A stretch of 64,000 nt of DNA from Caballeronia temeraria (lineage in GTDB: Bacteria > Pseudomonadota > Gammaproteobacteria > Burkholderiales > Burkholderiaceae): contig NZ_FCOI02000002.1 of the NCBI RefSeq assembly GCF_001544795.2, positions 372,001 to 436,000 on the forward strand, read 5' to 3'. Positions 1-64,000 of this stretch are shown piece by piece. Position numbers and translations under genes: made by a program. Each line of letters begins with the position of its first letter. Position 1 is the first letter of the stretch. The notes under the pieces are model-generated. The model was given only the letters and a program-made list of their open reading frames with translations. It was not told where the DNA came from and did not search any database.

Positions 1-2
1 TT

Positions 3-1544
3 ACCGCCGGCGCTGCCCTGGCGGTCGAAAACAGTCCAGGCGGTCCCGCTGTCAACGAGATCAACTTCCAGCCGCCCGTGACGAAGATCGCCGAGGAGCT
101 CTACGGCCTCCATATCTTCATGCTCATCATCTGTACCGTCATCTTCGTTGGCGTGTTCGGCGTGATGTTCTATTCGATGTTCATGCATCGCAAGTCGAAA
201 GGCTTCAAGCCGGCCAACTTCCACGAGAGCACCACGGTCGAAATCATCTGGACGATTGCGCCGTTCATCATCGTCATTCTGATGGCGCTGCCGGCCACGA
301 AGGCCGTCGTCGCGATGAAGGACACGTCCAACGCCGACCTCACCGTGAAGGTCACCGGCTATCAGTGGAAGTGGGGCTACGATTACGTGAAGGGTCCGGG
401 CGAGGGCATCAACTTCCTCTCCACGCTCTCCACGCCGCGCAGCGAAACCAACGGCCAGAAGCCGATCTCCACGCTGTATCTGCAGGAAGTCGACAACCCG
501 CTCGTCGTGCCGGTCGACAAGAAAATCCGCATCATCACCACGGCGAACGACGTCGTGCACTCGTGGTACGTGCCGGCGTTCGGCGTGAAGCAGGATGCGA
601 TTCCGGGCTTCGTGCGCGACACGTGGTTCAAGGCCGAAAAGGTGGGCACGTATCGCGGCTTCTGTACGGAACTGTGCGGCAAGGAGCACGCGTACATGCC
701 GGTGGTCGTCGAAGTGCTGTCGGCTGACGACTACGCGAAGTGGGTCGATGCGCAAAAGAAGAAGATGGCCGCCGGCCAGGACGATCCGCTCAAGACGTAC
801 ACGAAGGATGAACTGATGGCGCGCGGCCAGCAGGTCTACTCGTCGAACTGCGCGGTCTGCCACCAGCCGACCGGCAAGGGCGCGGGCCAGTTCCCGGCGC
901 TCGACGGCTCAAAGATCGCGAACGGCTCGATTGCGGACCATCTGAATATCGTGCTGCACGGCAAGGGCGCCATGCCGCCGTGGCAAAGCGTGTTGAACGA
1001 TGTCGAGATCGCATCGGTCGTCACGTTCGAGCGCAATAGCTGGAGCAACCACACCGGCGACCTGCTGCAACCGAAGCAAGTCATCGACGCCAAGGCGGGC
1101 AAGATGCCCGAAGGCGGCGGCAAGGCAGCGGCGGCGGCACCGGCGCCCGAAGCAGCGAGCGCAGCACCCGCGGCAGCGGACGCGAGCGCACCGGCTGCAT
1201 CGTCGGGTGCGGAGGCGTCGCAAGCCGCCGCTCTGCCTGCCAGCATCTATTTCGAGACGGGCAAGGACACGCTGCCCGCCGACGCGAAAAGCGCGGTGGA
1301 CGCGGCAGCGGCCTACGCGAAGGCGCATCCGGACGCGAAGATCGCGTTGTCGGGTTTCACGGATGCGACCGGCAATGCCGACAAGAACGCCGATCTCGCC
1401 AAGCGCCGCGCGCAAGCCGTGCGTGACGCGCTGAAGGCAGCGGGCGTGTCGGAAGACCGCATTGTGTTGAAGAAACCGGAAACCATCACGGGCGGCGCCG
1501 ATAACAAGGAAGCCCGCCGCGTGGAAATCAGTCCGGCTGCTTGA
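3..1544 (+). CDS. coxB: Cytochrome c oxidase subunit II with fused cytochrome c and OmpA-like domains (5' end outside window)
   Basis: Subunit II carries the CuA centre that takes electrons from cytochrome c. The frame is already open at the window start and begins with what looks like the end of a signal peptide (ALA, then VENSPGG), so the true start lies upstream. Two membrane helices follow, then the CuA domain with the C-x3-C-x3-H-x2-M ligand set (CTELCGKEHAYM, from 663). A c-type heme motif CAVCH starts at 849, so this is a caa3-like subunit. After an Ala/Pro-rich linker the last ~100 residues form an OmpA-like peptidoglycan-binding domain (from about 1240). The heme fusion is common; the OmpA tail is unusual. 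First gene of the oxidase cluster. Confidence 0.95.
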   Translation, partial: TAGAALAVENSPGGPAVNEINFQPPVTKIAEELYGLHIFMLIICTVIFVGVFGVMFYSMFMHRKSKGFKPANFHESTTVEIIWTIAPFIIVILMALPATKAVVAMKDTSNADLTVKVTGYQWKWGYDYVKGPGEGINFLSTLSTPRSETNGQKPISTLYLQEVDNPLVVPVDKKIRIITTANDVVHSWYVPAFGVKQDAIPGFVRDTWFKAEKVGTYRGFCTELCGKEHAYMPVVVEVLSADDYAKWVDAQKKKMAAGQDDPLKTYTKDELMARGQQVYSSNCAVCHQPTGKGAGQFPALDGSKIANGSIADHLNIVLHGKGAMPPWQSVLNDVEIASVVTFERNSWSNHTGDLLQPKQVIDAKAGKMPEGGGKAAAAAPAPEAASAAPAAADASAPAASSGAEASQAAALPASIYFETGKDTLPADAKSAVDAAAAYAKAHPDAKIALSGFTDATGNADKNADLAKRRAQAVRDALKAAGVSEDRIVLKKPETITGGADNKEARRVEISPAA

Positions 1545-1640
1545 CGTGCCGAGCGTGCCGCTTTCCTTCGCCGCATAGCAACGGAAAGCGCACGCGTCAT
1601 TGCCAAGTGCCCCGAGTATTCGCTTTAGGAGATGATTGTC

Positions 1641-3251
1641 ATGTCTAGCATCGGACACGATGTAGGCGCAGGTCACGACCACGCGCACGACCATGCGCAC
1701 GAGACGCCGCATGGCTGGCGCCGGTGGCTCTTCGCCACCAACCACAAGGACATCGGTACGCTGTACCTGCTGTTCTCCTTCATCATGTTCCTCTCCGGAG
1801 GCGTGATGGCGCTCGGCATCCGTGCCGAGCTGTTCGAGCCGGGCCTGCAGATCATGCGCCCCGAGTTCTTCAATCAGCTGACCACCATGCACGGCCTCAT
1901 CATGGTGTTCGGCGCGATCATGCCGGCGTTCGTCGGTTTCGCGAACTGGATGGTGCCGCTGCAGATCGGCGCATCGGACATGGCGTTCGCGCGCATGAAC
2001 AACTTCAGCTTCTGGCTGCTGCCGGCCGCTGCGGTTCTGCTCGTCGGCTCGTTCTTCGTGCCGGGCGGCGCAACCGCTGCCGGCTGGACGCTGTACGCAC
2101 CGCTCTCCACGCAGATGGGCCCGGGCATGGACTTCGCGATTTTCGCGGTCCACATCATGGGTGCGTCGTCGATCATGGGCGGCATCAACATCGTCGTGAC
2201 GATCCTGAACATGCGCGCGCCTGGCATGACGCTCATGAAGATGCCGATGTTCGCGTGGACGTGGCTCATCACCGCGTATCTGCTGATCGCCGTGATGCCG
2301 GTTCTGGCGGGCGCGATCACGATGGTGCTGTTCGACCGTCACTTCGGCACGTCGTTCTTCAATGCGGCGGGCGGCGGCGACCCGGTCATGTACCAGCACA
2401 TCTTCTGGTTCTTCGGTCACCCCGAGGTGTACATCATGATCTTGCCGGCGTTCGGGATCGTGTCGCAGGTGATCCCGGCGTTCTCGCGCAAGCCGCTGTT
2501 CGGCTATAGCTCGATGGTGTACGCAACCGCATCGATCGCGATTCTGTCGTTCATGGTGTGGGCGCACCACATGTTCGCGACCGGCATGCCGGTGACGGGC
2601 CAGCTCTTCTTCATGTACGCGACGATGCTGATCGCCGTGCCGACGGGCGTGAAGGTGTTCAACTGGGTGGCGACGATGTGGCGCGGCGCGCTGTCGTTCG
2701 AAACCCCGATGCTCTTCGCGATCGGCTTCCTGTTCGTGTTCACGATGGGCGGCTTCACGGGCCTGATCCTGTCGATGGCGCCGCTCGACATCCAGATGCA
2801 CGGCACTTACTACGTGGTGGCGCACTTCCACTACGTGCTGGTGGCGGGTTCGCTGTTCGCGCTGTTCGCGGGCTGGTACTACTGGGCGCCGAAGTGGACC
2901 GGCTGGATGTACAACGAAATGCGCGGGAAGATCCACTTCTGGGCGTCGATGATCTTCTTCAACATCACGTTCTTCCCGATGCACTTCCTGGGTCTCGCCG
3001 GCATGCCGCGCCGTTATGCGGATTACCCGGCGCAGTTCACGGACTTCAACCAGGTCGCGACGATCGGCGCATTCGGCTTCGGCCTCGCGCAGGTGTACTT
3101 CCTGTTCGCGGTCGCGCTGCCGACGTATCGCGGCGGCGGCGAGCTGGAGAAGGCGTCCGACAAGCCGTGGGATGGCGCGGAAGGCCTCGAATGGACCGTG
3201 CCGAGCCCGGCGCCGTTCCATACGTTCGAAAATCCGCCGACGGTCGAATAA
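1641..3251 (+). CDS. coxA: Cytochrome c oxidase subunit I
   Basis: Catalytic subunit of the aa3-type oxidase: binds heme a and the heme a3-CuB centre, reduces O2 and pumps protons across the inner membrane. 536 residues with about 12 hydrophobic helices. Visible motifs are HPEVYIMILPAFG (CuB His and cross-linked Tyr region), the HH pair in WAHHMFATGMP, and HGTYYVVAHFHYVL with the heme ligands. The N-terminus is His-rich. Start chosen at 1641 because TAGGAG lies 8 bases upstream; an in-frame ATG at 1632 overlaps that ribosome site. Follows coxB by about 95 bp. Confidence 0.97.
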   Translation: MSSIGHDVGAGHDHAHDHAHETPHGWRRWLFATNHKDIGTLYLLFSFIMFLSGGVMALGIRAELFEPGLQIMRPEFFNQLTTMHGLIMVFGAIMPAFVGFANWMVPLQIGASDMAFARMNNFSFWLLPAAAVLLVGSFFVPGGATAAGWTLYAPLSTQMGPGMDFAIFAVHIMGASSIMGGINIVVTILNMRAPGMTLMKMPMFAWTWLITAYLLIAVMPVLAGAITMVLFDRHFGTSFFNAAGGGDPVMYQHIFWFFGHPEVYIMILPAFGIVSQVIPAFSRKPLFGYSSMVYATASIAILSFMVWAHHMFATGMPVTGQLFFMYATMLIAVPTGVKVFNWVATMWRGALSFETPMLFAIGFLFVFTMGGFTGLILSMAPLDIQMHGTYYVVAHFHYVLVAGSLFALFAGWYYWAPKWTGWMYNEMRGKIHFWASMIFFNITFFPMHFLGLAGMPRRYADYPAQFTDFNQVATIGAFGFGLAQVYFLFAVALPTYRGGGELEKASDKPWDGAEGLEWTVPSPAPFHTFENPPTVE

Positions 3252-3314
3252 GTCGTTTGTACGATTCGCGGGACGTGCATCGAGCATGTCCCGCGAATGA
3301 AAAGTCAGGAAAGC

Positions 3315-3455
3315 ATGGCCCCGAATCCACAAAAAAGACGCACGCCCGAGGAAATCCGCGCGGGCAACAAGCGGCTCGGAATCATCATGATGTTGATTGC
3401 CGCCGTCTTCTTTCTGGGTATCGTCGTCAGGCAATACCTGTTGTCGCGAGGGTAG
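3315..3455 (+). CDS. Small cytochrome oxidase assembly protein, 46 aa
   Basis: Short gene between coxA and ctaG. The product starts MAPNPQKRRTPEEIRAGNKR and ends in one hydrophobic helix (LGIIMMLIAAVFFLGIVV) plus a short basic tail: a single-pass inner membrane protein with a positive cytoplasmic N-terminus. AGGA lies 6 bases before the ATG, and ctaG starts 9 bp after the stop. Proteins of this kind occupy the same place in other Burkholderiales oxidase operons and are annotated as small assembly proteins. The role comes from context; no catalytic motif is present. Confidence 0.85.
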   Translation: MAPNPQKRRTPEEIRAGNKRLGIIMMLIAAVFFLGIVVRQYLLSRG

Positions 3456-3464
3456 GAAAGCAAC

Positions 3465-4037
3465 GTGTCCACTCAGCAGGAAAATCCGCACGTCGACCGG
3501 TCGTTCAACCGGTCGATGCTGGTCAAGCTCTTCGTCGTTGCCGCGCTGATGTTCGGCTTCGGTTTCGCGCTCGTGCCCATGTACCGCGCGATCTGCCAGA
3601 TCACCGGCATCAACAACCTCGTGCAGAAGGATGTGGGCGCGCGGGAGGCGAAGAACACGCAGGTGGACATGAGCCGCACGATTTCGATCGAATTCGATGC
3701 GAACGCGCGCGGCCCGCTGAAGTTCAAGCCGGAGCAGAACGCGCTGGACATTCACCCCGGCGAAGTGATGACGGTGATGTACGACGTGACCAACGAGCAG
3801 AACCGCACGGTGAACGCGCAGGCCATTCCGAGCTATGCGCCGAAGCAGGCCACCGAGTTCTTCAAGAAGATCGAATGTTTCTGTTTCACGCAGCAGACGC
3901 TCGCACCGAACGAGACCAAGCGCATGCCGGTCGTGTTCGTCGTCGATCCGAAGCTGCCGAAGGACGTGAAGACGATCACGCTGTCGTACACGTTCTTCGA
4001 GCTGAACGCGCCGAAGTCGGTCGCGAAGGGTTCGTGA
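3465..4037 (+). CDS. ctaG: Cytochrome c oxidase assembly protein CtaG/Cox11
   Basis: Copper chaperone that delivers Cu to the CuB site of subunit I. 190 residues with one N-terminal membrane anchor (about residues 19-40) and a periplasmic immunoglobulin-like domain. The copper-binding CFCF motif is visible as ECFCFTQQTL, as in Cox11. Start is GTG at 3465 with AGGA upstream. It lies in line with the small protein before it and the DUF2970 protein 5 bp after it, as expected for one transcript. Confidence 0.95.
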   Translation: MSTQQENPHVDRSFNRSMLVKLFVVAALMFGFGFALVPMYRAICQITGINNLVQKDVGAREAKNTQVDMSRTISIEFDANARGPLKFKPEQNALDIHPGEVMTVMYDVTNEQNRTVNAQAIPSYAPKQATEFFKKIECFCFTQQTLAPNETKRMPVVFVVDPKLPKDVKTITLSYTFFELNAPKSVAKGS

Positions 4038-4042
4038 CGGCC

Positions 4043-4246
4043 ATGAGCGCGAACACGCCGAACAAGGGCGGTTTTCTCAAGCTCGTGAAGGCGGTGTTCT
4101 GGTCGTTCTTCGGCGTACGCCGCCGGGCGGACCTGGAAAGCGACGCGGCGCAGCTGAACCCGCTGCATCTGATCGCGGCGGGCGTCATCGGGGCGGTGCT
4201 GTTCATCGTCGTGTTGCTGCTGATCGTGCGCGCGGTAGTGGGATAG
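4043..4246 (+). CDS. DUF2970 single-pass membrane protein, 67 aa
   Basis: Begins 5 bp after the ctaG stop. Residues 1-40 are polar with a basic patch (FFGVRRRADLESD) and residues 43-66 form one hydrophobic helix, giving a tail-anchored topology. Proteins of this size and pattern occur in the cox clusters of beta-proteobacteria as DUF2970. Exact function is unknown; a role in oxidase assembly is inferred only from position between ctaG and coxC. Confidence 0.88.
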   Translation: MSANTPNKGGFLKLVKAVFWSFFGVRRRADLESDAAQLNPLHLIAAGVIGAVLFIVVLLLIVRAVVG

Positions 4247-4313
4247 ACGGAACGTCGAGAGCATCGGCGTCGAAAGAAAATTCAAGCAACTGGATCGAAG
4301 TGGAGAATCAACA

Positions 4314-5171
4314 ATGAGCGGTCAAAACGAGAGCCCGTACTATTTCGTGCCGCATCCGTCGCGGCATCCGGTGATGGCTGCAAGTGGCTTGCTGATCATG
4401 CTGGCCTCGCTGGCGTCGTGGGTGAACGGTCATAGCTTCGGGCCGGTCGGCACGTTCATCGGCCTGTTGTTCGTGCTGTTCGTGCTGTGGCACTGGTTCG
4501 GCGACGCGATCTCCGAATCCGAAGGCGGCATGTACGGCAAGCGCGTGGATGTGTCGTACCGCTGGAGCATGAGCTGGTTCATCTTTTCCGAAGTGATGTT
4601 CTTCGCGGCGTTCTTCGGCGCATTGTTCTACGCGCGCGCCATCGCGATGCACGAACTCGGCAGCCTCGACTACAAGCTGATCTGGCCGGACTTTACCGCC
4701 GTGTGGCCGAACAACGGCCCCGCCGCGCTCGTGCCGCATTTCCGCGCGATGGTGCCGTGGCCCCTGCCGACCATCAACACGGCGCTCCTGCTGTCCTCCG
4801 GCGCGACGCTGACGGTGGCGCACCATGCGCTGCGTGAAGATCATCGCAGGAAGGCGATCATCTGGCTGGGCGCGACGGTTCTGCTCGGTATCATCTTCCT
4901 GTTCTGCCAGGGCTACGAGTATTTCCACGCGTACAACGAACTGAACCTGACGCTGAACTCCGGCGTCTACGGCTCGACGTTCTTCCTGCTGACCGGCTTC
5001 CACGGCTTCCACGTGTTCCTCGGCGGCACGATGCTGGCGGTGGTGATGATCCGCCTGATCCGCGGCCACTTCACGGCGGAGCACCACTTCGCGTTCGAAG
5101 GCGCCGCGTGGTACTGGCACTTCGTCGACGTCGTGTGGCTGGGTCTGTACGTCGTCGTCTACTGGCTGTAA
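4314..5171 (+). CDS. coxC: Cytochrome c oxidase subunit III
   Basis: Third core subunit of the oxidase, a seven-helix membrane protein without redox centres. 285 residues, matching the family. Characteristic segments are the N-terminal YYFVPHPSRHPVMAASG, the FFSEVMFF-like helix (FIFSEVMFFAAFFGALFYAR), FHGFHVFLGG and the C-terminal AWYWHFVDVVWLGLYVVVYW. A GGAG site lies 8-9 bases before the ATG. A GC-rich inverted repeat at 5260-5292 may end the transcript but lacks a T run. Confidence 0.97.
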   Translation: MSGQNESPYYFVPHPSRHPVMAASGLLIMLASLASWVNGHSFGPVGTFIGLLFVLFVLWHWFGDAISESEGGMYGKRVDVSYRWSMSWFIFSEVMFFAAFFGALFYARAIAMHELGSLDYKLIWPDFTAVWPNNGPAALVPHFRAMVPWPLPTINTALLLSSGATLTVAHHALREDHRRKAIIWLGATVLLGIIFLFCQGYEYFHAYNELNLTLNSGVYGSTFFLLTGFHGFHVFLGGTMLAVVMIRLIRGHFTAEHHFAFEGAAWYWHFVDVVWLGLYVVVYWL

Positions 5172-5378
5172 GGGAATACCGGAGCGGGCGGGCGCGATGC
5201 GCCGTCCGCGATGCAAGGCCGGCGGCGACGCCGGTCCGAGAGCAAAGAAGCAGTGATCAACACGCCGCCCTCGATGTCTCAAGGGGCGGCGTTGTCGTTT
5301 GAAGAATCGGTGCGTGTTGATGCCGCGCGCGACAATTCGCCTCGTGGGGCGGTGCGCGCGTTGCGCGTATCGTCGCGA

Positions 5379-5588
5379 TCAGCGTCCCATCGGAATGCCG
5401 GACGACTGAATCCAGCCCATCCAGTGCGCGAACAGGATGAAGAGGAAAAGCGAGATGGACAGCCCGACGCGGGCGGCGAGCGACCACACCATGCGCTTCG
5501 TCCGGCCGCGGTCGGTCATCATGAAGTAGAGCGCCGAGCCCAGGCTGCCGATGATAAGGATGAATGCAATAGCAACGATGATGTGCAT
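5379..5588 (-). CDS. Twin-transmembrane protein, 69 aa
   Basis: Opposite in direction to the oxidase genes and divergent from the SURF1 gene. Two hydrophobic helices (residues 3-24 and 41-60) flank a basic loop with TDRGRTKRM. This small twin-helix protein is regularly seen next to SURF1 in Burkholderiales (DUF2909-like). No catalytic residues; function unknown, with an oxidase-related role suggested only by the neighbours. Confidence 0.85.
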   Translation of the reverse strand: MHIIVAIAFILIIGSLGSALYFMMTDRGRTKRMVWSLAARVGLSISLFLFILFAHWMGWIQSSGIPMGR

Positions 5589-5713
5589 GAAACCAGCCAG
5601 CGATTTTGCTCAGGAACCACAGTGAGCGGTATGAATTCGGATCATCTCATTATCTCACTCGACGGATCGTGCCGTGCAGCGCCCGGCCGGATGCCGGCGA
5701 TCGGGTGCGCGGC

Positions 5714-6466
5714 ATGAAGATTCGATTCTGGCCCGCGCTCCTGATTCTGATCGTCGTCGCGGTGACGGTACGTCTCGGCTTCTGGCAGCGCGATCGCGCG
5801 CATCAGAAAGAGGCGCTCAACGCGCAGATCGTCGCGTTCGAGAATGCGCCCTCGCAGGAAGTCGGCGTCGAACCGATGCCGCTCAAGTCGATCGAATTCC
5901 ATCGCGTGGAGGCGCGCGGCGAATTCATGCCGGAGCGCGTCGTGTATCTGGACAATCGTCCGTATAACGACCAGCCAGGCTTTTATGTCGTGATGCCGCT
6001 TAAACTCGAGGGCGGCGGTTACGTGCTCGTGAATCGCGGATGGCTGCCGCGCAACATGGCGGACCGCACGGGCATCGAGCCGTACGAGACGCCGAAGGGT
6101 GTCGTCGACGTGAAAGGGATCGCGCGCGCGAATGCGTCGCAGGCGTTCGAACTGGGCAGCGGCGGATCGGCCGCGCACAAGGAGATTCGCCAGAACCTGG
6201 ACGTCCGCGCGTACGCGGCCGAAACCGGGCTCGCGTTCCAGCCGTTCGTGATCCAGCAGACCAACGACACCGGCGACAAGCTCGTGCGCGACTGGCCCGC
6301 GCCGACACTCGGCGTCGAGCGCAATTACGGCTACATGCTCCAGTGGTGGGGCATGGCGGCCGCGGCCATCGCATTCGGCCTGTATGCCGCGCGCCGTGCC
6401 GCGAAGAAGCGCGACGCGGGAGACGAAGGCGGCGAATCCGATGAAGAAGCCGAGCACCACGCCTGA
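5714..6466 (+). CDS. SURF1 family cytochrome oxidase assembly protein
   Basis: SURF1/Shy1 proteins help insert heme a into subunit I. 250 residues with one helix at each end (residues 4-22 and about 212-232) and a periplasmic domain between. Family features seen are LGFWQRDRAHQKEALN after helix 1, YLDNRPYNDQPGFYVVMPL and VLVNRGWLP, and the C-terminal GYMLQWWGMAA. Start is ATG 5714; an upstream extension of the frame is not supported by a ribosome site. Next gene follows after 30 bp. Confidence 0.95.
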   Translation: MKIRFWPALLILIVVAVTVRLGFWQRDRAHQKEALNAQIVAFENAPSQEVGVEPMPLKSIEFHRVEARGEFMPERVVYLDNRPYNDQPGFYVVMPLKLEGGGYVLVNRGWLPRNMADRTGIEPYETPKGVVDVKGIARANASQAFELGSGGSAAHKEIRQNLDVRAYAAETGLAFQPFVIQQTNDTGDKLVRDWPAPTLGVERNYGYMLQWWGMAAAAIAFGLYAARRAAKKRDAGDEGGESDEEAEHHA

Positions 6467-6496
6467 ACACTGACGAACAGAGAGACGTTTTTACCG

Positions 6497-7135
6497 ATGC
6501 AATCACAACGCTCCGCTGCCAACGCGCAGCAACGCCCGACGAAGAAAGGCTCCTGGGTCAGCGGCCGATGGATGCTCGTGCTGCTCGCCCTCGTGTGCGC
6601 CGCGCCGGTAATCGCGTCCTATCTCATGTACTACGTGATCAAGCCGGCGGGCGGCACGTCGAGCTACGGCACGCTGATCGAGCCGCAACGTCCGATTCCG
6701 GCGCAACTCGCCGTCACCGATGAAAAAGGGCAGAGCCTGCCGTTCAAGTCGCTCGAAGGCAAATGGCTGATGATCATGGTCAACGGCAGCGACTGCGACG
6801 AGCAATGCGCGACGCGTCTCTATTTCATGCGCCAAGTGCGCGTGTTGCAGAACGGCGAGCGCGATCGCGTCGTGAACGTCTGGCTGCGCACCGATGGCAA
6901 GCCGGTCGCCGACGTCATCAAAAACGCGTACCCGCAGCCCGACACGCGTATGCTCGTCGCCGACGAAAAGGCGATCGCGGCGTGGCTGCCTGTCGACGGC
7001 GGCACAAAACTCACGGATCACATCTTTCTCGTCGATCCGAACGGCAATCTGATGATGCGCTTCCCGAAGAATCCCGATCCGAAGAAGATCAACGCGGATG
7101 TGGCGAAGCTTCTGAAGTGGTCGCGCATTGGCTAA
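6497..7135 (+). CDS. Membrane-anchored thioredoxin-fold protein, likely oxidase assembly factor
   Basis: 212 residues with one N-terminal helix (about 23-45) and then a periplasmic domain shaped like SCO/thioredoxin proteins. The segment NGSDCDEQCATRLYFMRQVR places two cysteines four apart (C-x3-C), as in SCO copper sites, near the start of the first helix. The downstream LVDPNGNLMMRFP resembles the SCO C-terminal strand. The true SCO of the cluster is at 9180, so this is a divergent relative. Lies between SURF1 and ctaA, so a role in copper or thiol handling is inferred. Confidence 0.85.
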   Translation: MQSQRSAANAQQRPTKKGSWVSGRWMLVLLALVCAAPVIASYLMYYVIKPAGGTSSYGTLIEPQRPIPAQLAVTDEKGQSLPFKSLEGKWLMIMVNGSDCDEQCATRLYFMRQVRVLQNGERDRVVNVWLRTDGKPVADVIKNAYPQPDTRMLVADEKAIAAWLPVDGGTKLTDHIFLVDPNGNLMMRFPKNPDPKKINADVAKLLKWSRIG

Positions 7136-7155
7136 AACGCGGTTGAAGGTGAAGC

Positions 7156-8268
7156 ATGAGTTATGTATTGCAACTGGGAATGATCGGCATCTGCATCGCG
7201 CTGTTGCCGCTCTCGTATGTGTGGGTGAAAGCCGACGACGATAAGTTCAGGAAGCTCGTCTGGCTCACGACGTTTCTGACGCTCGATCTCATCATGTTCG
7301 GCGGCTTCACGCGCCTGACCGATTCCGGCCTCGGCTGCCCGGACTGGCCGGGCTGCTACGGCACGTCGTCGCCGTTCATCGCGCATGCGCAGATCGCGGC
7401 CGCGTATCAGGCGATGCCGACCGGCCCCGTCAGCATGGTGAAGGCGTGGATCGAGATGCTGCATCGCTATTTCGCGATGGCGATCGGCGTGCTGATCATC
7501 GCGCAGGTGATCATCGCGTGGACGGCGCGCGTGAAGAAGCGTCCGCTGCACGTGTCGCCGTGGTGGCCTACCGGCATTCTGCTGCTCATCCTGCTGCAAG
7601 GCGCGTTCGGCGCGTGGACCGTCACGTTGAAGCTGCAACCGGTGATCGTCACGACGCACCTGCTGCTCGGACTCGCGCTGCTCGGCGTGCTCGGCTGGCT
7701 GGCGGCGCGCATGACGCCGATTCCGTCGCTCGATTCCGCCGCCGCGCGCTGGATGCCCGCCGCCGCGTTCGGCTTGCTGCTGCTCGTCGTGCAGATCGCG
7801 CTCGGCGGCTGGGTCAGCACGAACTACGCGGTGCTCGCGTGCACGGACTTTCCGCTGTGCAACGGCCAATGGATTCCGCCGATGAACTTCGAGCACGGCT
7901 TCCATCTCTGGCGCGCGCTCGGCATGACCGGCGACGGCGACGTGATCTCGCAGGATGCGCTCGTCGCGATTCACTGGACGCATCGGACGTTCGCGGTCGT
8001 CGTCGTCCTGTATCTGCTCTGGCTCGCGCTGCGGCTGCGACGTTTCGAGTCACTTCGCAAGCCCGCAAACGGCGTATTGTTGTTGATCGTCCTCCAGTTC
8101 CTGACGGGCATGTCGAACATCGTCCTGCAGTGGCCGCTGCCTGTTGCGGTGGCGCACAACGGCGGGGCCGCGATCCTGTTGCTGCTACTCGTTATGCTAA
8201 ACTTTCGAATCTCTTCCAGCCGTCCCGGCCGCGCCGCAGTTCCCGCGCGCGACGTCGTTTCAGCGTGA
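7156..8268 (+). CDS. ctaA: Heme A synthase (COX15/CtaA)
   Basis: Oxidises the methyl group of heme O to the formyl group of heme A. 370 residues with eight membrane helices. Heme-binding histidines are visible in IEMLHRYFAMAIG and in IHWTHRTFAVVVV. The loop LGCPDWPGCYG matches the family, and a related cysteine loop ACTDFPLCNGQW is in the second half. Starts 20 bp after the previous gene and is followed after 9 bp by ctaB, the preceding enzyme in the pathway. Confidence 0.96.
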   Translation: MSYVLQLGMIGICIALLPLSYVWVKADDDKFRKLVWLTTFLTLDLIMFGGFTRLTDSGLGCPDWPGCYGTSSPFIAHAQIAAAYQAMPTGPVSMVKAWIEMLHRYFAMAIGVLIIAQVIIAWTARVKKRPLHVSPWWPTGILLLILLQGAFGAWTVTLKLQPVIVTTHLLLGLALLGVLGWLAARMTPIPSLDSAAARWMPAAAFGLLLLVVQIALGGWVSTNYAVLACTDFPLCNGQWIPPMNFEHGFHLWRALGMTGDGDVISQDALVAIHWTHRTFAVVVVLYLLWLALRLRRFESLRKPANGVLLLIVLQFLTGMSNIVLQWPLPVAVAHNGGAAILLLLLVMLNFRISSSRPGRAAVPARDVVSA

Positions 8269-8277
8269 CTCCACATC

Positions 8278-9183
8278 ATGGATAGCACGACACTCAATTC
8301 CCCTCTCGGCAGCCGCGCGTCGCAGTATCTCGCGCTGACCAAGCCGCGCGTCACGCAACTCGCCGTGTTCTGTGCCGTCATCGGCATGTTCCTGTCCACG
8401 CCCGGCATGGTGCCGTGGGACAAGCTGATCGGCGGCGCCGTCGGCATCTGGTTGCTGGCCGGCGCGGCATTTGCAATCAATTGTCTCGTCGAGCAAAAAG
8501 TCGATGCGAAAATGCGCCGCACCGCATGGCGTCCGTCCGCGCGCGGACAGATCACGCCGGCGCAGATTCTGACGTTCTCGGCGGTGCTCGGCGGCGTCGG
8601 CATGTGGACGCTCTACACGTTCACCAATCCGCTCACGATGTGGCTCACCATCGCCACGTTCGTCGGCTATGCGGTCATCTACACGCTGCTGCTCAAGCCC
8701 TATACGCCGCAGAACATCGTGATCGGCGGCGCGTCGGGCGCCATGCCGCCGGCGCTCGGCTGGGCCGCCGTGACGGGCCACGTGCCCGGCGACGCGTGGA
8801 TTCTCGTGCTGATCATCTTTGTGTGGACGCCGCCGCATTTCTGGGCGCTCGCGCTGTATCGCCGTAAGGACTACGAGAACGCCGGCCTGCCGATGCTCCC
8901 CGTCACGCACGGCGAGAAATACACGCTGCTCAACATCTTCCTGTACACGCTCGTGCTGTTCGCGGTCACGCTGATGCCGTATATCTCCGGCATGAGCGGC
9001 GTCGTGTATCTGGCGAGCGCGATCGCGCTCGGCGCGGGGTTCATCGGCTATGCGTGGAAGATGTATCGCGAGTATTCGGACGCGCTCGCGCGCAAGACCT
9101 TCCGCTATTCGATCGTGTATCTGTCGCTGCTGTTCGGCGCGTTGCTCGTCGATCATTACGTGCGCACGGTGATCGGCGCATGA
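8278..9183 (+). CDS. ctaB: Protoheme IX farnesyltransferase (heme O synthase)
   Basis: UbiA-family enzyme that adds the farnesyl tail to protoheme to make heme O, the substrate of CtaA just upstream. 301 residues and about nine helices. The polyprenyl-diphosphate site is [19 protein letters not shown]; its usual first Asp is Glu here while the second Asp is kept. The second family motif is seen as [20 protein letters not shown]. The stop overlaps the start of the SCO gene by ATGA, so the two are translationally coupled. Confidence 0.96.
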
Positions 9184-9770
9184 TGAGCGTTCTTCGTCGC
9201 GTATTCGCGCTGCTGGTTTTCGCGGCGCTGCTTTCGGCGTGCGAGAAGGCGCCCGATTTCAAGAATCTCGATATCACCGGCAACAAGCAGTTCGGCAGCG
9301 ACTTCTCGCTGCCCGACAGCCACGGCAAGACGCGCACGCTCGCGGACTTCAAGGGCAAGGCGGTCGTGCTGTTTTTCGGCTATACGCATTGCCCGGACGT
9401 CTGCCCGACCACGCTCGCCGAACTCTCGCAAGCGATGCAGCAACTCGGCGACAAGTCGAAGGACGTGCAGGTGCTGATGGTCACCGTCGATCCGGCGCGC
9501 GACACGCCCGATCTGCTCGGTCAATATGTGGCGGCGTTCAACTCGTCGTATATCGGCTTGCGTCCCGCCGACGACGCGCAGCTCGCGAAGATCGCGAAAG
9601 ACTTTCGGGTGTACTACGCGAAGTCGCAGGGCAAGACACCCGGCGACTACACGATGGATCACACCGCCGCGAGCTATGTCTTCGACAAGGACGGCAAGCT
9701 GCGTCTCTTCGCGCGCGACGGGCAAGGCGTGGAGCCCTGGGTTCACGACCTGAAGCTGTTGATCGACTGA
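9180..9770 (+). CDS. SCO1/SenC copper chaperone lipoprotein
   Basis: Delivers copper to the CuA site of subunit II. 196 residues. The N-terminus has a lipobox (LLSAC) for lipid anchoring. The copper site is the C-x3-C motif in [12 protein letters not shown] with the distant histidine in [13 protein letters not shown]. Start ATG 9180 overlaps the ctaB stop. Ends the oxidase/heme A run and is followed by a strong terminator at 9776. Confidence 0.95.
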
Positions 9771-9775
9771 TTGCG

Positions 9776-9800
9776 AAAGTGGCCCTTACGGGCCACTTTT
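9776..9800. terminator. Bidirectional rho-independent terminator
   Basis: AAAGTGGCCC-TTAC-GGGCCACTTTT: a ten-base stem with A and T runs on both sides. It lies 5 bp after the SCO stop and 4 bp from the stop of the convergent YciI-like gene, so it can serve both. Confidence 0.9.
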
Positions 9801-9804
9801 CATT

Positions 9805-10104
9805 TCAGCGCTCCGAAGACGGCTCGGGCAGATTCAGGCCGGGCGCAAGCCGCGTCGCCTTGAATTCGATGATGTCGTAGTGCGCGAGTCCCTGCTGCGA
9901 GAACGGGTCTTCCGCGATGATCGCATCGAGCCGATCACGTTCGATACCCGACGCCACGATGACGCCGCCTTCGCGCGGCACCTTCGGCCCGGCCATGACG
10001 AACACGCCCGCCGCGAAATAGCGTTCGAGATAGATGCGATGCGCGTCGAGGGCATCGTCGATTTCGGCGAGCGCGCCGGTGTATCGGAGATTGATCACGT
10101 ACAT
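9805..10104 (-). CDS. YciI-like protein, 99 aa
   Basis: Small ferredoxin-like alpha+beta barrel protein of the YciI/YCII family. The start MYVINLRYTGALAEIDDALD and the middle GVFVMAGPKVPREGGVIVA with a conserved Asp-rich EDPFSQQGLAHYDIIEF are typical. The ATG at 10104 is preferred because homology-like sequence begins there, although the frame stays open upstream. The biochemical role is unsettled for the family. Convergent with the SCO gene. Confidence 0.9.
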   Translation of the reverse strand: MYVINLRYTGALAEIDDALDAHRIYLERYFAAGVFVMAGPKVPREGGVIVASGIERDRLDAIIAEDPFSQQGLAHYDIIEFKATRLAPGLNLPEPSSER

Positions 10105-10306
10105 GATGAGGTTCGGCTCCGGCGCAAAGGGTTTGTGACGTTCTGTCACGATTCTATCCCCGCCCTCGCCGCAGCGGATATTCACATGAGCATTCTGTAT
10201 TTCACGTCGCACCACGGTTGTGCGAACATCCGTCACCCGGTTTGAAAACCCGCCGGCGAGGAATCACGCAACCCCAGCAAGAACGCATCATCGAAACAGG
10301 AACACC

Positions 10307-11116
10307 ATGCAGCGCAGAAATTTGCTTAAAGCCATTACCGCCGTCGCGGCGTCCGCCGCGTTGGTCACGAGCCTCGCTCACGCCGATGACAAGGTGATCA
10401 AGGTCGGCACCATCAGCGGCCCTGACGCGCAGATCTGGCAAGTCGTGCAGAAGGTCGCGAAGCGCGAAGGCCTCAATGTGAAAGTGATCGAGTTCAACGA
10501 CTACGTGCAGCCGAACGCAGCACTCGACGCCGGCGATCTCGACGCGAACAGTTTTCAGCATCAGCCGTATCTCGACAGTCAGGTGAAGCAGCGCGGCTAC
10601 AAGATCGTGAACGCGGGGCTGACGTATATTTCGCCGCTCGGCGTGTATTCGAAGAAACTGAAGTCGCTGAAGGATCTGCCGCAAGGCGCGAAGGTCGCGG
10701 TGCCGAATGATCCGTCGAACGAAAATCGGGCGCTGCTGCTGTTGCAATCGCAGGGCGTGATCAAGCTGAAGGCGGGCGCCGGCACGAACGGCAATAGCGC
10801 GACGGCCCTCGACGTGGCGGACAATCCGAAGAAGATCAAGCTCGTCGAGCTGGATGCCGCGCAACTGCCGCGCACGCTCGCCGACGTCGATGCCGCCGCC
10901 ATCAACACGAACTTCGCGCTTGCGGCCGGCCTGCAACCGACGAAGGACGCGATCGCGCTCGAGGACGTGCATAGCCCGTACGCGAATCTGATTGCGGTGC
11001 GCGCGAAAGACAAGGATCAGCCGTGGGTGAAGAAGTTGGTCGCGGCCTATCAGTCCGACGACGTGCGGCAGTTCCTCAAGAGCGAATTCAAGGGCTCGGT
11101 GGTGCCTTCGTTCTGA
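10307..11116 (+). CDS. MetQ/NlpA family substrate-binding protein
   Basis: Periplasmic binding protein for methionine-type ABC import. 269 residues; the signal segment is MQRRNLLKAITAVAASAALV...AHA without a clear lipobox cysteine, so it may be soluble. Family motifs are IKVGTISGPDAQIW, VKVIEFNDYVQPNAALD, DANSFQHQPYLD and AVPNDPSNENRALLLL. No metN or metI lies next to it, so it is an orphan here and must use a transporter encoded elsewhere. AGGA lies upstream of the ATG. Confidence 0.93.
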   Translation: MQRRNLLKAITAVAASAALVTSLAHADDKVIKVGTISGPDAQIWQVVQKVAKREGLNVKVIEFNDYVQPNAALDAGDLDANSFQHQPYLDSQVKQRGYKIVNAGLTYISPLGVYSKKLKSLKDLPQGAKVAVPNDPSNENRALLLLQSQGVIKLKAGAGTNGNSATALDVADNPKKIKLVELDAAQLPRTLADVDAAAINTNFALAAGLQPTKDAIALEDVHSPYANLIAVRAKDKDQPWVKKLVAAYQSDDVRQFLKSEFKGSVVPSF

Positions 11117-11140
11117 GCGTCATTGCATGACGCACGCATA

Positions 11141-11165
11141 ACGGCGTCCCTCGGGACGCCGTTTT
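11141..11165 (+). terminator. Terminator after the MetQ-like gene
   Basis: ACGGCGTCCC-TCGG-GACGCCGTTTT, a stable stem with a T run, 24 bp after the stop codon. It also lies just past the end of the convergent MarR-GNAT gene. Confidence 0.88.
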
Positions 11166-11183
11166 CATGTGCGCCGCCGTGTT

Positions 11184-12110
11184 TCAGTCGACGCAAATGT
11201 GCTGCAACTCGCGCTGCCACAGGATGCCCGTGGAGTCTTCCTGCACCGGCGAGAAACCCGTTCGATGAAACAGCGCGCAGAGATCTTCGTGAGGTTCATC
11301 GAGACGGCAGATCACCTGATCGTAACGGGCGCCGTGCGCGAAGTTCGTGCATGCCGCGACGAGTCGCTCGCCCAGCCCGCGCCGCCGAGCGCCCGGTTCG
11401 ACGAACAGCAGTTCGATGCGCGCGCGGGTTTCGGACTCCGCAGTAAGTATCGCCGCACCGACGCGCGTGGCAGTGTTCTGCTCGGCCACCCAGCAAGCGA
11501 TGCGCGGCGTGCTCGTCTGCATCTCGGAAAGGAAGCGGGCGATCACCTTCGCCGTACGCGCTTCTCTGAAAAGCTTCGGTCTGTCGCCGGTATAGAGATG
11601 CGCCTGGCGTTCGATCATCCAGCCGAAGTCGCCGGCGCGCGGCACGCGCAGCCGCGTTTCTCCGTCGACGTTCACAGGCGAGAGCAGGCGCTCGACGTCC
11701 GCCATCGCCGTGCAGAGCTGTTCGATCTCGGCCGCCGTCAGCCGCTTGAGCAGCGTGGCCGCCTCCGCCGACACATGCAGATCGATTTCGTCGACCTGCG
11801 CTTTTGCCTCGGGCGTGATATGCAGCAAATGCGCCCGGCCATCCGACTCGTTCTTTCGCCGCACGACGAGGCCGAGTTTCTGGAAGTTGTTGATCAACCG
11901 GCTGAGATAACCCGTATCCAGGCCGAGGTTGCGTGACAGATCCGCAGCCGTGGTGGCTCGCTGTTGCGCCAGCTCATGAAGAATGCGGACTTCAGTCAGG
12001 GAGAAGCAGCTTTTATGCAGCCGCTCATGAAGCGCGCCGGTATGGCGCGCGTAAAAACGGTTAAAGCGGCGTACCGCTTCTACGGCACGGCTCGGGTCGG
12101 AACTGCCCAT
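11184..12110 (-). CDS. MarR-type regulator fused to a GNAT acetyltransferase
   Basis: 308 residues in two domains. Residues 1-150 form a winged helix of MarR type (CFSLTEVRILHELAQ, then TAADLSRNLGLDTGYLSRLI as the recognition segment, then LGLVVRRKNESDGRAHLL as the wing). Residues 155-305 form a GNAT domain with the acetyl-CoA loop EPGARRRGLGERLVAACTNFA. Such fusions are known in proteobacteria but their ligands are mostly unknown. Convergent with the MetQ-like gene; no obvious target next to it. Confidence 0.93.
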   Translation of the reverse strand: MGSSDPSRAVEAVRRFNRFYARHTGALHERLHKSCFSLTEVRILHELAQQRATTAADLSRNLGLDTGYLSRLINNFQKLGLVVRRKNESDGRAHLLHITPEAKAQVDEIDLHVSAEAATLLKRLTAAEIEQLCTAMADVERLLSPVNVDGETRLRVPRAGDFGWMIERQAHLYTGDRPKLFREARTAKVIARFLSEMQTSTPRIACWVAEQNTATRVGAAILTAESETRARIELLFVEPGARRRGLGERLVAACTNFAHGARYDQVICRLDEPHEDLCALFHRTGFSPVQEDSTGILWQRELQHICVD

Positions 12111-12430
12111 CTCGAAAGTCTCTCAGAGGATTTGTTGGAATTACTTTTGAATCCGAATTAACGCGCCCATTGTGCCAAAGAAGAACGATCGTGCGAATAC
12201 GAAAATGCCCGAAAAATGCGTTATTCCGCAGTTAAGGAACCAGTTCGCTAAGTGGATCGGCCATTCGGGTAAGTCCCGATGGTCAACTTGTATTATCCAT
12301 CTCGCTAAACATTGCCATAACTCATTGATTTTTAGATAAATTTGACCTTTGTCCTGAGGTGTTGCCTGAGCGTTGACTGGTATTATGTTGGTTATATAAT
12401 GGGCTCCAACCTGGGAGATGAGAGCGCTCG
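12111..12430. promoter_or_regulatory. Divergent intergenic region with promoter for the nag cluster
   Basis: 320 bp without a gene between the divergent MarR-GNAT and GntR genes. A sigma70-like promoter facing the GntR gene is visible: TTGACT at 12373 and TATAAT at 12395, spaced by 16 bases. The spacer carries two related half-sites (GGTATTAT and GGTTATATAA) 12 bases apart, which could be the operator of the GntR regulator acting on its own cluster. The half-site idea is inference. Confidence 0.6.
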
Positions 12431-13165
12431 ATGGAGCATCGCTGGCAATACCTTGCGCCCGACGCGCAAAGCGACACGCCGCTTTATCTGCAACTGGCGT
12501 CGCGTCTTGCGACCGCGATTCACGCGGGCAACTGGTCGGCCGGCGAGGCTTTGCCGTCCGAACGCACGCTGTCTGAAGGCGTCGGTGTTTCGCGAATCAC
12601 GGCGAGAAAAGCCATTGCGCTGCTCGTCGAGCAAGGCTTGATCCGGCGCGTGCGCGGCGCGGGCAGTTTCATCACGCCGCGCGTCGAAGATCCGCTTTCC
12701 CGGCTCACCGGTTTCACCCGGAAGATGGAGCAGCGCGGTTTCAAGCCGGACTCGATCTGGCTCGATCGCGGACTGCGGGCAGCGAATCGCGACGAAGCCG
12801 TGCGCCTCGGGTTGTCGCCGGGCGCGGCTGTGGCGAGCCTCAGGCGGTTGCGGTGCGCGGACGGCATCGTGATGGCGGTCGAGCATTCGACCTTGCCGGT
12901 CGCCGCGGTGCCTGATCCGCTGGCGATCGGCGCGTCGTTGTACCGGTATCTGGAGACGCGCGGGTTGTCGGTGGTGCGCGCGTTGCAGCACTTTCGCGCG
13001 GTGAACGCCGGCGCGGAGATTGCGCGGCTGATGGGCGTCGCGCCGCGCGCGGCGCTGCTCGTGATCACGCGCATCGGCTATTCGGCGGATCAGCGCGCGA
13101 TCGAACTGACCGATACCTACTGCCGCGACGACTACTACGACTTCGTCGCGGAACTGCATCGATAA
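12431..13165 (+). CDS. GntR/HutC family transcriptional regulator, likely of N-acetylglucosamine use
   Basis: 244 residues. Residues 8-75 are a GntR winged helix (PLYLQLASRLATAIHAGNWS, LPSERTLSEGVGVSRITARK, LIRRVRGAGSFI) and the rest a UTRA ligand-binding domain (PLSRLTGFTRKMEQRGFKP). UTRA regulators of this type (NagR/DasR) bind phosphorylated amino sugars. It heads the cluster nagA, SIS, PTS, so GlcN-6-P or GlcNAc-6-P is the likely ligand. 160 bp separate it from nagA. Confidence 0.93.
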   Translation: MEHRWQYLAPDAQSDTPLYLQLASRLATAIHAGNWSAGEALPSERTLSEGVGVSRITARKAIALLVEQGLIRRVRGAGSFITPRVEDPLSRLTGFTRKMEQRGFKPDSIWLDRGLRAANRDEAVRLGLSPGAAVASLRRLRCADGIVMAVEHSTLPVAAVPDPLAIGASLYRYLETRGLSVVRALQHFRAVNAGAEIARLMGVAPRAALLVITRIGYSADQRAIELTDTYCRDDYYDFVAELHR

Positions 13166-13329
13166 GCGTCGGCACAGACGCGCATGACTCAAGACGCATC
13201 AACAGAGCAAACAAGAGAACGAGAGGACCCAAGGAAGCCGTTCGCTTTTTTCGCGACGAAAGCCTGCTCGCAGCACGGCGCGGACGGCACTGAACCTCAT
13301 CCATGCATCGCGTACTTCCAGAGAAATTC

Positions 13330-14433
13330 ATGCTGAAAGGAAACATACTCACGACGGACGGCTGGATCCACGGCTCGATCCGCATCGAGAACGGCCGCGT
13401 GACGGCGCTCGAAGGCCATATCGTCGATCCGCTTGGCAACGACGCGCCCTTCATCCTGCCGGGCTTCATCGACCTGCACGTGCACGGCGGCGGCGGGCGC
13501 GACATCATGGAAGGCGGCGACGCGGCGGACACCGTCGCGCGGCAGCACGCGCAGCACGGCACCACGAGCCTGCTCGCCACCACGATGACCGCGCCGCGCG
13601 ACGAGCTCATGGCCGTCGTCGCCGGGCTCGGCGAACAGGCGAAGCACCGTGCCGCGGGCGGCGCGCGCATGCTGGGCGTGCATCTGGAAGGCCCGTACAT
13701 CAATCCCGGCAAGCTCGGCGCGCAGCCGGACGCGGCCGCCGTCGCAGTGCGCGATGAAGTGCTCAAGTACCTCGAGCTCGCGCCGATCCGCGTCGTCACG
13801 ATCGCGCCGGAGATTTCCGGCCATCTCGATATCATCGCCGAACTGGCCGCGCGCGGCGTGCGCGTGCAGCTCGGCCATTCGCTCGGCACGTACGACGACG
13901 CCGTCAACGCGCTCAAGCACGGCGCGCGCGGCTTCACGCATCTGTTCAACGCGATGTCGCCGCTGCATCACCGCGATCCCGGCATGGTCGGCGCGGCGCT
14001 CGCGCACGCCGAATACGCGGAACTGATTCCCGATCTGCTGCACGTGCATCCGGGCGCCATCCGCGCCGCGATGCGCGCGATCCCGCGTCTCTATGTCGTG
14101 ACCGACAGCACGTCGGCGGCCGGCATGCCCGATGGCGAATATCGTCTCGGCAGCCAGCACGTCACCAAATGCATGGGCGGCGTGCGTCTCGCGGACGGCA
14201 CGCTCGCCGGCAGCACCCTGACGATGGATCAGGCGCTGCGCAATCTCGTCTCGCTGGGCATTCCGCTCGCGGACGTCTCGAATCGCCTGTCGCGTTTCCC
14301 CGCCGACTATCTCGGACTCGAAGACCGCGGGCGCATCGCGCGCGGCGCATGGGCCGATCTCGTCGTGCTCGACCGGGAACACGCGCTGACCGCCACGTAT
14401 GTCGAAGGAGAATCAATTGTCGAATATGCTTAA
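13330..14433 (+). CDS. nagA: N-acetylglucosamine-6-phosphate deacetylase
   Basis: Removes acetate from GlcNAc-6-P made by the PTS. 367 residues, amidohydrolase fold. Metal and substrate motifs are PGFIDLHVHGGGGRDIMEGG, HLEGPYINP, the VQLGHSLGTYDDA segment, GFTHLFNAMSPLHHRDPG and the catalytic Asp region VVTDSTSAAGMPDGEY. Start placed at ATG 13330, where the amidohydrolase N-terminus (MLKGNILTTDGW) begins. The end overlaps the next gene, so translation is likely coupled. Confidence 0.96.
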   Translation: MLKGNILTTDGWIHGSIRIENGRVTALEGHIVDPLGNDAPFILPGFIDLHVHGGGGRDIMEGGDAADTVARQHAQHGTTSLLATTMTAPRDELMAVVAGLGEQAKHRAAGGARMLGVHLEGPYINPGKLGAQPDAAAVAVRDEVLKYLELAPIRVVTIAPEISGHLDIIAELAARGVRVQLGHSLGTYDDAVNALKHGARGFTHLFNAMSPLHHRDPGMVGAALAHAEYAELIPDLLHVHPGAIRAAMRAIPRLYVVTDSTSAAGMPDGEYRLGSQHVTKCMGGVRLADGTLAGSTLTMDQALRNLVSLGIPLADVSNRLSRFPADYLGLEDRGRIARGAWADLVVLDREHALTATYVEGESIVEYA

Positions 14434-15433
14434 TGAGGCGCTGGAGTCCGCCGACGTCGTCGCGGCCCAGCTTGCCGATACCTCCCGCATCGAAGCGCTC
14501 GCGGAGAAGCTCAAGGAGCAGCCGCGCAATGTCGCGCTGACGGTTGCGCGCGGCAGCTCGGACCACGCCGCCAGTTATTTCGCAAGCCTGACGATGAGCC
14601 GCATCGGCGTGCCGGTCGCCTCGCTGCCGATGTCCGTCGCCACGTTGCAGCAGGCGCCGCTGCGTGTCTCCGGGCAGCTCGCCGTCGCATTTTCGCAGTC
14701 GGGCAAGAGCCCCGATCTCGTCGGCACGATGCAGGCGCTGCGCGACGCGGGCGCGTTCACTGTCGCGGCCGTCAACGTCACCGGTTCGCCGCTCGAAAGC
14801 GCGTGCGAATACTTCCTGCCATTGCTCGCCGGTCCCGAGCTGTCGGTTGCCGCGACCAAGAGCTATATCGCGATGCTGTCGCTGTCGGCCATCGTGATCG
14901 CGCACGTTCAGCGCGACGTCGAATTGCTGAAGGCGCTCGAATCGCTGCCGGAAAAGCTGCGCGCCGCGGGCAAGCTCGACTGGACCCGCGCCGTCGACGA
15001 ACTGAAGAACGTCGATCGCATGATTGTGATCGGCCGTGGCCTCGGTCTCGCCATCGCGCAGGAAGCCGCGCTCAAGCTGAAGGAAACATCGGGCATCCAG
15101 GCCGAGGCGTTTTCGAGCGCGGAAGTGCGTCACGGGCCGATGGAAATCATCGACCGCGACTATCCGCTGCTCGTGTTCGCGCCGCGCGGGCCGGAGCAGG
15201 CGGGGCTCGTCCAGCTCGCCGCCGACATGCGCGCTCGCGGCGCGCGCGTGCTGCTCGCAGCGCCCGCCGATGTCGCCGAGGCGGAACTGCCGCTCGTCGC
15301 CACCGATCACCCGGCGCTCGATCCGATCGCCGCGATTCTGTCGTTCTATGTGATGGCCGCGGGTCTGGCCGCCGCGCGCGGGCGCAATCCCGACGCGCCG
15401 CGCCACCTGAACAAGGTCACCGAAACCCATTGA
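14417..15433 (+). CDS. SIS-domain glucosamine-6-phosphate deaminase-type protein
   Basis: 338 residues with two SIS domains, resembling the isomerase half of GlmS and the NagB-II/AgaS deaminases rather than the classical NagB. Motifs are RGSSDHAASYFASL (sugar-phosphate loop), FSQSGKSPDLVGT and the C-terminal FSSAEVRHGPMEII. In this cluster it most likely converts GlcN-6-P to fructose-6-P and ammonia. Start taken as TTG 14417 with AAGGAG six bases upstream, inside the end of nagA; ATG 14399 or 14426 fit the spacing less well. Confidence 0.92.
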   Translation: MSNMLNEALESADVVAAQLADTSRIEALAEKLKEQPRNVALTVARGSSDHAASYFASLTMSRIGVPVASLPMSVATLQQAPLRVSGQLAVAFSQSGKSPDLVGTMQALRDAGAFTVAAVNVTGSPLESACEYFLPLLAGPELSVAATKSYIAMLSLSAIVIAHVQRDVELLKALESLPEKLRAAGKLDWTRAVDELKNVDRMIVIGRGLGLAIAQEAALKLKETSGIQAEAFSSAEVRHGPMEIIDRDYPLLVFAPRGPEQAGLVQLAADMRARGARVLLAAPADVAEAELPLVATDHPALDPIAAILSFYVMAAGLAAARGRNPDAPRHLNKVTETH

Positions 15434-15470
15434 GTGAGAAACGCCGATGCGCCGTGCCGAGGAGTCACTG

Positions 15471-18035
15471 TTGAACCATTCCATCGATAACCCGAACGAC
15501 GTCGTGTTGCTCTCGCCGTTCACCGGTCCTGTCGTGCCGCTCGCCGACGTGCCCGATCCCGTGTTCGCCGAAGGCATGTTCGGCGACGGCATCGGCATCG
15601 ATCCGCTCGATAACGTGCTCGTCTCGCCCTGCGACGGCACCATCACGCATCTCGCGCGCACGCATCACGCCGTGACGCTGCGCACGAAGGAAGGCGCGGA
15701 GATTCTCGTGCATATTGGCATCGACACCGTCGAGCTGGGCGGCAAGGGCTTCACGCCGAAGGTTCAGCAAGGCGCGACGGTGCGCGCGGGCGAGCCGCTG
15801 ATCGAATTCGACGCGGATTTCGTCGCGCAGCACGCGCCGAGCCTCGTTTCGGTGATCGCGGTCGCCAATGGCGATGCGTTCGACGTCGCCGAGCGCGCCG
15901 GCCGCGGCGTGCTGAAAGCCGGGTCGCGCTTGCTGGTGCTGCGCGCGAAAGACGGCGAGAAAGCCGAGTCGGCGCGCACGGGCGCGGTTGTGCTGGAAGA
16001 AGCGCGCCGCAGCCTCACGCTGGCGCACGCGGGCGGCCTGCATGCACGTCCGGCGGCGCGGGCGCGGGAAGCCGCGCGCGGTTTCGATGCGAAGGTCGAA
16101 GTGCGTTACGAAGGCAAGAAAGCGCCGGTGGAAAGCGTGGTCGGGCTGCTCGGTCTCGGTGCGGGCGAGGGCGCGACCATCGAGCTGGTCGGCATCGGCG
16201 CAAAGGCGCGAGAGGCCGTCGACGCGGTCGCGACGGAATTGCTGCGCGCGGCGCAGGGCGAAGTCGAAGAGACGCCCGCGCGCGCGAAGTCGCCCGCGCC
16301 GGTGGTGCAGGCCACGCGAACGGGCGAGCCGTTGCCGCCGAACACGCTCGCGGGCGTGTGCGCCGCGCCGGGCATCGCGGTGGGCAAGCTCGTGCGCTGG
16401 GACGATCAGGACATCGTGCCGCCGGAACAGGCGAGCGGTCAGTCGGCGGCGGAAAGCCGTGCGCTCGATAAAGCCATCGCGCAAGTCGACGCCGAACTTG
16501 GCGAAACCGTGCGCACCGCGTCGCAGCGTGGCGCGGTCGGCGAAGCGGGCATCTTCGCGGTGCATCGCGTGCTGCTCGAAGACCCGACGCTCGTCGATGC
16601 CGCGCGCGATCTGATCAGCCTCGGCAAGAGCGCGGGCTTTGCGTGGCGCGAGGCGATCCGCGCGCAGATCGCGCTGCTGTCGAACGTGCAGGACGACTTG
16701 CTCGCCGAGCGCGCGGCCGATCTGCGCGATATCGAAAAGCGCGTGTTGCGCGCGCTCGGTCTCACGAACACGGCGGCGCGCGAATTGCCGCAGGAAGCCG
16801 TGCTCGCGGCTATCGAATTCACGCCGTCGGATCTGTCGTCGCTCGACCGCACACGTGTCACCGCGCTCGTGATGGCGCGCGGCGGCGCGACTTCGCACGC
16901 GGCGATCATCGCGCGGCAGATCGGCATTCCGGCGCTCGTCGCGATCGGCGATGCGTTGCACGCGATTCCCGAAGGCACGCAAGTCGTCGTGGATGCATCG
17001 GCGGGGCGCATCGAACATGCGCCGAGCACGATCGACGTCGAACGCGCGCGCAACGAACGCGACCGGCTCGCGGGCGTGCGAGAAGCGAATCGCAAACTGT
17101 CGCGCGAAGCGGCATCGACGAAAGATGGCCGCGCGATCGAAGTCGCCGCGAACATCGCGACGCTCGACGACGCCAAAGCCGCCGTCGAGAACGGCGCCGA
17201 TGCGGTCGGCCTCCTGCGCACGGAGCTGCTGTTCATCCATCGCCAGTCGGCGCCGACGGTCGCGGAGCACACGGAGAGCTATCAGGGCATCGTCGATGCC
17301 TTGCAGGGCCGCACCGCGATCATCCGCACGCTCGATGTCGGCGCGGACAAGGAAGTCGACTATCTGACGCTGCCGCCCGAAGAGAACCCGGCGCTCGGTC
17401 TGCGCGGCATCCGTCTCGCGCAAGTGCGCCCGGATCTGCTCGACGACCAGTTGCGCGGCCTGCTCGCCGTGAAGCCGGCGGGCGCGGTGCGCATCCTTCT
17501 GCCGATGGTCACCGATTCCGGCGAACTGCAGCGCCTGCGTGCGCGCATCGACGAACTGGCGCGCGAAGCGGGCCGCACCGATCCGGTCGAAGTGGGCGTG
17601 ATGATCGAAGTGCCGTCGGCGGCGCTGCTTGCCGATCAGCTCGCGAAGCACGCGGATTTCCTCTCGATCGGCACCAACGATCTCACGCAGTACACGCTCG
17701 CGATGGACCGTTGCCAGCCCGATCTCGCCGCGCAATCCGACGGGCTGCATCCGGCCGTGCTGCGTCTCATCAAGGCGGCGGTGCAGGGCGCGGAGAAGCA
17801 CGGCAAGTGGGTCGGCGTGTGCGGCGCGCTCGGCGGCGATCCGGTCGCGGCGCCGTTGCTCATCGGGCTCGGCGTGACGGAATTGTCGGTCGATCCGGTG
17901 TCCGTGCCGGGCATCAAGGCGCGCGTGCGCAATCTCGATTACCAACTGTGCCGCCAGCGCGCCGAGGACTGTCTCGCGCTCGAATCGGCTCAGGCAGTAA
18001 GAGCGGCAAGCCGCGAAATCTGGCCGCAGGACTGA
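15471..18035 (+). CDS. PTS EIIA-HPr-enzyme I fusion protein
   Basis: Carries the soluble phosphate relay of a sugar PTS in one chain of about 854 residues: EIIA of the glucose/GlcNAc type (ILVHIGIDTVELGGKGF with the active His), HPr (AGGLHARPAARAREAARGF, His in the GLHARP motif) and enzyme I (ARGGATSHAAIIARQIGIP with the phospho-His; later EVPSAALLADQLAKHADF and SIGTNDLTQYTLAMDR). Start TTG 15471 is preferred because GAGGAG lies nearby; ATG 15447 is possible. Phosphate should pass from here to the membrane EIICB encoded next. Confidence 0.94.
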   Translation: MNHSIDNPNDVVLLSPFTGPVVPLADVPDPVFAEGMFGDGIGIDPLDNVLVSPCDGTITHLARTHHAVTLRTKEGAEILVHIGIDTVELGGKGFTPKVQQGATVRAGEPLIEFDADFVAQHAPSLVSVIAVANGDAFDVAERAGRGVLKAGSRLLVLRAKDGEKAESARTGAVVLEEARRSLTLAHAGGLHARPAARAREAARGFDAKVEVRYEGKKAPVESVVGLLGLGAGEGATIELVGIGAKAREAVDAVATELLRAAQGEVEETPARAKSPAPVVQATRTGEPLPPNTLAGVCAAPGIAVGKLVRWDDQDIVPPEQASGQSAAESRALDKAIAQVDAELGETVRTASQRGAVGEAGIFAVHRVLLEDPTLVDAARDLISLGKSAGFAWREAIRAQIALLSNVQDDLLAERAADLRDIEKRVLRALGLTNTAARELPQEAVLAAIEFTPSDLSSLDRTRVTALVMARGGATSHAAIIARQIGIPALVAIGDALHAIPEGTQVVVDASAGRIEHAPSTIDVERARNERDRLAGVREANRKLSREAASTKDGRAIEVAANIATLDDAKAAVENGADAVGLLRTELLFIHRQSAPTVAEHTESYQGIVDALQGRTAIIRTLDVGADKEVDYLTLPPEENPALGLRGIRLAQVRPDLLDDQLRGLLAVKPAGAVRILLPMVTDSGELQRLRARIDELAREAGRTDPVEVGVMIEVPSAALLADQLAKHADFLSIGTNDLTQYTLAMDRCQPDLAAQSDGLHPAVLRLIKAAVQGAEKHGKWVGVCGALGGDPVAAPLLIGLGVTELSVDPVSVPGIKARVRNLDYQLCRQRAEDCLALESAQAVRAASREIWPQD

Positions 18036-18120
18036 ACGTTCGGCTTGCCAACGATTCGCGGAGCCTTTTTTAGCAATCCCCAAGCAGCAAAGACAAGACC
18101 TATATTTTTTGGAGAACCCG

Positions 18121-19905
18121 ATGGACGCCAACCCGTTTGCAAAGATGCAGCGACTAGGCCGCGCGCTGATGCTGCCGATCGCCGTACTACCGGTGGCCGG
18201 CCTGCTATTGCGTCTCGGCCAGCCCGACGTCTTCAACATCAAGATGATCGCCGACGCCGGCGATGCGATCTTCACCAATCTGCCGCTGCTGTTCGCGATC
18301 GGCGTGGCGGTGGGCTTCGCGAAGGACAACAACGGCACGGCGGGTCTCGCCGGTGCGATCGGCTATCTCATCGAAGTGGCCGTGATGAAGGACATCAACG
18401 ACAAGCTCAACATGGGCGTGCTGTCGGGGATCATCGCCGGTATGGTGGCCGGCTATCTGTACAACCGGTACAAGGACATCAAGCTGCCCGAGTATCTGGC
18501 GTTCTTCGGCGGCAAGCGCTTCGTGCCGATCGTCACGGGCGTCGCGTGTCTCGTGCTCGGCATCCTCTTCGGCTACATCTGGCAGCCGGTGCAGGCGGCC
18601 ATCGACGGCGCGGGCAACTGGCTGACGACGGCCGGCGCGCTCGGCACCTTCGTGTTCGGCGTGCTGAACCGCATCCTGCTGGTGACGGGTCTGCATCACA
18701 TCATCAACTCGCTCGCTTGGTTCGTGTTCGGCTCGTTCACGCCGCCCGACGGCGGTGCGATCGTGCACGGCGACCTGCATCGCTTCTTCGCGGGCGACAA
18801 GACGGCGGGCGGTTTCATGACCGGCTTCTTCCCGGTGATGATGTTCGGCCTTCCTGCAGCCTGCCTCGCAATGTTCCATGAAGCGCCGAAGGAGCGCCGC
18901 GCGGTCGTCGGCGGCCTGCTGTTCTCGATGGCCCTGACCGCGTTCCTGACGGGCGTGACGGAGCCGATCGAATACTCGTTCATGTTCCTGGCGCCGGTGC
19001 TGTACGGCATTCACGCCGTGCTGACGGGTTTGTCGCTCGCCATCTGTTCGGCGCTCGGCATCCATCTGGGCTTCACGTTCTCGGCGGGCGCGATCGACTA
19101 CGTGCTGAACTACGGTCTGTCGCAGCGCGGCTGGCTGGCGCTCGTGGTCGGCGCGGTGTACTTCGTCGTCTACTACGGCCTGTTCCGCTTCTTCATCCGC
19201 AAGTTCAACATGGCGACGCCGGGCCGCGAGCCGGCCACGACCGACGCCGAAACCGACGTGGCGCAAACCGTCGATGGCGGTCTGATTCCCCCGGTTCCGG
19301 GCGCGGCTGCCGTGTCGGACACGCGCGCAGCGAAGTACATCGCGGCGCTCGGCGGCGCGTCGAACCTGACGCTCGTCGATGCCTGCACGACGCGTCTGCG
19401 TCTGTCGGTCGCGGATACGGAAAAGGTGTCGGAAGCGCAGTTGAAGACCATCGGTGCGCGCGGCGTGCTGAAGCGCGGCGCGACCAACGTGCAGGTGATC
19501 ATCGGGCCGGAAGCCGACCTGATCGCCGATGAAATCCGCAGCGAGCTCGAACATTCGTCGACGCGCGGCGCAACGCCCGCATCGTCCACGCCGGCGCAAC
19601 CGGTGGCAGCGGCAAGTGCGGAGCAGACGCCCGGCCCGCTCGATCCGGACCCGTTCCGCTGGCTCGCGGTGTTCGGCGGCGCGACCAACGTCGTTTCGCT
19701 CGACGCAGTCGCTCAGACGCGTCTGCGCGTGGTCGTGCGCGATCCGTCGTCGGTGGATCGTCAGCGTCTGTCGTCGCTGGATGTCGCGTGGGTGTCGGCG
19801 GACACATTCCACATCGTCGTGGGCGCGGCGGCACAGCGCTATGCAACGCAACTGTCCACGCGCCTGAGCGGCAGCGGCGGCGGCGCGTCGCCGATGCCCG
19901 CCTGA
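18121..19905 (+). CDS. nagE: N-acetylglucosamine-type PTS EIICB with a second, degenerate EIIB
   Basis: Membrane permease that takes up and phosphorylates the sugar. 594 residues: EIIC (about 1-370; LGRALMLPIAVLPVAGLLLR, GLHHIINSLAWF, TGVTEPIEYSFMFL), EIIB (about 400-470) with the phosphocysteine in VDACTTRLRLSV, then a linker and a second EIIB-like unit (about 515-585). In that unit the Cys position reads SLDAVAQTRLRVVV, so it cannot be phosphorylated on Cys. There is no EIIA; that domain is on the previous gene. GGAG precedes the ATG at 18121. Confidence 0.95.
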   Translation: MDANPFAKMQRLGRALMLPIAVLPVAGLLLRLGQPDVFNIKMIADAGDAIFTNLPLLFAIGVAVGFAKDNNGTAGLAGAIGYLIEVAVMKDINDKLNMGVLSGIIAGMVAGYLYNRYKDIKLPEYLAFFGGKRFVPIVTGVACLVLGILFGYIWQPVQAAIDGAGNWLTTAGALGTFVFGVLNRILLVTGLHHIINSLAWFVFGSFTPPDGGAIVHGDLHRFFAGDKTAGGFMTGFFPVMMFGLPAACLAMFHEAPKERRAVVGGLLFSMALTAFLTGVTEPIEYSFMFLAPVLYGIHAVLTGLSLAICSALGIHLGFTFSAGAIDYVLNYGLSQRGWLALVVGAVYFVVYYGLFRFFIRKFNMATPGREPATTDAETDVAQTVDGGLIPPVPGAAAVSDTRAAKYIAALGGASNLTLVDACTTRLRLSVADTEKVSEAQLKTIGARGVLKRGATNVQVIIGPEADLIADEIRSELEHSSTRGATPASSTPAQPVAAASAEQTPGPLDPDPFRWLAVFGGATNVVSLDAVAQTRLRVVVRDPSSVDRQRLSSLDVAWVSADTFHIVVGAAAQRYATQLSTRLSGSGGGASPMPA

Positions 19906-19927
19906 TGCGGTAATCGACGATCGAAAA

Positions 19928-19958
19928 CAAACGGCACCTCCGGGTGCCGTTTGTCTTT
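19928..19958 (+). terminator. Terminator of the nag/PTS cluster
   Basis: CAAACGGCACC-TCC-GGGTGCCGTTTG followed by TCTTTT, 22 bp after the nagE stop. Confidence 0.9.
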
Positions 19959-19975
19959 TCAGCGCGTGGCCAAAG

Positions 19976-20008
19976 AAAAAGCCCGCCGTCTTGCGAACGG
20001 CGGGCTTT
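19976..20008 (-). terminator. Terminator of rpoH
   Basis: Read on the minus strand, AAAGCCCGCCGT and ACGGCGGGCTTT pair around a short loop, with a T run after the second arm. It lies 28 bp past the rpoH stop. Confidence 0.9.
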
Positions 20009-20036
20009 GCAATCCCTGCAAAAGCACAGTCAATTG

Positions 20037-20978
20037 TTACGCATAATCGTGCAGCGCCGAGCGCATCTTCTTCATTGCGCTTGCCTCGATCTGACGAATG
20101 CGCTCCGCCGACACGCCGAACTCGTCCGCCAGTTCGTGCAGCGTCTTGCCGCCCGAGCCGTCGTCTTCCACGTCGAGCCAGCGCGCCTTGATGATGCGGC
20201 GGCTGCGTTCGTCGAGCGATTCGAGTGCGTCGGCGAGGCCGTCGCTCTGCAGCTTGTCGAACTGGCGGGCCGCAATGACGTTGGTCGGCTCGTTATGCGA
20301 ATCCGCCAGATAGGCGATGGGCGCGAACGCTTCCTCGCCGTCCTCGACCTGGCCTTCGAGCGCGATATCGCCGCCCGACAAGCGCGTTTCCATCTCCGCG
20401 ACTTCCTCGCGCTTCACGTTCAGTTCGCTCGCGAGACCTTCGATCTCGTCCGGCGTGAACGCCGAATGGCTGGTCTTGTGGCTGCGCAGGTTGAAGAACA
20501 GCTTGCGTTGCGCCTTCGTCGTCGCGACCTTCACCATGCGCCAGTTGCGCAGGATGTACTCGTGAATCTCGGCCTTGATCCAGTGCATGGCATACGACAC
20601 CAGGCGCACGTTTTGCTCTGGGTCGAAGCGCTTCACCGCCTTCATCAGACCGATGTTGCCTTCCTGGATCAGGTCCGCGTGCGGCAGACCGTAACCGAGA
20701 TAGTTACGGGCGATCGACACGACGAGCCGCAGGTGCGAAAGCACCAGTTGGCGCGCGGCGTTCAGGTTGCCCTGCTCGCGGAATTCGGTGGCGTACTGAC
20801 GTTCCTCTGCCTGCGAAAGCATAGGAATACGGTTCACTGCTTGTATGTATGAATCGATGTTGCCGATCTGGCCGGTCAGCATCGAAGACTGTGCGTACGT
20901 CAGCGCGCCTGCCGAACATGCCTTGGCAGGTGCCGAGTTCACAACATTCGGAAGGGTCATCGCATTGGTCACGCTCAT
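20037..20978 (-). CDS. rpoH: RNA polymerase sigma factor RpoH (sigma 32)
   Basis: Heat-shock sigma factor. 313 residues with region 2 (LVLSHLRLVVSIARNYLGYG, HADLIQEGNIGLMKAVKRFD, VRLVSYAMHWIKAEIHEYI) and region 4.2 (TLHELADEFGVSAERIRQIE). The RpoH box is visible as QRKLFFNLRSHK, which separates it from RpoD and RpoS. AAGGAG lies 5 bases before the ATG. A CIRCE element lies about 60 bp upstream, so HrcA repression is expected on top of other heat control. Confidence 0.97.
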   Translation of the reverse strand: MSVTNAMTLPNVVNSAPAKACSAGALTYAQSSMLTGQIGNIDSYIQAVNRIPMLSQAEERQYATEFREQGNLNAARQLVLSHLRLVVSIARNYLGYGLPHADLIQEGNIGLMKAVKRFDPEQNVRLVSYAMHWIKAEIHEYILRNWRMVKVATTKAQRKLFFNLRSHKTSHSAFTPDEIEGLASELNVKREEVAEMETRLSGGDIALEGQVEDGEEAFAPIAYLADSHNEPTNVIAARQFDKLQSDGLADALESLDERSRRIIKARWLDVEDDGSGGKTLHELADEFGVSAERIRQIEASAMKKMRSALHDYA

Positions 20979-21036
20979 AAGCTCCTTATCAACAATTCAT
21001 GTGCCGCTAACGGCAGCGGCAAAGTCAGACACGATA

Positions 21037-21063
21037 TTAGCACTCCGGTTCATCGAGTGCTAA
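21037..21063. promoter_or_regulatory. CIRCE element (HrcA operator) upstream of rpoH
   Basis: TTAGCACTC, nine bases, GAGTGCTAA: a perfect match to the CIRCE consensus. It lies 59 bp upstream of the rpoH start, in the 359-bp gap between rpoH and pagL. HrcA binding sites normally control groE and dnaK; placement before rpoH links the two heat-shock systems. The rest of the gap (21064-21337) is relatively AT-rich and shows no gene. Confidence 0.95.
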
Positions 21064-21337
21064 GTGTTAGAGGCTACGGGAATGTGTGAGTTCCCACAAA
21101 AACTATCGAATTTGCGGGATTAATAGGACGGACTGTTGCGCCGATGTAGGAAAAAATGACCGGGCGACAGCGCCTGTTCGAATGTAGTACCGATTGGGTG
21201 CGGGGCAGCGAAAGATAATTTAACAAAACACGGCAAACGGATGCGCTTTCTGCAACCTCCGCGGAAGCTCACTACAATTCCCCGGACGCATCCAAAAAAT
21301 GAAACACGGCCACCTTTCCGAGTAAATTGGGGTGTGA

Positions 21338-21904
21338 ATGCAAAAAAACAAGCGTTCGTGGCATCAGCCGCTCTCGCGTGTGGCGGTGTGCGCCGCCTTC
21401 GGCCTTGCGTCGGCGGCGGCGCATGCCGACCGGTTCGGCGTCCAGTTTGCCGCCGGCGTGGCCGACCGCGATATCAAGAAGGCCGATATCGGCGTGTCCT
21501 GGGACCCCGGCCTGACCTGGTGGGAAATCGGCGGGTTTCACTTCACGCTCGTCGGCGAAGGGCACGTGTCGTACTGGCACACGACCGAGGACAACGCCGT
21601 GCACCCGAACATCTGGGAAGTCGGCATCACACCGGTCGTGCGCTTCGTGAAGAGCGGAGGCTATTTCCGGCCGTTCATCGAGGCGGGCGTGGGCGTGCGG
21701 CTGCTTTCGCACACGCGCATCACCGAAGATTTCAGCGTGGCGACGGCGTTCCAGTTCGCGGACATGGTGGGCGTCGGCATGATCTTCGGGGACAGGCAGA
21801 ACTATCAGGTCGGATATCGTTTCCAGCATCTGTCGAACGGCGGTATCAAAGAGCCGAATCCTGGTATAAATTTCAGCCAGCTATATCTGCAATACAACTT
21901 CTGA
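21338..21904 (+). CDS. pagL: Lipid A 3-O-deacylase PagL
   Basis: Outer membrane beta-barrel enzyme that removes the 3-position acyl chain of lipid A. 188 residues with a signal peptide ending AAAHA at about residue 30. Catalytic residues of the family are visible near the C-terminus in YRFQHLSNGGIKEPNPGINF (His and Ser in H-x-S-N-x-G). The final residues YLQYNF, ending in Phe, form a typical outer membrane assembly signal. Divergent from rpoH. Confidence 0.94.
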   Translation: MQKNKRSWHQPLSRVAVCAAFGLASAAAHADRFGVQFAAGVADRDIKKADIGVSWDPGLTWWEIGGFHFTLVGEGHVSYWHTTEDNAVHPNIWEVGITPVVRFVKSGGYFRPFIEAGVGVRLLSHTRITEDFSVATAFQFADMVGVGMIFGDRQNYQVGYRFQHLSNGGIKEPNPGINFSQLYLQYNF

Positions 21905-21949
21905 CGAGGCGCCGGCGCATCGGTTCCTCGACATAAGGGGAATCGACAG

Positions 21950-22333
21950 ATGCCCGCAAAAACCATTGAGGCCATCCGCGGCCTCGAGCGCGACCGCTTC
22001 CGTGCGATGGTCGAGAGCGACGGCCCGGCGCTCGACGCGTTGCTGGCCGAGAACGTCAGCTACGTCCACACGAACGGCAAGCGGGAGACGAAGCGCCAGT
22101 TCATCGACGCCATCACGGCCGGCCGCCGCCGCTATCGCCAGATCGAGATTCAGTCGCAGGACGTGCTGCCCGCCGGCCGCGATACGTGCCTCGTGTCGGG
22201 CCGCGCGTTGATCGAGATGGAGTCGAAGAACGGCGCGCTGCTGTTTCCGATCGCCTACACCGCCGTTCACGTGCAGACCGAGGGCCAGTGGCAACTGCTC
22301 GCGCTGCAGGCGACGCGCGTGGCGCTCGAATAG
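21950..22333 (+). CDS. SnoaL/DUF4440-like protein, 127 aa
   Basis: Small NTF2-fold protein. The N-terminal helix (IRGLERDRFRAMVESDGPALDALLAENVSYVHTNG) and the strands after it match DUF4440 proteins, which range from enzymes to binding proteins. No catalytic set is clear. It lies 45 bp after pagL with GGGGAA upstream, and is convergent with leuA, whose end is 20 bp away. Confidence 0.88.
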   Translation: MPAKTIEAIRGLERDRFRAMVESDGPALDALLAENVSYVHTNGKRETKRQFIDAITAGRRRYRQIEIQSQDVLPAGRDTCLVSGRALIEMESKNGALLFPIAYTAVHVQTEGQWQLLALQATRVALE

Positions 22334-22352
22334 CCGCGCGCGCCGCTATTCA

Positions 22353-24005
22353 TCACGCTTCGACCGCTTCGTCCTGCCGCACGGAGGCCGTGACGCGCCC
22401 GGAACGGTTGACCGCGCTCACGACCGCATCGGCGACCGCGAGCGCCGGATTCGCATGCACCGCGACGCCGAAGCGCGTCTGCCCGTCTCCGACACGACAG
22501 CCGACGAACGCCGCCGTGTCGCCGCTCGCCGTCACGGCCGTCTCGAACCAGTTCACGTTCGCGTCCACGCCGAGTGCCGCGGCAACGGCTTGCGCGTACG
22601 TGTCGCCGCTCGTCGCGCTCGCTGCGGGCGGCACCGTCACGCGCCGCTCGAACACCGAAAACGTCGACACATCGAGCCGCGAGACCGCGCCGCCCGCGTC
22701 GAAATACTCGCGCTTGAACAGCTCGCAGATGGCGTCGCCGCCGATTTCCGCGCCGGAGGCATCGGTGATTTTCTGCACGGCGTGGCTGAATTCGATCTGC
22801 ACGCGGCGCGGCGGCGTGAAGCCGAGGCCGCGTTCGAGCAGATACGTGGAGCCGCCCTTGCCGGACTGGCTGTTCACGCGGATCACGGCGTCGTAGCTGC
22901 GGCCGAGATCGGCGGGATCGATCGGCAGATAGGGCACTTCCCACACCGTGCCCGGCACGCGCTGCGCGAAGCCCTTGCGGATCGCGTCCTGATGCGAACC
23001 CGAAAACGCGGTGAACACGAGATCGCCGGCATACGGATGGCGCGGATGCACCGGAATCTGGTTGCAACGCTCGACGACGCGGCGCACGGCGTCGATATCG
23101 GAGAAATCGAGGCCCGGATCGATGCCCTGCGTGTAGAGATTCATCGCGAGCGTGACGAGATCGACGTTGCCGGTGCGCTCGCCGTTGCCGAAGAGACAGC
23201 CTTCGACGCGATCCGCCCCCGCGAGCACCGCCATTTCCGCCGCCGCGACCGCCGTGCCGCGATCGTTATGCGGATGCACGGACAGCACGATGCTGTCGCG
23301 AAAGCCCATGTTGCGGTCCATCCACTCGACCTGATCGGCGAACACGTTGGGCATGGCGGCTTCCACGGTCGCGGGCAGATTCACGATCATCTTGTGATCG
23401 GGCGTCGGACGCCACATTTGCGCGACGGCGTCGCAGACTTCGCGCGCGAACGAGAGCTCCGTCATGCTGAACGTCTCGGGCGAGTACTGATAGACCCAGT
23501 GCGTGTCCGGCCGCGCCGCCGCGCATTCCTTGATGATGCGCGTGCCTTCGACGGCCAGCGCCTTCACTTCTTCCTTCGACTGATTGAACACGATCTTGCG
23601 GAACGACGGCGCGATCGCGTTATAGAGATGCACGATCACCTTGCTCGCGCCTTCGACGGCTTCGAACGTGCGTTCGATCAGCTCACGGCGCGACTGTACG
23701 AGTACTTCGATGGTCACGTCGTCCGGAATGCGCTTTTCGTCGATCAATTTGCGCACGAAATCGAAATCGGTCTGCGATGCCGACGGGAAGCCCACCTCGA
23801 TTTCCTTGAACCCGATTTTCACCAGCATCTCGAAGAATTCGAGCTTCGCGGCGATGCTCATCGGCTCGATGAGCGACTGATTGCCGTCGCGCAGATCGGT
23901 GCTCATCCAGATGGGCGCCTTTTCGATCGTGCGGTTCGGCCAGCGGCGGCCATTCAGACGGACTTGCGGAAACGGGCGGTATTTCTCGGCGGGGTTCGGC
24001 ATCAT
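22353..24005 (-). CDS. leuA: 2-isopropylmalate synthase
   Basis: First committed step of leucine synthesis: acetyl-CoA plus 2-oxoisovalerate. 550 residues: TIM barrel with [20 protein letters not shown] and [21 protein letters not shown] (metal ligands HxH nearby), then a linker and a C-terminal regulatory domain from about residue 430 that would bind leucine. The N-terminus [20 protein letters not shown] marks the longer LeuA type. Single gene here; leuBCD are not adjacent. The 424-bp region upstream holds inverted repeats that could be a leader. Confidence 0.96.
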
Positions 24006-24302
24006 GATCGTCGATCTCTCTTCGGGCGATGTGCGTAGCGTCTGCGGGAGAGGCCGTGTCCGGCGGCTGGCCGGGCGTGGCGCGATGCACGTAAGACCGG
24101 GCGGCGCGCGCGTGTCACGGAGCCACCAGCGACGGTGACGCCTGCGACCAACGTGAACGTGCGCGAAGCAGCGTGCATGTGACCCTCGCGTTTCCGATTC
24201 GCGGGATGCGCGAACGAAAAGCTGACGACTACAGGTGGTAAGGAAAGGAACTGCGGGAACTTCTGGAGGACCGCGCTTGCTGGGGAAACCGGCGACGCGC
24301 GG

Positions 24303-24358
24303 CGCTACGTCTGGCGACTTACGCTAGACGTAGCGATAGGGGCCGCGCTAGGCGGCCC
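24303..24358. promoter_or_regulatory. Inverted repeats between ybiB and leuA
   Basis: CGCTACGTCT (24303-24312) and AGACGTAGCG (24326-24335) form a perfect ten-base inverted repeat with a 13-base loop; a second GC-rich hairpin (GGCCGC/GCGGCC) follows at about 24340-24357. They lie after the ybiB stop and about 300 bp upstream of leuA, on the minus strand direction of both. No T run is present. They could end ybiB or form a leuA leader; no leucine-rich leader peptide was found. The rest of 24006-24429 shows no gene. Confidence 0.5.
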
Positions 24359-24429
24359 GAAATAATTCGGAGGGAGGGGTGCTGGGTGAAGCTCATGCGG
24401 TCGACTTTAAACCAGCGTTGAATTCCGTG

Positions 24430-25422
24430 TCAAATGGGATTTGCCTGACCGGTGGCCGGTTTGCGCACCACATCGGCGATGACTTCGACCTGACGCGCGA
24501 CCGCGGGCGGCACCGGCACGTCGCCGCGCAGCACGGATTCGATCCATCGCGCGGTGGTCGCGGCATCGAGCGTTTCGGGCAATTCGACCTGCGGCGCGTG
24601 CGGCTGCGAATGCTCCGGCGCGATCAGCGTCTCGACGTGGCCGTCGTGGAACCAGTCGACCTGCACCTGGCGGCGCGTATCGGCTACGGCTTCGCCTTCC
24701 GTGCCGCGTGCGAGCAGTGCGCCGCCCGCCGCCGCGTCCGGATGCGCGGTGAAAAGCCCGGTGAGACTCTCGCGATACTCCGGGTGCGTGTAGTTGACGA
24801 GCCGCAGGCCGGGATCGGCGAACGGCTGAAGGATCTTCACGAGCGTATGCGTCGAATTGCGCACGCCCATGCGGCGTCTGAGCGCCAGCAGCCGCGCGAG
24901 CTTCGGCGCGAGCACGGTGATCGGCGCGAACGAAAGGCGGCGCGACGCGAGACTGTCCTCGATTTCATCGTGCGAATTCGCGTGCGCGATGCCCAGTTCG
25001 GCGAAGATTTCCGCGCTCGTCACGCGGCCGGGATCGTCGGTGACGCCGTGAACCAGCACCGGCACGCCTTCGCGCGCAAGCAGCAGCGACAGCAGCGGCA
25101 CGAGGTTGGGCGTCTTGCGTGCGCCGTTGTAGCTCGGAATCGAAACGGGGCGCGCGTGCTCGCGGCCATCCTGCACGTGTAGCGGTTCGAACGAGCGATG
25201 CGCGGCGGAGAGCATCGCGGCGAGTTCGGCGGCGGATTCGCCCTTGACGCGGTAAGCGAGCAGCACGGCGCCGAGTTCGAGTTCGGGGACGCGATCGTCG
25301 AGCATCGCTTCGTAGAGCGCGTAGGTATCCTCGTGCGAAAGTGCGCGCGCGCCGTTCGGCCCGCGGCCGATTTCCTTGATGTAGCGTGCGCAGGCGAAAG
25401 TAGGGGAAGCGGAGTCGGTCAT
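24430..25422 (-). CDS. ybiB: YbiB/TrpD2-like DNA-binding protein
   Basis: 330 residues related to anthranilate phosphoribosyltransferase but of the YbiB branch, which binds nucleic acid and lacks TrpD activity. The N-terminal helical domain reads ALSHEDTYALYEAMLDDRVP and LELGAVLLAYRVKGESAAEL; the second domain has GARKTPNLVPLLSLLLAREG and VPVLVHGVTDDPGRVT. In the E. coli relative the gene is under LexA control; no SOS box was noticed here. Upstream of leuA in the same direction. Confidence 0.9.
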   Translation of the reverse strand: MTDSASPTFACARYIKEIGRGPNGARALSHEDTYALYEAMLDDRVPELELGAVLLAYRVKGESAAELAAMLSAAHRSFEPLHVQDGREHARPVSIPSYNGARKTPNLVPLLSLLLAREGVPVLVHGVTDDPGRVTSAEIFAELGIAHANSHDEIEDSLASRRLSFAPITVLAPKLARLLALRRRMGVRNSTHTLVKILQPFADPGLRLVNYTHPEYRESLTGLFTAHPDAAAGGALLARGTEGEAVADTRRQVQVDWFHDGHVETLIAPEHSQPHAPQVELPETLDAATTARWIESVLRGDVPVPPAVARQVEVIADVVRKPATGQANPI

Positions 25423-25748
25423 GGAGAGGTGCGTATTCGGGCGCTCGATTGCAGGCTTCGAGCGACGCCGTTGCGCGTTTCAAGGTGCAGGAATGCTATT
25501 GAGTACCGCATTTGAAGAGCGCTGGCAAGGTTTCCCGGTCGCGCGTTTCGCCCCGTTTTCGTCCGATGCTTACTAAAAGCGCTGTGCCAGAGCCGTGCCC
25601 GAAGGCCGCGCGAAAGCTCGCGAAGCCAAGCCGGACAAGCTTCGCCACGATTTGCGCGCGCACGTTAAACTCTTTGTTCTCGCCGGCCGACCGGGCCAGC
25701 GCATTCGTCCATGAATCTGCAAATCAAAACAGCAAACAGGAGAGCGGG
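25423..25748. other. Intergenic region between ybiB and the FAH-family gene
   Basis: 326 bp between divergent genes. It must hold promoters for both, but no clear sigma70 pair, repeat or RNA was identified by eye. An open frame upstream of 25749 in phase with the next gene looks non-coding, because family similarity starts only at 25749. Confidence 0.5.
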
Positions 25749-26447
25749 ATGAGTTACGTGTTTCCCCCGGCGCCGGCAGCAGCGGTGCCCGTCGATGGTT
25801 CGAACGAGCAGTTTCCCGTGCGCCGCATCTATTGCGTCGGTCGCAATTACGAAGCTCACGCGCGCGAAATGGGCCACGATCCCGACCGCGAGCCGCCGTT
25901 CTTCTTCAGCAAGCCCGCCGACGCCGTGCTGAACGTCGCGCCGGGTTCGACGGCCGAATTCCCGTATCCGTCGCAGACGAAGAATCTGCACTTCGAGATG
26001 GAGCTCGTCGCGGCCATCGGCAAGCAGGGCAAGGACATTCCCGCCGACAAAGCGCTCGATTACGTCTACGGTTACGCGCTCGGCCTCGACATGACGCGCC
26101 GCGACCTGCAAGCCGAAGCGAAGAAGCTCGGCCGTCCGTGGGACACGGCGAAGGGCTTCGACCGCTCCGCGCCGATCGGCCCGATCCATCCGGTATCGAA
26201 GGTCGGGCATCTGGAAAAGAGCGCGATCTGGCTGACCGTCAACGGCGAGGAAAAGCAGCGCTCGGACATCTCGCAACTGATCTGGTCGGTTGGCGAGACG
26301 GTCGCGTATCTGTCGACGCTCTTCGAACTCTTCCCCGGCGATCTCATCTTCACCGGCACGCCCGAAGGCGTCGGCGCGGTCGTGAAGGGCGACGTGCTGA
26401 AGGGCGGCGTCGAGGGCATCGGCGAATTCTCCGTGCGCGTGGTCTGA
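25749..26447 (+). CDS. Fumarylacetoacetate hydrolase family protein
   Basis: 232 residues of the FAH/acylpyruvase fold. Motifs are [19 protein letters not shown] at the N-terminus, [11 protein letters not shown], the metal site [13 protein letters not shown] (Glu-x-Glu) and [15 protein letters not shown]. Start ATG 25749 has AGGAGAGC upstream. The next gene, maiA, is the preceding enzyme in aromatic amino acid breakdown, so fumarylpyruvate or fumarylacetoacetate hydrolysis is likely; acylpyruvase activity is an alternative. Confidence 0.94.
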
Positions 26448-26457
26448 GTCCGCGATC

Positions 26458-27102
26458 ATGAAGCTCTATAGCTATTTCCGCAGCTCGGCGGCGTATCGCG
26501 TGCGTATCGCGCTGAATCTGAAAGGGCTCGATTACGAGTACGAAGGCGTGCATCTGCTGCGCGACGGCGGCCAGCAACTGAAGCCCGAGTATCGCGCGAT
26601 GAATCCGGACGGCATCGTGCCGACGCTCGTCGATGGCGACGACATCCTCACGCAGTCGCTCGCAATCATCGAGTATCTGGAAGAGACGCATCCCGAGCCG
26701 CCCCTTTTGCCGAAGCAGCCGCTGGACCGCGCGTTCGTGCGCTCGGTGGCGATGCAGGTCGCGTGCGAGATTCATCCGCTCGACAATCTGCGCGTGCTCA
26801 AGTACCTGAAGCATCAGGTCAAGGTGCCCGATGAAGTGAAGGACGCGTGGTATTGGCATTGGGTCGAAACGGGTTTCGCGTCGCTCGAAAAGCGGCTCGC
26901 CGCCGACAAGCGCGTCGGTTCGTTCACCTTCGGCGACACGCCGACCGTCGCCGATCTGTGCATCGTGCCGCAGGTGTTCAACGCGCGGCGCTTCGGCATC
27001 GACACGAGTCCTTATCCGACGATCGCGCGCATCGCCGATCACGCCTGCACGCTCGACGCCTTCGCGCGAGCCGCGCCCGCGCAGCAGCCGGACGCCGAAT
27101 GA
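26458..27102 (+). CDS. maiA: Maleylacetoacetate isomerase (zeta-class GST)
   Basis: Glutathione-dependent cis-trans isomerase of tyrosine or gentisate breakdown. 214 residues: thioredoxin-like half with YFRSSAAYRVRIALNLKGL and GIVPTLVDGDDILTQSLAII, then a helical half. The usual SSCSWRVR active-site motif reads SSAAYRVR, without the Cys, as in several bacterial members. 10 bp after the FAH gene; its TGA overlaps the ATG of the exporter gene. Confidence 0.93.
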   Translation: MKLYSYFRSSAAYRVRIALNLKGLDYEYEGVHLLRDGGQQLKPEYRAMNPDGIVPTLVDGDDILTQSLAIIEYLEETHPEPPLLPKQPLDRAFVRSVAMQVACEIHPLDNLRVLKYLKHQVKVPDEVKDAWYWHWVETGFASLEKRLAADKRVGSFTFGDTPTVADLCIVPQVFNARRFGIDTSPYPTIARIADHACTLDAFARAAPAQQPDAE

Positions 27103-27731
27103 CGGCTGCGGTATCGGCGGGTGCGCTGTCGAGTTATCTGTCGGGTGCGGGGTTGGGCGCGAGCCTGATCGTCGCGATCGGCGCGCAGAATGCGTTCGTG
27201 TTGCGGCAGGGTTTGAAGCGCAGGCACGTGGGCATCGTCGTGTCGATCTGCGCGTTCATCGACGTAATGTTGATCGCGCTCGGCGTCGGCGGCATGGGCG
27301 CGCTCATCGCGCGTGCGCCTTTTCTGCTCGACGTGATTCGCTGGGCTGGCGCGATCTTCGTGTTTCTGTACGGCCTGCGCGCGTTCATCGCGGCGTGGCG
27401 CGGGCCGGGACATCTGAACGCATCGGATGGCGATTCGCAGACGGCGATCGGCGCGGCGTCCACCGTGCTCGCGTTGTCGCTGCTCAATCCGCACGTTTAT
27501 CTCGATACCGTCGTGCTGCTCGGCGGCATCGGCGCGCAACGCGGCTGGCCGGGCAACGCGTGGTTCGCGGCCGGCGCGATGTGTTCGTCGGTCGTCTGGT
27601 TCACCGCGCTCGGCTACGGCGCGCGTCTGCTGGAACCGTGGTTCGAGAAAGACGTGTCGTGGCGCGTGCTCGATGTGATCGTCGGCTGCGTGATGGTGTG
27701 GATCGCGGCTTCCCTGGTCTTCGCGCGATAA
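27099..27731 (+). CDS. LysE/ArgO family amino acid exporter
   Basis: 210 residues with six hydrophobic helices. Family signatures are SLIVAIGAQNAFVLRQGLKR near the N-terminus and LSLLNPHVYLDTVVLLGG in the middle. These proteins export basic amino acids such as arginine or lysine. Starts by ATGA overlap with maiA, so it is translationally coupled though unrelated in pathway. A strong bidirectional terminator follows directly. Confidence 0.93.
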   Translation: MTAAVSAGALSSYLSGAGLGASLIVAIGAQNAFVLRQGLKRRHVGIVVSICAFIDVMLIALGVGGMGALIARAPFLLDVIRWAGAIFVFLYGLRAFIAAWRGPGHLNASDGDSQTAIGAASTVLALSLLNPHVYLDTVVLLGGIGAQRGWPGNAWFAAGAMCSSVVWFTALGYGARLLEPWFEKDVSWRVLDVIVGCVMVWIAASLVFAR

Positions 27732-27761
27732 AAAAAGAGCGCCACGCAGGCGCTCTTTTTT
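27730..27761. terminator. Bidirectional terminator between argO-like gene and ftsY
   Basis: AAAAAAGAGCGCC-ACGCA-GGCGCTCTTTTTT. The stem directly follows the exporter stop and ends 4 bp before the ftsY stop, serving both convergent genes. Confidence 0.93.
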
Positions 27762-27764
27762 CGT

Positions 27765-28988
27765 TCAGCCGAGCAAAGCGTCGGCGAATTCTTCGGCGCT
27801 GAACGGCTGCAAGTCTTCCACTTTCTCGCCCACGCCGATGAAATACACCGGAACGGGCCGCTGACGCGCGATCGCGGCGAGAATGCCGCCCTTCGCGGTG
27901 CCGTCGAGTTTCGTGACGATGAGACCCGTCAGGCCGAGCGCGTCGTCGAACGCCTTGACCTGCGCGAGCGCGTTCTGACCCGTGTTCGCGTCGATGACGA
28001 GCAGCACTTCGTGCGGCGCGTCGGGCATCGCCTTCGCGATCACGCGGCGCACCTTGCGCAGCTCTTCCATCAGATGCAATTGCGTCGGCAGACGGCCGGC
28101 AGTGTCGGCCATCATCACGTCGATTTTCCGTGCGCGCGCCGCGCCGACCGCGTCGTAGATCACGGCGGCGGCGTCGCCGCTTTCCTGTGCGATCACCGTC
28201 ACGTTGTTGCGCTCGCCCCAGACGGTGAGTTGTTCGCGCGCGGCGGCGCGGAACGTATCGCCGGCGGCGAGCAGCACCGACTGGTTGAAGCGCTGCAAAT
28301 GCTTCGCCAGCTTGCCGATGCTCGTCGTCTTGCCGGCGCCGTTCACGCCCGCGATCATGATGACGAGCGGCTGCGCGCGGCCGAGCATCAGCGATTTTTC
28401 GAGCGGACGGAGCAGATCGACCAGCAGTTCGCGCAGCGCCTTCTTCACCTGCGACGCTTCGGTCAGACGCTCCGCGCGCACCTTCTCGCGCAGCGATTCG
28501 AGCAGGAATTCGGTTGCATCGACACCGGCGTCGGACATGAGCAGCGCGGTTTCGAGTTCTTCGTAGAGATCTTCGTCGATCTTCGCGCTGACGAAAATGC
28601 CCGTCAGATTGTTGCTCGTCTTCGAAAGACCGTGACGCAGACGCGAAATCCACGACTTTTTCGCGGCGGGATCGAGCGTGGGCGGCGGCACGACTTCCTC
28701 GCTCGCCTGATCGGTTTCCGGACCGCGCGCCCATTGCGATTGCGTGCGGCCTTGCCAGTATTCCTTCGATTCATCCGTCGGTGGCGTCGGGGCAGGGGAC
28801 TTCGGAGCCGCCGGCGCGACGGGTTCTTCGGGCCGCGCTTCTTCCAGCGGCGCATCGGCGCCGAGCGCCTGCCGTTCTAGCTCGGCGTCGGAGATTGCGT
28901 CGTCCTCGGCAGCCTCGACGGATTCGTCCTGAGGTTCGTCGAGCGGCGCGTCAGCCGGCTTTTTGAATTTCTTGAAGAAGCTGAACAT
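27765..28988 (-). CDS. ftsY: Signal recognition particle receptor FtsY
   Basis: GTPase that receives SRP-ribosome complexes at the membrane. 407 residues. Residues 1-110 are an acidic A domain beginning MFSFFKKFKKPADAPLDEP; the NG domain follows. G motifs are IAGVNGAGKTTSIGKLAKH (G1), GDTFRAAAREQL (G2), DTAGRLPTQLHLMEEL (G3) and TKLDGTAKGG (G4). Divergent from rsmD, a common arrangement. Confidence 0.97.
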   Translation of the reverse strand: MFSFFKKFKKPADAPLDEPQDESVEAAEDDAISDAELERQALGADAPLEEARPEEPVAPAAPKSPAPTPPTDESKEYWQGRTQSQWARGPETDQASEEVVPPPTLDPAAKKSWISRLRHGLSKTSNNLTGIFVSAKIDEDLYEELETALLMSDAGVDATEFLLESLREKVRAERLTEASQVKKALRELLVDLLRPLEKSLMLGRAQPLVIMIAGVNGAGKTTSIGKLAKHLQRFNQSVLLAAGDTFRAAAREQLTVWGERNNVTVIAQESGDAAAVIYDAVGAARARKIDVMMADTAGRLPTQLHLMEELRKVRRVIAKAMPDAPHEVLLVIDANTGQNALAQVKAFDDALGLTGLIVTKLDGTAKGGILAAIARQRPVPVYFIGVGEKVEDLQPFSAEEFADALLG

Positions 28989-29217
28989 GGATGTCTGGCG
29001 ATGATGCGCGTGATCCGGCGGCCCCGTGCGCGTTGTCGAGCCGCTTGCGCGAGGCCCGCGCGATGGGATGGAAGCCGCGTATTTTATCAGGCGCCGCCCG
29101 CAGCGCCTGTGCGGCCCCCGGCACGGCGTGCGCGTGTGGTAACGTTGGCTTTCATTGTTCGCGCCGGCTCATCTTCGAGTAAAACAAGCCCGGCGCGCCC
29201 GACTCCGACAATTCTTT

Positions 29218-29844
29218 ATGCCTCGCACGTCCGCTACTCGCTGTACCTTGCCCAGCCATACGCCATCGCGCGGAGGCAAACCGCACACGATCCGCATCAT
29301 CGGCGGAGACTGGAAACGCACGCCGCTGCCCGTGCTCGATCTCGACGGCCTCAGGCCCACGCCGGATCGCGTGCGCGAGACGCTCTTCAACTGGCTCGGC
29401 CAGGATCTCTCCGGACAACACTGCCTCGATATGTTCGCCGGCAGCGGCGCGCTCGGTTTCGAAGCAGCGTCGCGCGGCGCGGCACGGGTGCTGATGGTCG
29501 AACGAAGCGCGAAGGCGGCGGCACAGATCCGCGCGAATCAGGCGAAGCTCGGCGCGCGCAATATCGAGATCGCGGAAGCGGACGCGCTGCGGCTCGTCGC
29601 CAGCCTCGCCCCCGGTTCATTCGATGTCGTCTTCCTGGACCCGCCCTTCGGCGATCACGCGTTGCTGTTGCGCGCGCTGGCGCTGGCCGCGCCGCTCGTT
29701 GCGCGGGATGGAGCGATTTACGTCGAATGCGGCGATCCGCTGGAGGTATCGGGCATCGATGCGCTCGCTGGCTGGAGCGTCGTGCGCGAAGGCAAGGCGG
29801 GCGCCGTCCGCTATCATTTGCTGCGCCGCGAAAATGAGGAATAA
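29218..29844 (+). CDS. rsmD: 16S rRNA (guanine966-N2)-methyltransferase
   Basis: SAM-dependent methylase of G966 in 16S rRNA. 208 residues. Motifs are IRIIGGDWKRTPLPV near the N-terminus, LRPTPDRVRETLFNWL, motif I LDMFAGSGALGFEAASRGA and the catalytic DVVFLDPPFGDH. The ATG at 29218 is used; a longer frame upstream is not supported. Lies between ftsY and coaD as in many proteobacteria. Confidence 0.95.
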   Translation: MPRTSATRCTLPSHTPSRGGKPHTIRIIGGDWKRTPLPVLDLDGLRPTPDRVRETLFNWLGQDLSGQHCLDMFAGSGALGFEAASRGAARVLMVERSAKAAAQIRANQAKLGARNIEIAEADALRLVASLAPGSFDVVFLDPPFGDHALLLRALALAAPLVARDGAIYVECGDPLEVSGIDALAGWSVVREGKAGAVRYHLLRRENEE

Positions 29845-29943
29845 TGCGCGTTCCCCGATTTTGGCGCTGCCAAGGTCGCGGGGATTGAGGAGAATGGGTC
29901 GTCGCAGCCACGCGGCCCCATGTAAATAGAAGAGGAGAAGCTC

Positions 29944-30450
29944 ATGGTTGTCGCCGTGTATCCGGGTACGTTCGACCCGCTCACCCGCGGGCATGAGGAC
30001 ATCGTCCGGCGCGCGTCGAGCATTTTCGATCAGCTCGTCGTGGGCGTCGCGGACAGCCGCGCCAAGAAGCCATTTTTCTCGCTGCAGGAGCGGCTGGATA
30101 TCGCGCATGAGGTGCTCGGGCACTATCCGAACGTGCAGGTGAGCAGCTTTACCGGGCTTCTGAAGGATTTTGTGCGCAAGAACAACGCGCGTGTGATCGT
30201 GCGCGGACTGCGCGCCGTCTCCGATTTCGAATATGAGTTCCAGATGGCCGGGATGAACCGCTATTTGCTGCCCGACGTCGAAACGATGTTCATGACGCCG
30301 TCCGACCAGTACCAGTTCATCTCCGGCACCATCGTGCGCGAGATCGCGCAGCTCGGCGGCGACGTGAGCAAGTTCGTGTTCCCATCGGTGGAAAAGCGGC
30401 TGATCGACAAAGTCACCGAGCAGACTCAGAAAGATCCGGCGGCGCCTTGA
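29944..30450 (+). CDS. coaD: Phosphopantetheine adenylyltransferase
   Basis: Coenzyme A synthesis: ATP plus 4'-phosphopantetheine to dephospho-CoA. 168 residues, nucleotidyltransferase fold. Motifs are [20 protein letters not shown] with the HxGH-type site (RGHE), [20 protein letters not shown] and [24 protein letters not shown] lies upstream of the ATG. Normally followed by a ferredoxin gene, which here is cut by the prophage. Confidence 0.97.
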
Positions 30451-30526
30451 TACGCCGGGCCCGCGCACTCATCTTCGAGGTTGCGCGGGTTTATGCCGGA
30501 CACCATCCGGCGCAAGAGAGTGAAGC

Positions 30527-30592
30527 ATGTCCCTGATCATTACCGACGAGTGCATCAACTGCGACGTTAGTGACCCTGCGGATTCACCTTAA
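30527..30592 (+). pseudogene. 5' fragment of a 4Fe-4S ferredoxin gene interrupted by the prophage
   Basis: Reads MSLIITDECINCDV and then leaves the family sequence (SDPADSP, stop). The intact family, a YfhL-like dicluster ferredoxin next to coaD in Burkholderiales, continues with further Cys of the first C-x2-C-x2-C cluster motif. Only two cysteines remain, so the fragment cannot bind a cluster. Base composition changes at the same point. The missing 3' part should lie at the far prophage end, outside the window. Confidence 0.85.
30555..30575. other. Left prophage attachment site (attL), approximate
   Basis: Host-like ferredoxin coding sequence ends within or just after AACTGCGACGT (30557-30567 with a base or two either side). 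The exact core cannot be fixed without attR. No tRNA lies here; the target is the 5' end of a protein gene. The integrase gene starts about 100 bp inside, as usual for the left end. Confidence 0.65.
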
Positions 30593-30636
30593 TAAACAAG
30601 GGTTTAGACCAAGTTTCCAGCCGAAAATTCCTCGAA

Positions 30637-30656
30637 AGTGCAACTAGAGTGCAACT
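30637..30656. repeat. Two AGTGCAACT-like direct repeats beside attL
   Basis: AGTGCAACT at 30637 and the same GTGCAACT octamer again at 30649, spaced by 11 bp (one helix turn), between attL and the integrase gene. They could be arm-type integrase or excisionase sites. Function is inferred only from position. Confidence 0.5.
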
Positions 30657-30665
30657 GAGGATCAT

Positions 30666-31655
30666 ATGGCTAGCTTCGTACAGCGTGGCGACAAGTGGAT
30701 GGCACGCATTGCGGTTAAGGGATACCCTAAGCAGAACAAAACGTTCGACACACACGCTGAGGCAAAGGCATGGGCGGCAGAGGTAGAAGCGGCCATGTAC
30801 AGCAGGACGTTTGTTGATGCTTCTGAGGCTAAGGACGTGCTGTTTGGGGAGCTTGTAGAGCGTTATCGCAGTCTGGAAATACCAAAGCGCAACTACGACA
30901 ATAAGAGCGAATACTTCAGGCTTGGCAAGATCGCCAGAAGCTTCATAGGGCAGTACAGCGTCTACAACCTAACGCCTATGGTCATCGCACAGTATCGCGA
31001 TGAACGCATAAAAGAAGTAGGACCGGCCACTGTTGCGCGTGAGCTAGCTAACATTCAAGGCATCATCAACCACGCTTGTAGAGAGTGGGGATTGAAGGTC
31101 GAAAATCCCTGTTTGAAGGTCAAAAAGCCAAAGCTTCCACCGGGCAGAAACAGGCTACTTACTGACGAGCAGTTGGCTATCTTGCTGCATGAGCTTCGTC
31201 CCGGTAGCCATGCAAAACGTAACCCGCTGTTGTATCCGCTTGTTCAAGTAGCGCTTGAGACTGCTATGCGACGTGGGGAGTTGTTGACGCTAACTTGGGA
31301 TCGAGTGGACTTGGAAAGACGTACAGCGCACCTGCCTATCACTAAGAATGGCAAGTCACGTACTGTCCCACTTAGTAGCAAAGCTGCTGAGATAATGGCT
31401 GCGTTGCCGCGTACTGATAAGCGTGTGTTTCCGCTCAGTAGCTTTGTTGTTGACAGTGCTTGGTGGAGACTGTGCAAGCGTGCAGGTATCGAAGACTTCA
31501 ACTTCCACGACCTGCGTCACATGGCTACTACACGTCTTGCTAAGAAGCTGCCTAACGTTATTGAGCTATCTGCTGTAACGGGGCATAGCAATCCTAAGAT
31601 GCTTGCACGGTACTACCATACGACGCCAGAGGAACTTGCGCTGAAGATTGGCTAA
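30666..31655 (+). CDS. int: Tyrosine-family phage integrase
   Basis: Site-specific recombinase for insertion and excision. 329 residues: N-terminal arm-binding part (WMARIAVKGYPKQNKTFDTH), core-binding part to about residue 150, then the catalytic domain. Catalytic residues seen are Arg in ALETAMRRGELLTLTWDRVD, H-x-x-R in NFHDLRHMATTRL, His in VTGHSNPKML and Tyr in ARYYHTTPEE. Reads away from attL. No excisionase was recognised beside it. Confidence 0.96.
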   Translation: MASFVQRGDKWMARIAVKGYPKQNKTFDTHAEAKAWAAEVEAAMYSRTFVDASEAKDVLFGELVERYRSLEIPKRNYDNKSEYFRLGKIARSFIGQYSVYNLTPMVIAQYRDERIKEVGPATVARELANIQGIINHACREWGLKVENPCLKVKKPKLPPGRNRLLTDEQLAILLHELRPGSHAKRNPLLYPLVQVALETAMRRGELLTLTWDRVDLERRTAHLPITKNGKSRTVPLSSKAAEIMAALPRTDKRVFPLSSFVVDSAWWRLCKRAGIEDFNFHDLRHMATTRLAKKLPNVIELSAVTGHSNPKMLARYYHTTPEELALKIG

Positions 31656-31658
31656 ATA
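31652..31658 (+). promoter_or_regulatory. Phage CTAAATA box before the 31684 gene
   Basis: CTAAATA overlaps the last bases of the integrase gene, 25 bp before the next ATG. TTGCG lies 12 bases upstream of TAAATA, the same arrangement as at 41969. Confidence 0.6.
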
Positions 31659-31683
31659 CCGTGTCATTGACACGGAGAAATTC

Positions 31684-31932
31684 ATGCAAACAACTTACAT
31701 CTGCACAATTCCATACATCATCACTGATCAAGAAGCGCCCACACTCGGGTTGGTCTATACACGTCCCGAGATCGAGGCGCTGCTACACAAACTCAACAAC
31801 TTTGAACTGACCTTGTTCCCAAGAACAGGCACATACCGCAGATTCCAAGTCGTTTTCAAGCTATATGACGAGGTCGATGTTGATGCGTTGAAGTCTCAAT
31901 TTCCACAGTTGGAATACACCGTAGCAGAATGA
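31684..31932 (+). CDS. Hypothetical phage protein, 82 aa
   Basis: Starts MQTTYICTIPYIITDQEAP. GGAG lies before ATG 31684; a longer frame from a TTG at 31648 overlaps the integrase and is less likely. Strand-rich small protein with FQVVFKLYDEVDVDALKS near the end. Not recognised. Ends 3 bp before a terminator. Confidence 0.8.
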   Translation: MQTTYICTIPYIITDQEAPTLGLVYTRPEIEALLHKLNNFELTLFPRTGTYRRFQVVFKLYDEVDVDALKSQFPQLEYTVAE

Positions 31933-31935
31933 AAA

Positions 31936-31958
31936 AAGGGGAGCTAGAAGCTCCCCTT
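31936..31958. terminator. Terminator between integrase-side and fibre-side genes
   Basis: AAGGGGAGCT-AGA-AGCTCCCCTT with an A run before and a TTGTTGTTT stretch after, so it may work in both directions. It separates the plus-strand left-end genes from the minus-strand block. Confidence 0.85.
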
Positions 31959-32023
31959 GTTGTTTGCAAATTGAAGTTAATAATGCGTCTGGACCTGGCA
32001 AGAAAAGACGCAGTATTTATCAG

Positions 32024-32212
32024 TCAGTGCAGCACTTTGATCAGCGCGATCACAATCCCGAACACTGCTGAGGCAAAACCAGCACCCCAGACAAAGGGCA
32101 TCCACTGTCGTTCAGTTGCGATCTTAGCTGTCTCTTGGATCAGCTTCGAGTTGGTTGCACGCAGCACTTCCAACTCTGCCTCGAACTTGAGAATGTCCAT
32201 CTGCTCTCTCAC
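32024..32212 (-). CDS. Small tail-anchored membrane protein, 62 aa
   Basis: Residues 1-38 are an amphipathic, Glu-rich helix (FEAELEVLRATNSKLIQETA) and residues 41-60 a hydrophobic helix (WGAGFASAVFGIVIALIKVL). AAGGAG lies 11 bases before GTG 32212; ATG 32200 is an alternative start. Such coiled-coil plus tail-helix proteins are often lysis accessory or holin-like, but nothing here proves it. Last gene of the minus-strand block. Confidence 0.75.
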   Translation of the reverse strand: MREQMDILKFEAELEVLRATNSKLIQETAKIATERQWMPFVWGAGFASAVFGIVIALIKVLH

Positions 32213-32241
32213 GTTGTGCGCTCCTTGTAGTTATAGCACAG

Positions 32242-32469
32242 TTAGGGCATGACAATGATGCGCACGACACCTTGTTGCGACTGCTTTGCTGCTACCTGCT
32301 CGCGCACCCAGTTGGTAGCTGCTTTCTTCGCTACCGCGTAGCTGACCGGGCCGGTGCTGTACTGCATCTTGTCACCTGCGATGTGCGCTTCGAAGACCCA
32401 GCAGCCAAACCCGCGGGGAGACTTTGCATGACTAAAGAAATAGCGGTCAGTGTAGAAGTCGATCTGCAT
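32242..32469 (-). CDS. Hypothetical phage protein, 75 aa
   Basis: Starts MQIDFYTDRYFFSHAKSPRG and contains GCWVFEAHIAGDKMQYSTG followed by a helix AVAKKAATNWVREQVA. The pattern (phage small protein with SP-R-G-x-G-x-W-x-F) recurs in other phages as far as I recall, without known function. Seven bases separate it from the 76-aa gene before it. Confidence 0.82.
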   Translation of the reverse strand: MQIDFYTDRYFFSHAKSPRGFGCWVFEAHIAGDKMQYSTGPVSYAVAKKAATNWVREQVAAKQSQQGVVRIIVMP

Positions 32470-32476
32470 GATTGCC

Positions 32477-32707
32477 TCAGTATTGTTCGCGTCCGTCCGT
32501 GTACTCGATCGTGCTACTCAGGTCGAGCGCTTGTACCTTTGCAATCTCCGTCTTGCCAAACCAGATGATGAACAGACCGGGTTCTGCGGGACTGCGTTGC
32601 ACTTTGACCTTCTTGCCAGCTTTGTGCGTGCGACCAGCGCTCAGGCCGATGTACTTGCTTTCGACTTCCTTCTTCAACTTTGCAACGCGTGGGATTTCGT
32701 AGCTCAC
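32477..32707 (-). CDS. Hypothetical basic phage protein, 76 aa
   Basis: GTG start at 32707 with AAGGAG seven bases upstream; an earlier GTG at 32731 is less well placed. The product is Lys-rich in its first half (VAKLKKEVESKYIGLSAGRT, KAGKKVKVQRSP) and ends in Glu/Asp/Tyr. No family recognised. Confidence 0.78.
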   Translation of the reverse strand: MSYEIPRVAKLKKEVESKYIGLSAGRTHKAGKKVKVQRSPAEPGLFIIWFGKTEIAKVQALDLSSTIEYTDGREQY

Positions 32708-32807
32708 TTCGTTCTCCTTGTTAATTACCACGCTCAGATGGTAATTTCACCAGGTGCAGAATCAACAAAAGAGTGACAGCCGCAAAAGAAAAAACGGAGC
32801 TTCGCCT

Positions 32808-33257
32808 TTACGAAGGAATGATCGTGAAGTAATCGCCAGTGTTTGCGCGCAGCAAGTTTGCGTAGTTCGCTCCCTGCCAGCTTCGGGAGTTTTGCCAGTA
32901 GAGCACGCTGCTGACACCAGTCGTATTGTTGGTGATCGTGTAATTGCCTTGCCAAATTGGGGCGACAGAAAAGTCCAGTTCGCAATTGCCATTGCTCGCA
33001 TTGACAATCAACTGATCCGCAGTCCCACCCATGCAAGGGGTTCCACTAAAACCTACGCTTGACGTGGACGCAGACATGGTGATGCCTTTGGCAATCTTGC
33101 CCGTCTTGCCGTAGAAGTCGGAGAACGAGATTGGTGTACCTGAACCTACCTTATTCGCAAGTGCGCGAAGGATGCCGTCATCGAGGTTGTTCCTGTTAGA
33201 CCCAACTTCGTTGTTCAGGTCGCTCATCGAAATAGCGCCGCTAGATTGGAGAGTCAT
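32808..33257 (-). CDS. Virion-associated protein, 149 aa, downstream of the S74 fibre
   Basis: Begins MTLQSSGAISMSDLNNEVG and continues ISFSDFYGKTGK, a pattern seen at the start of many phage tail-tip or baseplate-associated proteins. The C-terminal half is Ser/Thr/Asn-rich and strand-like. It overlaps the fibre stop by ATGA and is therefore coupled to it, so a role as fibre partner or cap is plausible. Confidence 0.85.
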   Translation of the reverse strand: MTLQSSGAISMSDLNNEVGSNRNNLDDGILRALANKVGSGTPISFSDFYGKTGKIAKGITMSASTSSVGFSGTPCMGGTADQLIVNASNGNCELDFSVAPIWQGNYTITNNTTGVSSVLYWQNSRSWQGANYANLLRANTGDYFTIIPS

Positions 33258-34606
33258 TGCGCACCTCCCAGTTGAGCGATGCGCTCACGCAGATGCTCAA
33301 TTTCTCGGCAAAGCTCCACGCATAGCGCAAGCGCCGCACCACCATAATCTACAGTGAGTGTGCCGTTCACATCCTTCACAGCTTCAGGGATGATTGCTTG
33401 GAACGACTGCGCACCGACGCCAACAAAGCGCCCCTCAATGTCTGTTCGGTCGAACGTTCCACTCTTTTCAAGCGCAGCGACTTTGCTGATTGTGTCGGAT
33501 GGAAGCGGCTCCCAGTTGTACTTCAGGCGTTCGTCTGAGTAGCCAGTAATGTTGGCGCGTGCAATTACAGCGCCTGCATCAGTGATCTGGAGATTCCATG
33601 CGTTGCCAGCATTGTTGATAAAGCCGACAAGTCCGGTTGAATCCGCACGTAGATAGGCAGTGTATGCCGGGCCGCTCAGTGCGAGGTTGCTGTAGTTCTG
33701 AATGGTCAGATTAGTACCGAACAGGGCCGCACCATTGAACTGATGTGTATTTGCGGTGTAGTTCAGGGTTCCTTTACCCAGCGTTCCAGCAGTACCACCC
33801 GATGCAATTATTCGACAGTCGTAGTCGTTGCCAGAACCGCCCACTGAGTGGAAGTCGATGAAAGAAGTGGTTGTCGTAGTGCCACCCAACTCAAGACCAG
33901 CCGTTGATGCAGTGCCGCCGAGCGTGTTTGATGCGCCATTTGAAACGATGCCTTGGCTAAACGTCTTTGCACCAGACACAGTTTGCGTGGTGTCGAGCGT
34001 CATTGGGTTAGCCAAGTTGCCGCTATCCCAAGGCGTCTGTGCATTGAACGTTGGACGTACAGAGAACGTCTGCTGGCTCGCCCAAGTATTAGCAGCGTTC
34101 AACAAAGGCACGTTTGCGCCGCTTGTCCCTGTGTTCTGCGTTGCTGCTGTGCCAAGACCGAGAGCAGAGCGTGCGCCGCTTACTGTTGTCGTGCCTGTAC
34201 CGCCACTTGTGACCGGCAATGGAAGCGTGATGCTTGCTGCTGAGTTTGCCGCTGCTGTCGCGCTCGCTGACGCTTGTGATGCTGCTGTATTCGCGGTTCC
34301 CGCACTTGTAGCCGCTTGTATGGCGCTGTCGCTTGCTGCTGATGCGCTTGCGGAAGAATTGCTAGCTTGCGTGGTTGCGAGCGTCGCGCTGCCTGCGGCA
34401 TCCGATGCGCTTTGTGTGGCAGCGGCTGATGCTTGAATCGCGTTCTGGGATGCTTGAACAGCGTTGGCTACTGATGTTTCAGCGGCTGCAATTGTGTTTA
34501 GCGTGTCTTGCAGAGTGCCAGACATTGCGATTGGAAGGAATGCGCCAAAGCTTGCTGCGATCTGTCCTTGATCGCCATCCAGTGTAAAGATTAGTTCTGT
34601 GCTCAT
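33254..34606 (-). CDS. Tail fibre with C-terminal S74 autoprocessing chaperone
   Basis: 450 residues. Residues 1-30 (ELIFTLDGDQGQIAASFGAF) match the start of the larger fibre at 39882 and probably join the virion. Residues 35-130 are Ala/Ser-rich and repetitive, a trimeric helical shaft. A strand-rich body follows. The end is an S74 intramolecular chaperone: NITGYSDERLKYNWEPL, with Ser and Lys for self-cleavage, then FVGVGAQSFQAIIPEAV and a final coiled coil. Its small adaptor partner overlaps upstream. Confidence 0.93.
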   Translation of the reverse strand: MSTELIFTLDGDQGQIAASFGAFLPIAMSGTLQDTLNTIAAAETSVANAVQASQNAIQASAAATQSASDAAGSATLATTQASNSSASASAASDSAIQAATSAGTANTAASQASASATAAANSAASITLPLPVTSGGTGTTTVSGARSALGLGTAATQNTGTSGANVPLLNAANTWASQQTFSVRPTFNAQTPWDSGNLANPMTLDTTQTVSGAKTFSQGIVSNGASNTLGGTASTAGLELGGTTTTTSFIDFHSVGGSGNDYDCRIIASGGTAGTLGKGTLNYTANTHQFNGAALFGTNLTIQNYSNLALSGPAYTAYLRADSTGLVGFINNAGNAWNLQITDAGAVIARANITGYSDERLKYNWEPLPSDTISKVAALEKSGTFDRTDIEGRFVGVGAQSFQAIIPEAVKDVNGTLTVDYGGAALALCVELCREIEHLRERIAQLGGAQ

Positions 34607-34974
34607 GAGGAGATCGTTGGTCCCTTTGGAATTGGTTTAATGCGGAACTCGATTGGCTTTGCATACTCAACGTCTCCAGTTGGTGTTACGCACTTGAAAA
34701 CTAACTGCGCTTTACCCACAGGCCATAGAGCAGTCTGCGATGGTGTTGCTGTTAGCTGGAACCTGCCGTTTGTGTCGGGCAGTACAGCGTTGGTGTTGTT
34801 AGTGACCGTGATGCTGTCAATGTACTCGCCGTCTTCGGTGAAGACGTTTGCACTGACTTGCCAGAGGGAGTAGTCAGCTTGATCGCCGCTTACTCCGCTC
34901 GTGCCACTAGCAACTGATCCGCTTGTTCTTAGCGTGCCTGCATAGTTGAATGAGGCACCTGTATAGATGTTCAT
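34603..34974 (-). CDS. Fibre adaptor/attachment protein, 123 aa (copy B)
   Basis: Immunoglobulin- or BppU-like small protein. Shares with the 125-residue protein at 39885-40262 the start (FNYAGTL), the middle SVTNN/VTNLS-like strands and the C-terminal DTNG-x-x-Q-x-T-A...WPVGKAQ. Both copies sit directly before a fibre gene in the same direction, and this one overlaps the fibre start by ATGA. It most likely links fibre to tail; that is inference from position and the paired pattern. Confidence 0.88.
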   Translation of the reverse strand: MNIYTGASFNYAGTLRTSGSVASGTSGVSGDQADYSLWQVSANVFTEDGEYIDSITVTNNTNAVLPDTNGRFQLTATPSQTALWPVGKAQLVFKCVTPTGDVEYAKPIEFRIKPIPKGPTISS

Positions 34975-34998
34975 GGAACGTTACCTTGTTATTCTTTT

Positions 34999-35005
34999 TA
35001 TTTAA
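34999..35005 (-). promoter_or_regulatory. Phage TTAAATA box before adaptor copy B
   Basis: TTAAATA on the minus strand, 24 bp upstream of the ATG at 34974, with AACAAGG between as the ribosome site. Confidence 0.5.
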
Positions 35006-35018
35006 CGTTGCTGCTAGC

Positions 35019-35351
35019 TTATGGACGTGTGGGCCACTGCGGAGGATTATTTGCGGACAAGTCCATGTTCTCCAGTTCAGCGAGATAGCTCTGCCAAACA
35101 CTTAGTGACGGATCATTCTTTGCTGTCAGACGTTTGATCACGACGTTAGCTGACGCCGCTAAACCATTGTAGGTATTTGTAATTAAGTCTTGCGTCATCG
35201 TGAACGTTGTGCCGTCATACAGCCATCCGAAGGTGACTGTTGAGTCGGCTGGCAATGCGATGACGTTTGGATCGCTGTTGTCGTAGTCGTCGGGCATCAC
35301 GACCATGTTGGCCACGACACCGTTGTCTACAAATGCTGCTGTAATGCTCAT
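35019..35351 (-). CDS. Hypothetical protein, 110 aa, likely fibre assembly or tail tip
   Basis: Starts MSITAAFVDNGVVANMVVMP and ends AELENMDLSANNPPQWPTRP. The N-terminal strand pair with a later helix (ASANVVIKRLTAKNDPSL) and the Trp-Pro-x-Arg-Pro end resemble small tail fibre assembly or DUF4376-type proteins. It starts 5 bp after the glycine-rich adhesin gene, as assembly proteins usually do. Confidence 0.85.
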   Translation of the reverse strand: MSITAAFVDNGVVANMVVMPDDYDNSDPNVIALPADSTVTFGWLYDGTTFTMTQDLITNTYNGLAASANVVIKRLTAKNDPSLSVWQSYLAELENMDLSANNPPQWPTRP

Positions 35352-35356
35352 TCTTA

Positions 35357-37084
35357 CTACCCCATAATGCAGATCAGTCTGCGTTTTCTAGTTGTTACTA
35401 CAGCGGGAGTCGTCGTTAAGGGTGGGGAGTACGTAATAACGATAACCCCTTGGCCGCCAGAAGGAGACGGATATGCATTACCGGCACCTGCACCACCACC
35501 ATACTTACCTCCACTAGCCGGAGCATTGAAGGAGCCACCACCGCCACCGCCCGCGCCAGCAGCACCGTTAGCCATATCAGTACCGTCGCCACCCTTTCCA
35601 GCGCCGTTATTGTCATCACCACCGCCGCCGCCACCACCGTTTGTGCCGGCAGTACCTACAATCGTCGTGCTGCCTGCTGGTGCAGCAGTGCCACCGCCTG
35701 TGCCAAGATAGTTATTGCCGCCGGTTCCGTTCGAAGTCTCTGTACCAGCAGCACCCGGCGAGCCACCGCTTGCACCGCCACCACCACCACCTGCGTCGAA
35801 ACTGAGGTTGTACGCGTCTCCGCCATTTGCGCCGGGACCGTTGGGACCGCCCGCACCACCACCACCACCGCATGAGAAGGAGCTTGAGAAGTCACCACCG
35901 CTGCCGCCTGCGCCACCGTCATAGTGAATGCTGCCGCCAGTGCCGCCCGTGCCGCCGAGTATGCGTGTCGTTGGAGCAGTGCCACCATATGCGAGGCCAC
36001 CACCACCTTTAGCGACAATAAGACCGCTGTTCCACGATGTGTCACCACCAGGTCCACCGAATGACGAGCCGCCCGCACCGATGGTATATGTGACTTTGGA
36101 ACCTGCTGTATAGCCTGTGAGACCAACATCTGCGCGGTACTCACCACCACCAGCAGCATAGCCAGTACCGAAGACAGAGCCACCACCACCAATAAGCTCG
36201 ACCTTGTCTAACGTCCCGGAGCAATCAGCAGGGACTGTCCAGCTTGTTCCTGACGTTAGAACTACGTACTGCTGAGGAATGTAGGTAATGCGAATTTGAC
36301 CTGCTGCACCATTACCACCTGTGCCGTTTGGTCCGCCGTTATCACCGCCACCACCACCACCACCGGGGAAGCCACCTGCGCCGCCCACGTTGCCGCTTGC
36401 ATTGTCGGAATAACTACCACCACCACCACCACCGCCATTTGCGTTAGCAGCACCAGCAGAGCCGTTCTTCGATGTGCTTGTGCCGCCTGTTCCGCCTGCA
36501 CCACCACTAACACCGTTGTCACCAGCACCGCCGTTTCCGCCAGCTACCCCTGAGCCTGTGTTGTCCTTGCCGTTTGAACCGGCGACGCCTACACCGTCAG
36601 GGCCAGCAGCACCACCACCACCACCGCCTGAGCCAACGTCATAGCCTGATAGACCACCACCACCACCGCCTTTACCACCTGCGTACTTGGTCGAACCGAT
36701 TGCCGTAGTTGTAGAACCACCAGCACCGCCACCTAGGCCTGGCTCTGCGCTGTACAAACCACCTGCGCCGCCCAACGCACCCACGGAGGAAACGGAAAGG
36801 GACGTGCCGTTGAAGTATGTGTTTCCACCGGTTGTGCCATCTGTACCGTTACCGCCGATACCAGCAGCACCAATCGCATACTTGATCGCTGCGCCGGGCG
36901 TCAATGTGAGGTTGGTGATAGCTGAGTAACCGCCACCACCACCTGCTGCACCGCCATAGTTACCATCAGCGCCGCCACCACCGCCTGCTCCCCAGACCTC
37001 GACTCGGTTACTCTTTGGGTTCCAATCGCTCGGTACTATCCATGACGAACCAGCAGTTAGAATAATTACTGTTGGAGTTGCCAT
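35357..37084 (-). CDS. Glycine-rich tail adhesin, 575 aa
   Basis: Two tandem copies of the same design: a strand unit (TVIILTAGSSWIVPSDW at residue 5 and YVVLTSGTSWTVPADCSG at about 272), then long Gly-rich runs with GGGG blocks. This suggests stacked polyglycine helices as in the gp38 adhesins of T4-like phages. The DNA is strongly codon-repetitive (GGTGGT/ACCACC), which makes it a site for recombination. Its ATG overlaps the stop of the large fibre gene, so it may sit on the fibre tip and decide host range. Confidence 0.9.
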   Translation of the reverse strand: MATPTVIILTAGSSWIVPSDWNPKSNRVEVWGAGGGGGADGNYGGAAGGGGGYSAITNLTLTPGAAIKYAIGAAGIGGNGTDGTTGGNTYFNGTSLSVSSVGALGGAGGLYSAEPGLGGGAGGSTTTAIGSTKYAGGKGGGGGGLSGYDVGSGGGGGGAAGPDGVGVAGSNGKDNTGSGVAGGNGGAGDNGVSGGAGGTGGTSTSKNGSAGAANANGGGGGGGSYSDNASGNVGGAGGFPGGGGGGGDNGGPNGTGGNGAAGQIRITYIPQQYVVLTSGTSWTVPADCSGTLDKVELIGGGGSVFGTGYAAGGGEYRADVGLTGYTAGSKVTYTIGAGGSSFGGPGGDTSWNSGLIVAKGGGGLAYGGTAPTTRILGGTGGTGGSIHYDGGAGGSGGDFSSSFSCGGGGGAGGPNGPGANGGDAYNLSFDAGGGGGGASGGSPGAAGTETSNGTGGNNYLGTGGGTAAPAGSTTIVGTAGTNGGGGGGGDDNNGAGKGGDGTDMANGAAGAGGGGGGSFNAPASGGKYGGGAGAGNAYPSPSGGQGVIVITYSPPLTTTPAVVTTRKRRLICIMG

Positions 37085-39882
37085 TAACGTGTACCTGCAA
37101 ACGTAATAGCGATGTTTGCAAGCGTCGCGTCAGGCGTCGCGGGGCCAGTGATCTGGATAGCATCACCGACCGCAAATGTCGTAGCAGTACTAAATGTGAA
37201 GGTCGAAGAAGTTGCACCTGCCGCAAACGCGAACGAACCGATAGACGTGCCGTTACGGGTGATCGTGAAGGTCGTTGTCGCCGTTGCTGCTGTGCCTGCA
37301 ATTGCCTTGGAGTTAGTCAGTGACGCCGGCCATGTAAATGCACGTGGTGCAGCAAAGCGGAAAACAACTTCGCTCGCGGTCGTTGTTCCTTCGATATAAA
37401 GCGCAATGTCGTAGGGCTGTGAAGTCCATGCTGCTGCTGTCGTACTAGTCGCTTGCAGAACCTGTCCCGCTGTTGGTGCTGTTGCTGTACTAGTGCCGCC
37501 GTTAGCTAATGGCAAGGTCCCGGTTACTGCTGAAGCAAGAGGTACTTGGCCCCATGCTGGCGCTACACCAACACCTTTCGATAACAGGACAGAACCGGTC
37601 GCAACGGCGCTAAGACCAGCGAGTGACGTGGCGGTTGATGCGTAAAGGAGCTGCCCCAACGTGTAGGAACTTAGGCCAGTACCGCCGCTCCCAACTGGCA
37701 AAGTGCCTGCTACGGCTGTCGTTAGACTCACCTTGCCGTATGAAGGAGCTACGCCTACACCACCCGAGATGATGACGTTACCCGCAGCAACATCGCTCAA
37801 GCCAGCTAATGTGCCGGAAGCAGATGCATAAAGAATCTGGCCGGTCGTATAGCTAGTAAGGCCAGTACCGCCTTGCGATACAGGAATGGTGCCTGTCGTG
37901 CCGCCGCTTAAACCGCTGATCGCGTTCTGCACGTAAGCAGTAGTCGCTACCTTTGTTGAGTTATCACCGGCTGTCGGAGTACTGGCTGTGATCGCGCCAT
38001 TTACTTGCAGGTTTGAAACACCGTCGTCTGTAGTGGTATTGACCAGCAGACGGTTGCCGTACACCAAGCGCATTGCAGATGCTTGGTTAGCTGTAGTTGC
38101 GGTGTCGTTTGTCGTGTTGTTGATGGCAAAATCGATGTACTCATTGCCCCATGCGCCACCGTTGAAGCCGCTGCTGATCGTTGAGACAAGGCGTGAGCCA
38201 TAATCGCTGACCGTACCGCCAAACGTACCCCACAGCCCGATCGCTGCATTAGTGCTATTTGCACCGTTTGCGCCTTTCACAGTCAACTGTGGCGAGGTCG
38301 CTGATGGAACTGCTGTGAGAACTAAGTTCGCGGCGTTGGTCGTGCCTGTGAATGTCGGAGCAGCGGTTAATGCGCCACCAACACCTGTAACGTCACCAGA
38401 TGTGAGCGTTACTGCGCCAGTGCGACCGTTGAATGATGAAACGCCTGCAACACCACCAGAGCCGCTTCCGCTGCTTGGTGTAGTCCAGACCATGTTGGTG
38501 CCGTCTGAACCGAGCACCTGTCCTGCTGTGCCGACTGACGTAATGCCAGTACCACCGCTTGAGACTGGAATCGCGTTTGAAGAAGTAATGCGCCAAGCGT
38601 TGAGCGTGCCGCCAACGTTCACGTTCTTGTTGACGCCCAAGCCGCCAAGAATTACTGCGCCACCTGTGGAGTTAGACGTTGAGTCTTGAGAGGAGTTGAC
38701 CCACAAGCCTGTGCCAGTGGTTGCTTGGCATGAAACAGAGCCGGAGAACTGGCCGTAACCTGTAGTAACGCCCGTATTGATGTAAGCTGCACCGCCTACG
38801 CCAAGACCACCGCCTACCGTCAACGCACCTGTTGTCGTTGAAGTAGCTGCCGTAATGTCAGTAATGCTAATCTTTCCAACGCCGCTAATGTCAGAAGCGG
38901 TGAGTGTCACTGCACCTGAACGAGTGTTGAATGTCGTTACGCCGGATGACTGGACGTTAGCGCTCAATACACCGTTGCTGATCGACAAGCCGCTACCGAC
39001 CATTACACCACCGAGCGTTGAAGCAGATGCTGTTGGCAACGTATATGCAGCAGGGATAGTTGGCTTATTCAGAATCTGCGCTGCGCCGCTGACTGCGTTC
39101 CAATCGCTATTAACCTGCGCCGCTGCTGTAGCGCTCAATACGCCGCTGGTAATAGACAAGCCACTACCTACCTTCACGCCACCCAGTGTTGATGCTGATG
39201 CAGTTGGAAGCGTGTATGCCGCAGGAATCGTTGGCTTGTTCGTCAGGTCGGTATATGAGCCGGAGAACAGAGTTGGCTTGTTGAGAACCTGTGCAACACC
39301 TGAAGCAGCATTCCAATCAGCATTGACTTGTGCTGCGGGAATAGCTGGTGCGCCTGTCAAGTCGGCATACTTACCGCTTGTCGCCACTGGCGCGAGACTT
39401 ACGAACGTTTGGCTAGCTGCGGTAGCGCTTTGTGCCGCTGCTGCTGCGCTGTTCGCTGCATTTGTCTCGGACGTTGCTGCCGCCGTCTGGCTTTGTGATG
39501 CTGCCGCTGCGCTGTTAGCCGCTGCTGTCTGGGAGCTTGATGCCGCTGCCGCACTGCCAGCCGCTTGTGTAGCGCTATTACCAGCAGCCAGGGAGCTTGC
39601 CGACGCGTTGCTTGCCTGAGTTGCGGACGTACCTGCTGATGCGCTGGCTGCTGATTCGCTAGCTGCTGCGTTTGTCTCGCTAGTTGCCGCCGCTGCTGCT
39701 GATGCGGACGCTGCCGCTGCTTGCGCTGCCGCTGCATCTACTTTGCCGTCTACTGCTGCCGCTGCTGCGATAACGTCTTGAATCGTGCTGTCGATTGGCA
39801 GTGGAAGGAAAGGGCCGAAGTTGGCGACTAGCGTGTTGCCGTCACCCTTCAATGTGAAGATAAGGCGTGGGGTCGTTGTCAT
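37084..39882 (-). CDS. Large repetitive tail fibre, 932 aa
   Basis: Starts MTTTPRLIFTLKGDGNTLVA, similar to the start of the 450-residue fibre. Residues 35-150 are Ala/Ser-rich with Q-T/S heptad-like repeats (helical shaft). Then come repeats such as NKPTIPAAYTLPTASASTLG occurring twice, VGSGLSI...GVLSA units and G-G-T-G-L-x-S-Y-T units near 700-850. No S74 domain. True start is ATG 39882, since the open frame above it belongs to the adaptor gene. Internal DNA repeats may allow length variation. Confidence 0.93.
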   Translation of the reverse strand: MTTTPRLIFTLKGDGNTLVANFGPFLPLPIDSTIQDVIAAAAAVDGKVDAAAAQAAAASASAAAAATSETNAAASESAASASAGTSATQASNASASSLAAGNSATQAAGSAAAASSSQTAAANSAAAASQSQTAAATSETNAANSAAAAAQSATAASQTFVSLAPVATSGKYADLTGAPAIPAAQVNADWNAASGVAQVLNKPTLFSGSYTDLTNKPTIPAAYTLPTASASTLGGVKVGSGLSITSGVLSATAAAQVNSDWNAVSGAAQILNKPTIPAAYTLPTASASTLGGVMVGSGLSISNGVLSANVQSSGVTTFNTRSGAVTLTASDISGVGKISITDITAATSTTTGALTVGGGLGVGGAAYINTGVTTGYGQFSGSVSCQATTGTGLWVNSSQDSTSNSTGGAVILGGLGVNKNVNVGGTLNAWRITSSNAIPVSSGGTGITSVGTAGQVLGSDGTNMVWTTPSSGSGSGGVAGVSSFNGRTGAVTLTSGDVTGVGGALTAAPTFTGTTNAANLVLTAVPSATSPQLTVKGANGANSTNAAIGLWGTFGGTVSDYGSRLVSTISSGFNGGAWGNEYIDFAINNTTNDTATTANQASAMRLVYGNRLLVNTTTDDGVSNLQVNGAITASTPTAGDNSTKVATTAYVQNAISGLSGGTTGTIPVSQGGTGLTSYTTGQILYASASGTLAGLSDVAAGNVIISGGVGVAPSYGKVSLTTAVAGTLPVGSGGTGLSSYTLGQLLYASTATSLAGLSAVATGSVLLSKGVGVAPAWGQVPLASAVTGTLPLANGGTSTATAPTAGQVLQATSTTAAAWTSQPYDIALYIEGTTTASEVVFRFAAPRAFTWPASLTNSKAIAGTAATATTTFTITRNGTSIGSFAFAAGATSSTFTFSTATTFAVGDAIQITGPATPDATLANIAITFAGTR

Positions 39883-39884
39883 TG

Positions 39885-40262
39885 TTATGCGCCGTATTTG
39901 CTGAGTGGGTTTGCACGTAGACGCATCCAGAACGGTTGATCTGTGATCGTTACGCCGTTTGGCCCTTGTGCTGAAATCCAGAACTGCGCTTTGCCAACAG
40001 GCCATTTCGCTGTATCACCAGCGGACGCAGTAATCTGATAAAGCCCGTTCGTATCCGGTACGGTCGGGTCTGAGAGGTTTGTTACCGTGAAAGAACCGAT
40101 TTGGTTCTCTGCGTCGGAGTCAAACAACGCTGCTTGAATGTTCCACTGGCTCCAGTCAGGTTGGTTGCCATTGGGACCATAAGTCCCGCCAGCAACGTCG
40201 CCATCAAGCATCAGTGTTCCTGCGTAGTTGAAAGTGTTTCCAACGAAAAAATCGACTGCCAT
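39885..40262 (-). CDS. Fibre adaptor/attachment protein, 125 aa (copy A)
   Basis: Starts MAVDFFVGNTFNYAGTLMLD, paralogous to copy B at 34603-34974 with the shared FNYAGTL and WPVGKAQ segments. Its stop lies 2 bp before the large fibre ATG. AAGGCG precedes ATG 40262; a longer frame to 40313 lacks support. Pairing of adaptor and fibre twice in 7 kb points to duplication of a two-gene module. Confidence 0.88.
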   Translation of the reverse strand: MAVDFFVGNTFNYAGTLMLDGDVAGGTYGPNGNQPDWSQWNIQAALFDSDAENQIGSFTVTNLSDPTVPDTNGLYQITASAGDTAKWPVGKAQFWISAQGPNGVTITDQPFWMRLRANPLSKYGA

Positions 40263-40278
40263 TGTTCGCCTTGTAGTT

Positions 40279-40767
40279 TTATTTCTTTGGCGCAAACTCG
40301 CCGTAGCAGGCACGTCTTACTTTCGCCACTACTGCTGCCGCTGCTTCAACTGATTCATACGTACCCAAGTAGGTGCGCTTGTTCTCAAAGTTGATGTATG
40401 TTTGGTATTTACCGCTGCTGACCTTTGACACGCCTGCGTAGCCAGATGTATTCAGCTTGCTGAGATTTGCATTGCGGGCGTTTTGTGCAGGTGTTGCTTC
40501 GCGGAGGTTTTCCCAGCGATTATCGAATGGGACACGGTTGATGTGATCGACTAGCTGTTTTGGAAATGCGCCAGTCATGTACAGGAAAGCGAGACGATGC
40601 TCATAATAGTGTTTCCCATTGATTGTGATACAGCGGTAGCCTTTGTCTGCTTTTGATCCTGCGCGTTGATTAATAACGTGGGCGCGGCCGGTTAGCCATG
40701 TGAAGTGACCTGTAATTGGGTCATAGTGGAGGAGACTCTTAAGTCTCTCTTGTGTAAGTGTAGTCAT
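40279..40767 (-). CDS. HNH homing-type endonuclease with AP2 domain
   Basis: 162 residues. Residues 1-40 are a NUMOD4-like start (LLHYDPITGHFTWLTGRAH). The HNH core is HRLAFLYMTGAFPKQLVDHI, then NRVPFDNRWENLREATPAQN and NARN. Residues 110-160 form an AP2-like DNA-binding domain (SGYAGVSKVSSGKYQTYINF, LGTYESVEAAA). Free-standing mobile gene, probably inserted next to the fibre operon; it has its own box and a terminator before it. Confidence 0.95.
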   Translation of the reverse strand: MTTLTQERLKSLLHYDPITGHFTWLTGRAHVINQRAGSKADKGYRCITINGKHYYEHRLAFLYMTGAFPKQLVDHINRVPFDNRWENLREATPAQNARNANLSKLNTSGYAGVSKVSSGKYQTYINFENKRTYLGTYESVEAAAAVVAKVRRACYGEFAPKK

Positions 40768-40811
40768 TTGCTTTTTCCGTTCATCGAGAGCTGCAATCCG
40801 CTCGTCTCTTC

Positions 40812-40819
40812 TATTTATT
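40812..40819 (-). promoter_or_regulatory. Phage AATAAATA box before the HNH gene
   Basis: AATAAATAGAAG on the minus strand, 45 bp before ATG 40767, preceded by TCATCTGCG. The sequence before 61181 (TCATCTGCAATAAATAACAAG) is nearly the same. Confidence 0.6.
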
Positions 40820-40828
40820 TCGCAGATG

Positions 40829-40860
40829 AAAAAGCCACCGGAACGGAAAATAACGGTGGC
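40829..40860 (-). terminator. Terminator after the 67-aa gene
   Basis: On the minus strand GCCACCG and CGGTGGC pair around a 13-base loop and are followed by TTTTT. Separates the 41.9-40.9 kb operon from the HNH gene. Confidence 0.85.
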
Positions 40861-40866
40861 CTGTTG

Positions 40867-41070
40867 TCAAATTGTTTTTCGCTTTACTATCACTGCATCT
40901 ATTCTTGCGTTGCCTATGTCTTCTTCTTCGAATCTGGCATAGAAGCGGAACATGTCAGTAATGTCTTGCTGTAGGTCGTCAAGAACTTGCATCTCGAAAG
41001 TGCAACTCTTGCCGTCCTTGTTTAGCTTTGCGATTACCTTGACGTTGAAGACTGATTCACCTTCACTCAT
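40867..41070 (-). CDS. Hypothetical acidic phage protein, 67 aa
   Basis: Starts MSEGESVFNVKVIAKLNKDG, has FEMQVLDDLQQDITDMFRFY and ends in a basic VIVKRKTI. Strand-rich. ATGA overlap with the gene before it indicates coupling. No family recognised. Confidence 0.8.
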   Translation of the reverse strand: MSEGESVFNVKVIAKLNKDGKSCTFEMQVLDDLQQDITDMFRFYARFEEEDIGNARIDAVIVKRKTI

Positions 41071-41354
41071 TCTGTATCTGTAGCAACACCTGGGTTCTGC
41101 GTTGGATCGACACCTGGGTAATTAGGATCGGTCGGTGCAGTAGGTGGAGAGAAGATCGGTGCTGAGATCAGGCTAGGAGGGTGTTTCAGCAACTTCTTGA
41201 TATCTTCAACCAACAGCTTGTTTGTCAGTGCTGGCAGCAACGTTGCTGCAATGTCTGCTTCTGCGTATTGCTTAAGCTTTTCAGCTAGCTTGTGCAGGTC
41301 TGATACTGTTGGGTATGTTGTCAATGCGTTGAGTTGAATTGCGAGTTCGTCCAT
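41067..41354 (-). CDS. Hypothetical phage protein, 95 aa
   Basis: The start overlaps the previous stop (TAATG, 41354) with GGAG upstream, so the coupled ATG is preferred over earlier ones. Residues 1-60 form helices (LAIQLNALTTYPTVSDLHKL, AEADIAATLLPALTNKLL); the C-terminus is Pro-rich and probably disordered (PPTAPTDPNYPGVDPTQNPG). Function unknown. Confidence 0.8.
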   Translation of the reverse strand: MDELAIQLNALTTYPTVSDLHKLAEKLKQYAEADIAATLLPALTNKLLVEDIKKLLKHPPSLISAPIFSPPTAPTDPNYPGVDPTQNPGVATDTE

Positions 41355-41896
41355 TACTTGATCTCCGTTGTCCAAATTACTTCTTGTTTTGTGAATCCAA
41401 AGCGTGGTGCTAGGTCGTCCCACCAGTCTTGGTTAGTGCCAAATGCGATGTGCGTGCAGCCGCATGCCTTCGCCAGTTCCCATACTTCCTTATGGAAGGT
41501 GGTCAGGATTGAAGGGGCTTGCTTCTTGTTGGTTGTCTCGTTGCTGACTGCGATCCAGATGTGGAATGTCTTGCCGCGTGCAGTCTCGCGTACTGTGACG
41601 ATGCCAAACCCGCAACTGTCTTCAATTGCTTGCTCGCGTGTCTCGTACAGTGTTGGTGCTTCCGCTTCTGCTTTCTTGCCGCGCTTCTTGGTTGCGCTTC
41701 GTGCGATGGAAGTAAAGACACATGTAGCGCGTCCCTCGTACAGGTCTTTGAAAACCGTTGCTGGCATCCAACCGTCTGGGTTACGGCCTTCCTTGACCAT
41801 GTAGTCAAGACCAGCTTTGATTACGTGCCAGAACGTTGGTACTTCATCCTTCGTGATAAGGATCAGGTTGTTAGCCCTTGTATTGTCGAATTGCAT
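41354..41896 (-). CDS. GNAT-like phage protein, 180 aa
   Basis: Starts MQFDNTRANNLILITKDEVP. The C-terminal part, LAKACGCTHIAFGTNQDWWD then LAPRFGFTKQEVIWTTEI, has the look of the last helix and strand of a GNAT acetyltransferase, but the acetyl-CoA R-x-x-G-x-G loop is not evident. A basic patch KKRGKKAEAEA lies mid-protein. Related proteins are common in podophages near structural genes. GGAGAC precedes the ATG. Confidence 0.8.
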   Translation of the reverse strand: MQFDNTRANNLILITKDEVPTFWHVIKAGLDYMVKEGRNPDGWMPATVFKDLYEGRATCVFTSIARSATKKRGKKAEAEAPTLYETREQAIEDSCGFGIVTVRETARGKTFHIWIAVSNETTNKKQAPSILTTFHKEVWELAKACGCTHIAFGTNQDWWDDLAPRFGFTKQEVIWTTEIK

Positions 41897-41920
41897 ATCG
41901 TCTCCATAAAAATGCCACCG

Positions 41921-41927
41921 TATTTAG
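41921..41927 (-). promoter_or_regulatory. Phage CTAAATA box before the GNAT-like gene
   Basis: CTAAATACGG on the minus strand, 25 bp before ATG 41896. Faces away from the plus-strand box at 41969; the two divergent boxes are about 40 bp apart, with GTTGCAAC between them. Confidence 0.65.
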
Positions 41928-41968
41928 CGTCGGCGTTCTAGTGAGTTTTAAGTTGCAACTCAACTGCG

Positions 41969-41975
41969 CTAAATA
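41969..41975 (+). promoter_or_regulatory. Phage CTAAATA box before the 42005 gene
   Basis: CTAAATACTTG 30 bp before ATG 42005, with AAAGGAGA between. TTGCA lies 12 bases upstream of TAAATA. Confidence 0.65.
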
Positions 41976-42004
41976 CTTGTGTGTTAGAAAAGGAGAGACA
42001 CAAC

Positions 42005-42298
42005 ATGCAAGAACGACACTTATTCGTATTCCAGATGCGCGAAGCAGAACAGATGACGCTCAAAGAGCTAGCTGAAGATGGACTGGCAGTATTCGAGCTA
42101 AACAAGCAGATTAACGAGTGGATTACTGACAACGACCTACGAGACCTTGTCGAGTACCAACCACCACGCCAGATAGTCACTAAGAAGATGATTGCGTTTG
42201 AAGCTCCATCATGGGAGTTCCGTGACGAGTACCATGCGCTACAGTTCAAAATGATCTTCGGTACCCGCTTCGAGTACCAGATTTACGATGCGGAGTGA
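42005..42298 (+). CDS. Small phage protein with FKL signature, 97 aa
   Basis: Starts MQERHLFVFQMREAEQMTLK. Helical N-terminal half with NKQINEWITDNDLRD, then strands, and near the end DEYHALQFKMIFGTRFEYQI, a variant of the D-A-x-x-F-K-L motif shared with other small genes here. AGGAG lies before ATG 42005. One of two plus-strand genes in a minus-strand neighbourhood. Confidence 0.85.
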   Translation: MQERHLFVFQMREAEQMTLKELAEDGLAVFELNKQINEWITDNDLRDLVEYQPPRQIVTKKMIAFEAPSWEFRDEYHALQFKMIFGTRFEYQIYDAE

Positions 42299-42302
42299 GA
42301 CT

Positions 42303-42575
42303 ATGAATTCGAACTGGATCGTAAGCAACAGTACATTTGGTCTACTCGTTGAAAACGTGTCAGACGCTAGAGTGTCTGAGGTCACAGAATGGTTTGACGC
42401 CGCCTACGGAAGCGATGACGTTGCGAACGTATATTTTCAGAAGCAGGACCATACTACAGAACGAGTGGTTCTGCGTGGCTGGACGGTGAGTGAATTGCAT
42501 AACTGCTGCACCGTTTTGATTGTCGAATGCAAAAGCGATAACGTTGCAGCAATGTTCAAACTTAGGTTTCTGTGA
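42303..42575 (+). CDS. Small phage protein with FKL signature, 90 aa
   Basis: Starts MNSNWIVSNSTFGLLVENVS; a helix VSEVTEWFDAAYG follows; ends SDNVAAMFKLRFL at the stop codon. The layout (strand, E-x-x-x-W helix, strands, terminal FKLR-aromatic) matches the minus-strand proteins at 43059-43280 and 43342-43713. Follows the previous gene by 4 bp. Confidence 0.85.
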   Translation: MNSNWIVSNSTFGLLVENVSDARVSEVTEWFDAAYGSDDVANVYFQKQDHTTERVVLRGWTVSELHNCCTVLIVECKSDNVAAMFKLRFL

Positions 42576-42579
42576 TGGA

Positions 42580-42668
42580 TATAAATAGATTGACCAATGG
42601 AACCCGTTCATTGGCCATGAAGTTGTATATTCTCTCTAAAGCGAAGGCCCGGAAATTCCGGGCCTTTT
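42580..42668 (+). ncRNA. Candidate small phage RNA
   Basis: TATAAATA at 42580-42587 is followed, with no credible gene, by a hairpin (CCAATG/CATTGG, 42594-42614) and then the strong terminator at 42644-42668. A transcript of roughly 70-80 bases would result. The only ATG frame is about 31 codons and runs through the terminator. Alternatively the box is a stray site. RNA evidence is needed to decide. Confidence 0.4.
42644..42668. terminator. Bidirectional terminator between convergent small genes
   Basis: AAGGCCCGG-AAATT-CCGGGCCTT followed by TTCT; A/T-rich on both sides. Lies 70 bp after the plus gene pair and next to the stop of the minus gene at 42673. Confidence 0.9.
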
Positions 42669-42672
42669 CTGT

Positions 42673-43062
42673 TTATCGCGCTACATTCCATCCGTTCAGC
42701 TTTGCTCGCTGATCGTCTTTCATTGTCTTCAGTATCCTGATGTACTCTCTGTATGTCAGCTTCACTACATCGTTGTCTACACCGTTCTTCTGCTTTTCTT
42801 CCATCTCAGCAGGTCCACCGGGTCTGTACCTACACTTGTCACCATGCGTGGTGTTGAAGTACCAACCTGACTGCGTTGTTCTTCCGCAATGTTCGCAAGT
42901 GCTGGTGGTAGTTACTTTTGGTCGTTGTCGCTTGAAGATGCCATGCTTGCTTTTCTTCAGCGTGCATCTTGGACCGTGATAAGCATTGAAATAGAACTTC
43001 GTGTATTCGTTGCCACAGTTAGCGCAAGTGTAGCGGGGCCGCTTTGGTAGTTGTTTAGTCAC
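42673..43062 (-). CDS. Double zinc-ribbon phage protein, 129 aa
   Basis: Two similar metal-binding repeats: YTCANCGNEYTKFYFNAYHG with PRC after it, and STCEHCGRTTQSGWYFNTTHG with DKC after it (C-x2-C...H-x2-C twice). Between and after them the chain is basic (KRQRPKVTTTS). Probably a nucleic-acid-binding protein. GTG 43062 overlaps the previous stop (GTGA) and has GGTGGAG upstream, so it is chosen over GTG 43077. Confidence 0.85.
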   Translation of the reverse strand: MTKQLPKRPRYTCANCGNEYTKFYFNAYHGPRCTLKKSKHGIFKRQRPKVTTTSTCEHCGRTTQSGWYFNTTHGDKCRYRPGGPAEMEEKQKNGVDNDVVKLTYREYIRILKTMKDDQRAKLNGWNVAR

Positions 43063-43280
43063 AGGTAATCGCTCCACCGCAATTTAAAGTGGATAGCGTC
43101 TGTCTCGTTGAAGAAGTAGAAAGGTGCTTGGATGGAGTACACCAGAAATGGACCAATACAGCCGCCGACCAACGGCACGCCGTAATCAAAATCTGGAGTA
43201 TTTTCCTCGCACCAATGAATTGCGTCGTTTACCTCCTGGACGTTCTGCGTTGTTAGGATAATTTCAAATGTTGTTTGCAT
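43059..43280 (-). CDS. Small phage protein with FKL signature, 73 aa
   Basis: Starts MQTTFEIILTTQNVQEVNDA, continues IHWCEENTPDFDYGVP and ends NETDAIHFKLRWSDYL. The clearest example of the family in this window. GGAGAG lies before ATG 43280, so this start is preferred to 43298. Coupled to the zinc-ribbon gene. Confidence 0.88.
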   Translation of the reverse strand: MQTTFEIILTTQNVQEVNDAIHWCEENTPDFDYGVPLVGGCIGPFLVYSIQAPFYFFNETDAIHFKLRWSDYL

Positions 43281-43301
43281 AATGCTCTCCGTTTGCACTC
43301 G

Positions 43302-43308
43302 TATTTAC
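43302..43308 (-). promoter_or_regulatory. Phage GTAAATA box before the 43280 gene
   Basis: GTAAATACGAG on the minus strand, 22 bp before ATG 43280, preceded by TGCACTTTG. Confidence 0.6.
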
Positions 43309-43341
43309 CAAAGTGCAGGAGAGCGTTTGCGGCGGGCGAGA

Positions 43342-43713
43342 TCACATATACCTGAGCTTAAACATTACTGCTACTTGCTCTTGGCAAACTAGGTGTAATT
43401 CGGTTGCGTAGGAATAGTATTTGTTCTTATAGCCAGCCCAAGTGTTTGTCTCAAAGTCCCATTTGCGTTGGACAGCTTCTACAGGTTCTGTCTCGAAGAA
43501 ATGCAAACCCCAATGCGTTTTTTCCGCGACGCGCTTCTGCCATTCCGGTGTTCTGGAGTCGGAGCTTTTACTGTTACCGTCACCAAACGATTCTGTAAGC
43601 CAGTCATAAAGCTCTTTATGCAGCTTTAACTTTGGGTTCACTGATGTCTTGAAAATGTACAAGCCGTGGCTGTCAAGCGATTCACTCCATACATGGTTAT
43701 TGTGATCGTTCAT
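43342..43713 (-). CDS. Small phage protein with FKL signature, 123 aa
   Basis: Starts MNDHNNHVWSESLDSHGLYI; helix LKLHKELYDWLTESFGDG; a variable middle; ends CQEQVAVMFKLRYM. The ATG overlaps the stop of the 56-aa gene (ATGA). Role unknown. Confidence 0.86.
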   Translation of the reverse strand: MNDHNNHVWSESLDSHGLYIFKTSVNPKLKLHKELYDWLTESFGDGNSKSSDSRTPEWQKRVAEKTHWGLHFFETEPVEAVQRKWDFETNTWAGYKNKYYSYATELHLVCQEQVAVMFKLRYM

Positions 43714-43880
43714 TGCGCGCCCCCGAATGCGTTCAGCAGTTGTTGAACCATCGCCTTTAATTCTCTTACTTCATGTAGAAGCGTGTTCATGCCACTGCTT
43801 TCCGGCCCGTTAGCAGCTTTATAGACAAGGTAGTCATGCTCGCTGTTGAACCATTGTTGGGAATTGCTATCGTAATACAT
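43710..43880 (-). CDS. Small helical phage protein, 56 aa
   Basis: Starts MYYDSNSQQWFNSEHDYLVY. The second half is one amphipathic Leu-rich helix (NTLLHEVRELKAMVQQLLNA), likely a coiled coil, ending FGGAQ. GGAGAGA lies before ATG 43880, and the stop overlaps the next gene's start. Too short to be noticed by length alone, but start site, coupling and composition support it. Confidence 0.82.
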   Translation of the reverse strand: MYYDSNSQQWFNSEHDYLVYKAANGPESSGMNTLLHEVRELKAMVQQLLNAFGGAQ

Positions 43881-43926
43881 TGTTCTCTCTCCATTCTTTG
43901 CCGCTTATCGTGCGGCTCTATTCTCG

Positions 43927-44277
43927 TTAAACCGTCCGAAACATATATGGGGTCTTCGGATTCTCAGTTATTGTGAATTCTGATGTTGTTAGTGTGCGAT
44001 CAGTCAAAACAAGATACAAAGTGCCTCCGCTGAACACACTAGTGCCGAAGCGACGCAGGGTTGCTTCGCTCTCGAAACGAACTGCGCCGTTAGCAAGGTA
44101 GTGGGGCTTAGTGTTTGAGAAGAACTTCTCCCTAACGGTTTTCAACTCGTACTTGTATAGCTCAGTGTTTGACTTGCTTTGTTCTTCTTCGATGTTCCCT
44201 TGCTTTACGTCATTGCAGGCTTTCAAAACAAGCAGAGGGACAACAACAGCAAGAATAATGATTAGGCATGTTGGCAT
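43927..44277 (-). CDS. Membrane-anchored phage protein, 116 aa
   Basis: Starts MPTCLIIILAVVVPLLVLKA, one N-terminal helix, then a polar domain (ELYKYELKTVREKFFSNTKP). Start overlaps the previous stop (TAATG at 44277). The rest of the frame upstream of this ATG lies inside the previous gene. A Cys after the helix (LKACND) may suggest a lipoprotein, but the order is weak. Unknown. Confidence 0.8.
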   Translation of the reverse strand: MPTCLIIILAVVVPLLVLKACNDVKQGNIEEEQSKSNTELYKYELKTVREKFFSNTKPHYLANGAVRFESEATLRRFGTSVFSGGTLYLVLTDRTLTTSEFTITENPKTPYMFRTV

Positions 44278-44732
44278 TACTGTCCTTCTCCCTGTGACGC
44301 TGCAAAGGCGAACACTGCCTCCATGAAGTCCTTCCATTGTTCTTCTGTGAAAGTCCATGAACACACTTGCTGCCTTCCTACAAAGAAGCCGCAAGTATCA
44401 AGCTCCTGTCCATCCTGATTCCACCAAGCGCCTCGAATCGAACCGCCCCAATCAAGCCTACCTGCAAAGAACGTCGTGTTGCACATAAGCAAGTATTGCT
44501 GATAGTTGCTTTCGTCCTCGATAAACTTAAAGGTCGTTTTGCGTGTGATCACTTTACAAACTTGTAGGGCAACGTTAGCGAACAGTGCGCTAACTTCGTC
44601 GTCGTAAGTCGTGAAATCAAATAGATGGTCGCCTAAGAAGGCAAACTTACTTGGCTCACCACCGCGAACTTCGCATAGGTCCGTGTACATTGCGTAGCTG
44701 TCTTCAAGCAGTTTTGGGTAGTCGTTAGTCAT
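44277..44732 (-). CDS. Hypothetical phage protein, 151 aa
   Basis: Starts MTNDYPKLLEDSYAMYTDLC. Notable segments are FLGDHLFDFTTYDDEVSALF and QYLLMCNTTFFAGRLDWGGS with IRGAWW after it; similar text occurs in other phage proteins as far as I recall, without known function. Trp- and Cys-rich end (CSWTFTEEQWKDFMEAV). Own promoter box upstream. Confidence 0.85.
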   Translation of the reverse strand: MTNDYPKLLEDSYAMYTDLCEVRGGEPSKFAFLGDHLFDFTTYDDEVSALFANVALQVCKVITRKTTFKFIEDESNYQQYLLMCNTTFFAGRLDWGGSIRGAWWNQDGQELDTCGFFVGRQQVCSWTFTEEQWKDFMEAVFAFAASQGEGQ

Positions 44733-44784
44733 GTTGTTATTCTCTCGGAAAGTAGCAGCATCAGCGCTGCTACACCCTTTCTTC

Positions 44785-44792
44785 TATTTATG
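44785..44792 (-). promoter_or_regulatory. Phage CATAAATA box before the 44732 gene
   Basis: On the minus strand TGCATCTTAAAAACATAAATAGAA, split here as TGCATCTTAAAA plus ACATAAATAGAA, lies 53 bp before the ATG. The box at 47829 has almost the same 24 bases. Confidence 0.7.
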
Positions 44793-44795
44793 TTT

Positions 44796-45131
44796 TTAAG
44801 ATGCAGCTTGATCCCGCTTGCCGGGATATAACCGCTGCACGCCCGTAATGCGGTCACTGTACAGCAGCTTAACTGTGAGCGCGTCGTTGTCTTTCCACAG
44901 ATACAGTGAACCCATGAACCATTGATGCTTGATGCGTCGCGCATTCAAGTCTGCTGAAAAGCTGAAGACATCCTCGTCAAGCATTCCGTGGAGGTCCATA
45001 CTCATAACGTATCGGGAATGGCTGATGGTCTTTTTAATGCGAGCCAACGTCTGCTCATAGTACCTGCGCGTTGAGCTCATCTTGTATTTCATTCTTTTGG
45101 GTGTTGCTACTCTTGTTGTTGGCTTTTTCAT
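44796..45131 (-). CDS. Small basic phage protein with FKL-like segment, 111 aa
   Basis: N-terminus very basic (TRVATPKRMKYKMSSTRRYY), then SMDLHGMLDEDVFSFSADLN, SLYLWKDNDALTVKLLYSDR near the end and a basic tail. The D-A-L-x-V-K-L-L-Y stretch is a looser form of the FKL signature. ATGA overlap with the gene before it. Confidence 0.82.
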   Translation of the reverse strand: MKKPTTRVATPKRMKYKMSSTRRYYEQTLARIKKTISHSRYVMSMDLHGMLDEDVFSFSADLNARRIKHQWFMGSLYLWKDNDALTVKLLYSDRITGVQRLYPGKRDQAAS

Positions 45132-45628
45132 TGTTGTTCTCTCTTTGATAGTTCTAGTTCTTCAAACGCAAGTTGGAAAACGAAGCGTCCGTCTTCTTCT
45201 AGCTTTGCTGACAGGTAGTCATATGGTGAACCGTATGTGCTGCTGGCGTTCAACCAGACTGCCGCATCTGCTTCTTGAAAGAGGATTGACGCAAACGCTT
45301 CTTCCTGGCTCTCAGTAATCAAATTCATCATCGCAGTTGTATCCCAAAGCTTCGTCATCCATCTGTGACGAATGATCTGCGCGTACTCGATCTGCTTCTG
45401 CGAACCCTGCAAGTCTGGCAAAGAACTGGTCTGCGCCCATTGACGCGCATTGTTCAGCGTTTGTCGAAACTTCGCATCTCGTTCCGCACGCATCTCCGCT
45501 TGCGCTTGATTCGCTATCTCCCGCGACGTTCTCAGCGATTCGTACTTCTGGTACTGCTGTGGCGTCAACGGCGGGTGACCATTCATGGCTCTCAACGTGT
45601 TGACTGTTTCTAGAAATGTTGGTGTCAT
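45128..45628 (-). CDS. Hypothetical phage protein, 166 aa
   Basis: Starts MTPTFLETVNTLRAMNGHPP, then PQQYQKYESLRTSREIANQA and LQGSQKQIEYAQIIRHRWM. The latter resembles the L-x-G-S-x-K-Q-I-x-W-A-x-x-I-R motif seen in plasmid and phage hypothetical proteins. GGAG lies nine bases before the ATG. Its first 317 bases overlap, in another frame, the end of the 358-aa gene; see the findings. Confidence 0.85.
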   Translation of the reverse strand: MTPTFLETVNTLRAMNGHPPLTPQQYQKYESLRTSREIANQAQAEMRAERDAKFRQTLNNARQWAQTSSLPDLQGSQKQIEYAQIIRHRWMTKLWDTTAMMNLITESQEEAFASILFQEADAAVWLNASSTYGSPYDYLSAKLEEDGRFVFQLAFEELELSKREQQ

Positions 45629-46388
45629 AGCGTGTCTCCATAATTTGTTTTAGTGTGGCTTGTGATGAAGCAGGGTGTACGCCGATGGTGTCGTAGAAGC
45701 CGTACATGACCGCAGCTTTCAGCTTGCGTTCTGGGTTAGGTTCGGGTCTGCGCATCTCTACTGGCACTTGCAACTGCTCGCCGTTGATCGTCAAGATCAG
45801 TTCAACGTATGGCGTGCCGTCTTTCTTGAAGCAAGGGATAAGCGTCGCTTGGTGCGTGTGGAAGCCCTTGCGACCCTGCTTGAACACATTGGCGTATTGA
45901 AAGCCGAACTTGGTCTTTGGGAAGAAGTGCTCGACCTCGTCTTGCTTCTTGTGCTTCTTCAGGTTCTGCTTGACTGCTTCACCGATCATGCTTGTTTGCG
46001 CCTTGTATTCGGCCCATGCGTCGTTCTCGCCCATCAACGTGCGTGAAGGACGATGCAGGTCATTACCGAAGTCGTACATGTAGAAGAAGCAAGTCTTCAG
46101 GTTGTAGCGTAGTTGCTCTGGGTTCTTGGTGGTAGAGTACGTGACCTTCAATACATACTTGGCCTTACCACGTGTTGAGTGAGCGGTGTTGTCGAAGAAC
46201 TGAGCACGCAACCATGTAATGCGGAATGCGTCGGTCATCAGCTTGTCTTCAAACGTTTCTGCACGTTCGACTGCTGCTTTGAACTTCTCTTCTTTTTGGA
46301 TTTGTTGCGCTGTCTTCTTAGCGGCTTGTTTTGCGCGGTCGTCTTCTGTGACGCCGGATAGAAAATCGGTGATGGAGAATGTGGTCAT
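45312..46388 (-). CDS. Hypothetical phage protein, 358 aa, nearest to the divergent region
   Basis: Residues 1-50 are a charged coiled-coil-like stretch (DDRAKQAAKKTAQQIQKEEK). Residues 60-250 look globular, with WLRAQFFDNTAHSTRGKAKY, CFFYMYDFGNDLHRPSRTLM and HTHQATLIPCFKKDGTPYVE. Residues from 255 are Ser/Ala/acidic and share DNA with the next gene. Not recognised. First leftward gene from the repeat-rich region, so a DNA role is possible but not shown. Confidence 0.82.
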   Translation of the reverse strand: MTTFSITDFLSGVTEDDRAKQAAKKTAQQIQKEEKFKAAVERAETFEDKLMTDAFRITWLRAQFFDNTAHSTRGKAKYVLKVTYSTTKNPEQLRYNLKTCFFYMYDFGNDLHRPSRTLMGENDAWAEYKAQTSMIGEAVKQNLKKHKKQDEVEHFFPKTKFGFQYANVFKQGRKGFHTHQATLIPCFKKDGTPYVELILTINGEQLQVPVEMRRPEPNPERKLKAAVMYGFYDTIGVHPASSQATLKQIMETRYDTNISRNSQHVESHEWSPAVDATAVPEVRIAENVAGDSESSASGDACGTRCEVSTNAEQCASMGADQFFARLAGFAEADRVRADHSSQMDDEALGYNCDDEFDY

Positions 46389-46448
46389 CTCTTCTTCTTA
46401 TAATAGTTTGGTGACTGGTTAGGTCGTGCTGTGCGTCGTTCGCCTTCG

Positions 46449-46455
46449 TATTTAG
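46449..46455 (-). promoter_or_regulatory. Phage CTAAATA box for the leftward operon
   Basis: CTAAATACGAAGG on the minus strand, 61 bp before ATG 46388. A second minus-strand box, GATAAATA, lies farther upstream at about 46603-46610. Confidence 0.55.
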
Positions 46456-46510
46456 CAAAGAAGCGAGAAAAATGCGTTATAGCGGTATTCTGCGGTATCG
46501 CGGGGATTTA

Positions 46511-46907
46511 GTCAAAATGATGGGGACCACCACAGTCCCCATCCAGCACTTTTGCCAGCTACGACAAGAAATGACCAGCAGGCATTGCACCGGCTGTCCG
46601 TTTATTTATCTGGATTCTACGGGACACCTGCGAATACGTCAAAATACTCGTCGCACGTCAAAAGTGCGTTTCTTATTCAAGATACCATCTAATATATAGA
46701 TATAGAAGGAATAAGAAACGCACTTTTCGCAGGCTCAAAGTGCAGATTTCTTTCCGGCTTTCTGCCGTTATCTGGGTGACTTCGTCCTGCTTCGCAGGTA
46801 CCTTCGGTGGCTTCGCTTCCTCAGGTAGCAGCTTTCAGCGGCTGGTGCCTAGTTCTTGAAAGTGAATTGAGCCGTTATACCGCAGATTCCCGACATTCGT
46901 CAAAATG
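46511..46907 (+). repeat. Repeated GTCAAAATG elements
   Basis: GTCAAAATG at 46511 and 46899, GTCAAAAT at 46638 and GTCAAAA at 46657, three of them preceded by CG; an inverted copy CATTTTGAC lies at 47700-47708. Same orientation for four copies, as in iterons or multiple protein sites. Confidence 0.65.
46660..46727. repeat. 19-bp perfect inverted repeat with AT-rich 30-base centre
   Basis: AAAAGTGCGTTTCTTATTC (46660-46678) pairs perfectly with GAATAAGAAACGCACTTTT (46709-46727). The centre is 30 bases, nearly all A/T, and holds a smaller ATCTA/TAGAT palindrome. The arm overlaps one GTCAAAA element. Could be an origin structure or a large operator; as a terminator it lacks a GC stem. Confidence 0.85.
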
Positions 46908-46927
46908 AGCGATGCACCAACACGGTG

Positions 46928-47129
46928 CATAAATATTGGCAAGCGTCTCATTGAATTACCGTATTGCCGATGCGGCGGGATTGACGCACCCGGTCATAGA
47001 ACAGCCCGTTCTGCGCGGGAAATCGGCTAACGCAGAAAACACATATCGACCAACGCTACTGCGAATAGCGCGGTACTGTGGTCTCGATTATGAGCAGACG
47101 GAGCGACTTTCGAGTCGCTCTTTCTGTTT
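46928..47129 (+). ncRNA. Candidate second small phage RNA
   Basis: CATAAATA at 46928, itself overlapped by the palindrome ATGCACC-AACAC-GGTGCAT (46912-46930), is followed by about 165 bases without a convincing gene and then the hairpin terminator at 47101-47129. The order box, no gene, terminator, next box repeats the case at 42580. A frame from TTG 46936 crosses the terminator and reads poorly, so an RNA product or an attenuated leader is more likely. Confidence 0.4.
47101..47129 (+). terminator. Terminator upstream of the rightward operon
   Basis: GAGCGAC-TTTCGA-GTCGCTC followed by TTTCTGTTT. It ends before the box at 47134, so it cannot serve the downstream genes; it must end RNA coming from the divergent region. 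Confidence 0.85.
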
Positions 47130-47133
47130 GCGG

Positions 47134-47141
47134 CATAAATA
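47134..47141 (+). promoter_or_regulatory. Phage CATAAATA box before the 47182 gene
   Basis: CATAAATACCGTGACA, 41 bp before ATG 47182. The following ACCGTG is also seen after the box at 31652. Confidence 0.65.
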
Positions 47142-47181
47142 CCGTGACATAGCGGCAATCAAGCCGTGTGAAGGTGTGTGT

Positions 47182-47370
47182 ATGCCAAAGATGAAGCTCA
47201 AGACCACTGCTGAACGCTTTTTCAAGCACCGTTTAGCAATCGCTGCTTGGTTGGTGGAAAACCATGTAGCGGTTGAGATTCACTTCTGGCCCGCATCACA
47301 GAAGGCTTGCTTGCTGTTCGACAAGACAGCAGATGCGCAACGCCTAGTAGAACAAGTAGAAGGGCTGTAA
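47182..47370 (+). CDS. Hypothetical phage protein, 62 aa
   Basis: Starts MPKMKLKTTAERFFKHRLAI. Basic N-terminal helix, then VAVEIHFWPASQKACLLFDK and a helix ADAQRLVEQVEGL. First gene of the rightward series. Start 47182 is preferred to a long upstream frame because it follows the terminator and box. Stop overlaps the next ATG (TAATG). Confidence 0.8.
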   Translation: MPKMKLKTTAERFFKHRLAIAAWLVENHVAVEIHFWPASQKACLLFDKTADAQRLVEQVEGL

Positions 47371-47699
47371 TGTCACGACCAAAACCAACAGTAATAGCAG
47401 TGATGCCAGCGAACAGAAAGCATCACATAGTAGAGATACTAGAAGCAGAGGCTATCTATGCGGTCTTCTATGATGGTCGTCCAGTCAACCTACGCGAACG
47501 CTGTAGCGCCTACGACTATCCCGGCCCAAAGTACAAGAAGGTGTCGTTCCCTAATCCCGGCCATGCGTTCAATTTGGCTGAAAAGCTCAATGCCAGATTC
47601 CAGACAGACAAGTTTGCCGTGTACAAGCTGACTGTTGGCGAGCTAGTGACGGAACCGCCAAAGCCAGAACCAAAGCCACGTAAAAAGAAGAAGCAATAA
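47370..47699 (+). CDS. Hypothetical basic phage protein, 109 aa
   Basis: Starts MSRPKPTVIAVMPANRKHHI. Middle segments YAVFYDGRPVNLRERCSAYD and FPNPGHAFNLAEKLNARFQT; ends in a Pro/Lys tail PKPEPKPRKKKKQ. The tail suggests DNA or RNA contact. Coupled to the gene before it. Confidence 0.82.
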   Translation: MSRPKPTVIAVMPANRKHHIVEILEAEAIYAVFYDGRPVNLRERCSAYDYPGPKYKKVSFPNPGHAFNLAEKLNARFQTDKFAVYKLTVGELVTEPPKPEPKPRKKKKQ

Positions 47700-47779
47700 C
47701 ATTTTGACGCCAGATTAGGCAGACAGCAGAATAATAGTCCGTTCAGAGAGTGCTCTGTCATGAGAGCAACAACAGAGAA

Positions 47780-47802
47780 GGCCGCCTACAGCGGTCTTTT
47801 TT
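47780..47802 (+). terminator. Terminator after the 47182-47699 pair
   Basis: GGCCGC-CTACA-GCGGTC followed by TTTTTT; one G-T pair in the stem. About 80 bp after the stop. Confidence 0.85.
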
Positions 47803-47828
47803 GTGGCTATCAACTTGCATCTTAAAAG

Positions 47829-47836
47829 TATAAATA
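47829..47836 (+). promoter_or_regulatory. Phage TATAAATA box before the 47874 gene
   Basis: Exact TATAAATA, 37 bp before ATG 47874, with CGGGAG between. The bases before it (TTGCATCTTAAAAG) match those at the 44785 box on the other strand. Confidence 0.75.
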
Positions 47837-47873
47837 GAAATGCGGGGCGATAGTGCTCCGGGAGAATAGCAAC

Positions 47874-48164
47874 ATGTTCGGTTTTTTTGAGAAGAAAGCG
47901 ACGAAGCCTTGGGTCTTCACCAAATTTGAGATAGATGAACGTAACTTGAACCGTATCGAAGTGCCTGAAGGCATTGAAGTAAAGCAGACGCTTGATTCTC
48001 TGTTCAGTATTAGAACAAACTGGCTCAGCGATCCAGTTACGTATGAACTGTACTTTCCGCCAGAGCGCGAAGACGATGCATTGATGTTCAAGCTGCAATT
48101 CGGAGAGTATATCGAGGACACAACCCAGTGGCAGGCAATCAGTCCAAGTCAAGGAACGTGGTAA
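47874..48164 (+). CDS. Small phage protein with FKL signature, 96 aa
   Basis: Starts MFGFFEKKATKPWVFTKFEI and has EREDDALMFKLQFGEYIEDT near the end, after which about 15 further residues follow. Strand-rich. Stop overlaps the next start (TAATG). Function unknown. Confidence 0.86.
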   Translation: MFGFFEKKATKPWVFTKFEIDERNLNRIEVPEGIEVKQTLDSLFSIRTNWLSDPVTYELYFPPEREDDALMFKLQFGEYIEDTTQWQAISPSQGTW

Positions 48165-48319
48165 TGACAGAAGAAGAATTGAGACGCTGGGCCGAAAAGA
48201 TGGATCGCACAGGCACGACTCACAGCGAAGAATCAAAAGAGAAGATGCGACAGGCCAAGCTAGGCAAGACCAGAGGGCCATACAAGAAAAAGAACAAAGA
48301 CAAGGGAGAGACAAAATGA
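48164..48319 (+). CDS. Small NUMOD3-like DNA-binding peptide, 51 aa
   Basis: MTEEELRRWAEKMDRTGTTH leads into SEESKEKMRQAKLGKTRGPY and a KKKNKDK tail. The middle resembles the NUMOD3 DNA-binding motif of GIY-YIG and HNH homing endonucleases, but no nuclease domain is attached. It may be a remnant or a free-standing DNA-binding piece. ATGA-type overlap with the next gene. Confidence 0.75.
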   Translation: MTEEELRRWAEKMDRTGTTHSEESKEKMRQAKLGKTRGPYKKKNKDKGETK

Positions 48320-48687
48320 AGGTTAAAAAGCTTATCGAACTGCTGCATAAGGTCGATCCAGAAGCTGAAACGCAAACGGAGATTTATGCGTCAATTGATC
48401 TCGCAATGGATCGGGAGACCTTAGTGTTGATCGCTCGTGGCGAATATAGCGGCGCGATTCTGCTGAACGCTGCTCTGCTAGGCTTTTCCAACGCTGTAGA
48501 CAAGTTCCAGCAACACGCTAACGAGACCGGCAAGCAACGCGACAATCATCCACGCGCTGTGTTCGAACAAGCTCGTGCGGCCTACGACCAATTCTGTAGA
48601 GACGCTGGCTGCAAGCATTCCGCTTTTGATCTTGGCTATTACCACTCCCTCGATCAATGCCACAACTGCCGCAAGCGAGGCGAATGA
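48316..48687 (+). CDS. Hypothetical phage protein, 123 aa
   Basis: Starts MKVKKLIELLHKVDPEAETQ, a pattern (K-V-x-x-L-I-x-x-L-x-x-x-D-P-x-A) common at the start of small phage proteins. The C-terminal half has C-x3-C-like spacing (DAGCKHSAFDLGYYHSLDQC, HNCRKRG), possibly metal-binding. Unknown function. Confidence 0.82.
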   Translation: MKVKKLIELLHKVDPEAETQTEIYASIDLAMDRETLVLIARGEYSGAILLNAALLGFSNAVDKFQQHANETGKQRDNHPRAVFEQARAAYDQFCRDAGCKHSAFDLGYYHSLDQCHNCRKRGE

Positions 48688-48720
48688 TCTGCACATAGTT
48701 GCTGAACGCACAAAGCGGAT

Positions 48721-48749
48721 TTGCCGTGGTATCTGTCGGAACATAGAAT
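48721..48749 (+). promoter_or_regulatory. Host-type sigma70 promoter of the secreted-protein gene
   Basis: TTGCCG (48721) and TAGAAT (48744) with a 17-base spacer, 45 bp before ATG 48794. Unlike most phage genes here, this one has no TAAATA box, which fits expression in the lysogen. Confidence 0.65.
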
Positions 48750-48793
48750 CGTAGCGCCTACATATGGGGCAACGACAACAAGACGAGGGACCA

Positions 48794-49054
48794 ATGAAAA
48801 AGATCATTCTTTGTGCGGCAGCACTCATGCCGCTGCTTGCACATGCGCAATGGTACGGGTCGCAACAGCAGATCGGAAACAACAGCTACGGTAGCTACTC
48901 TGGCCCGAACGGATCGTCGATGAATTCGAGCTCGACGCAGATCGGGAATACGACGTACACGAACCAGAGCTACAGCGACGGTCAAGGTCACACGACGTAC
49001 AGCAACACGTCGTCAACGCGCATCGGCAACACCGTCTACACCAACGGCTACTGA
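48794..49054 (+). CDS. Small secreted repeat protein, moron-like, 86 aa
   Basis: Signal peptide MKKIILCAAALMPLLAHAQ, then a Ser/Thr/Asn/Gly/Tyr-rich mature part built on repeats: QQQIGNNSYGSY, STQIGNTTYTNQ and STRIGNTVYTNG. Base composition is nearer the host than the neighbouring genes. Own host-type promoter and terminator mark it as a cassette expressed from the prophage. Similar short Gly/Ser/Tyr proteins are known in Burkholderia genomes; role unknown. Confidence 0.85.
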   Translation: MKKIILCAAALMPLLAHAQWYGSQQQIGNNSYGSYSGPNGSSMNSSSTQIGNTTYTNQSYSDGQGHTTYSNTSSTRIGNTVYTNGY

Positions 49055-49076
49055 AGCACTTGTAGTCCTCGGCTTT

Positions 49077-49100
49077 GGCGTCCTTAGGGGCGCCATTTTT
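49077..49100 (+). terminator. Terminator of the secreted-protein gene
   Basis: GGCGTCC-TTAG-GGGCGCC followed by ATTTTT, 22 bp after the stop. Confidence 0.85.
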
Positions 49101-49178
49101 GTTTGGAGCGTTGGCGTACACTGTTAGCGGACTGCATCGTACAATCGTTTCCGGTCTGTACCTGACGAGGGCGAAACG

Positions 49179-49742
49179 ATGCTAACGGGAATGGTGGCGC
49201 TGCTAACACTGCTTGTAGCAGCTTTCGGTGGATGGATCGCGTACCAGCAGATGCGGATCAACCGCACCAAGTTGAAGGTGGACCGTTTTGACAAGCGCTT
49301 CGAGGTGTACGAGACGACTATGGACTTCGTGAACGACGTGCTAGCAACGCAGGGTACGTCAGGCACCAATCTGGACGGCTTCTTGCAAGCCGTTAGAAAG
49401 TCGCAATTCTTACTAGGCGATGACATACACGAATACCTCCTTGAGATCGCCTCAACTGCTACTTCGATCGAGAAGTTCAGCAAAGAGATCAACGCGTCGA
49501 GCGCCGATGCATTTTTCGGGGTTAGTAAGATGCGTAAGGAGGACGCTTTGGAGAAGAGAGACAATGCCATTGATTGGCTAGGCGAACATCACGCCTACCA
49601 TATCAGCGGTATGTTCCACCCCTACCTATCGGTAGAAGATATCAATGGCCTCCGACCGACGATCCTGAAAAACCCGCTAGCGCGAATACCGCTTGGAACT
49701 CATATGCGCAACTTTCGCAAACGTATTCTTGGTAAACGGTGA
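49179..49742 (+). CDS. Membrane-anchored hypothetical protein, 187 aa
   Basis: One N-terminal helix (MLTGMVALLTLLVAAFGGWI) followed by AYQQMRINRTKLKVDRFDKR and FEVYETTMDFV. This helix-then-basic-linker layout with K-L-x-x-D-x-F-D-x-R-F-x-V-Y-E is seen in many bacterial and prophage proteins of unknown role. The rest is helical. Its last 101 bases overlap the end of a gene on the other strand. Confidence 0.84.
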   Translation: MLTGMVALLTLLVAAFGGWIAYQQMRINRTKLKVDRFDKRFEVYETTMDFVNDVLATQGTSGTNLDGFLQAVRKSQFLLGDDIHEYLLEIASTATSIEKFSKEINASSADAFFGVSKMRKEDALEKRDNAIDWLGEHHAYHISGMFHPYLSVEDINGLRPTILKNPLARIPLGTHMRNFRKRILGKR

Positions 49743-49851
49743 ACGCACCAACACCGCAAGCACCCATAGAGACATTGCCGGAATCACAAGCAGGGCAGCG
49801 CACAAGTCCCTCATCAACCGTGCGCTGCTGCCATTCACCGCTACTAAGCAT
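49642..49851 (-). CDS. Small zinc-ribbon protein on the opposite strand, 69 aa
   Basis: MLSSGEWQQRTVDEGLVRCP leads into CPACDSGNVSMG and YVCESCAYEFQAVFALAGF: two C-x2-C knuckles of a zinc ribbon. GGAGG lies five bases before the ATG. It runs against its neighbours and overlaps the end of the 187-aa gene by 101 bases, which is why it is easy to miss. The paired CxxC and strong ribosome site support it; a chance frame is the alternative. Confidence 0.7.
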   Translation of the reverse strand: MLSSGEWQQRTVDEGLVRCPACDSGNVSMGACGVGAFTVYQEYVCESCAYEFQAVFALAGFSGSSVGGH

Positions 49852-49924
49852 GGCTGCCTCCGATTGTGTCCACCTGTAACCACCAAATGATAAGTATAGA
49901 AGGTGTATTGGTTGGGAGGTAAGC

Positions 49925-50173
49925 ATGAGCAACGTATCTATTGCTGATGTTGAACGTCGCCAAAGCCTGCTGGAGCTACGTGATGAGATCAAAGGTTTAA
50001 AAGAGATCATCATCGAGCTTAGTGAGGTGGTTGCCGTGCAAAGCGCACGTATCGAAGATATGTCCCGCGAGATTGCTGAACTGCGTACTTTCCGCAGTAA
50101 CGCTGTCTATGTCGTGGTCATCGCATTGGGTACAGTTGCTTGGTATCTGTTCCAGAAGTTCATCATCAAGTAA
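49925..50173 (+). CDS. Coiled-coil tail-anchored membrane protein, 82 aa (XhlA/holin-like)
   Basis: Residues 10-58 are a coiled coil (LLELRDEIKGLKEIIIELSE, QSARIEDMSREIAEL) and residues 61-80 a membrane helix (AVYVVVIALGTVAWYLFQKF). This resembles XhlA-type lysis accessory proteins. GGGAGG lies before the ATG. No endolysin is adjacent, so the lysis role is a guess from topology. Confidence 0.82.
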   Translation: MSNVSIADVERRQSLLELRDEIKGLKEIIIELSEVVAVQSARIEDMSREIAELRTFRSNAVYVVVIALGTVAWYLFQKFIIK

Positions 50174-50178
50174 GCACC

Positions 50179-50206
50179 AAGGCTCCCACAACGGGGGCCT
50201 TTTTCG
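50179..50206 (+). terminator. Terminator after the 82-aa gene
   Basis: AAGGCTCCC-ACAAC-GGGGGCC followed by TTTTT; imperfect stem with T run, 5 bp after the stop. Confidence 0.8.
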
Positions 50207-50264
50207 TTAGGTGATTTGGCTAGCGCAAGGCTATATCCTCTGGCTCCTATAGCAAGGAGTCCAT

Positions 50265-50687
50265 ATGAAAGTAACCGCACAGCCCGTACCGATGGTCGAA
50301 CGCATGACGTTCCTCCCCAAGGTCTTCGGCCTCAAGCTAATGATGAAAGCGGAAGCAATGCTCTACCACACGGCAGAAGAGCTTGCAGCAGACAGCTACA
50401 AGGGCGGGTACTGGGAGTACATGAAGCTCAGTACTAGGGGAGGCTACGCAGCACCAGTCAACCCCGCACGTATGCGGCTACAAGTAGCAGGCAACGGGTA
50501 CGAAGGGGAAGTAAGCGCAGACGCAGCCGGCGTCATCATCACGCTGTTTGTACTCAGCAACTTGATGTTTGAGACGAGCGGGAAGGACGAAGCACTTACG
50601 CAGATGCTTATACGGAACTGGGAGCAGCTACGCGAGTATGCAGCAACGCACACGGAGGCACGAGAAATATACAGAGCCATCGACTAA
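50265..50687 (+). CDS. ArdB/KlcA family antirestriction protein
   Basis: 140 residues. The start, VTAQPVPMVERMTFLPKVFG, and the core SYKGGYWEYMKLSTRGGYAA with PV after it match the KlcA/ArdB family, which blocks type I restriction by an unclear route. AGGAG lies before the ATG. On a phage such a protein helps entry or rescue in a host with restriction systems. Bounded by terminators on both sides as part of a small accessory block. Confidence 0.93.
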   Translation: MKVTAQPVPMVERMTFLPKVFGLKLMMKAEAMLYHTAEELAADSYKGGYWEYMKLSTRGGYAAPVNPARMRLQVAGNGYEGEVSADAAGVIITLFVLSNLMFETSGKDEALTQMLIRNWEQLREYAATHTEAREIYRAID

Positions 50688-50750
50688 TGTCTTGATTTCA
50701 GTTGGCTCTTATGTAATCTCAAGACACAGATAAACGCAAGGGGTGACGAG

Positions 50751-51068
50751 ATGCAAACAGCAACAAGCAATAACTGGTGGAGGGAAGCACTAGAAACAGC
50801 AGCGATATACGCGCTTGCTATCTATGTGTTCACCGGCTTCTGCGTGATCTACATGATCTTCACCGAACCAGTACGCAGCACTAGCGACTACTGGGTCATT
50901 GGTCTAGTTGGTGCTCCGGTAGGTCTCTACTTTGGTTGGATGGCGATCATCCGACCGTTGCTGATCGCGCTAGCTGCTGCGTTTGTCATATTCCTGCGCT
51001 GCTTGCCGCTGATCATTGCAGGCTTCCTGCTTGGTGTTGGCTACTTCCTAGCAATGCGCATCCTCTAA
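50751..51068 (+). CDS. Three-helix membrane protein, 105 aa, holin candidate
   Basis: Short polar N-terminus (MQTATSNNWWREALETAAIY) and three hydrophobic segments at about 17-37, 48-66 and 70-104. Size and topology fit a holin or another small membrane effector, and it lies just before the terminase genes. No family motif, no endolysin next to it. Confidence 0.8.
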   Translation: MQTATSNNWWREALETAAIYALAIYVFTGFCVIYMIFTEPVRSTSDYWVIGLVGAPVGLYFGWMAIIRPLLIALAAAFVIFLRCLPLIIAGFLLGVGYFLAMRIL

Positions 51069-51091
51069 GTACCCCAGTAGTACTCTCGTTT

Positions 51092-51117
51092 GGCTCCCGC
51101 AATGGGAGCCTTTTTTT
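51092..51117 (+). terminator. Terminator before the virion module
   Basis: GGCTCCC-GCAAT-GGGAGCC followed by eight T. Separates accessory genes from the terminase-led module. Confidence 0.93.
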
Positions 51118-51136
51118 CATCTGTCGTTCTCGCTAG

Positions 51137-51143
51137 CTAAATA
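51137..51143 (+). promoter_or_regulatory. Phage CTAAATA box before the terminase genes
   Basis: CTAAATAGAAATAC, directly after the terminator and 55 bp before ATG 51198; AGAAAT after the box also occurs at 47829. Confidence 0.7.
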
Positions 51144-51197
51144 GAAATACTAAAAGCCACTTGACCTACCCGCGGGCGGTCATAGCGAGGACACTAG

Positions 51198-51662
51198 ATG
51201 AGCAATACGAAAGCTCCCACAAACGCATTCACTCCGCAGAACCAACCCACACCGGGCAACACACGCGGCAAATCTGCAAAGACACGTTCCCTAGCAGCGC
51301 TTAAAGCGGTGACAGGCAAGAGCGAAGACGACCTCTACGAATACATCGTAGATCAGGCGTTCCACAACAGCGACAAGGACATGATGGAACTGTTCTTGAA
51401 GACTGCTGTACCCACTACACGCAGCAAACTCCCCAATACAACCTTCCAGTACGACAGAAGCCTGCCATACCACGAGAAGTGCGAGTTGATCATTGAAGCC
51501 GTCTCCAAAGGCGAACTAAGCCCGGACGAAGGCAGCGAGATTATCAATCAGATCAAGAGCACGGCAGCGGTGTACGAGCAATCCGAGCTAGTAGCACGCA
51601 TCGAGCAGTTGGAAGCATACGCATTAGCGCGACAAACTAAGCCAGCAGGTGACAATGAATAA
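51198..51662 (+). CDS. Putative terminase small subunit, 154 aa
   Basis: First gene of the virion module and directly before the large subunit, overlapping it. The N-terminus (NQPTPGNTRGKSAKTRSLAA) is a DUF5681-like basic segment that binds DNA in related proteins, then SEDDLYEYIVDQAFHNSDKD, and a C-terminal coiled coil (YEQSELVARIEQLEAYALAR). Assignment rests on position and layout, since small subunits diverge widely. Confidence 0.78.
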   Translation: MSNTKAPTNAFTPQNQPTPGNTRGKSAKTRSLAALKAVTGKSEDDLYEYIVDQAFHNSDKDMMELFLKTAVPTTRSKLPNTTFQYDRSLPYHEKCELIIEAVSKGELSPDEGSEIINQIKSTAAVYEQSELVARIEQLEAYALARQTKPAGDNE

Positions 51663-53106
51663 GGCGCTATTGAAGCGTCTTGAAGTCATTGAACAAACCC
51701 ACAAAGATTTAGACGCAGTAGACAAACCACGCCTGTTTCGCATTGGCGTGTTCGAAGCATCCCGCAAGGGCAAGCTGAAATACGTAATCGACGCCTTCGG
51801 AAACAAGCTAGAAGGGATGGACTACGACGCCGGTATCACTATCACAGAGAACTTCATGCCTCTGTTTGATAAGAAATACCGTTTCGTATCCATGCGTGGT
51901 GGACGTGCAGGTATGAAGACAGACACAACAGGCTTGGTCCTGCTGCTTATGTCTTACTACACACCACTCCGTATTCTCTGCTTCCGGGAAGTGCAGAACA
52001 GTATCAAGCAGTCGGTATATGCCACGTTGAAGAAGATGATCGAGAAGCTTGGCTTAGAAAGCTTCTTCGAAGACTCAACCGAGAACGAGATCAGAGGCAA
52101 GAACGGCTCTATCTTCATGTTCAAGGGCTTGCGAGATCAAACAGTAGAAAACGTCAAGTCATTCTCAGACGTAGATGTATGTTGGGGCGAAGAAGCAAGG
52201 GCATTAACAGAACGAAGCCTGCAAGTGCTTATCCCTACGGTAGTCCGTAATGAAGGCGCACGCTTCTTCTTTACATGGAACCCACAACAGGACAGCGACG
52301 CAGTCTATCAACGCTACGTGCTCAACAAGAGCGACCGCGTATGCGATATCTGGGTGAATTTCCAGCACAACCCTTGGTTCATCGACGCAATTGATGAAGA
52401 ACGCCAAGAGGATAAGAACCGCTTACCTGTCGAACAGTATGAGTGGATATGGGAAGGCAAGGTACTGCCAGCATTGGTTGGTTCCGTGTATTTCAACGAA
52501 GTATCACTAGCAGTCGAACAGAACCGCATCACACGCGTATCCGTTGACCCACTGAAAGCCGTGCATCAGGTATGGGACTTGGGTATGGCCGACAACACGG
52601 CAATTATCCTCGTCCAAACACACCTGAGTGAAGTCCGCATTGTTGGCTATATCGAGAACCGTGGCAAGAACATAGCTTGGTACAACGAGCAAATCAGAGA
52701 GTGGGGAAGACAGAACCACGTAACAAGCTGGGGTACTGCATATCTCCCACACGATGGCGCCCATAGAGATATGTCTGGCAACACGCCAGAGCATTACATG
52801 AAGGCGTTTGGTTGGAAGACAGCGATCATGCCACCAAGCAACCCAGACGTGGGTATTCGTGCAGCACGCATGATGTTCCCGAACGTATGGATTGACCGTG
52901 ACTGCGGCAAGCTAATTGAGTGCTTGAAGCGATATCGATACAAAGAAAATCCGGACGGCAGTCTTAGCACTGTAGTCCACGACATATTCTCACACGGTGC
53001 AGATGCATTCAGATATCTGGCATTAGAACGAGAAAAACTGACCGACACACAAAAGCAAAAGTACACCGGTCAACCATTGCGCCGTAATCATACGGTCTTT
53101 AGATAA
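51655..53106 (+). CDS. terL: Terminase large subunit
   Basis: DNA packaging motor and nuclease. 483 residues from ATG 51655, of the PBSX/Sf6 type. The ATPase has a deviant Walker A (SMRGGRAGMKTDTTG), Walker B with catalytic Glu in SDVDVCWGEEARALTERS and a motif III region FFTWNPQQDSDAV. The nuclease part shows acidic residues in HQVWDLGMADNTAIILV and near the end VVHDIFSHGADAFRYLA. Overlaps the small subunit by 8 bases. Confidence 0.95.
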   Translation: MNKALLKRLEVIEQTHKDLDAVDKPRLFRIGVFEASRKGKLKYVIDAFGNKLEGMDYDAGITITENFMPLFDKKYRFVSMRGGRAGMKTDTTGLVLLLMSYYTPLRILCFREVQNSIKQSVYATLKKMIEKLGLESFFEDSTENEIRGKNGSIFMFKGLRDQTVENVKSFSDVDVCWGEEARALTERSLQVLIPTVVRNEGARFFFTWNPQQDSDAVYQRYVLNKSDRVCDIWVNFQHNPWFIDAIDEERQEDKNRLPVEQYEWIWEGKVLPALVGSVYFNEVSLAVEQNRITRVSVDPLKAVHQVWDLGMADNTAIILVQTHLSEVRIVGYIENRGKNIAWYNEQIREWGRQNHVTSWGTAYLPHDGAHRDMSGNTPEHYMKAFGWKTAIMPPSNPDVGIRAARMMFPNVWIDRDCGKLIECLKRYRYKENPDGSLSTVVHDIFSHGADAFRYLALEREKLTDTQKQKYTGQPLRRNHTVFR

Positions 53107-53126
53107 TCAATAGGAATATAAATAAT

Positions 53127-54221
53127 ATGTCACCAGAAAATAATTCACCTACCAGTGAGCCAATTGGGAGCGCAACCCAAGAAAGCCAAGGCGGTAATGT
53201 TGGCGGTGCCCTTAGCGAGAATGACTTTATCCGCTATTTCAACGAGAAGCACGGTGCAGCTAAAACAGAAGCACCAGTAGAAAAGGCAACAGAGACGGCA
53301 GAAACAAATGCTGACCTAGATGCTGATATCGTTGACATTAGTGAAAGTGATGACGAAGCAACGGAAGCAGACACAGCAGAGCTTGACAGCGATTCTAACG
53401 ATACCAACGAAAGCGAACCTGATGAAACCGACGTTGACCCAGAACTCACTATTCAGGTAGATGGAAAAGAAGAAAAAGTTAAGCAATCTGAGTTGATCAA
53501 ACGAGCGCAAAAGGCGACCTCGGCTGATAAGAAGTTTCAAGCTGCTTCTGAAATGCGCAAAGAAGCGGAAGAGATCAAGTCCACTTACACAAGGGACCGA
53601 GATACATTGAAAAGCTTGGCAGCACAATATCAGAATTTTATTGAGCAAGCGTACAAGATAGAACCTCCAACGATGGAACTGCTTGACACTAATCCCGCTG
53701 AATACATTAGGCAGGAAAAGATGTTCCAAGCAAAACAGCAAGAGATCTATCAAGCTAAACTCCTTCAGGAACAGATTCGTTCACAAGAAGAAACTGAACG
53801 TAAGATGGCCTCTGAGAAACATCTCAAAGAACAACAACGTATTGTTTTCGAGAAGTTTCCACAGTGGAAGAATCCTGAGAAGGCACAACACGACGCAAAA
53901 CGTATTGAATCATTCTTGGACGCAACAGGATTCAGTAAGGACGAACAAGCAGGGCTGAATGATGCCCGTATGCTTGAAGTCGTGCATAAGGCTGCTTTGT
54001 ACGATGCAGCTATGAAAGCTAAAGACCAGAAGAAGGCAAAGCCTACAACTGGCAAAACTTTGACATCGGGCGTATCACAAGCTGCTGATCCTCTCTTCCA
54101 GAAGAGACAGGCGCAGACACAGAACGCACGTCAAACGAAGGCGCTTCAGGACAACTTTAAACGCGAACAATCAGAAGACGCGTTTATCGAAATGTTCAAG
54201 AACAAGATGCGCACTCGTTAA
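53127..54221 (+). CDS. Scaffold-like protein, 364 aa
   Basis: Lies between terminase and capsid genes. Residues 40-110 are strongly acidic and low in complexity (DADIVDISESDDEATEADTA), residues 150-270 a long charged helix (QQEIYQAKLLQEQIRSQEET), and the C-terminus is basic (ALQDNFKREQSED...NKMRTR). This layout fits a capsid scaffold. TATAAATA at 53117 ends 3 bp before the ATG, too close to act as its promoter with AGGA as ribosome site. Confidence 0.85.
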   Translation: MSPENNSPTSEPIGSATQESQGGNVGGALSENDFIRYFNEKHGAAKTEAPVEKATETAETNADLDADIVDISESDDEATEADTAELDSDSNDTNESEPDETDVDPELTIQVDGKEEKVKQSELIKRAQKATSADKKFQAASEMRKEAEEIKSTYTRDRDTLKSLAAQYQNFIEQAYKIEPPTMELLDTNPAEYIRQEKMFQAKQQEIYQAKLLQEQIRSQEETERKMASEKHLKEQQRIVFEKFPQWKNPEKAQHDAKRIESFLDATGFSKDEQAGLNDARMLEVVHKAALYDAAMKAKDQKKAKPTTGKTLTSGVSQAADPLFQKRQAQTQNARQTKALQDNFKREQSEDAFIEMFKNKMRTR

Positions 54222-54250
54222 AACCATCAAGCCAATTATAAGGATAAGAA

Positions 54251-55219
54251 ATGGCTAACAACATCGTCACATCATACGACGCAAAGATTCACAACCGTGA
54301 AGACTTGGGCGATACAATTTGGAACATCGCTCCACACGACACATTCCTCTTGGACAATGCCAAGAAGACTTCAGCAAGTAACAACTTGCATGAATGGCTG
54401 CACGACTCACTGCCAACACCATCACTGACTAACGCAGTCGTTGAAGGTACAGACGCAGTAACCCAAGCACAGACAGCAGTTTCACGTATCGGTAACTATA
54501 CACAGAACCTGCAAAAAGTATTCGCAGTATCAGATGGTCAAAAGGCTTCCGACGAAGCTGGTCTGACAGAACTGGCACGTTTGACATACAACAACCAGAA
54601 GGCAATCAAGCTGGATGCAGAAGCTACATTGCTGGAACGTACATCAGGCGCAGTAGGCGACACAAGCACAGCACGCACAATGAAGGGCGTTGCAGGCTTT
54701 ATCGTCACTAACGCACTGTGCGGTACAGGTGGTTCCGTTGTTGCAGGCTCAGGCGCATCAACATTCACAAACCCAACAGTGACAGCCGGTACAGCACGTC
54801 CACTGACAGAAGCATTGCTTACCCAAGGTATGCAACAGTCTTTCGTTAAGGGCGGCAAGGTCACTACATTGCTCGTCTCCCCACTGGGTAAGATGACAGT
54901 GTCAGGCTTCAACGCTCGCGTTGCTAAGATGCAAAACGTGGCTGATGACTCAAAGGTCTACCACACAGCTATCGACGTTTATGATTCAGACTTCGGTCCA
55001 ATCAGCATCGTTCCAAGCATTGTTCTGGCACAAGTAAGCTCAACAAACGCATACGGTCTCGACCTGACAAAGTTTGCTGTTGCTGAAAAGCAGTCAATCG
55101 GCATGGAAAAGCTGGCACGTACTGGTACATACGACAAGTACATGATCAACTGGGAACTGACTCTTGAATCACGCGCTGAAGAAGCAAGCTTCGTCATTCG
55201 CGACCTGAGCGGTTATTAA
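54251..55219 (+). CDS. Major capsid protein
   Basis: 322 residues, directly after the scaffold gene and followed by a terminator, as expected for the most strongly made virion protein. Begins MANNIVTSYDAKIHNREDLG and resembles the SU10-type capsid proteins (DUF5309) with NIAPHDTFLLDNAKKTSASN and the C-terminal YMINWELTLESRAEEASFVI. The codon choice is very regular (many C-A ending codons), a sign of high expression. Confidence 0.9.
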   Translation: MANNIVTSYDAKIHNREDLGDTIWNIAPHDTFLLDNAKKTSASNNLHEWLHDSLPTPSLTNAVVEGTDAVTQAQTAVSRIGNYTQNLQKVFAVSDGQKASDEAGLTELARLTYNNQKAIKLDAEATLLERTSGAVGDTSTARTMKGVAGFIVTNALCGTGGSVVAGSGASTFTNPTVTAGTARPLTEALLTQGMQQSFVKGGKVTTLLVSPLGKMTVSGFNARVAKMQNVADDSKVYHTAIDVYDSDFGPISIVPSIVLAQVSSTNAYGLDLTKFAVAEKQSIGMEKLARTGTYDKYMINWELTLESRAEEASFVIRDLSGY

Positions 55220-55243
55220 TCTCTAGTAGGTTAGTACTATCAC

Positions 55244-55263
55244 AAAGGGGCTTCGGCCCCTTT
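55244..55263 (+). terminator. Terminator after the capsid gene
   Basis: AAAGGGGC-TTCG-GCCCCTTT with a UUCG loop. The short T run suggests partial read-through to the portal gene, which also has its own box. Confidence 0.9.
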
Positions 55264-55279
55264 CACCATTTCTAGCCAA

Positions 55280-55286
55280 CTAAATA
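55280..55286 (+). promoter_or_regulatory. Phage CTAAATA box before the portal gene
   Basis: CTAAATAACGG, 33 bp before ATG 55319, with GAAGGGAAG between. Confidence 0.7.
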
Positions 55287-55318
55287 ACGGGTAAACCTTA
55301 TAGAAGGGAAGCTCGTAA

Positions 55319-57859
55319 ATGGCGAAAAGAACAAAACAAAGCCCTCCGCAGATTATCGCAGAAGACACAGATCAAGAAGCCGTAAAGCAACAGCTAGAGA
55401 ACCAACTTAGAACGCTGCTGCCCGGCGTATTGCCAGAACAGGATGACCAACAAGGCATCCACGCATCAGTAGACCTCACAAGCAAAAGCAAGCGTAAGAC
55501 GGAAGAAGAAGTTCTTGCAGTCGTCAACCAGCTTGAAATGCGCGCGAAAGACCATGTCCGCAACAGGATCATGCACCGCGCAACAAAGACCCTTGAATAC
55601 TTCTACGCACAGCCAGAAGGCGACTTCAGTGTAAGTGGTGAAGGCCGCTCAGACTTCGTTGATAGCTCAGTTGCGGACACAGTGCGCTGGATCGAAACTG
55701 GTTTGGTAGACGCGTTCTGCGGCACTAACGACATTGTTGACTTTGTAGCTCGCAATTCGGCATCAGACCGGGCTGCTGAGATGACTAAGGCAATGGTCAA
55801 CTACGTATGGCAACAGAACGATGGTTACGAAGTAATGCGTGCATGGATCAATGACGCATTGCTCACACCCGGTGGCGTTATCAAGATCTTCTGGGAACCA
55901 GACGGCGAGACTAAGACTGAGTTGTATGAAGGCGTCTCAGACCTAGAGTATGCGGCAATCGCTCTCTCCGCAGAGATGGGTGAATGCATCATTGTTTCCC
56001 ACGACACATACCCAAATCCACAGCTTGAACAGTTGACCATGTTGCAACATGGCTTGGCTCTAGCAGGTGCGAACGCTTCCGGTATTCAGTCAGCACCAGT
56101 AGCGCCACAAGTGCAGCAACAAGCGCAAGCTGGCGTCGATCCAATGCAGGTAGCGCAGCAGACACAGATTGATCCACAACTGCCTGCGATCACGCAAACA
56201 CTGCATGACGTCAAGATTGCCATTCTGCCCGACCCAAAGCGAGGCAGCATCAAGATCATTAACGTGCCATTGGACGAGTTCTACGTCGATCCATCAGCAC
56301 GTCGCATCAAAGACGCAAAGTATGCAGCGCACGTCTCTAAGAAGACCATCTCAGAGCTTCGTGCAATGGGCTTCGATGATGACAAGCTAGACGATCTAAA
56401 CAGCACTGAAGACAACCCAGAGCTAACGGAACTGTATCTGGCACGTAACCGTATGGATCAAGCCAACGCATTCGACTTTGCTGTTGGTACTTACGACGAG
56501 TCATTGCGTGAAGTAGAAGTAGTAGAGGCTTATCTCTTGATGGACTATGACGGAGACGGCTTTGCAGAGTGGCGCAAGATTGTTAAGGCAGGCAACACAA
56601 TCCTTCTTAACGAACCATGCGACGGTAATCCATTCTGCGTAATGGTCAGCGTGCCTATTAGCCACACACTGTTTGGCTTGTCAGTGGGTGAGTTGGCAAT
56701 GAACGTGCAGAAGCAGAACACAAACTTGGTCCGCTCACTGATCGACAACGTCAGCTTTGGTGCTAACGCTGCTATCTGGTTTGACGAGAACAAAGTGGAT
56801 ATGACCTTTGTGCAAGACGTTGGCCCCGGTTCAATGGTGCCAGTAGACGGCGACGGTAACGAGTCAATTGGCGTGGTTCCAAGCAGCAGCGGTGACATTG
56901 CAGCAGTAGTGCAGTTGCTTGAGATGTTCGACACGATCAAGCAAGAACGTACAGGCGTCCAAAAGCTAACACGCGGTAACGATGCGGACGTTGTCAACGA
57001 GACTGCCACCGGCTACATGCAGATGACAGACCGTGCAGAGGAACGAGAGAAGCTAGTTGCTCGCCACTTTGCAGAGACAGGTGTTAAGCCTGCTGTGTTG
57101 CGTATCAAGCAGTTGCTTGCAGAGCATCCAGACCAAAAGCTGGAAATCCGCTTGAACGGTCAAACAATGGAAGCAGACCCACTCGACGCACGCGCAAACA
57201 TCGACCTTATCCCTCAAGTTGGTTTGGGAACAGGCGACAAGGGCCGTACATTGGCTTCATTGCAGCAAGTTATGGCACTGCAGATGCAAGCCATGCAGAT
57301 GCATACTGGAATGGTCGATTTGAACCTGATCTACAACACTGCTGAACGCATTGTTAAGGCTTTGGGTGTTTCCAACGTGGGCGAGTTCGTACACAAACCA
57401 CCTTCACCAATGCCACAAGTACCACCTCCACACGTATCGCCAGATATGCAGATGCAGATGCAATTGGAGACCGTAAAGGCACAAGCTAACCAACAGCAAC
57501 AAGAGCGTCAAGCTCAGTTGGATGCAATGCGTATTCAAGCGCAAGCAAAGACAGATAACGAGCAGCGTCACATGGACTTCCAGTACAAGATGCAATTGCT
57601 TGAGAAGCAGAAAGAGATTGAGCAGTTGAAGGCAATTCTGGCTATCTCTGCGCAACGTGAACAAGCAGCATTCCAAGCTGGTGTAAGCCCAGAAGCAGAG
57701 CAAGCAATGTTTAACGAGACATTCTCATCCACTGAAGAAGCGTACAAGTCTGCGCTTACTGGCATCAACATGCACATGAGTGGCGAGATGGACGATCTCA
57801 TTAACACTATTGCGCAAGCTCCAGACCCAACAGAGCCAGATGTAGGCCCACAACAATAA
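55319..57859 (+). CDS. Portal protein, P22-like, 846 aa
   Basis: Dodecameric ring through which DNA passes. Typical portal body: RNRIMHRATKTLEYFYAQPE, helix-rich wing, IINVPLDEFYVDPSARRIKD, and the long stem helix region with NFVRSL-like NLVRSLIDNVSFGANAAIWF. Residues 690-800 are a Gln/Met-rich coiled coil (PDMQMQMQLETVKAQANQQQ) like the barrel of P22 portal. Longer than the common portals, in line with the P22/podovirus group. Confidence 0.92.
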   Translation: MAKRTKQSPPQIIAEDTDQEAVKQQLENQLRTLLPGVLPEQDDQQGIHASVDLTSKSKRKTEEEVLAVVNQLEMRAKDHVRNRIMHRATKTLEYFYAQPEGDFSVSGEGRSDFVDSSVADTVRWIETGLVDAFCGTNDIVDFVARNSASDRAAEMTKAMVNYVWQQNDGYEVMRAWINDALLTPGGVIKIFWEPDGETKTELYEGVSDLEYAAIALSAEMGECIIVSHDTYPNPQLEQLTMLQHGLALAGANASGIQSAPVAPQVQQQAQAGVDPMQVAQQTQIDPQLPAITQTLHDVKIAILPDPKRGSIKIINVPLDEFYVDPSARRIKDAKYAAHVSKKTISELRAMGFDDDKLDDLNSTEDNPELTELYLARNRMDQANAFDFAVGTYDESLREVEVVEAYLLMDYDGDGFAEWRKIVKAGNTILLNEPCDGNPFCVMVSVPISHTLFGLSVGELAMNVQKQNTNLVRSLIDNVSFGANAAIWFDENKVDMTFVQDVGPGSMVPVDGDGNESIGVVPSSSGDIAAVVQLLEMFDTIKQERTGVQKLTRGNDADVVNETATGYMQMTDRAEEREKLVARHFAETGVKPAVLRIKQLLAEHPDQKLEIRLNGQTMEADPLDARANIDLIPQVGLGTGDKGRTLASLQQVMALQMQAMQMHTGMVDLNLIYNTAERIVKALGVSNVGEFVHKPPSPMPQVPPPHVSPDMQMQMQLETVKAQANQQQQERQAQLDAMRIQAQAKTDNEQRHMDFQYKMQLLEKQKEIEQLKAILAISAQREQAAFQAGVSPEAEQAMFNETFSSTEEAYKSALTGINMHMSGEMDDLINTIAQAPDPTEPDVGPQQ

Positions 57860-57868
57860 GGAATAAGA

Positions 57869-58156
57869 ATGTCAAATGTTAATTTTGCCCCTGACGGCAT
57901 CCTAGACACAGCAATTTACACTGGCGAGGAAGCTCGCCAATTGCTTAACAACCCAACTCTGCTTAAGGCGCTTGACGAGATTGAGCAGACAGCAACAAAC
58001 GAGATGGTTGAAGCTCTTAACCCAGATGTACGCGAACAGAAGTGGCATTTGACCCGCGCAGTACGTGAGTTGAAGAAGAAGTTGCTTGCTATTCAAAACG
58101 CAGGCACAGCAGCAGAAACAATCAAGAGCAAGCGAGCAAAGAATGGACAGAAGTAA
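57869..58156 (+). CDS. Hypothetical phage protein, 95 aa
   Basis: Starts MSNVNFAPDGILDTAIYTGE. Helical, with LLNNPTLLKALDEIEQTATN and a basic helix LTRAVRELKKKLLAIQNAG. Lies 9 bp after the portal gene and overlaps the next gene by 14 bases. Small helical genes at this place are often neck or ejection helpers; function not known. Confidence 0.82.
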   Translation: MSNVNFAPDGILDTAIYTGEEARQLLNNPTLLKALDEIEQTATNEMVEALNPDVREQKWHLTRAVRELKKKLLAIQNAGTAAETIKSKRAKNGQK

Positions 58157-58460
58157 AACTGATATTGCAGTCACTAAGGACGTATCAGGTTATACCCTGT
58201 TCGTAAAGCAAGAGACAGACGTTACCAAAGAGCTTGAGGAAGCAAAAGCTATCCGCGCAGAGATTGGTGGACAGAACACATACGGCAAAAGCCTGCGTCA
58301 CCTTGCACATTTTCCTCCATCAGCGATTACGGCTTATCTGCACGCCTACAACGTCACAGTTGCAGAGTTTGAAGCGGACAAGCGTCTTCATGTTATGCGC
58401 ATGATGGCAGACCCAAACCTGCAAGCCTTTGTGATCAACCCATACTTCACAAAGAAGTAA
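58143..58460 (+). CDS. Hypothetical phage protein, 105 aa
   Basis: Start taken as ATG 58143 (MDRSKTDIAVTKDVSGYTLF), inside the end of the previous gene. Contains TDVTKELEEAKAIRAEIGGQ and SLRHLAHFPPSAITAYLHAY, then a basic end. Not recognised. Part of the tightly packed neck region. Confidence 0.82.
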   Translation: MDRSKTDIAVTKDVSGYTLFVKQETDVTKELEEAKAIRAEIGGQNTYGKSLRHLAHFPPSAITAYLHAYNVTVAEFEADKRLHVMRMMADPNLQAFVINPYFTKK

Positions 58461-58462
58461 GC

Positions 58463-58642
58463 GTGGATAACAAGATGCAAGAGTACACGGAGATTAACGA
58501 GCACGTGATCGAGTTCGTTACTCCGGATGGTGTTCATGTATTGGCCGACACACGTATCTCGTTGGAAGGTATCAAAGCCTTACGCGCATCGCTGAAAGCC
58601 AAGCGCGAAAAGTACGGAAAAGCTATCAAAACAAAACAATAA
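58463..58642 (+). CDS. Small phage protein, 59 aa
   Basis: Starts GTG 58463 or ATG 58475 (MQEYTEINEHVIEFVTPDGV). Strand pair, then a basic helix LEGIKALRASLKAKREKYGK. Two base pairs after the previous stop and followed by AAGAAGGTGAG and the adaptor gene, so it fills the gap in frame-consistent fashion. Unknown function. Confidence 0.78.
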   Translation: MDNKMQEYTEINEHVIEFVTPDGVHVLADTRISLEGIKALRASLKAKREKYGKAIKTKQ

Positions 58643-58656
58643 TAAGAAGGTGAGTA

Positions 58657-59268
58657 ATGAGTTTCGACTTTGACTCCTACGACAATCTGCAAGCAGTAGT
58701 CGCCAAATTCCTGCAACGTAACAACTTGGGGGATGAGATTCCGCTGTTCATCAAAATGGCGGAAGACAAGCTTAAGAACGTGCTGCTGAAGTTTCCGCAG
58801 CAGTTCGCACAGCCATACTCAATCGTGCCATCCGCGGGAACAACATTCATCGCATTGCCATCAGACTGCTCGCTGATCTCTAAGCTTGAGTACAAGGGCA
58901 AGCAGATGAAGTTTATCCCGCCCGAGCAAGCAAGCAGCACAAGCAACACATTTGAGAGCGGCAACTATACACTGGTAGATAACGGCATTCTGTTGCAGAC
59001 AGCAGTTGATGGACAAAGCACGCTGACTATCTACTATTACTCAAAGCTGCAAAACCTCAGCGACTTCAACGAGAGCAATTGGCTTCTCGAAGATTATCCA
59101 ACGATCTACCTGTATGCAACGCTTATGGAAGCGGCTTTGTACATGATGGATGACGATGCAGCGCAGAAGTGGAATATGGCATTACAAGGTGCGGTTAGCG
59201 ATGCAGTGACAAGCATTCACAAAGCACGCATTCCACGCGGTTCAATGCTGCGTCGTAGACTGGTGTAA
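58657..59268 (+). CDS. Head-tail adaptor protein, 203 aa
   Basis: Matches the gp4-type neck/adaptor proteins by layout: YDNLQAVVAKFLQRNNLGDE, IPLFIKMAEDKLKNVLL, then FIALPSDCSLISKLEYKGKQ and a C-terminal helical part (WLLEDYPTIYLYATLMEAAL). These sit below the portal in podoviruses. The end is basic (PRGSMLRRRLV). Confidence 0.87.
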   Translation: MSFDFDSYDNLQAVVAKFLQRNNLGDEIPLFIKMAEDKLKNVLLKFPQQFAQPYSIVPSAGTTFIALPSDCSLISKLEYKGKQMKFIPPEQASSTSNTFESGNYTLVDNGILLQTAVDGQSTLTIYYYSKLQNLSDFNESNWLLEDYPTIYLYATLMEAALYMMDDDAAQKWNMALQGAVSDAVTSIHKARIPRGSMLRRRLV

Positions 59269-59273
59269 GAGAT

Positions 59274-60773
59274 ATGGCAAAAGAACAACAATTAGACCCG
59301 CAAAAGCTGGTTGGTTTTGCTCCTGACCTAGACCCGGCTACACCCGGCATCTTCCGCACTTGCAACAACATCATTCCAACAGCACAAGGCTTCAAGTCCG
59401 CTGCTAGTCCCGTTAGCTCCAACATGGCTGCGCTTCCCGCTCCTGTAGTTGGTAGCGCACTGATCGCACGCTTGAACGGCACCGATCGCCAGTTTGCAGG
59501 CACAGCGTCAAAGCTCTACGAGAACCAGAACGGTACATGGGTGGACGTTAGCCGCTCTAGCAGCTACGCGCTCGGTTCCACAGCACAGTGGCGCTTTACT
59601 GCGTTCGGCAACATGTCTTTGGCTGTGAACGGAACAAACCTAATGCAAGCGGCGCTTGACGGCGCCTTTGCTGACATTGCGAACTCTCCAACAGGTCAGA
59701 TCGTATTCGTTGCCAACTACCAAGTGTTCGTCTGCAATACAACCGCAGCACCGGGTGGACAATTCGGCCCGCACTACTGGCACTGCTCAGGCGTAGGCGA
59801 CCATACGCAATGGGACTACACGAACCAGCAAACGCTTTGCGCCTACGCTCCTTTGGGCGACACGGCCGGCGGTATTACAGCAGGTACGGCATTAGGTCCA
59901 AACGCAATCCTGTTCAAGACTAACTCCATGTACGTTGGAACGCTGCAAGGCTATCCAACAGGTTGGGGCTTTGAAGCAATCAGCAAGCAAGTAGGCGCAT
60001 TGTGTCAAGAAGCGGTAGTCAATACCGGTTCCGCATTGTTCTTTATTGGCTCTGACGACTTCTACGCATATCAGAACAATAGCCTGCCACAACCAATTGG
60101 CGGCAATGTGCGTCGTTGGTTCTTCAACACAATCAGTCCAGCGTACAAGAACAAAATCAGCAGCTATTACGATCAAGATCAGCAAGTTATCTATTGGGCG
60201 TTTGTATCTAACAACTCCGCAAATGGTGCTTTCGACTCCTGCATCACATATAACTGGAAGACGGGCACTTGGGGCGTAATGAACCTGAACATGCAAGGGT
60301 TCATGCAGATTCTGAACGGTCAGATCACGTTCAACAGTATCGGTAATCAGTGGGTTACATACGACGCGTTGCCAGCTATTAGCTATGACTCGTCATTCTG
60401 GATCAACTTCCGCATTACACCGGGTTACTTCGACAATACGAACACCCTGTATGCATTAGCTGGTGCCTCAAAGGGCGCGACCATCTCTACGAATACATTT
60501 GGCGATACGCGTTACTACTCCACGCTGAAGCAGTTCTTCCTAATGAGCAAGCAGCAACCCGCATCTGGCACGGCTGTATGGAAGGGCGTAACGGCAGCAG
60601 GTACAAGCGATCCGTCATCAATTGCGACCGCTAAGACTGGCGCATTTGTACCCGCAGACTCCCGTATCGACGTGGATCAAAACGCACGTTGGCACGGCTT
60701 AGACCTAACACTTACTGGCGACTTCGAGATCATGGAGTGGTTCGTAACGCTGTCAACAACAGGGAAGAACTAA
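59274..60773 (+). CDS. Tail hub / DNA stabilisation protein, 499 aa
   Basis: Resembles the gp10-type hub proteins of P22-like phages, which close the tail after packaging: LVGFAPDLDPATPGIFRTCN, a strand-rich propeller-like body (WRFTAFGNMSLAVNGTNLMQ; NYQVFVCNTTAAPGGQFGPH) and a C-terminal strand domain (YYSTLKQFFLMSKQQPASGT). Stop overlaps the next ATG (TAATG). No enzymatic motif. Confidence 0.85.
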   Translation: MAKEQQLDPQKLVGFAPDLDPATPGIFRTCNNIIPTAQGFKSAASPVSSNMAALPAPVVGSALIARLNGTDRQFAGTASKLYENQNGTWVDVSRSSSYALGSTAQWRFTAFGNMSLAVNGTNLMQAALDGAFADIANSPTGQIVFVANYQVFVCNTTAAPGGQFGPHYWHCSGVGDHTQWDYTNQQTLCAYAPLGDTAGGITAGTALGPNAILFKTNSMYVGTLQGYPTGWGFEAISKQVGALCQEAVVNTGSALFFIGSDDFYAYQNNSLPQPIGGNVRRWFFNTISPAYKNKISSYYDQDQQVIYWAFVSNNSANGAFDSCITYNWKTGTWGVMNLNMQGFMQILNGQITFNSIGNQWVTYDALPAISYDSSFWINFRITPGYFDNTNTLYALAGASKGATISTNTFGDTRYYSTLKQFFLMSKQQPASGTAVWKGVTAAGTSDPSSIATAKTGAFVPADSRIDVDQNARWHGLDLTLTGDFEIMEWFVTLSTTGKN

Positions 60774-61168
60774 TGGCACGCATCGGAAAGATAGTTCTCC
60801 CTACGAAGACAACCAACGTAGACGGCGAGACAGTAACTTACGCAGATACGGGACAGCTTGAAAACATCTTGAACAAGATCGTTGCGCAGCTTGATTCATT
60901 GTCAGGTGGTCAGATGGCAGCAAAGTACTCCGCTGCTTCTGCTCCACCAACTGGCACTGGTAAGACAATCACGACCAATCCAACGGGTCAGGTGTTTGGT
61001 ATTACGTGGGACGTGGGCGATTTCATTCCAGCAAAGACGCCTACTGTGACCACTGCAAACGGGCACACGTATGTCTTGCAGGGTTGGGTTTGTACTGTGG
61101 GTGGCAACGCAGGTACTTCGACTCCACCAACGTTTCAAGCGTGCTACAGCGTAGTGGGGCCGTTCTAA
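60773..61168 (+). CDS. Hypothetical virion protein, 131 aa
   Basis: Start at the coupled ATG 60773 (MARIGKIVLPTKTTNVDGET). Residues 20-50 are a helix (TGQLENILNKIVAQLDSLSG), the rest strands with repeated TTNPTGQVFGITWDVGDF-like text. Position between hub and ejection proteins suggests a tail or neck component. Confidence 0.83.
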   Translation: MARIGKIVLPTKTTNVDGETVTYADTGQLENILNKIVAQLDSLSGGQMAAKYSAASAPPTGTGKTITTNPTGQVFGITWDVGDFIPAKTPTVTTANGHTYVLQGWVCTVGGNAGTSTPPTFQACYSVVGPF

Positions 61169-61180
61169 TCCTCATCTGCA

Positions 61181-61187
61181 ATAAATA
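61181..61187 (+). promoter_or_regulatory. Phage ATAAATA box before the internal-protein gene
   Basis: CATCTGCAATAAATAACAAG, 22 bp before ATG 61209. Near-identical to the sequence before the HNH gene on the other strand. Confidence 0.65.
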
Positions 61188-61208
61188 ACAAGAACAACAA
61201 GGATAGCA

Positions 61209-62909
61209 ATGGCATCTTTACTATCATTACTCAAAGCTTCAGGTCAGCCAACAACGTTGACGGACGACGAGAACGAAGCGCTGCAAGTACAGCAAGAAGC
61301 AGCAGCACAACAAACATCTGGCGTTAATGCGCTTATGGGTGTTGATGCTGGCGACACACCAACAGAAGCAGAAGCTGCACCCGCGGACGACGCACAGCCA
61401 ACTCTGCTGAACGCAATCAAGAAGGGTTCAAGCGACGATCAAGGCAGCGATGCCAATCCAAGCTACGCAACCGACTCACAGAAGGCAGAAGAAGCAGCGT
61501 CACAGACCGACACGGCAGACGCACCAAGCGCTTCGGACGACAGCACTAGCACAGCTACTAGCGACGCAAACCAAAGCAATGGCGCGTCTTCTAGTGACGC
61601 TGGTAGTGCTTCCGCTGATGGTTCAAGCTCCGACGGCTTTGGCACAAAGCTTATCAACTTTCTGAAGAAAGACTTCAACCGAGCAATGTCCGATCCAAAC
61701 TTGTTCCAGTCCATGATGGCAGCGGGAGCAGGCACATTGGCACACGCCAATTACGGCACAAGCGGTGCATCAGCGCTTGGTCAAGGTATGCAAGAAGGAC
61801 AGAAGTACTACCAAGCCCGTTTGCAACAGCAGATTGCGAATAACATGGCGCAAGCGCAATACCAACGTCAAGCAGCAAAAGACAAGTCTGAGATTGACGC
61901 AAAGGACGAAGAAACACGCGGCAAGAAGATCGCCAACGATCAAACTGGCCTGCGTATGAACGTGTTCGGCCAGATTCAAGCTGGCAAGGTCAGTCCAAAG
62001 GACCCACGCGTCGGCGCAGCATTGGCATCAACAGGTATGAAGCCAGACGAGATTACATCTGCGATGCAAGGATGGGCACCTGAGTTGGGGACTCCGCAAG
62101 AATACATGGACCCAAAGACCGGCATCCAAATGGTTCAGGACCGCACAAAGACAGGTCAACTCATTGGCCAAGCATATCCGAAAGCTGTTGCTCCTACTTC
62201 ACTGTCTGCTGGAAATACGCTTGTCAACACACAAGCTCCTGATGCTAGTGGCAATGCTTCTGTTGTTGCGAACGGTGGCGTTCCGTTAGACCAGCAGAAG
62301 TCAGCACGCGACGCTAGCGATAAAGCTGCTGATGCAAAGACCACTATGGATATGTCAGGGCAAGCGATTCAAGCATATAACGACCCAGCATACCAGAAGC
62401 TTATGAAGGACGGCCTGCTTGGTAAGGCTAAGTCCTATTTGCAGTCCAAGTACAGTATGCAGACTGATCCGCTTGCCATCATCGACGCGCAGATCAACGA
62501 CCTCAACAAAGCAAAGACGCTTACAACCGTTTTAGGTAGTGGTGTAGGCAAGCTAGATAGACCAGTTCAGCAAGCAGTTATGGAAGGTTCATTAGACGTT
62601 CGTTCATTGCCACTTGATCAGAAGTTGCAGATTGCGAACATGATCTACAACCAATCCAAGGACTCATACGAGCGCAACTCCCGCACTGCTGCTTGGGATA
62701 GCCAGGTTGTTGGAAACTCCGTAAGCAAAGACATGAAGCTGAACGACGGTACTGTGATTCCCGGTGGTTCTACTCGTGAGAACTACATCATGGGTACACA
62801 GAAGGGTAACGCGCTTGGTCTACCAGAAGCAAAGAAGCAAGCCAATGCACCAGTATTCAATAAGTCTGACTTGCAAGCAGAAATGAAGCGTCGAGGTTTA
62901 ATTAAATGA
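61209..62909 (+). CDS. Internal/ejection-type virion protein, 566 aa
   Basis: Low-complexity Ala/Ser/Asp/Thr stretch in residues 20-150 (SDDSTSTATSDANQSNGASS), then a Gly/Ala-rich possible membrane-active segment (FQSMMAAGAGTLAHANYGTS) and a long Gln/Lys-rich helical region (YYQARLQQQIANNMAQAQYQ). The C-terminal half is helical. These traits and the place before the transglycosylase fit a protein ejected with the DNA. ATGA overlap with the next gene. Confidence 0.85.
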   Translation: MASLLSLLKASGQPTTLTDDENEALQVQQEAAAQQTSGVNALMGVDAGDTPTEAEAAPADDAQPTLLNAIKKGSSDDQGSDANPSYATDSQKAEEAASQTDTADAPSASDDSTSTATSDANQSNGASSSDAGSASADGSSSDGFGTKLINFLKKDFNRAMSDPNLFQSMMAAGAGTLAHANYGTSGASALGQGMQEGQKYYQARLQQQIANNMAQAQYQRQAAKDKSEIDAKDEETRGKKIANDQTGLRMNVFGQIQAGKVSPKDPRVGAALASTGMKPDEITSAMQGWAPELGTPQEYMDPKTGIQMVQDRTKTGQLIGQAYPKAVAPTSLSAGNTLVNTQAPDASGNASVVANGGVPLDQQKSARDASDKAADAKTTMDMSGQAIQAYNDPAYQKLMKDGLLGKAKSYLQSKYSMQTDPLAIIDAQINDLNKAKTLTTVLGSGVGKLDRPVQQAVMEGSLDVRSLPLDQKLQIANMIYNQSKDSYERNSRTAAWDSQVVGNSVSKDMKLNDGTVIPGGSTRENYIMGTQKGNALGLPEAKKQANAPVFNKSDLQAEMKRRGLIK

Positions 62910-64000
62910 GCATGACACCAGATATTAGCCAACTCAGCGACGCACAACTGCAATCGCTGTATAGTCAGGCAAACGACTCAAGCGATGGGACAGCACCTGC
63001 TGTCTTGTCGCCAGTCCAAGCCATTCAGCAGATAGAGAGCAGTGGTGCATCGGACAAGGCTGCGGTTTCAAACCCAGCATCATCAGCCGCTGGCTCAATG
63101 CAGGTGTTATCTGGTACTCGTCGCGATCCCGGCTATGGTGTCAAGCCATCAGACGGCAGCCGCGAGGACGATGCTCGTGTCGGTCGCGACTACTACTCAG
63201 CGCTTCAGAAGAAGTACGGTGATGACCAAACAGCAGCGCTCGCATATAGCTGGGGTCCTGGCAACGTTGATAAGTGGGTCAAGAACGGCGGTGATCTGTC
63301 CAAGATTCCAGACGAACAGCTTAAGTACGTCAACAAGTTCCAATCATTGACTGGACTTGGTAACGACACAGCTACGGACGACACTGCAACTTCTGACAAA
63401 GCACCCGGCACAGTCGGAACAACCACTAACCCAATCCTGATGGGCGCACGTGATGCCATTGAGAGCAAAGTGCAACCTATCGTTGGCTGGATTCACAAGG
63501 CAGCAGAGGCACACCCCTTTATCAGCAAGCTGATTGACATGGTGCCAGAACCAGACTTTGGCGATGGCCCACGTACTGGAACTGCCGCGCAGAATTCTGC
63601 ACAAGGGTTGAAAGACCTGGCTTCCACAAAAGCTACTGCTGAAGCCGCTTACAACAAGGCAGACCACAACTGGGTTGATTCCACTGGTCGCATTGCATCG
63701 GACTTAACGGGTTCCGTAGCGCTCACACCAATGACAGGTGGCGGACTGGGTAGCACAGTTGTTCAAACTGCCGCGCAAGGATTTTTAAGCGACCCTGATC
63801 ATCCTTTCGAGGGTGCTGGTTGGGGTACTGCTGGTGGAGTCGCCGGGCACGTTGCCGGTACTGTTCTGAAGCCTCTAGTAAAGGCATACGCACGTACAGG
63901 TAGCAAGCTTGCTGGTGTTGATGCAACGGCAGCAGACGCAGGCAAAGCAACGGGCGCAGCATTCTCACCTGCTGAACAAGGCATGGCTTCAAAAGTCGCT
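62906..64000 (+). CDS. Large virion protein with N-terminal lytic transglycosylase (3' end outside window)
   Basis: Open from ATG 62906 to the window end. An SLT domain lies at residues 35-135: catalytic Glu in QAIQQIESSGASD, then SSAAGSMQVLSGTRRDPGYG, GRDYYSALQKKYGDDQTAAL and AYSWGPGNVDKWVKNGG. It cuts peptidoglycan locally during DNA entry. Downstream is Ala/Gly-rich, helical sequence as in long ejection proteins. The total length is probably well over 1000 residues. Confidence 0.92.
   Translation, partial: MSMTPDISQLSDAQLQSLYSQANDSSDGTAPAVLSPVQAIQQIESSGASDKAAVSNPASSAAGSMQVLSGTRRDPGYGVKPSDGSREDDARVGRDYYSALQKKYGDDQTAALAYSWGPGNVDKWVKNGGDLSKIPDEQLKYVNKFQSLTGLGNDTATDDTATSDKAPGTVGTTTNPILMGARDAIESKVQPIVGWIHKAAEAHPFISKLIDMVPEPDFGDGPRTGTAAQNSAQGLKDLASTKATAEAAYNKADHNWVDSTGRIASDLTGSVALTPMTGGGLGSTVVQTAAQGFLSDPDHPFEGAGWGTAGGVAGHVAGTVLKPLVKAYARTGSKLAGVDATAADAGKATGAAFSPAEQGMASKVA

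Follow-up and report, generated by a model that had tools for sequence, protein, structure and literature searches.

Bacterial sigma70 promoters have the consensus TTGACA and TATAAT, and the promoters of single-subunit phage RNA polymerases (T7, N4) consist of a short element that recurs ahead of many units. According to PMC2988020, phage T4 has late promoters with no -35 element, which gp55 reads and the replication clamp activates, and late transcription of this type is described there as unique to T4-related phages. The late promoter of the T4-like Aeromonas phage Aeh1 is given, in the excerpt cited here, as CTAAATA from -12 (PMC1524935). The hexamer TAAATA also recurs in a prophage of Caballeronia temeraria within the 64-kb stretch of DNA analyzed here (the window), where it had been predicted to be a phage-wide promoter box resembling the T4 late promoter and probably read by a sigma-like factor of the phage's own. 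A literature search for a TAAATA phage motif found no related paper.

The prophage of the window (prophage A) spans positions 30548 to about 70559. It forms, with B, C, D, K, and M, a set of six related box-bearing prophages, in which genes were called with our own script without a standard annotator; the caller picked a later start for the HNH gene of A, and the distance for the box at 40812 is measured from the ATG at 40767. The prophages are temperate, podovirus-like, and about 40 kb long. Partial relatives (N, O, Q, and T, the last counted with N for the terminase small subunit gene, terS) were fetched later, and more distant relatives (E, F, H, and V, or L101, the F stretch being short) were also compared. 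A portal search of genome contigs found no relative, and an Rfam scan of positions 30400 to 64000 of the window gave 0 matches.

TAAATA boxes and associated features of the window (distances run from the box to the start codon)
Feature	Coordinates	Strand	Remarks
Left attachment repeat GAGTGCATCAACTGCGACGT	30548..30567	+	second copy at 70540, past the window end
TAAATA box	31653..31658	+	25 bp before ORF 31684-31932; overlaps integrase stop codon
TAAATA box	32014..32019	-	no called gene downstream
76-aa orphan p32477	32477..32707	-	all six prophages, about 80% identity
Sigma70-like TTGATT-16-TACCAT	32738..32765	-	before 76-aa orphan gene; no box
TAAATA box	34999..35004	-	24 bp before ORF 34974-34603
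TAAATA in HNH gene	40406..40411	-	probably chance
TAAATA box	40812..40817	-	44 bp before HNH gene ATG 40767
TAAATA box	41921..41926	-	24 bp before ORF 41896-41354; divergent pair with 41970
TAAATA box	41970..41975	+	29 bp before ORF 42005-42298; 43 bp from divergent partner 41921
TATAAATA box	42582..42587	+	followed by short noncoding stretch ending in terminator-like hairpin
TAAATA box	43302..43307	-	21 bp before ORF 43280-43059 (FKLRF family)
TAAATA box	44785..44790	-	52 bp before ORF 44732-44277
TAAATA box	46449..46454	-	60 bp before ORF 46388-45312 (358-aa orphan, replication slot)
TAAATA box	46603..46608	-	before conserved hairpin region, long noncoding stretch
TAAATA box	46930..46935	+	long noncoding stretch; next called gene 246 bp away
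TAAATA box	47136..47141	+	40 bp before ORF 47182-47370
TATAAATA box	47831..47836	+	37 bp before ORF 47874-48164 (FKLRF family)
Sigma70-like GTGATT-17-TATCCT	50211..50239	+	before ardB; no box
Antirestriction gene	50265..50687	+	Pfam Antirestrict; universal in the six prophages
TAAATA box	51138..51143	+	54 bp before terS
TATAAATA box	53119..53124	+	2 bp before scaffold gene start
TAAATA box	55281..55286	+	32 bp before portal gene
TAAATA box	61182..61187	+	21 bp before ORF 61209-62909

The window contains 20 copies of TAAATA against 7.6 expected, a number reached in 0 of 100 dinucleotide shuffles. Nineteen lie in prophage A, 18 of them outside genes, so that the observation holds and is somewhat stronger than in the original prediction of about 18 copies with a single genic one; the latter had been placed at about 40416 and actually stands at 40406 on the minus strand. 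The single host copy, at 29923, precedes a gene that is coaD-like by our own reading, and host DNA contained one TAAATA per 30.4 kb (in the window) and one per 20 kb. In the shuffled-intergenic control for which the prediction had called (n = 200), the 17 wholly intergenic boxes of A, a count that omits the box overlapping the integrase stop at 31653, compared with a mean of 1.92 and a maximum of 6, while B had 15 (mean, 3.8; maximum, 9) and C had 13 (mean, 4.1; maximum, 10). These shuffles, together with other arrangements of the same six letters, rule out a chance origin in AT-rich intergenic DNA. All 13 boxes that had been listed under a claim of at least 12 pointing into genes were present within 2 bp of their predicted positions, with a measured spacing of 21 to 60 bp (22 to 61 bp had been claimed). 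The three exact copies of TATAAATA, at 42580, 47829, and 53117, were also recovered, as were the longer shared contexts, TGCATCTTAAAA at 44785 and 47831 and TCATCTGC at 40812 and 61182. Misfits to the gene-pointing pattern are the boxes at 32014 (-), 46603 (-), 46930 (+), 42582 (+), and 53119 (+).

Across the six prophages, 96 boxes are intergenic (in 36.2 kb) and 5 are genic (in 191.3 kb; Fisher p about 7e-70). For 71 of the 96, a start codon on the same strand follows no more than 100 bp downstream; the other 25 are more than 100 bp from such a start and count against the promoter reading. Where one direction alone fits, 55 boxes agree with it and 2 oppose it. TAAATA is the top hexamer of the upstream windows, with 61 forward and 11 reverse occurrences against 4.7 expected (z, 26), and its commonest one-letter variant occurs there 10 times. 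Apart from the scaffold boxes at 2 to 3 bp, no box ends less than 20 bp before a called start (0 cases at 4 to 19 bp), which is expected if a leader and a ribosome site must follow the box. Seven divergent pairs have 30 to 43 bp between their boxes, a distance in which two separate -35/-10 promoters would hardly fit. Boxes also stand ahead of short noncoding stretches that end in terminator-like hairpins, and A-rich or hairpin leaders come after some of them. The description of the box as phage-wide holds for both strands and for many units but not for all genes, a box being present at only 54 of the 122 called genes preceded by 40 nt or more of intergenic DNA; ardB, the p32477 gene, and the integrase gene have none.

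Boxes were conserved at orthologous sites. Outside A, terS was located in eight prophages (B, C, D, K, M, N, O, and Q), each of which has the box before it, and in 6 of 6 prophages a box stands 24 to 35 bp before the portal gene, 21 to 24 bp before the counterpart of ORF 61209, and 2 to 3 bp before the scaffold start. These four boxes are kept though D, K, and M share only 32 to 65% identity with A in the corresponding proteins, and the same genes are boxed in the partial relatives fetched afterwards; at the portal gene, M, O, and Q have the box 28 bp before an ATG. The HNH gene is boxed also in B, C, and K, as is the gene in the replication slot (boxes at B15128, C32095, and K11117), and the divergent pair 41921/41970 recurs in these three relatives with 30 to 31 bp between its boxes. 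Counterparts of the box at 42582 were found in B, C, K, and N, and those of the box at 46603 in B, K, and M. At 2 to 3 bp, the scaffold box does not fit as a promoter of that start codon. It would fit if translation started elsewhere or if the box served the genes behind.

The more distant relatives are not enriched: H has no box in 30.0 kb, F has 2 (31.5 kb), E has 10 in 28.0 kb, 2 of them intergenic, against 7.0 in single-base shuffles, and V, at 44% GC, has 26 in 21.2 kb, 10 of them intergenic, against 19.6 in single-base shuffles. The hosts of H and D belong to the same genus, and F and H are in same-family hosts. The TAAATA element is a property of the whole prophage family in soil-type Burkholderia relatives.

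Column tables of 65 aligned sites and of 47 sites contain no conserved -35 element; column -33, off the -35 place, is weakly T-rich (28 of 65; 0.13 bits). Position -1 is A or C at 56 of the 65 sites, and the commonest 8-mer is GCTAAATA, at 20 of the 96 intergenic boxes. The predicted likeness to T4 late promoters stands for the core, the missing -35, and the distance to the start but not for the full TATAAATA, a minority form found at 5 of 65 promoter-like and 16 of 96 intergenic boxes. A purine occupies the T4-register start at 49 of 65 sites (p, 0.012); this preference is not unique, A at position 14 being stronger (p, 0.003). The column tables, the hexamer ranking, and the 55-to-2 orientation count bear out that the phage uses, across its genome and on both strands, one short promoter-like element that is oriented and lacks a -35 partner. 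At the level of DNA sequence, we regard the element, its invariance, orientation, and spacing, the lack of a -35, and the conservation at orthologous sites as established, and the TAAATA box is very likely a promoter.

The reader of the box was sought among the proteins of the prophages. A six-member gp55 profile, whose leave-one-out controls recovered all six members at E values of 4e-31 to 5e-54, gave a best E value of 1.4 against 3,073 stop-to-stop frames of the six prophages; a search with phrog_234 gave no match, and its positive control was not detected either. Sigma70_r2 was found in 0 of 5 phage records and in 5 of 5 host genomes (17, 24, and 15 matches in G000, G006, and G321), and none of the matches listed fell inside prophages A, C, and D. 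No NCBIfam sigma family exceeded its cutoff in 105 accessory proteins. The sole such match, to TIGR02937 (sigma70-ECF; E value, 6e-4; 19.4 bits against a cutoff of 42.9) in an 83-aa protein of M, was rejected, as it covers the HTH part only and a transposase HTH matches slightly better. The search for gp55- and ECF-like sigma factors that the prediction had proposed returned this one subthreshold HTH match and nothing above threshold. Neither an RNA polymerase nor a clamp family was among the 25 of 44 Pfam families listed for the 105 proteins, nor was an RNA polymerase family listed in the Pfam scan of virion proteins; a PHROG scan of the 105, with 25 of 59 families listed, excludes little. 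ORF 41354 was rejected as the reader, being present also in E and H, both without box enrichment; a search of 399 genomes of the order found only the window's own copy. The replication-slot proteins of A and B and an FKLRF protein had no match in phage records, and the replication-slot protein of B had none in the PDB. The reader is neither a recognizable gp55 nor a sigma factor or phage RNA polymerase visible to these scans. Because no gp55-like or other recognized sigma was found in the six phages, the sigma-like factor of the original prediction is something we infer rather than observe.

We propose that TAAATA preceded by A or C would act as the -10-like core of a promoter without a -35, present at many transcription units of the prophage family. 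Transcripts would start roughly one turn of the helix past the box, as the distance to start codons and the likeness to T4 late promoters suggest. In a first tier, host sigma70 RNA polymerase may serve a few genes with ordinary promoters (ardB and p32477); in a later one, a phage-made specificity factor would bring host core RNA polymerase to the boxes, which would drive most other units, namely, structural and accessory genes and some short noncoding RNAs. The two tiers are likely, and a specificity factor of the phage's own is plausible, though unproven. We lean, without firmness, toward the model as a whole, that is, a -10-only promoter, two tiers, and a phage-made reader on host core RNA polymerase.

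A sigma70-like pattern (TTGATT-16/17-TAYCMT and variants) precedes two universal genes, ardB, whose product we take to be ArdB/KlcA, and p32477. By BLAST, the only nonvirion genes of all six prophages unseen in the E, F, and H stretches (that of F being short) are those for the integrase, terS, ardB, and p32477. The p32477 protein, basic by eye, is a weak candidate regulator: all six prophages have it, with about 80% identity, even though terL of A shares no more than 56 to 57% identity with that of D, K, and M, and its gene has no box in any of the six and the sigma70-like pattern in each. Its conservation and universality first raised it as the box reader or an RNA polymerase adaptor, and homologues that stand alone in two host chromosomes (I and J; 63 to 68% identity) without box enrichment lowered it again. 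Its third codon positions are nearly as diverged as those of terL. Its placement and orientation differ from phage to phage, as those of a moron gene would, its six leaders score 8.7 to 9.3 for the sigma70-like pattern, not above the 95th percentile of shuffles (9.6), and it has no family or fold match, a PDB profile search returning only antibody chains at E values above 1; we consider the role distinctly unlikely. Searches for p32477 in phage records and in plasmids gave no match.

The reader could instead be encoded by the host, the holoenzyme with sigma70 or an alternative sigma reading TAAATA, perhaps with a host activator. The hosts have many Sigma70_r2 matches, and, weak candidates aside, no phage-encoded reader common to the six was found, but the host DNA seen contains few copies of TAAATA, the hexamer lacks both a -35 and the final T of the sigma70 -10 element, and related phage regions in same-family hosts (F and H) hardly contain it, so that we hold a host reader to be unlikely. 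An ordinary sigma70 promoter was rejected on the missing -35 and the wrong last letter. Recognition by a phage single-subunit RNA polymerase of the T7, N4, or mitochondrial type would agree with the lack of a comparably enriched variant of the six letters, and B and M share a 371/465-aa protein with polymerase-like motifs by eye (DIK-C and HDG). However, no counterpart of this protein was seen in A, C, D, or K, and it was rejected as the box polymerase, and no RNA polymerase is among the Pfam families listed in the accessory (25 of 44) and virion scans; such a polymerase seems very unlikely. A literature search for N4 RNAPII with TTTA found no paper. Slightly more improbable still is a box that acts in RNA, for instance where a 5' leader is processed or bound by a regulator. 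The scaffold box that abuts its start codon in 6 of 6 prophages and the A-rich or hairpin leaders after some boxes would suit it, whereas the closely spaced divergent boxes leave little upstream room for separate promoters, boxes also precede noncoding stretches, and the core and geometry match T4 late promoters.

For the promoter reading that we prefer, a T4 core and spacing without recognizable known factors would mean either that a very diverged sigma is hidden or that another protein is used. As a tentative possibility, a temperate phage lineage that does not belong to the T4 group may drive most of its genes from an invariant six-base promoter through a phage-made specificity factor not recognizably related to sigma factors; if true, this would be a new way to redirect bacterial RNA polymerase, arrived at by convergence with the T4 late promoter. 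With a box so invariant and a gene set so small, finding the reader is a tractable task, and the box offers a cheap genome mark for transcription units, including short noncoding RNAs, in an uncharacterized prophage group.

Compared with known systems, the box shares an AT-rich -10-like element with sigma70 promoters but has no -35, ends in A rather than T, and has no comparably enriched one-letter variants. With T7- and N4-type promoters it shares repetition of a short element before many units, but no such polymerase was seen common to the six prophages. T4 late promoters are closer: a TAAATA core before genes, no -35, either polarity, and one short element for many units, with 13 of 17 near-start boxes of a T4 stretch ending 23 to 46 bp before the start. 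Unlike in T4, the first of the eight positions is seldom T (6 of 65 sites here versus 13 of 17 when the T4 stretch is read likewise), no gp55 homologue was found, boxes also precede accessory genes, and the boxes belong to a temperate podovirus-like prophage of about 40 kb. Aeh1 is T4-like, whereas in these prophages no T4-type factor was found and forms with A before the hexamer are common too; yet C before TAAATA, as in Aeh1, gives one of the two main forms of the box, and GCTAAATA is close to CTAAATA. The best reading of the box is a putative -10-only promoter core like that of T4 late promoters, especially in the CTAAATA form of Aeh1.

Host DNA extends to about 30.5 kb of the window and is followed by prophage A, a podovirus-like temperate phage of about 40.0 kb as judged from the starts of its attachment repeat copies (see table). 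The hexamer TAAATA, hereafter the box, has 20 copies in the window where 7.6 would be expected, and 19 of these lie in the prophage. The original prediction had read it as a phage-wide promoter resembling the T4 late promoter; the 13 gene-pointing boxes, the three exact copies of TATAAATA and the two shared box contexts on which it drew were all recovered.

Scanning IMG/VR with the terminase recovered two relatives besides the record of the window itself, and a search of genomes yielded further relatives of falling identity. Five of the relatives, prophages B, C, D, K, and M, also bear the box; K and M, picked up via the 76-amino-acid orphan gene p32477, have most of the structural gene set in common with the others. 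As outgroups we used E, F, and H, which are more distantly related (terminase identity, 37 to 42%). Since no portal match reached 60% identity among 50,697 phage records (332 records matched), that collection seems, by sequence, to lack any isolated phage of this group.

With genes called by our own codon-usage script and the box counted by exact match, the six prophages contain 96 intergenic copies in 36.2 kb versus 5 genic copies in 191.3 kb. Of the 15 hexamers composed of four A and two T, TAAATA is the most frequent between genes and the least frequent within them; the excess is not due to chance. A same-strand start lies within 100 bp downstream of 71 of the 96 intergenic boxes, orientation agrees with the gene in 55 cases and opposes it in 2 where a single direction is possible, and, scaffold boxes aside, no box ends closer than 20 bp to a start. 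Oriented windows 15 to 75 bp upstream of starts hold 61 forward and 11 reverse copies against an expectation of 4.7, and no single-letter variant exceeds 10 copies there; it is these variant counts, not the column table, that indicate invariance within the six letters. Of the 122 genes preceded by an intergenic stretch of 40 nt or more, 54 have the box. The column table covers the 65 boxes at 15 to 100 bp from a start, omitting 25 at more than 100 bp and six scaffold boxes. The base directly 5' of the box is A or C in 56 of 65, the second base is T in just 6, and columns -45 to -20 reach at most 0.13 bits (T at -33, 28/65).

The more distant relatives served as controls. The 31.5 kb of F hold 2 copies, and the 30.0 kb of H hold none. 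No enrichment over single-base shuffles was found in E (10 copies in 28.0 kb versus 7.0) or over shuffles in V (26 in 21.2 kb versus 19.6; maximum, 30). With genes called by ORF length only, 2 copies are intergenic in E and 10 of 26 in V, 4 of the latter preceding a same-strand ORF start.

Within the group, the box ends 46 to 55 bp upstream of the terminase small-subunit gene terS, 24 to 35 bp upstream of the portal gene, and 21 to 24 bp upstream of ORF 61209 in all six prophages, and in several cases the orthologous leaders diverge widely outside it (e.g., A41970 versus B10670). One scaffold-gene box per phage (6/6) lies 2 to 3 bp before the start codon; it does not fit a promoter of that codon and could act on internal starts or on the capsid gene that follows. 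In incomplete records retrieved later (N, O, Q, R, and T), boxes precede whichever of these four genes is present, except the scaffold gene of R, which begins near the record's edge and has no box in the sequence shown. Because N, R, and T seem to represent a single phage population, these records add about three independent cases.

Locations of features and records of the prophages compared
Feature	Location or record	Details
Attachment repeats of A	30548; 70540	starts of left and right copies; right copy 6.5 kb past window end
Sole genic TAAATA of A	40406
Scaffold-gene box of A	53119-53130
p32477	32477-32707	minus strand
Prophage B	IMGVR 3300028024_000018
Prophage C	Caballeronia jiangsuensis MP-1 contig19 (G006)	same genus as window
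Prophage D	in G321	host in window's family
Prophage K	2823919643_000001	via p32477
Prophage M	2537561807_000004	via p32477
Relative V (L101)	IMGVR 2814123180_000002	terminase 40% identity; 44% GC
Box-led short stretches	A42582 (42582-42670), B11365, C29065, K7786, N3077	terminator-like hairpin at end
Hairpins, loop TGTGGTG	A46603 (46515-46608), B15261, K11272, M6208	downstream of box
Inverted repeat	46655-46730	19 bp
FKLRF members	42005-42298, 42303-42575, 43059-43280, 43342-43713, 47874-48164; L009:7545-7817	homologues in B, C, D, K, M
Replication slot, A and K	45312-46388	358-aa orphan
Replication slot, B and M	L030:4515-5630 (B), L081:8553-9950 (M)	31% identical; polymerase-like motifs by eye
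Replication slot, C	L020:7991-9391	helicase-like; Walker motif by eye
Replication slot, D	L052:14437-17076	primase-polymerase (Prim-Pol)
51-aa protein	48164-48319	conserved in B and C
Large repetitive ORFs	35357-40005	minus strand; 575 and 973 aa

Several boxes lead into short noncoding stretches, five of which end in a terminator-like hairpin. These five share a CATG core (TCATG in four), and several have a CTCC run resembling an anti-Shine-Dalgarno sequence. In the hairpins with the invariant loop, the stem letters differ between phages and change on both sides; these structures, in a long noncoding region, are possibly a small RNA or an origin structure. The inverted repeat, seen by eye (AAAAGTGCGTTTCTTATTC and its complement flanking an AT-rich spacer), is a possible origin or operator.

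Among the other genes, the FKLRF family comprises small proteins of about 70 to 125 amino acids with a C-terminal DA-x-x-FKL-R-F/W motif. Its pattern matches 1 to 6 times per box-bearing prophage, a few matches probably being spurious, and is absent from E, F, and H; several of the genes carry an upstream box. The replication slot has unrelated occupants in different phages. The 51-amino-acid protein weakly matches NUMOD3 (E value, 0.0055, under the curated cutoff) and might be a homing-endonuclease DNA-binding motif standing alone. The two large ORFs, whose matches in B are all short and in C few if any, are probably tail-fibre-like, judged by eye.

A second, sigma70-like class was described with a pattern ([T/G]TGATT or TTGAT/TTGGT forms, 15 to 18 bp, TA-box) fitted to the leader sequences of both p32477 and the antirestriction gene ardB. 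It matches 13 intergenic versus 6 genic sites in the six prophages, and 11 of the 13 precede p32477 (6/6 phages) or ardB (5/6); because the pattern derives from these same genes, the matches are a description and no independent test. The p32477 leaders score 8.7 to 9.3, below the 95th percentile of shuffles (9.6), and unboxed genes in general score slightly above boxed genes for sigma70-like promoters (one-sided P = 0.013).

By analogy, we infer a protein that would recognize the box. The phage's own sigma-like factor proposed in the original prediction went unrecognized: a six-member profile of gp55, the T4 late sigma-family factor, found no homologue among 3,073 frames from the six prophages (lowest E value, 1.4), while every left-out gp55 was recovered at 4.3e-31 or better; neither five phage records nor the prophage intervals of the listed hosts contained Sigma70_r2; and no sigma or RNA polymerase family appeared among the 25 of 44 Pfam families listed for 105 accessory proteins, the remainder each matching one protein at an E value of 0.0013 or weaker. 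A PHROG scan of the same proteins excludes less, since 25 of 59 families are listed. NCBIfam gave one sigma70-ECF match, far under the cutoff, on a helix-turn-helix (HTH) protein of M. By BLAST, the integrase, p32477, ardB, terS, and three virion proteins occur in all six prophages and were not seen in E, F, or H, except that H gave a weak match (24%) to one of these. p32477 is strongly conserved, its third codon positions having diverged nearly as much as those of the terminase large-subunit gene terL; because its homologues also stand alone in two host chromosomes, it is rated a moron-like gene and a weak candidate for the reader.

The box is most likely a promoter core, a reading from sequence based on its orientation, its minimum distance from starts, its presence at many transcription units, and its compact divergent pairs (seven, with 30 to 43 bp between boxes). 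Among known elements, the T4 late promoter comes closest; it is described as a box of 8 bp that lies some one helical turn upstream of the start and lacks a -35 element (PMC2988020), a structural paper describes it likewise (PMC7892883), and a CTAAATA form has been described for phage Aeh1 (PMC1524935). Of 59 TAAATA copies in a T4 stretch handled likewise, 17 lie no more than 100 bp from a start; the second base 5' of the hexamer is T in 13 of these 17, and the base directly 5' of it is A in 14. In the prophage family, TA stands directly before the hexamer in just 5 of 65 boxes.
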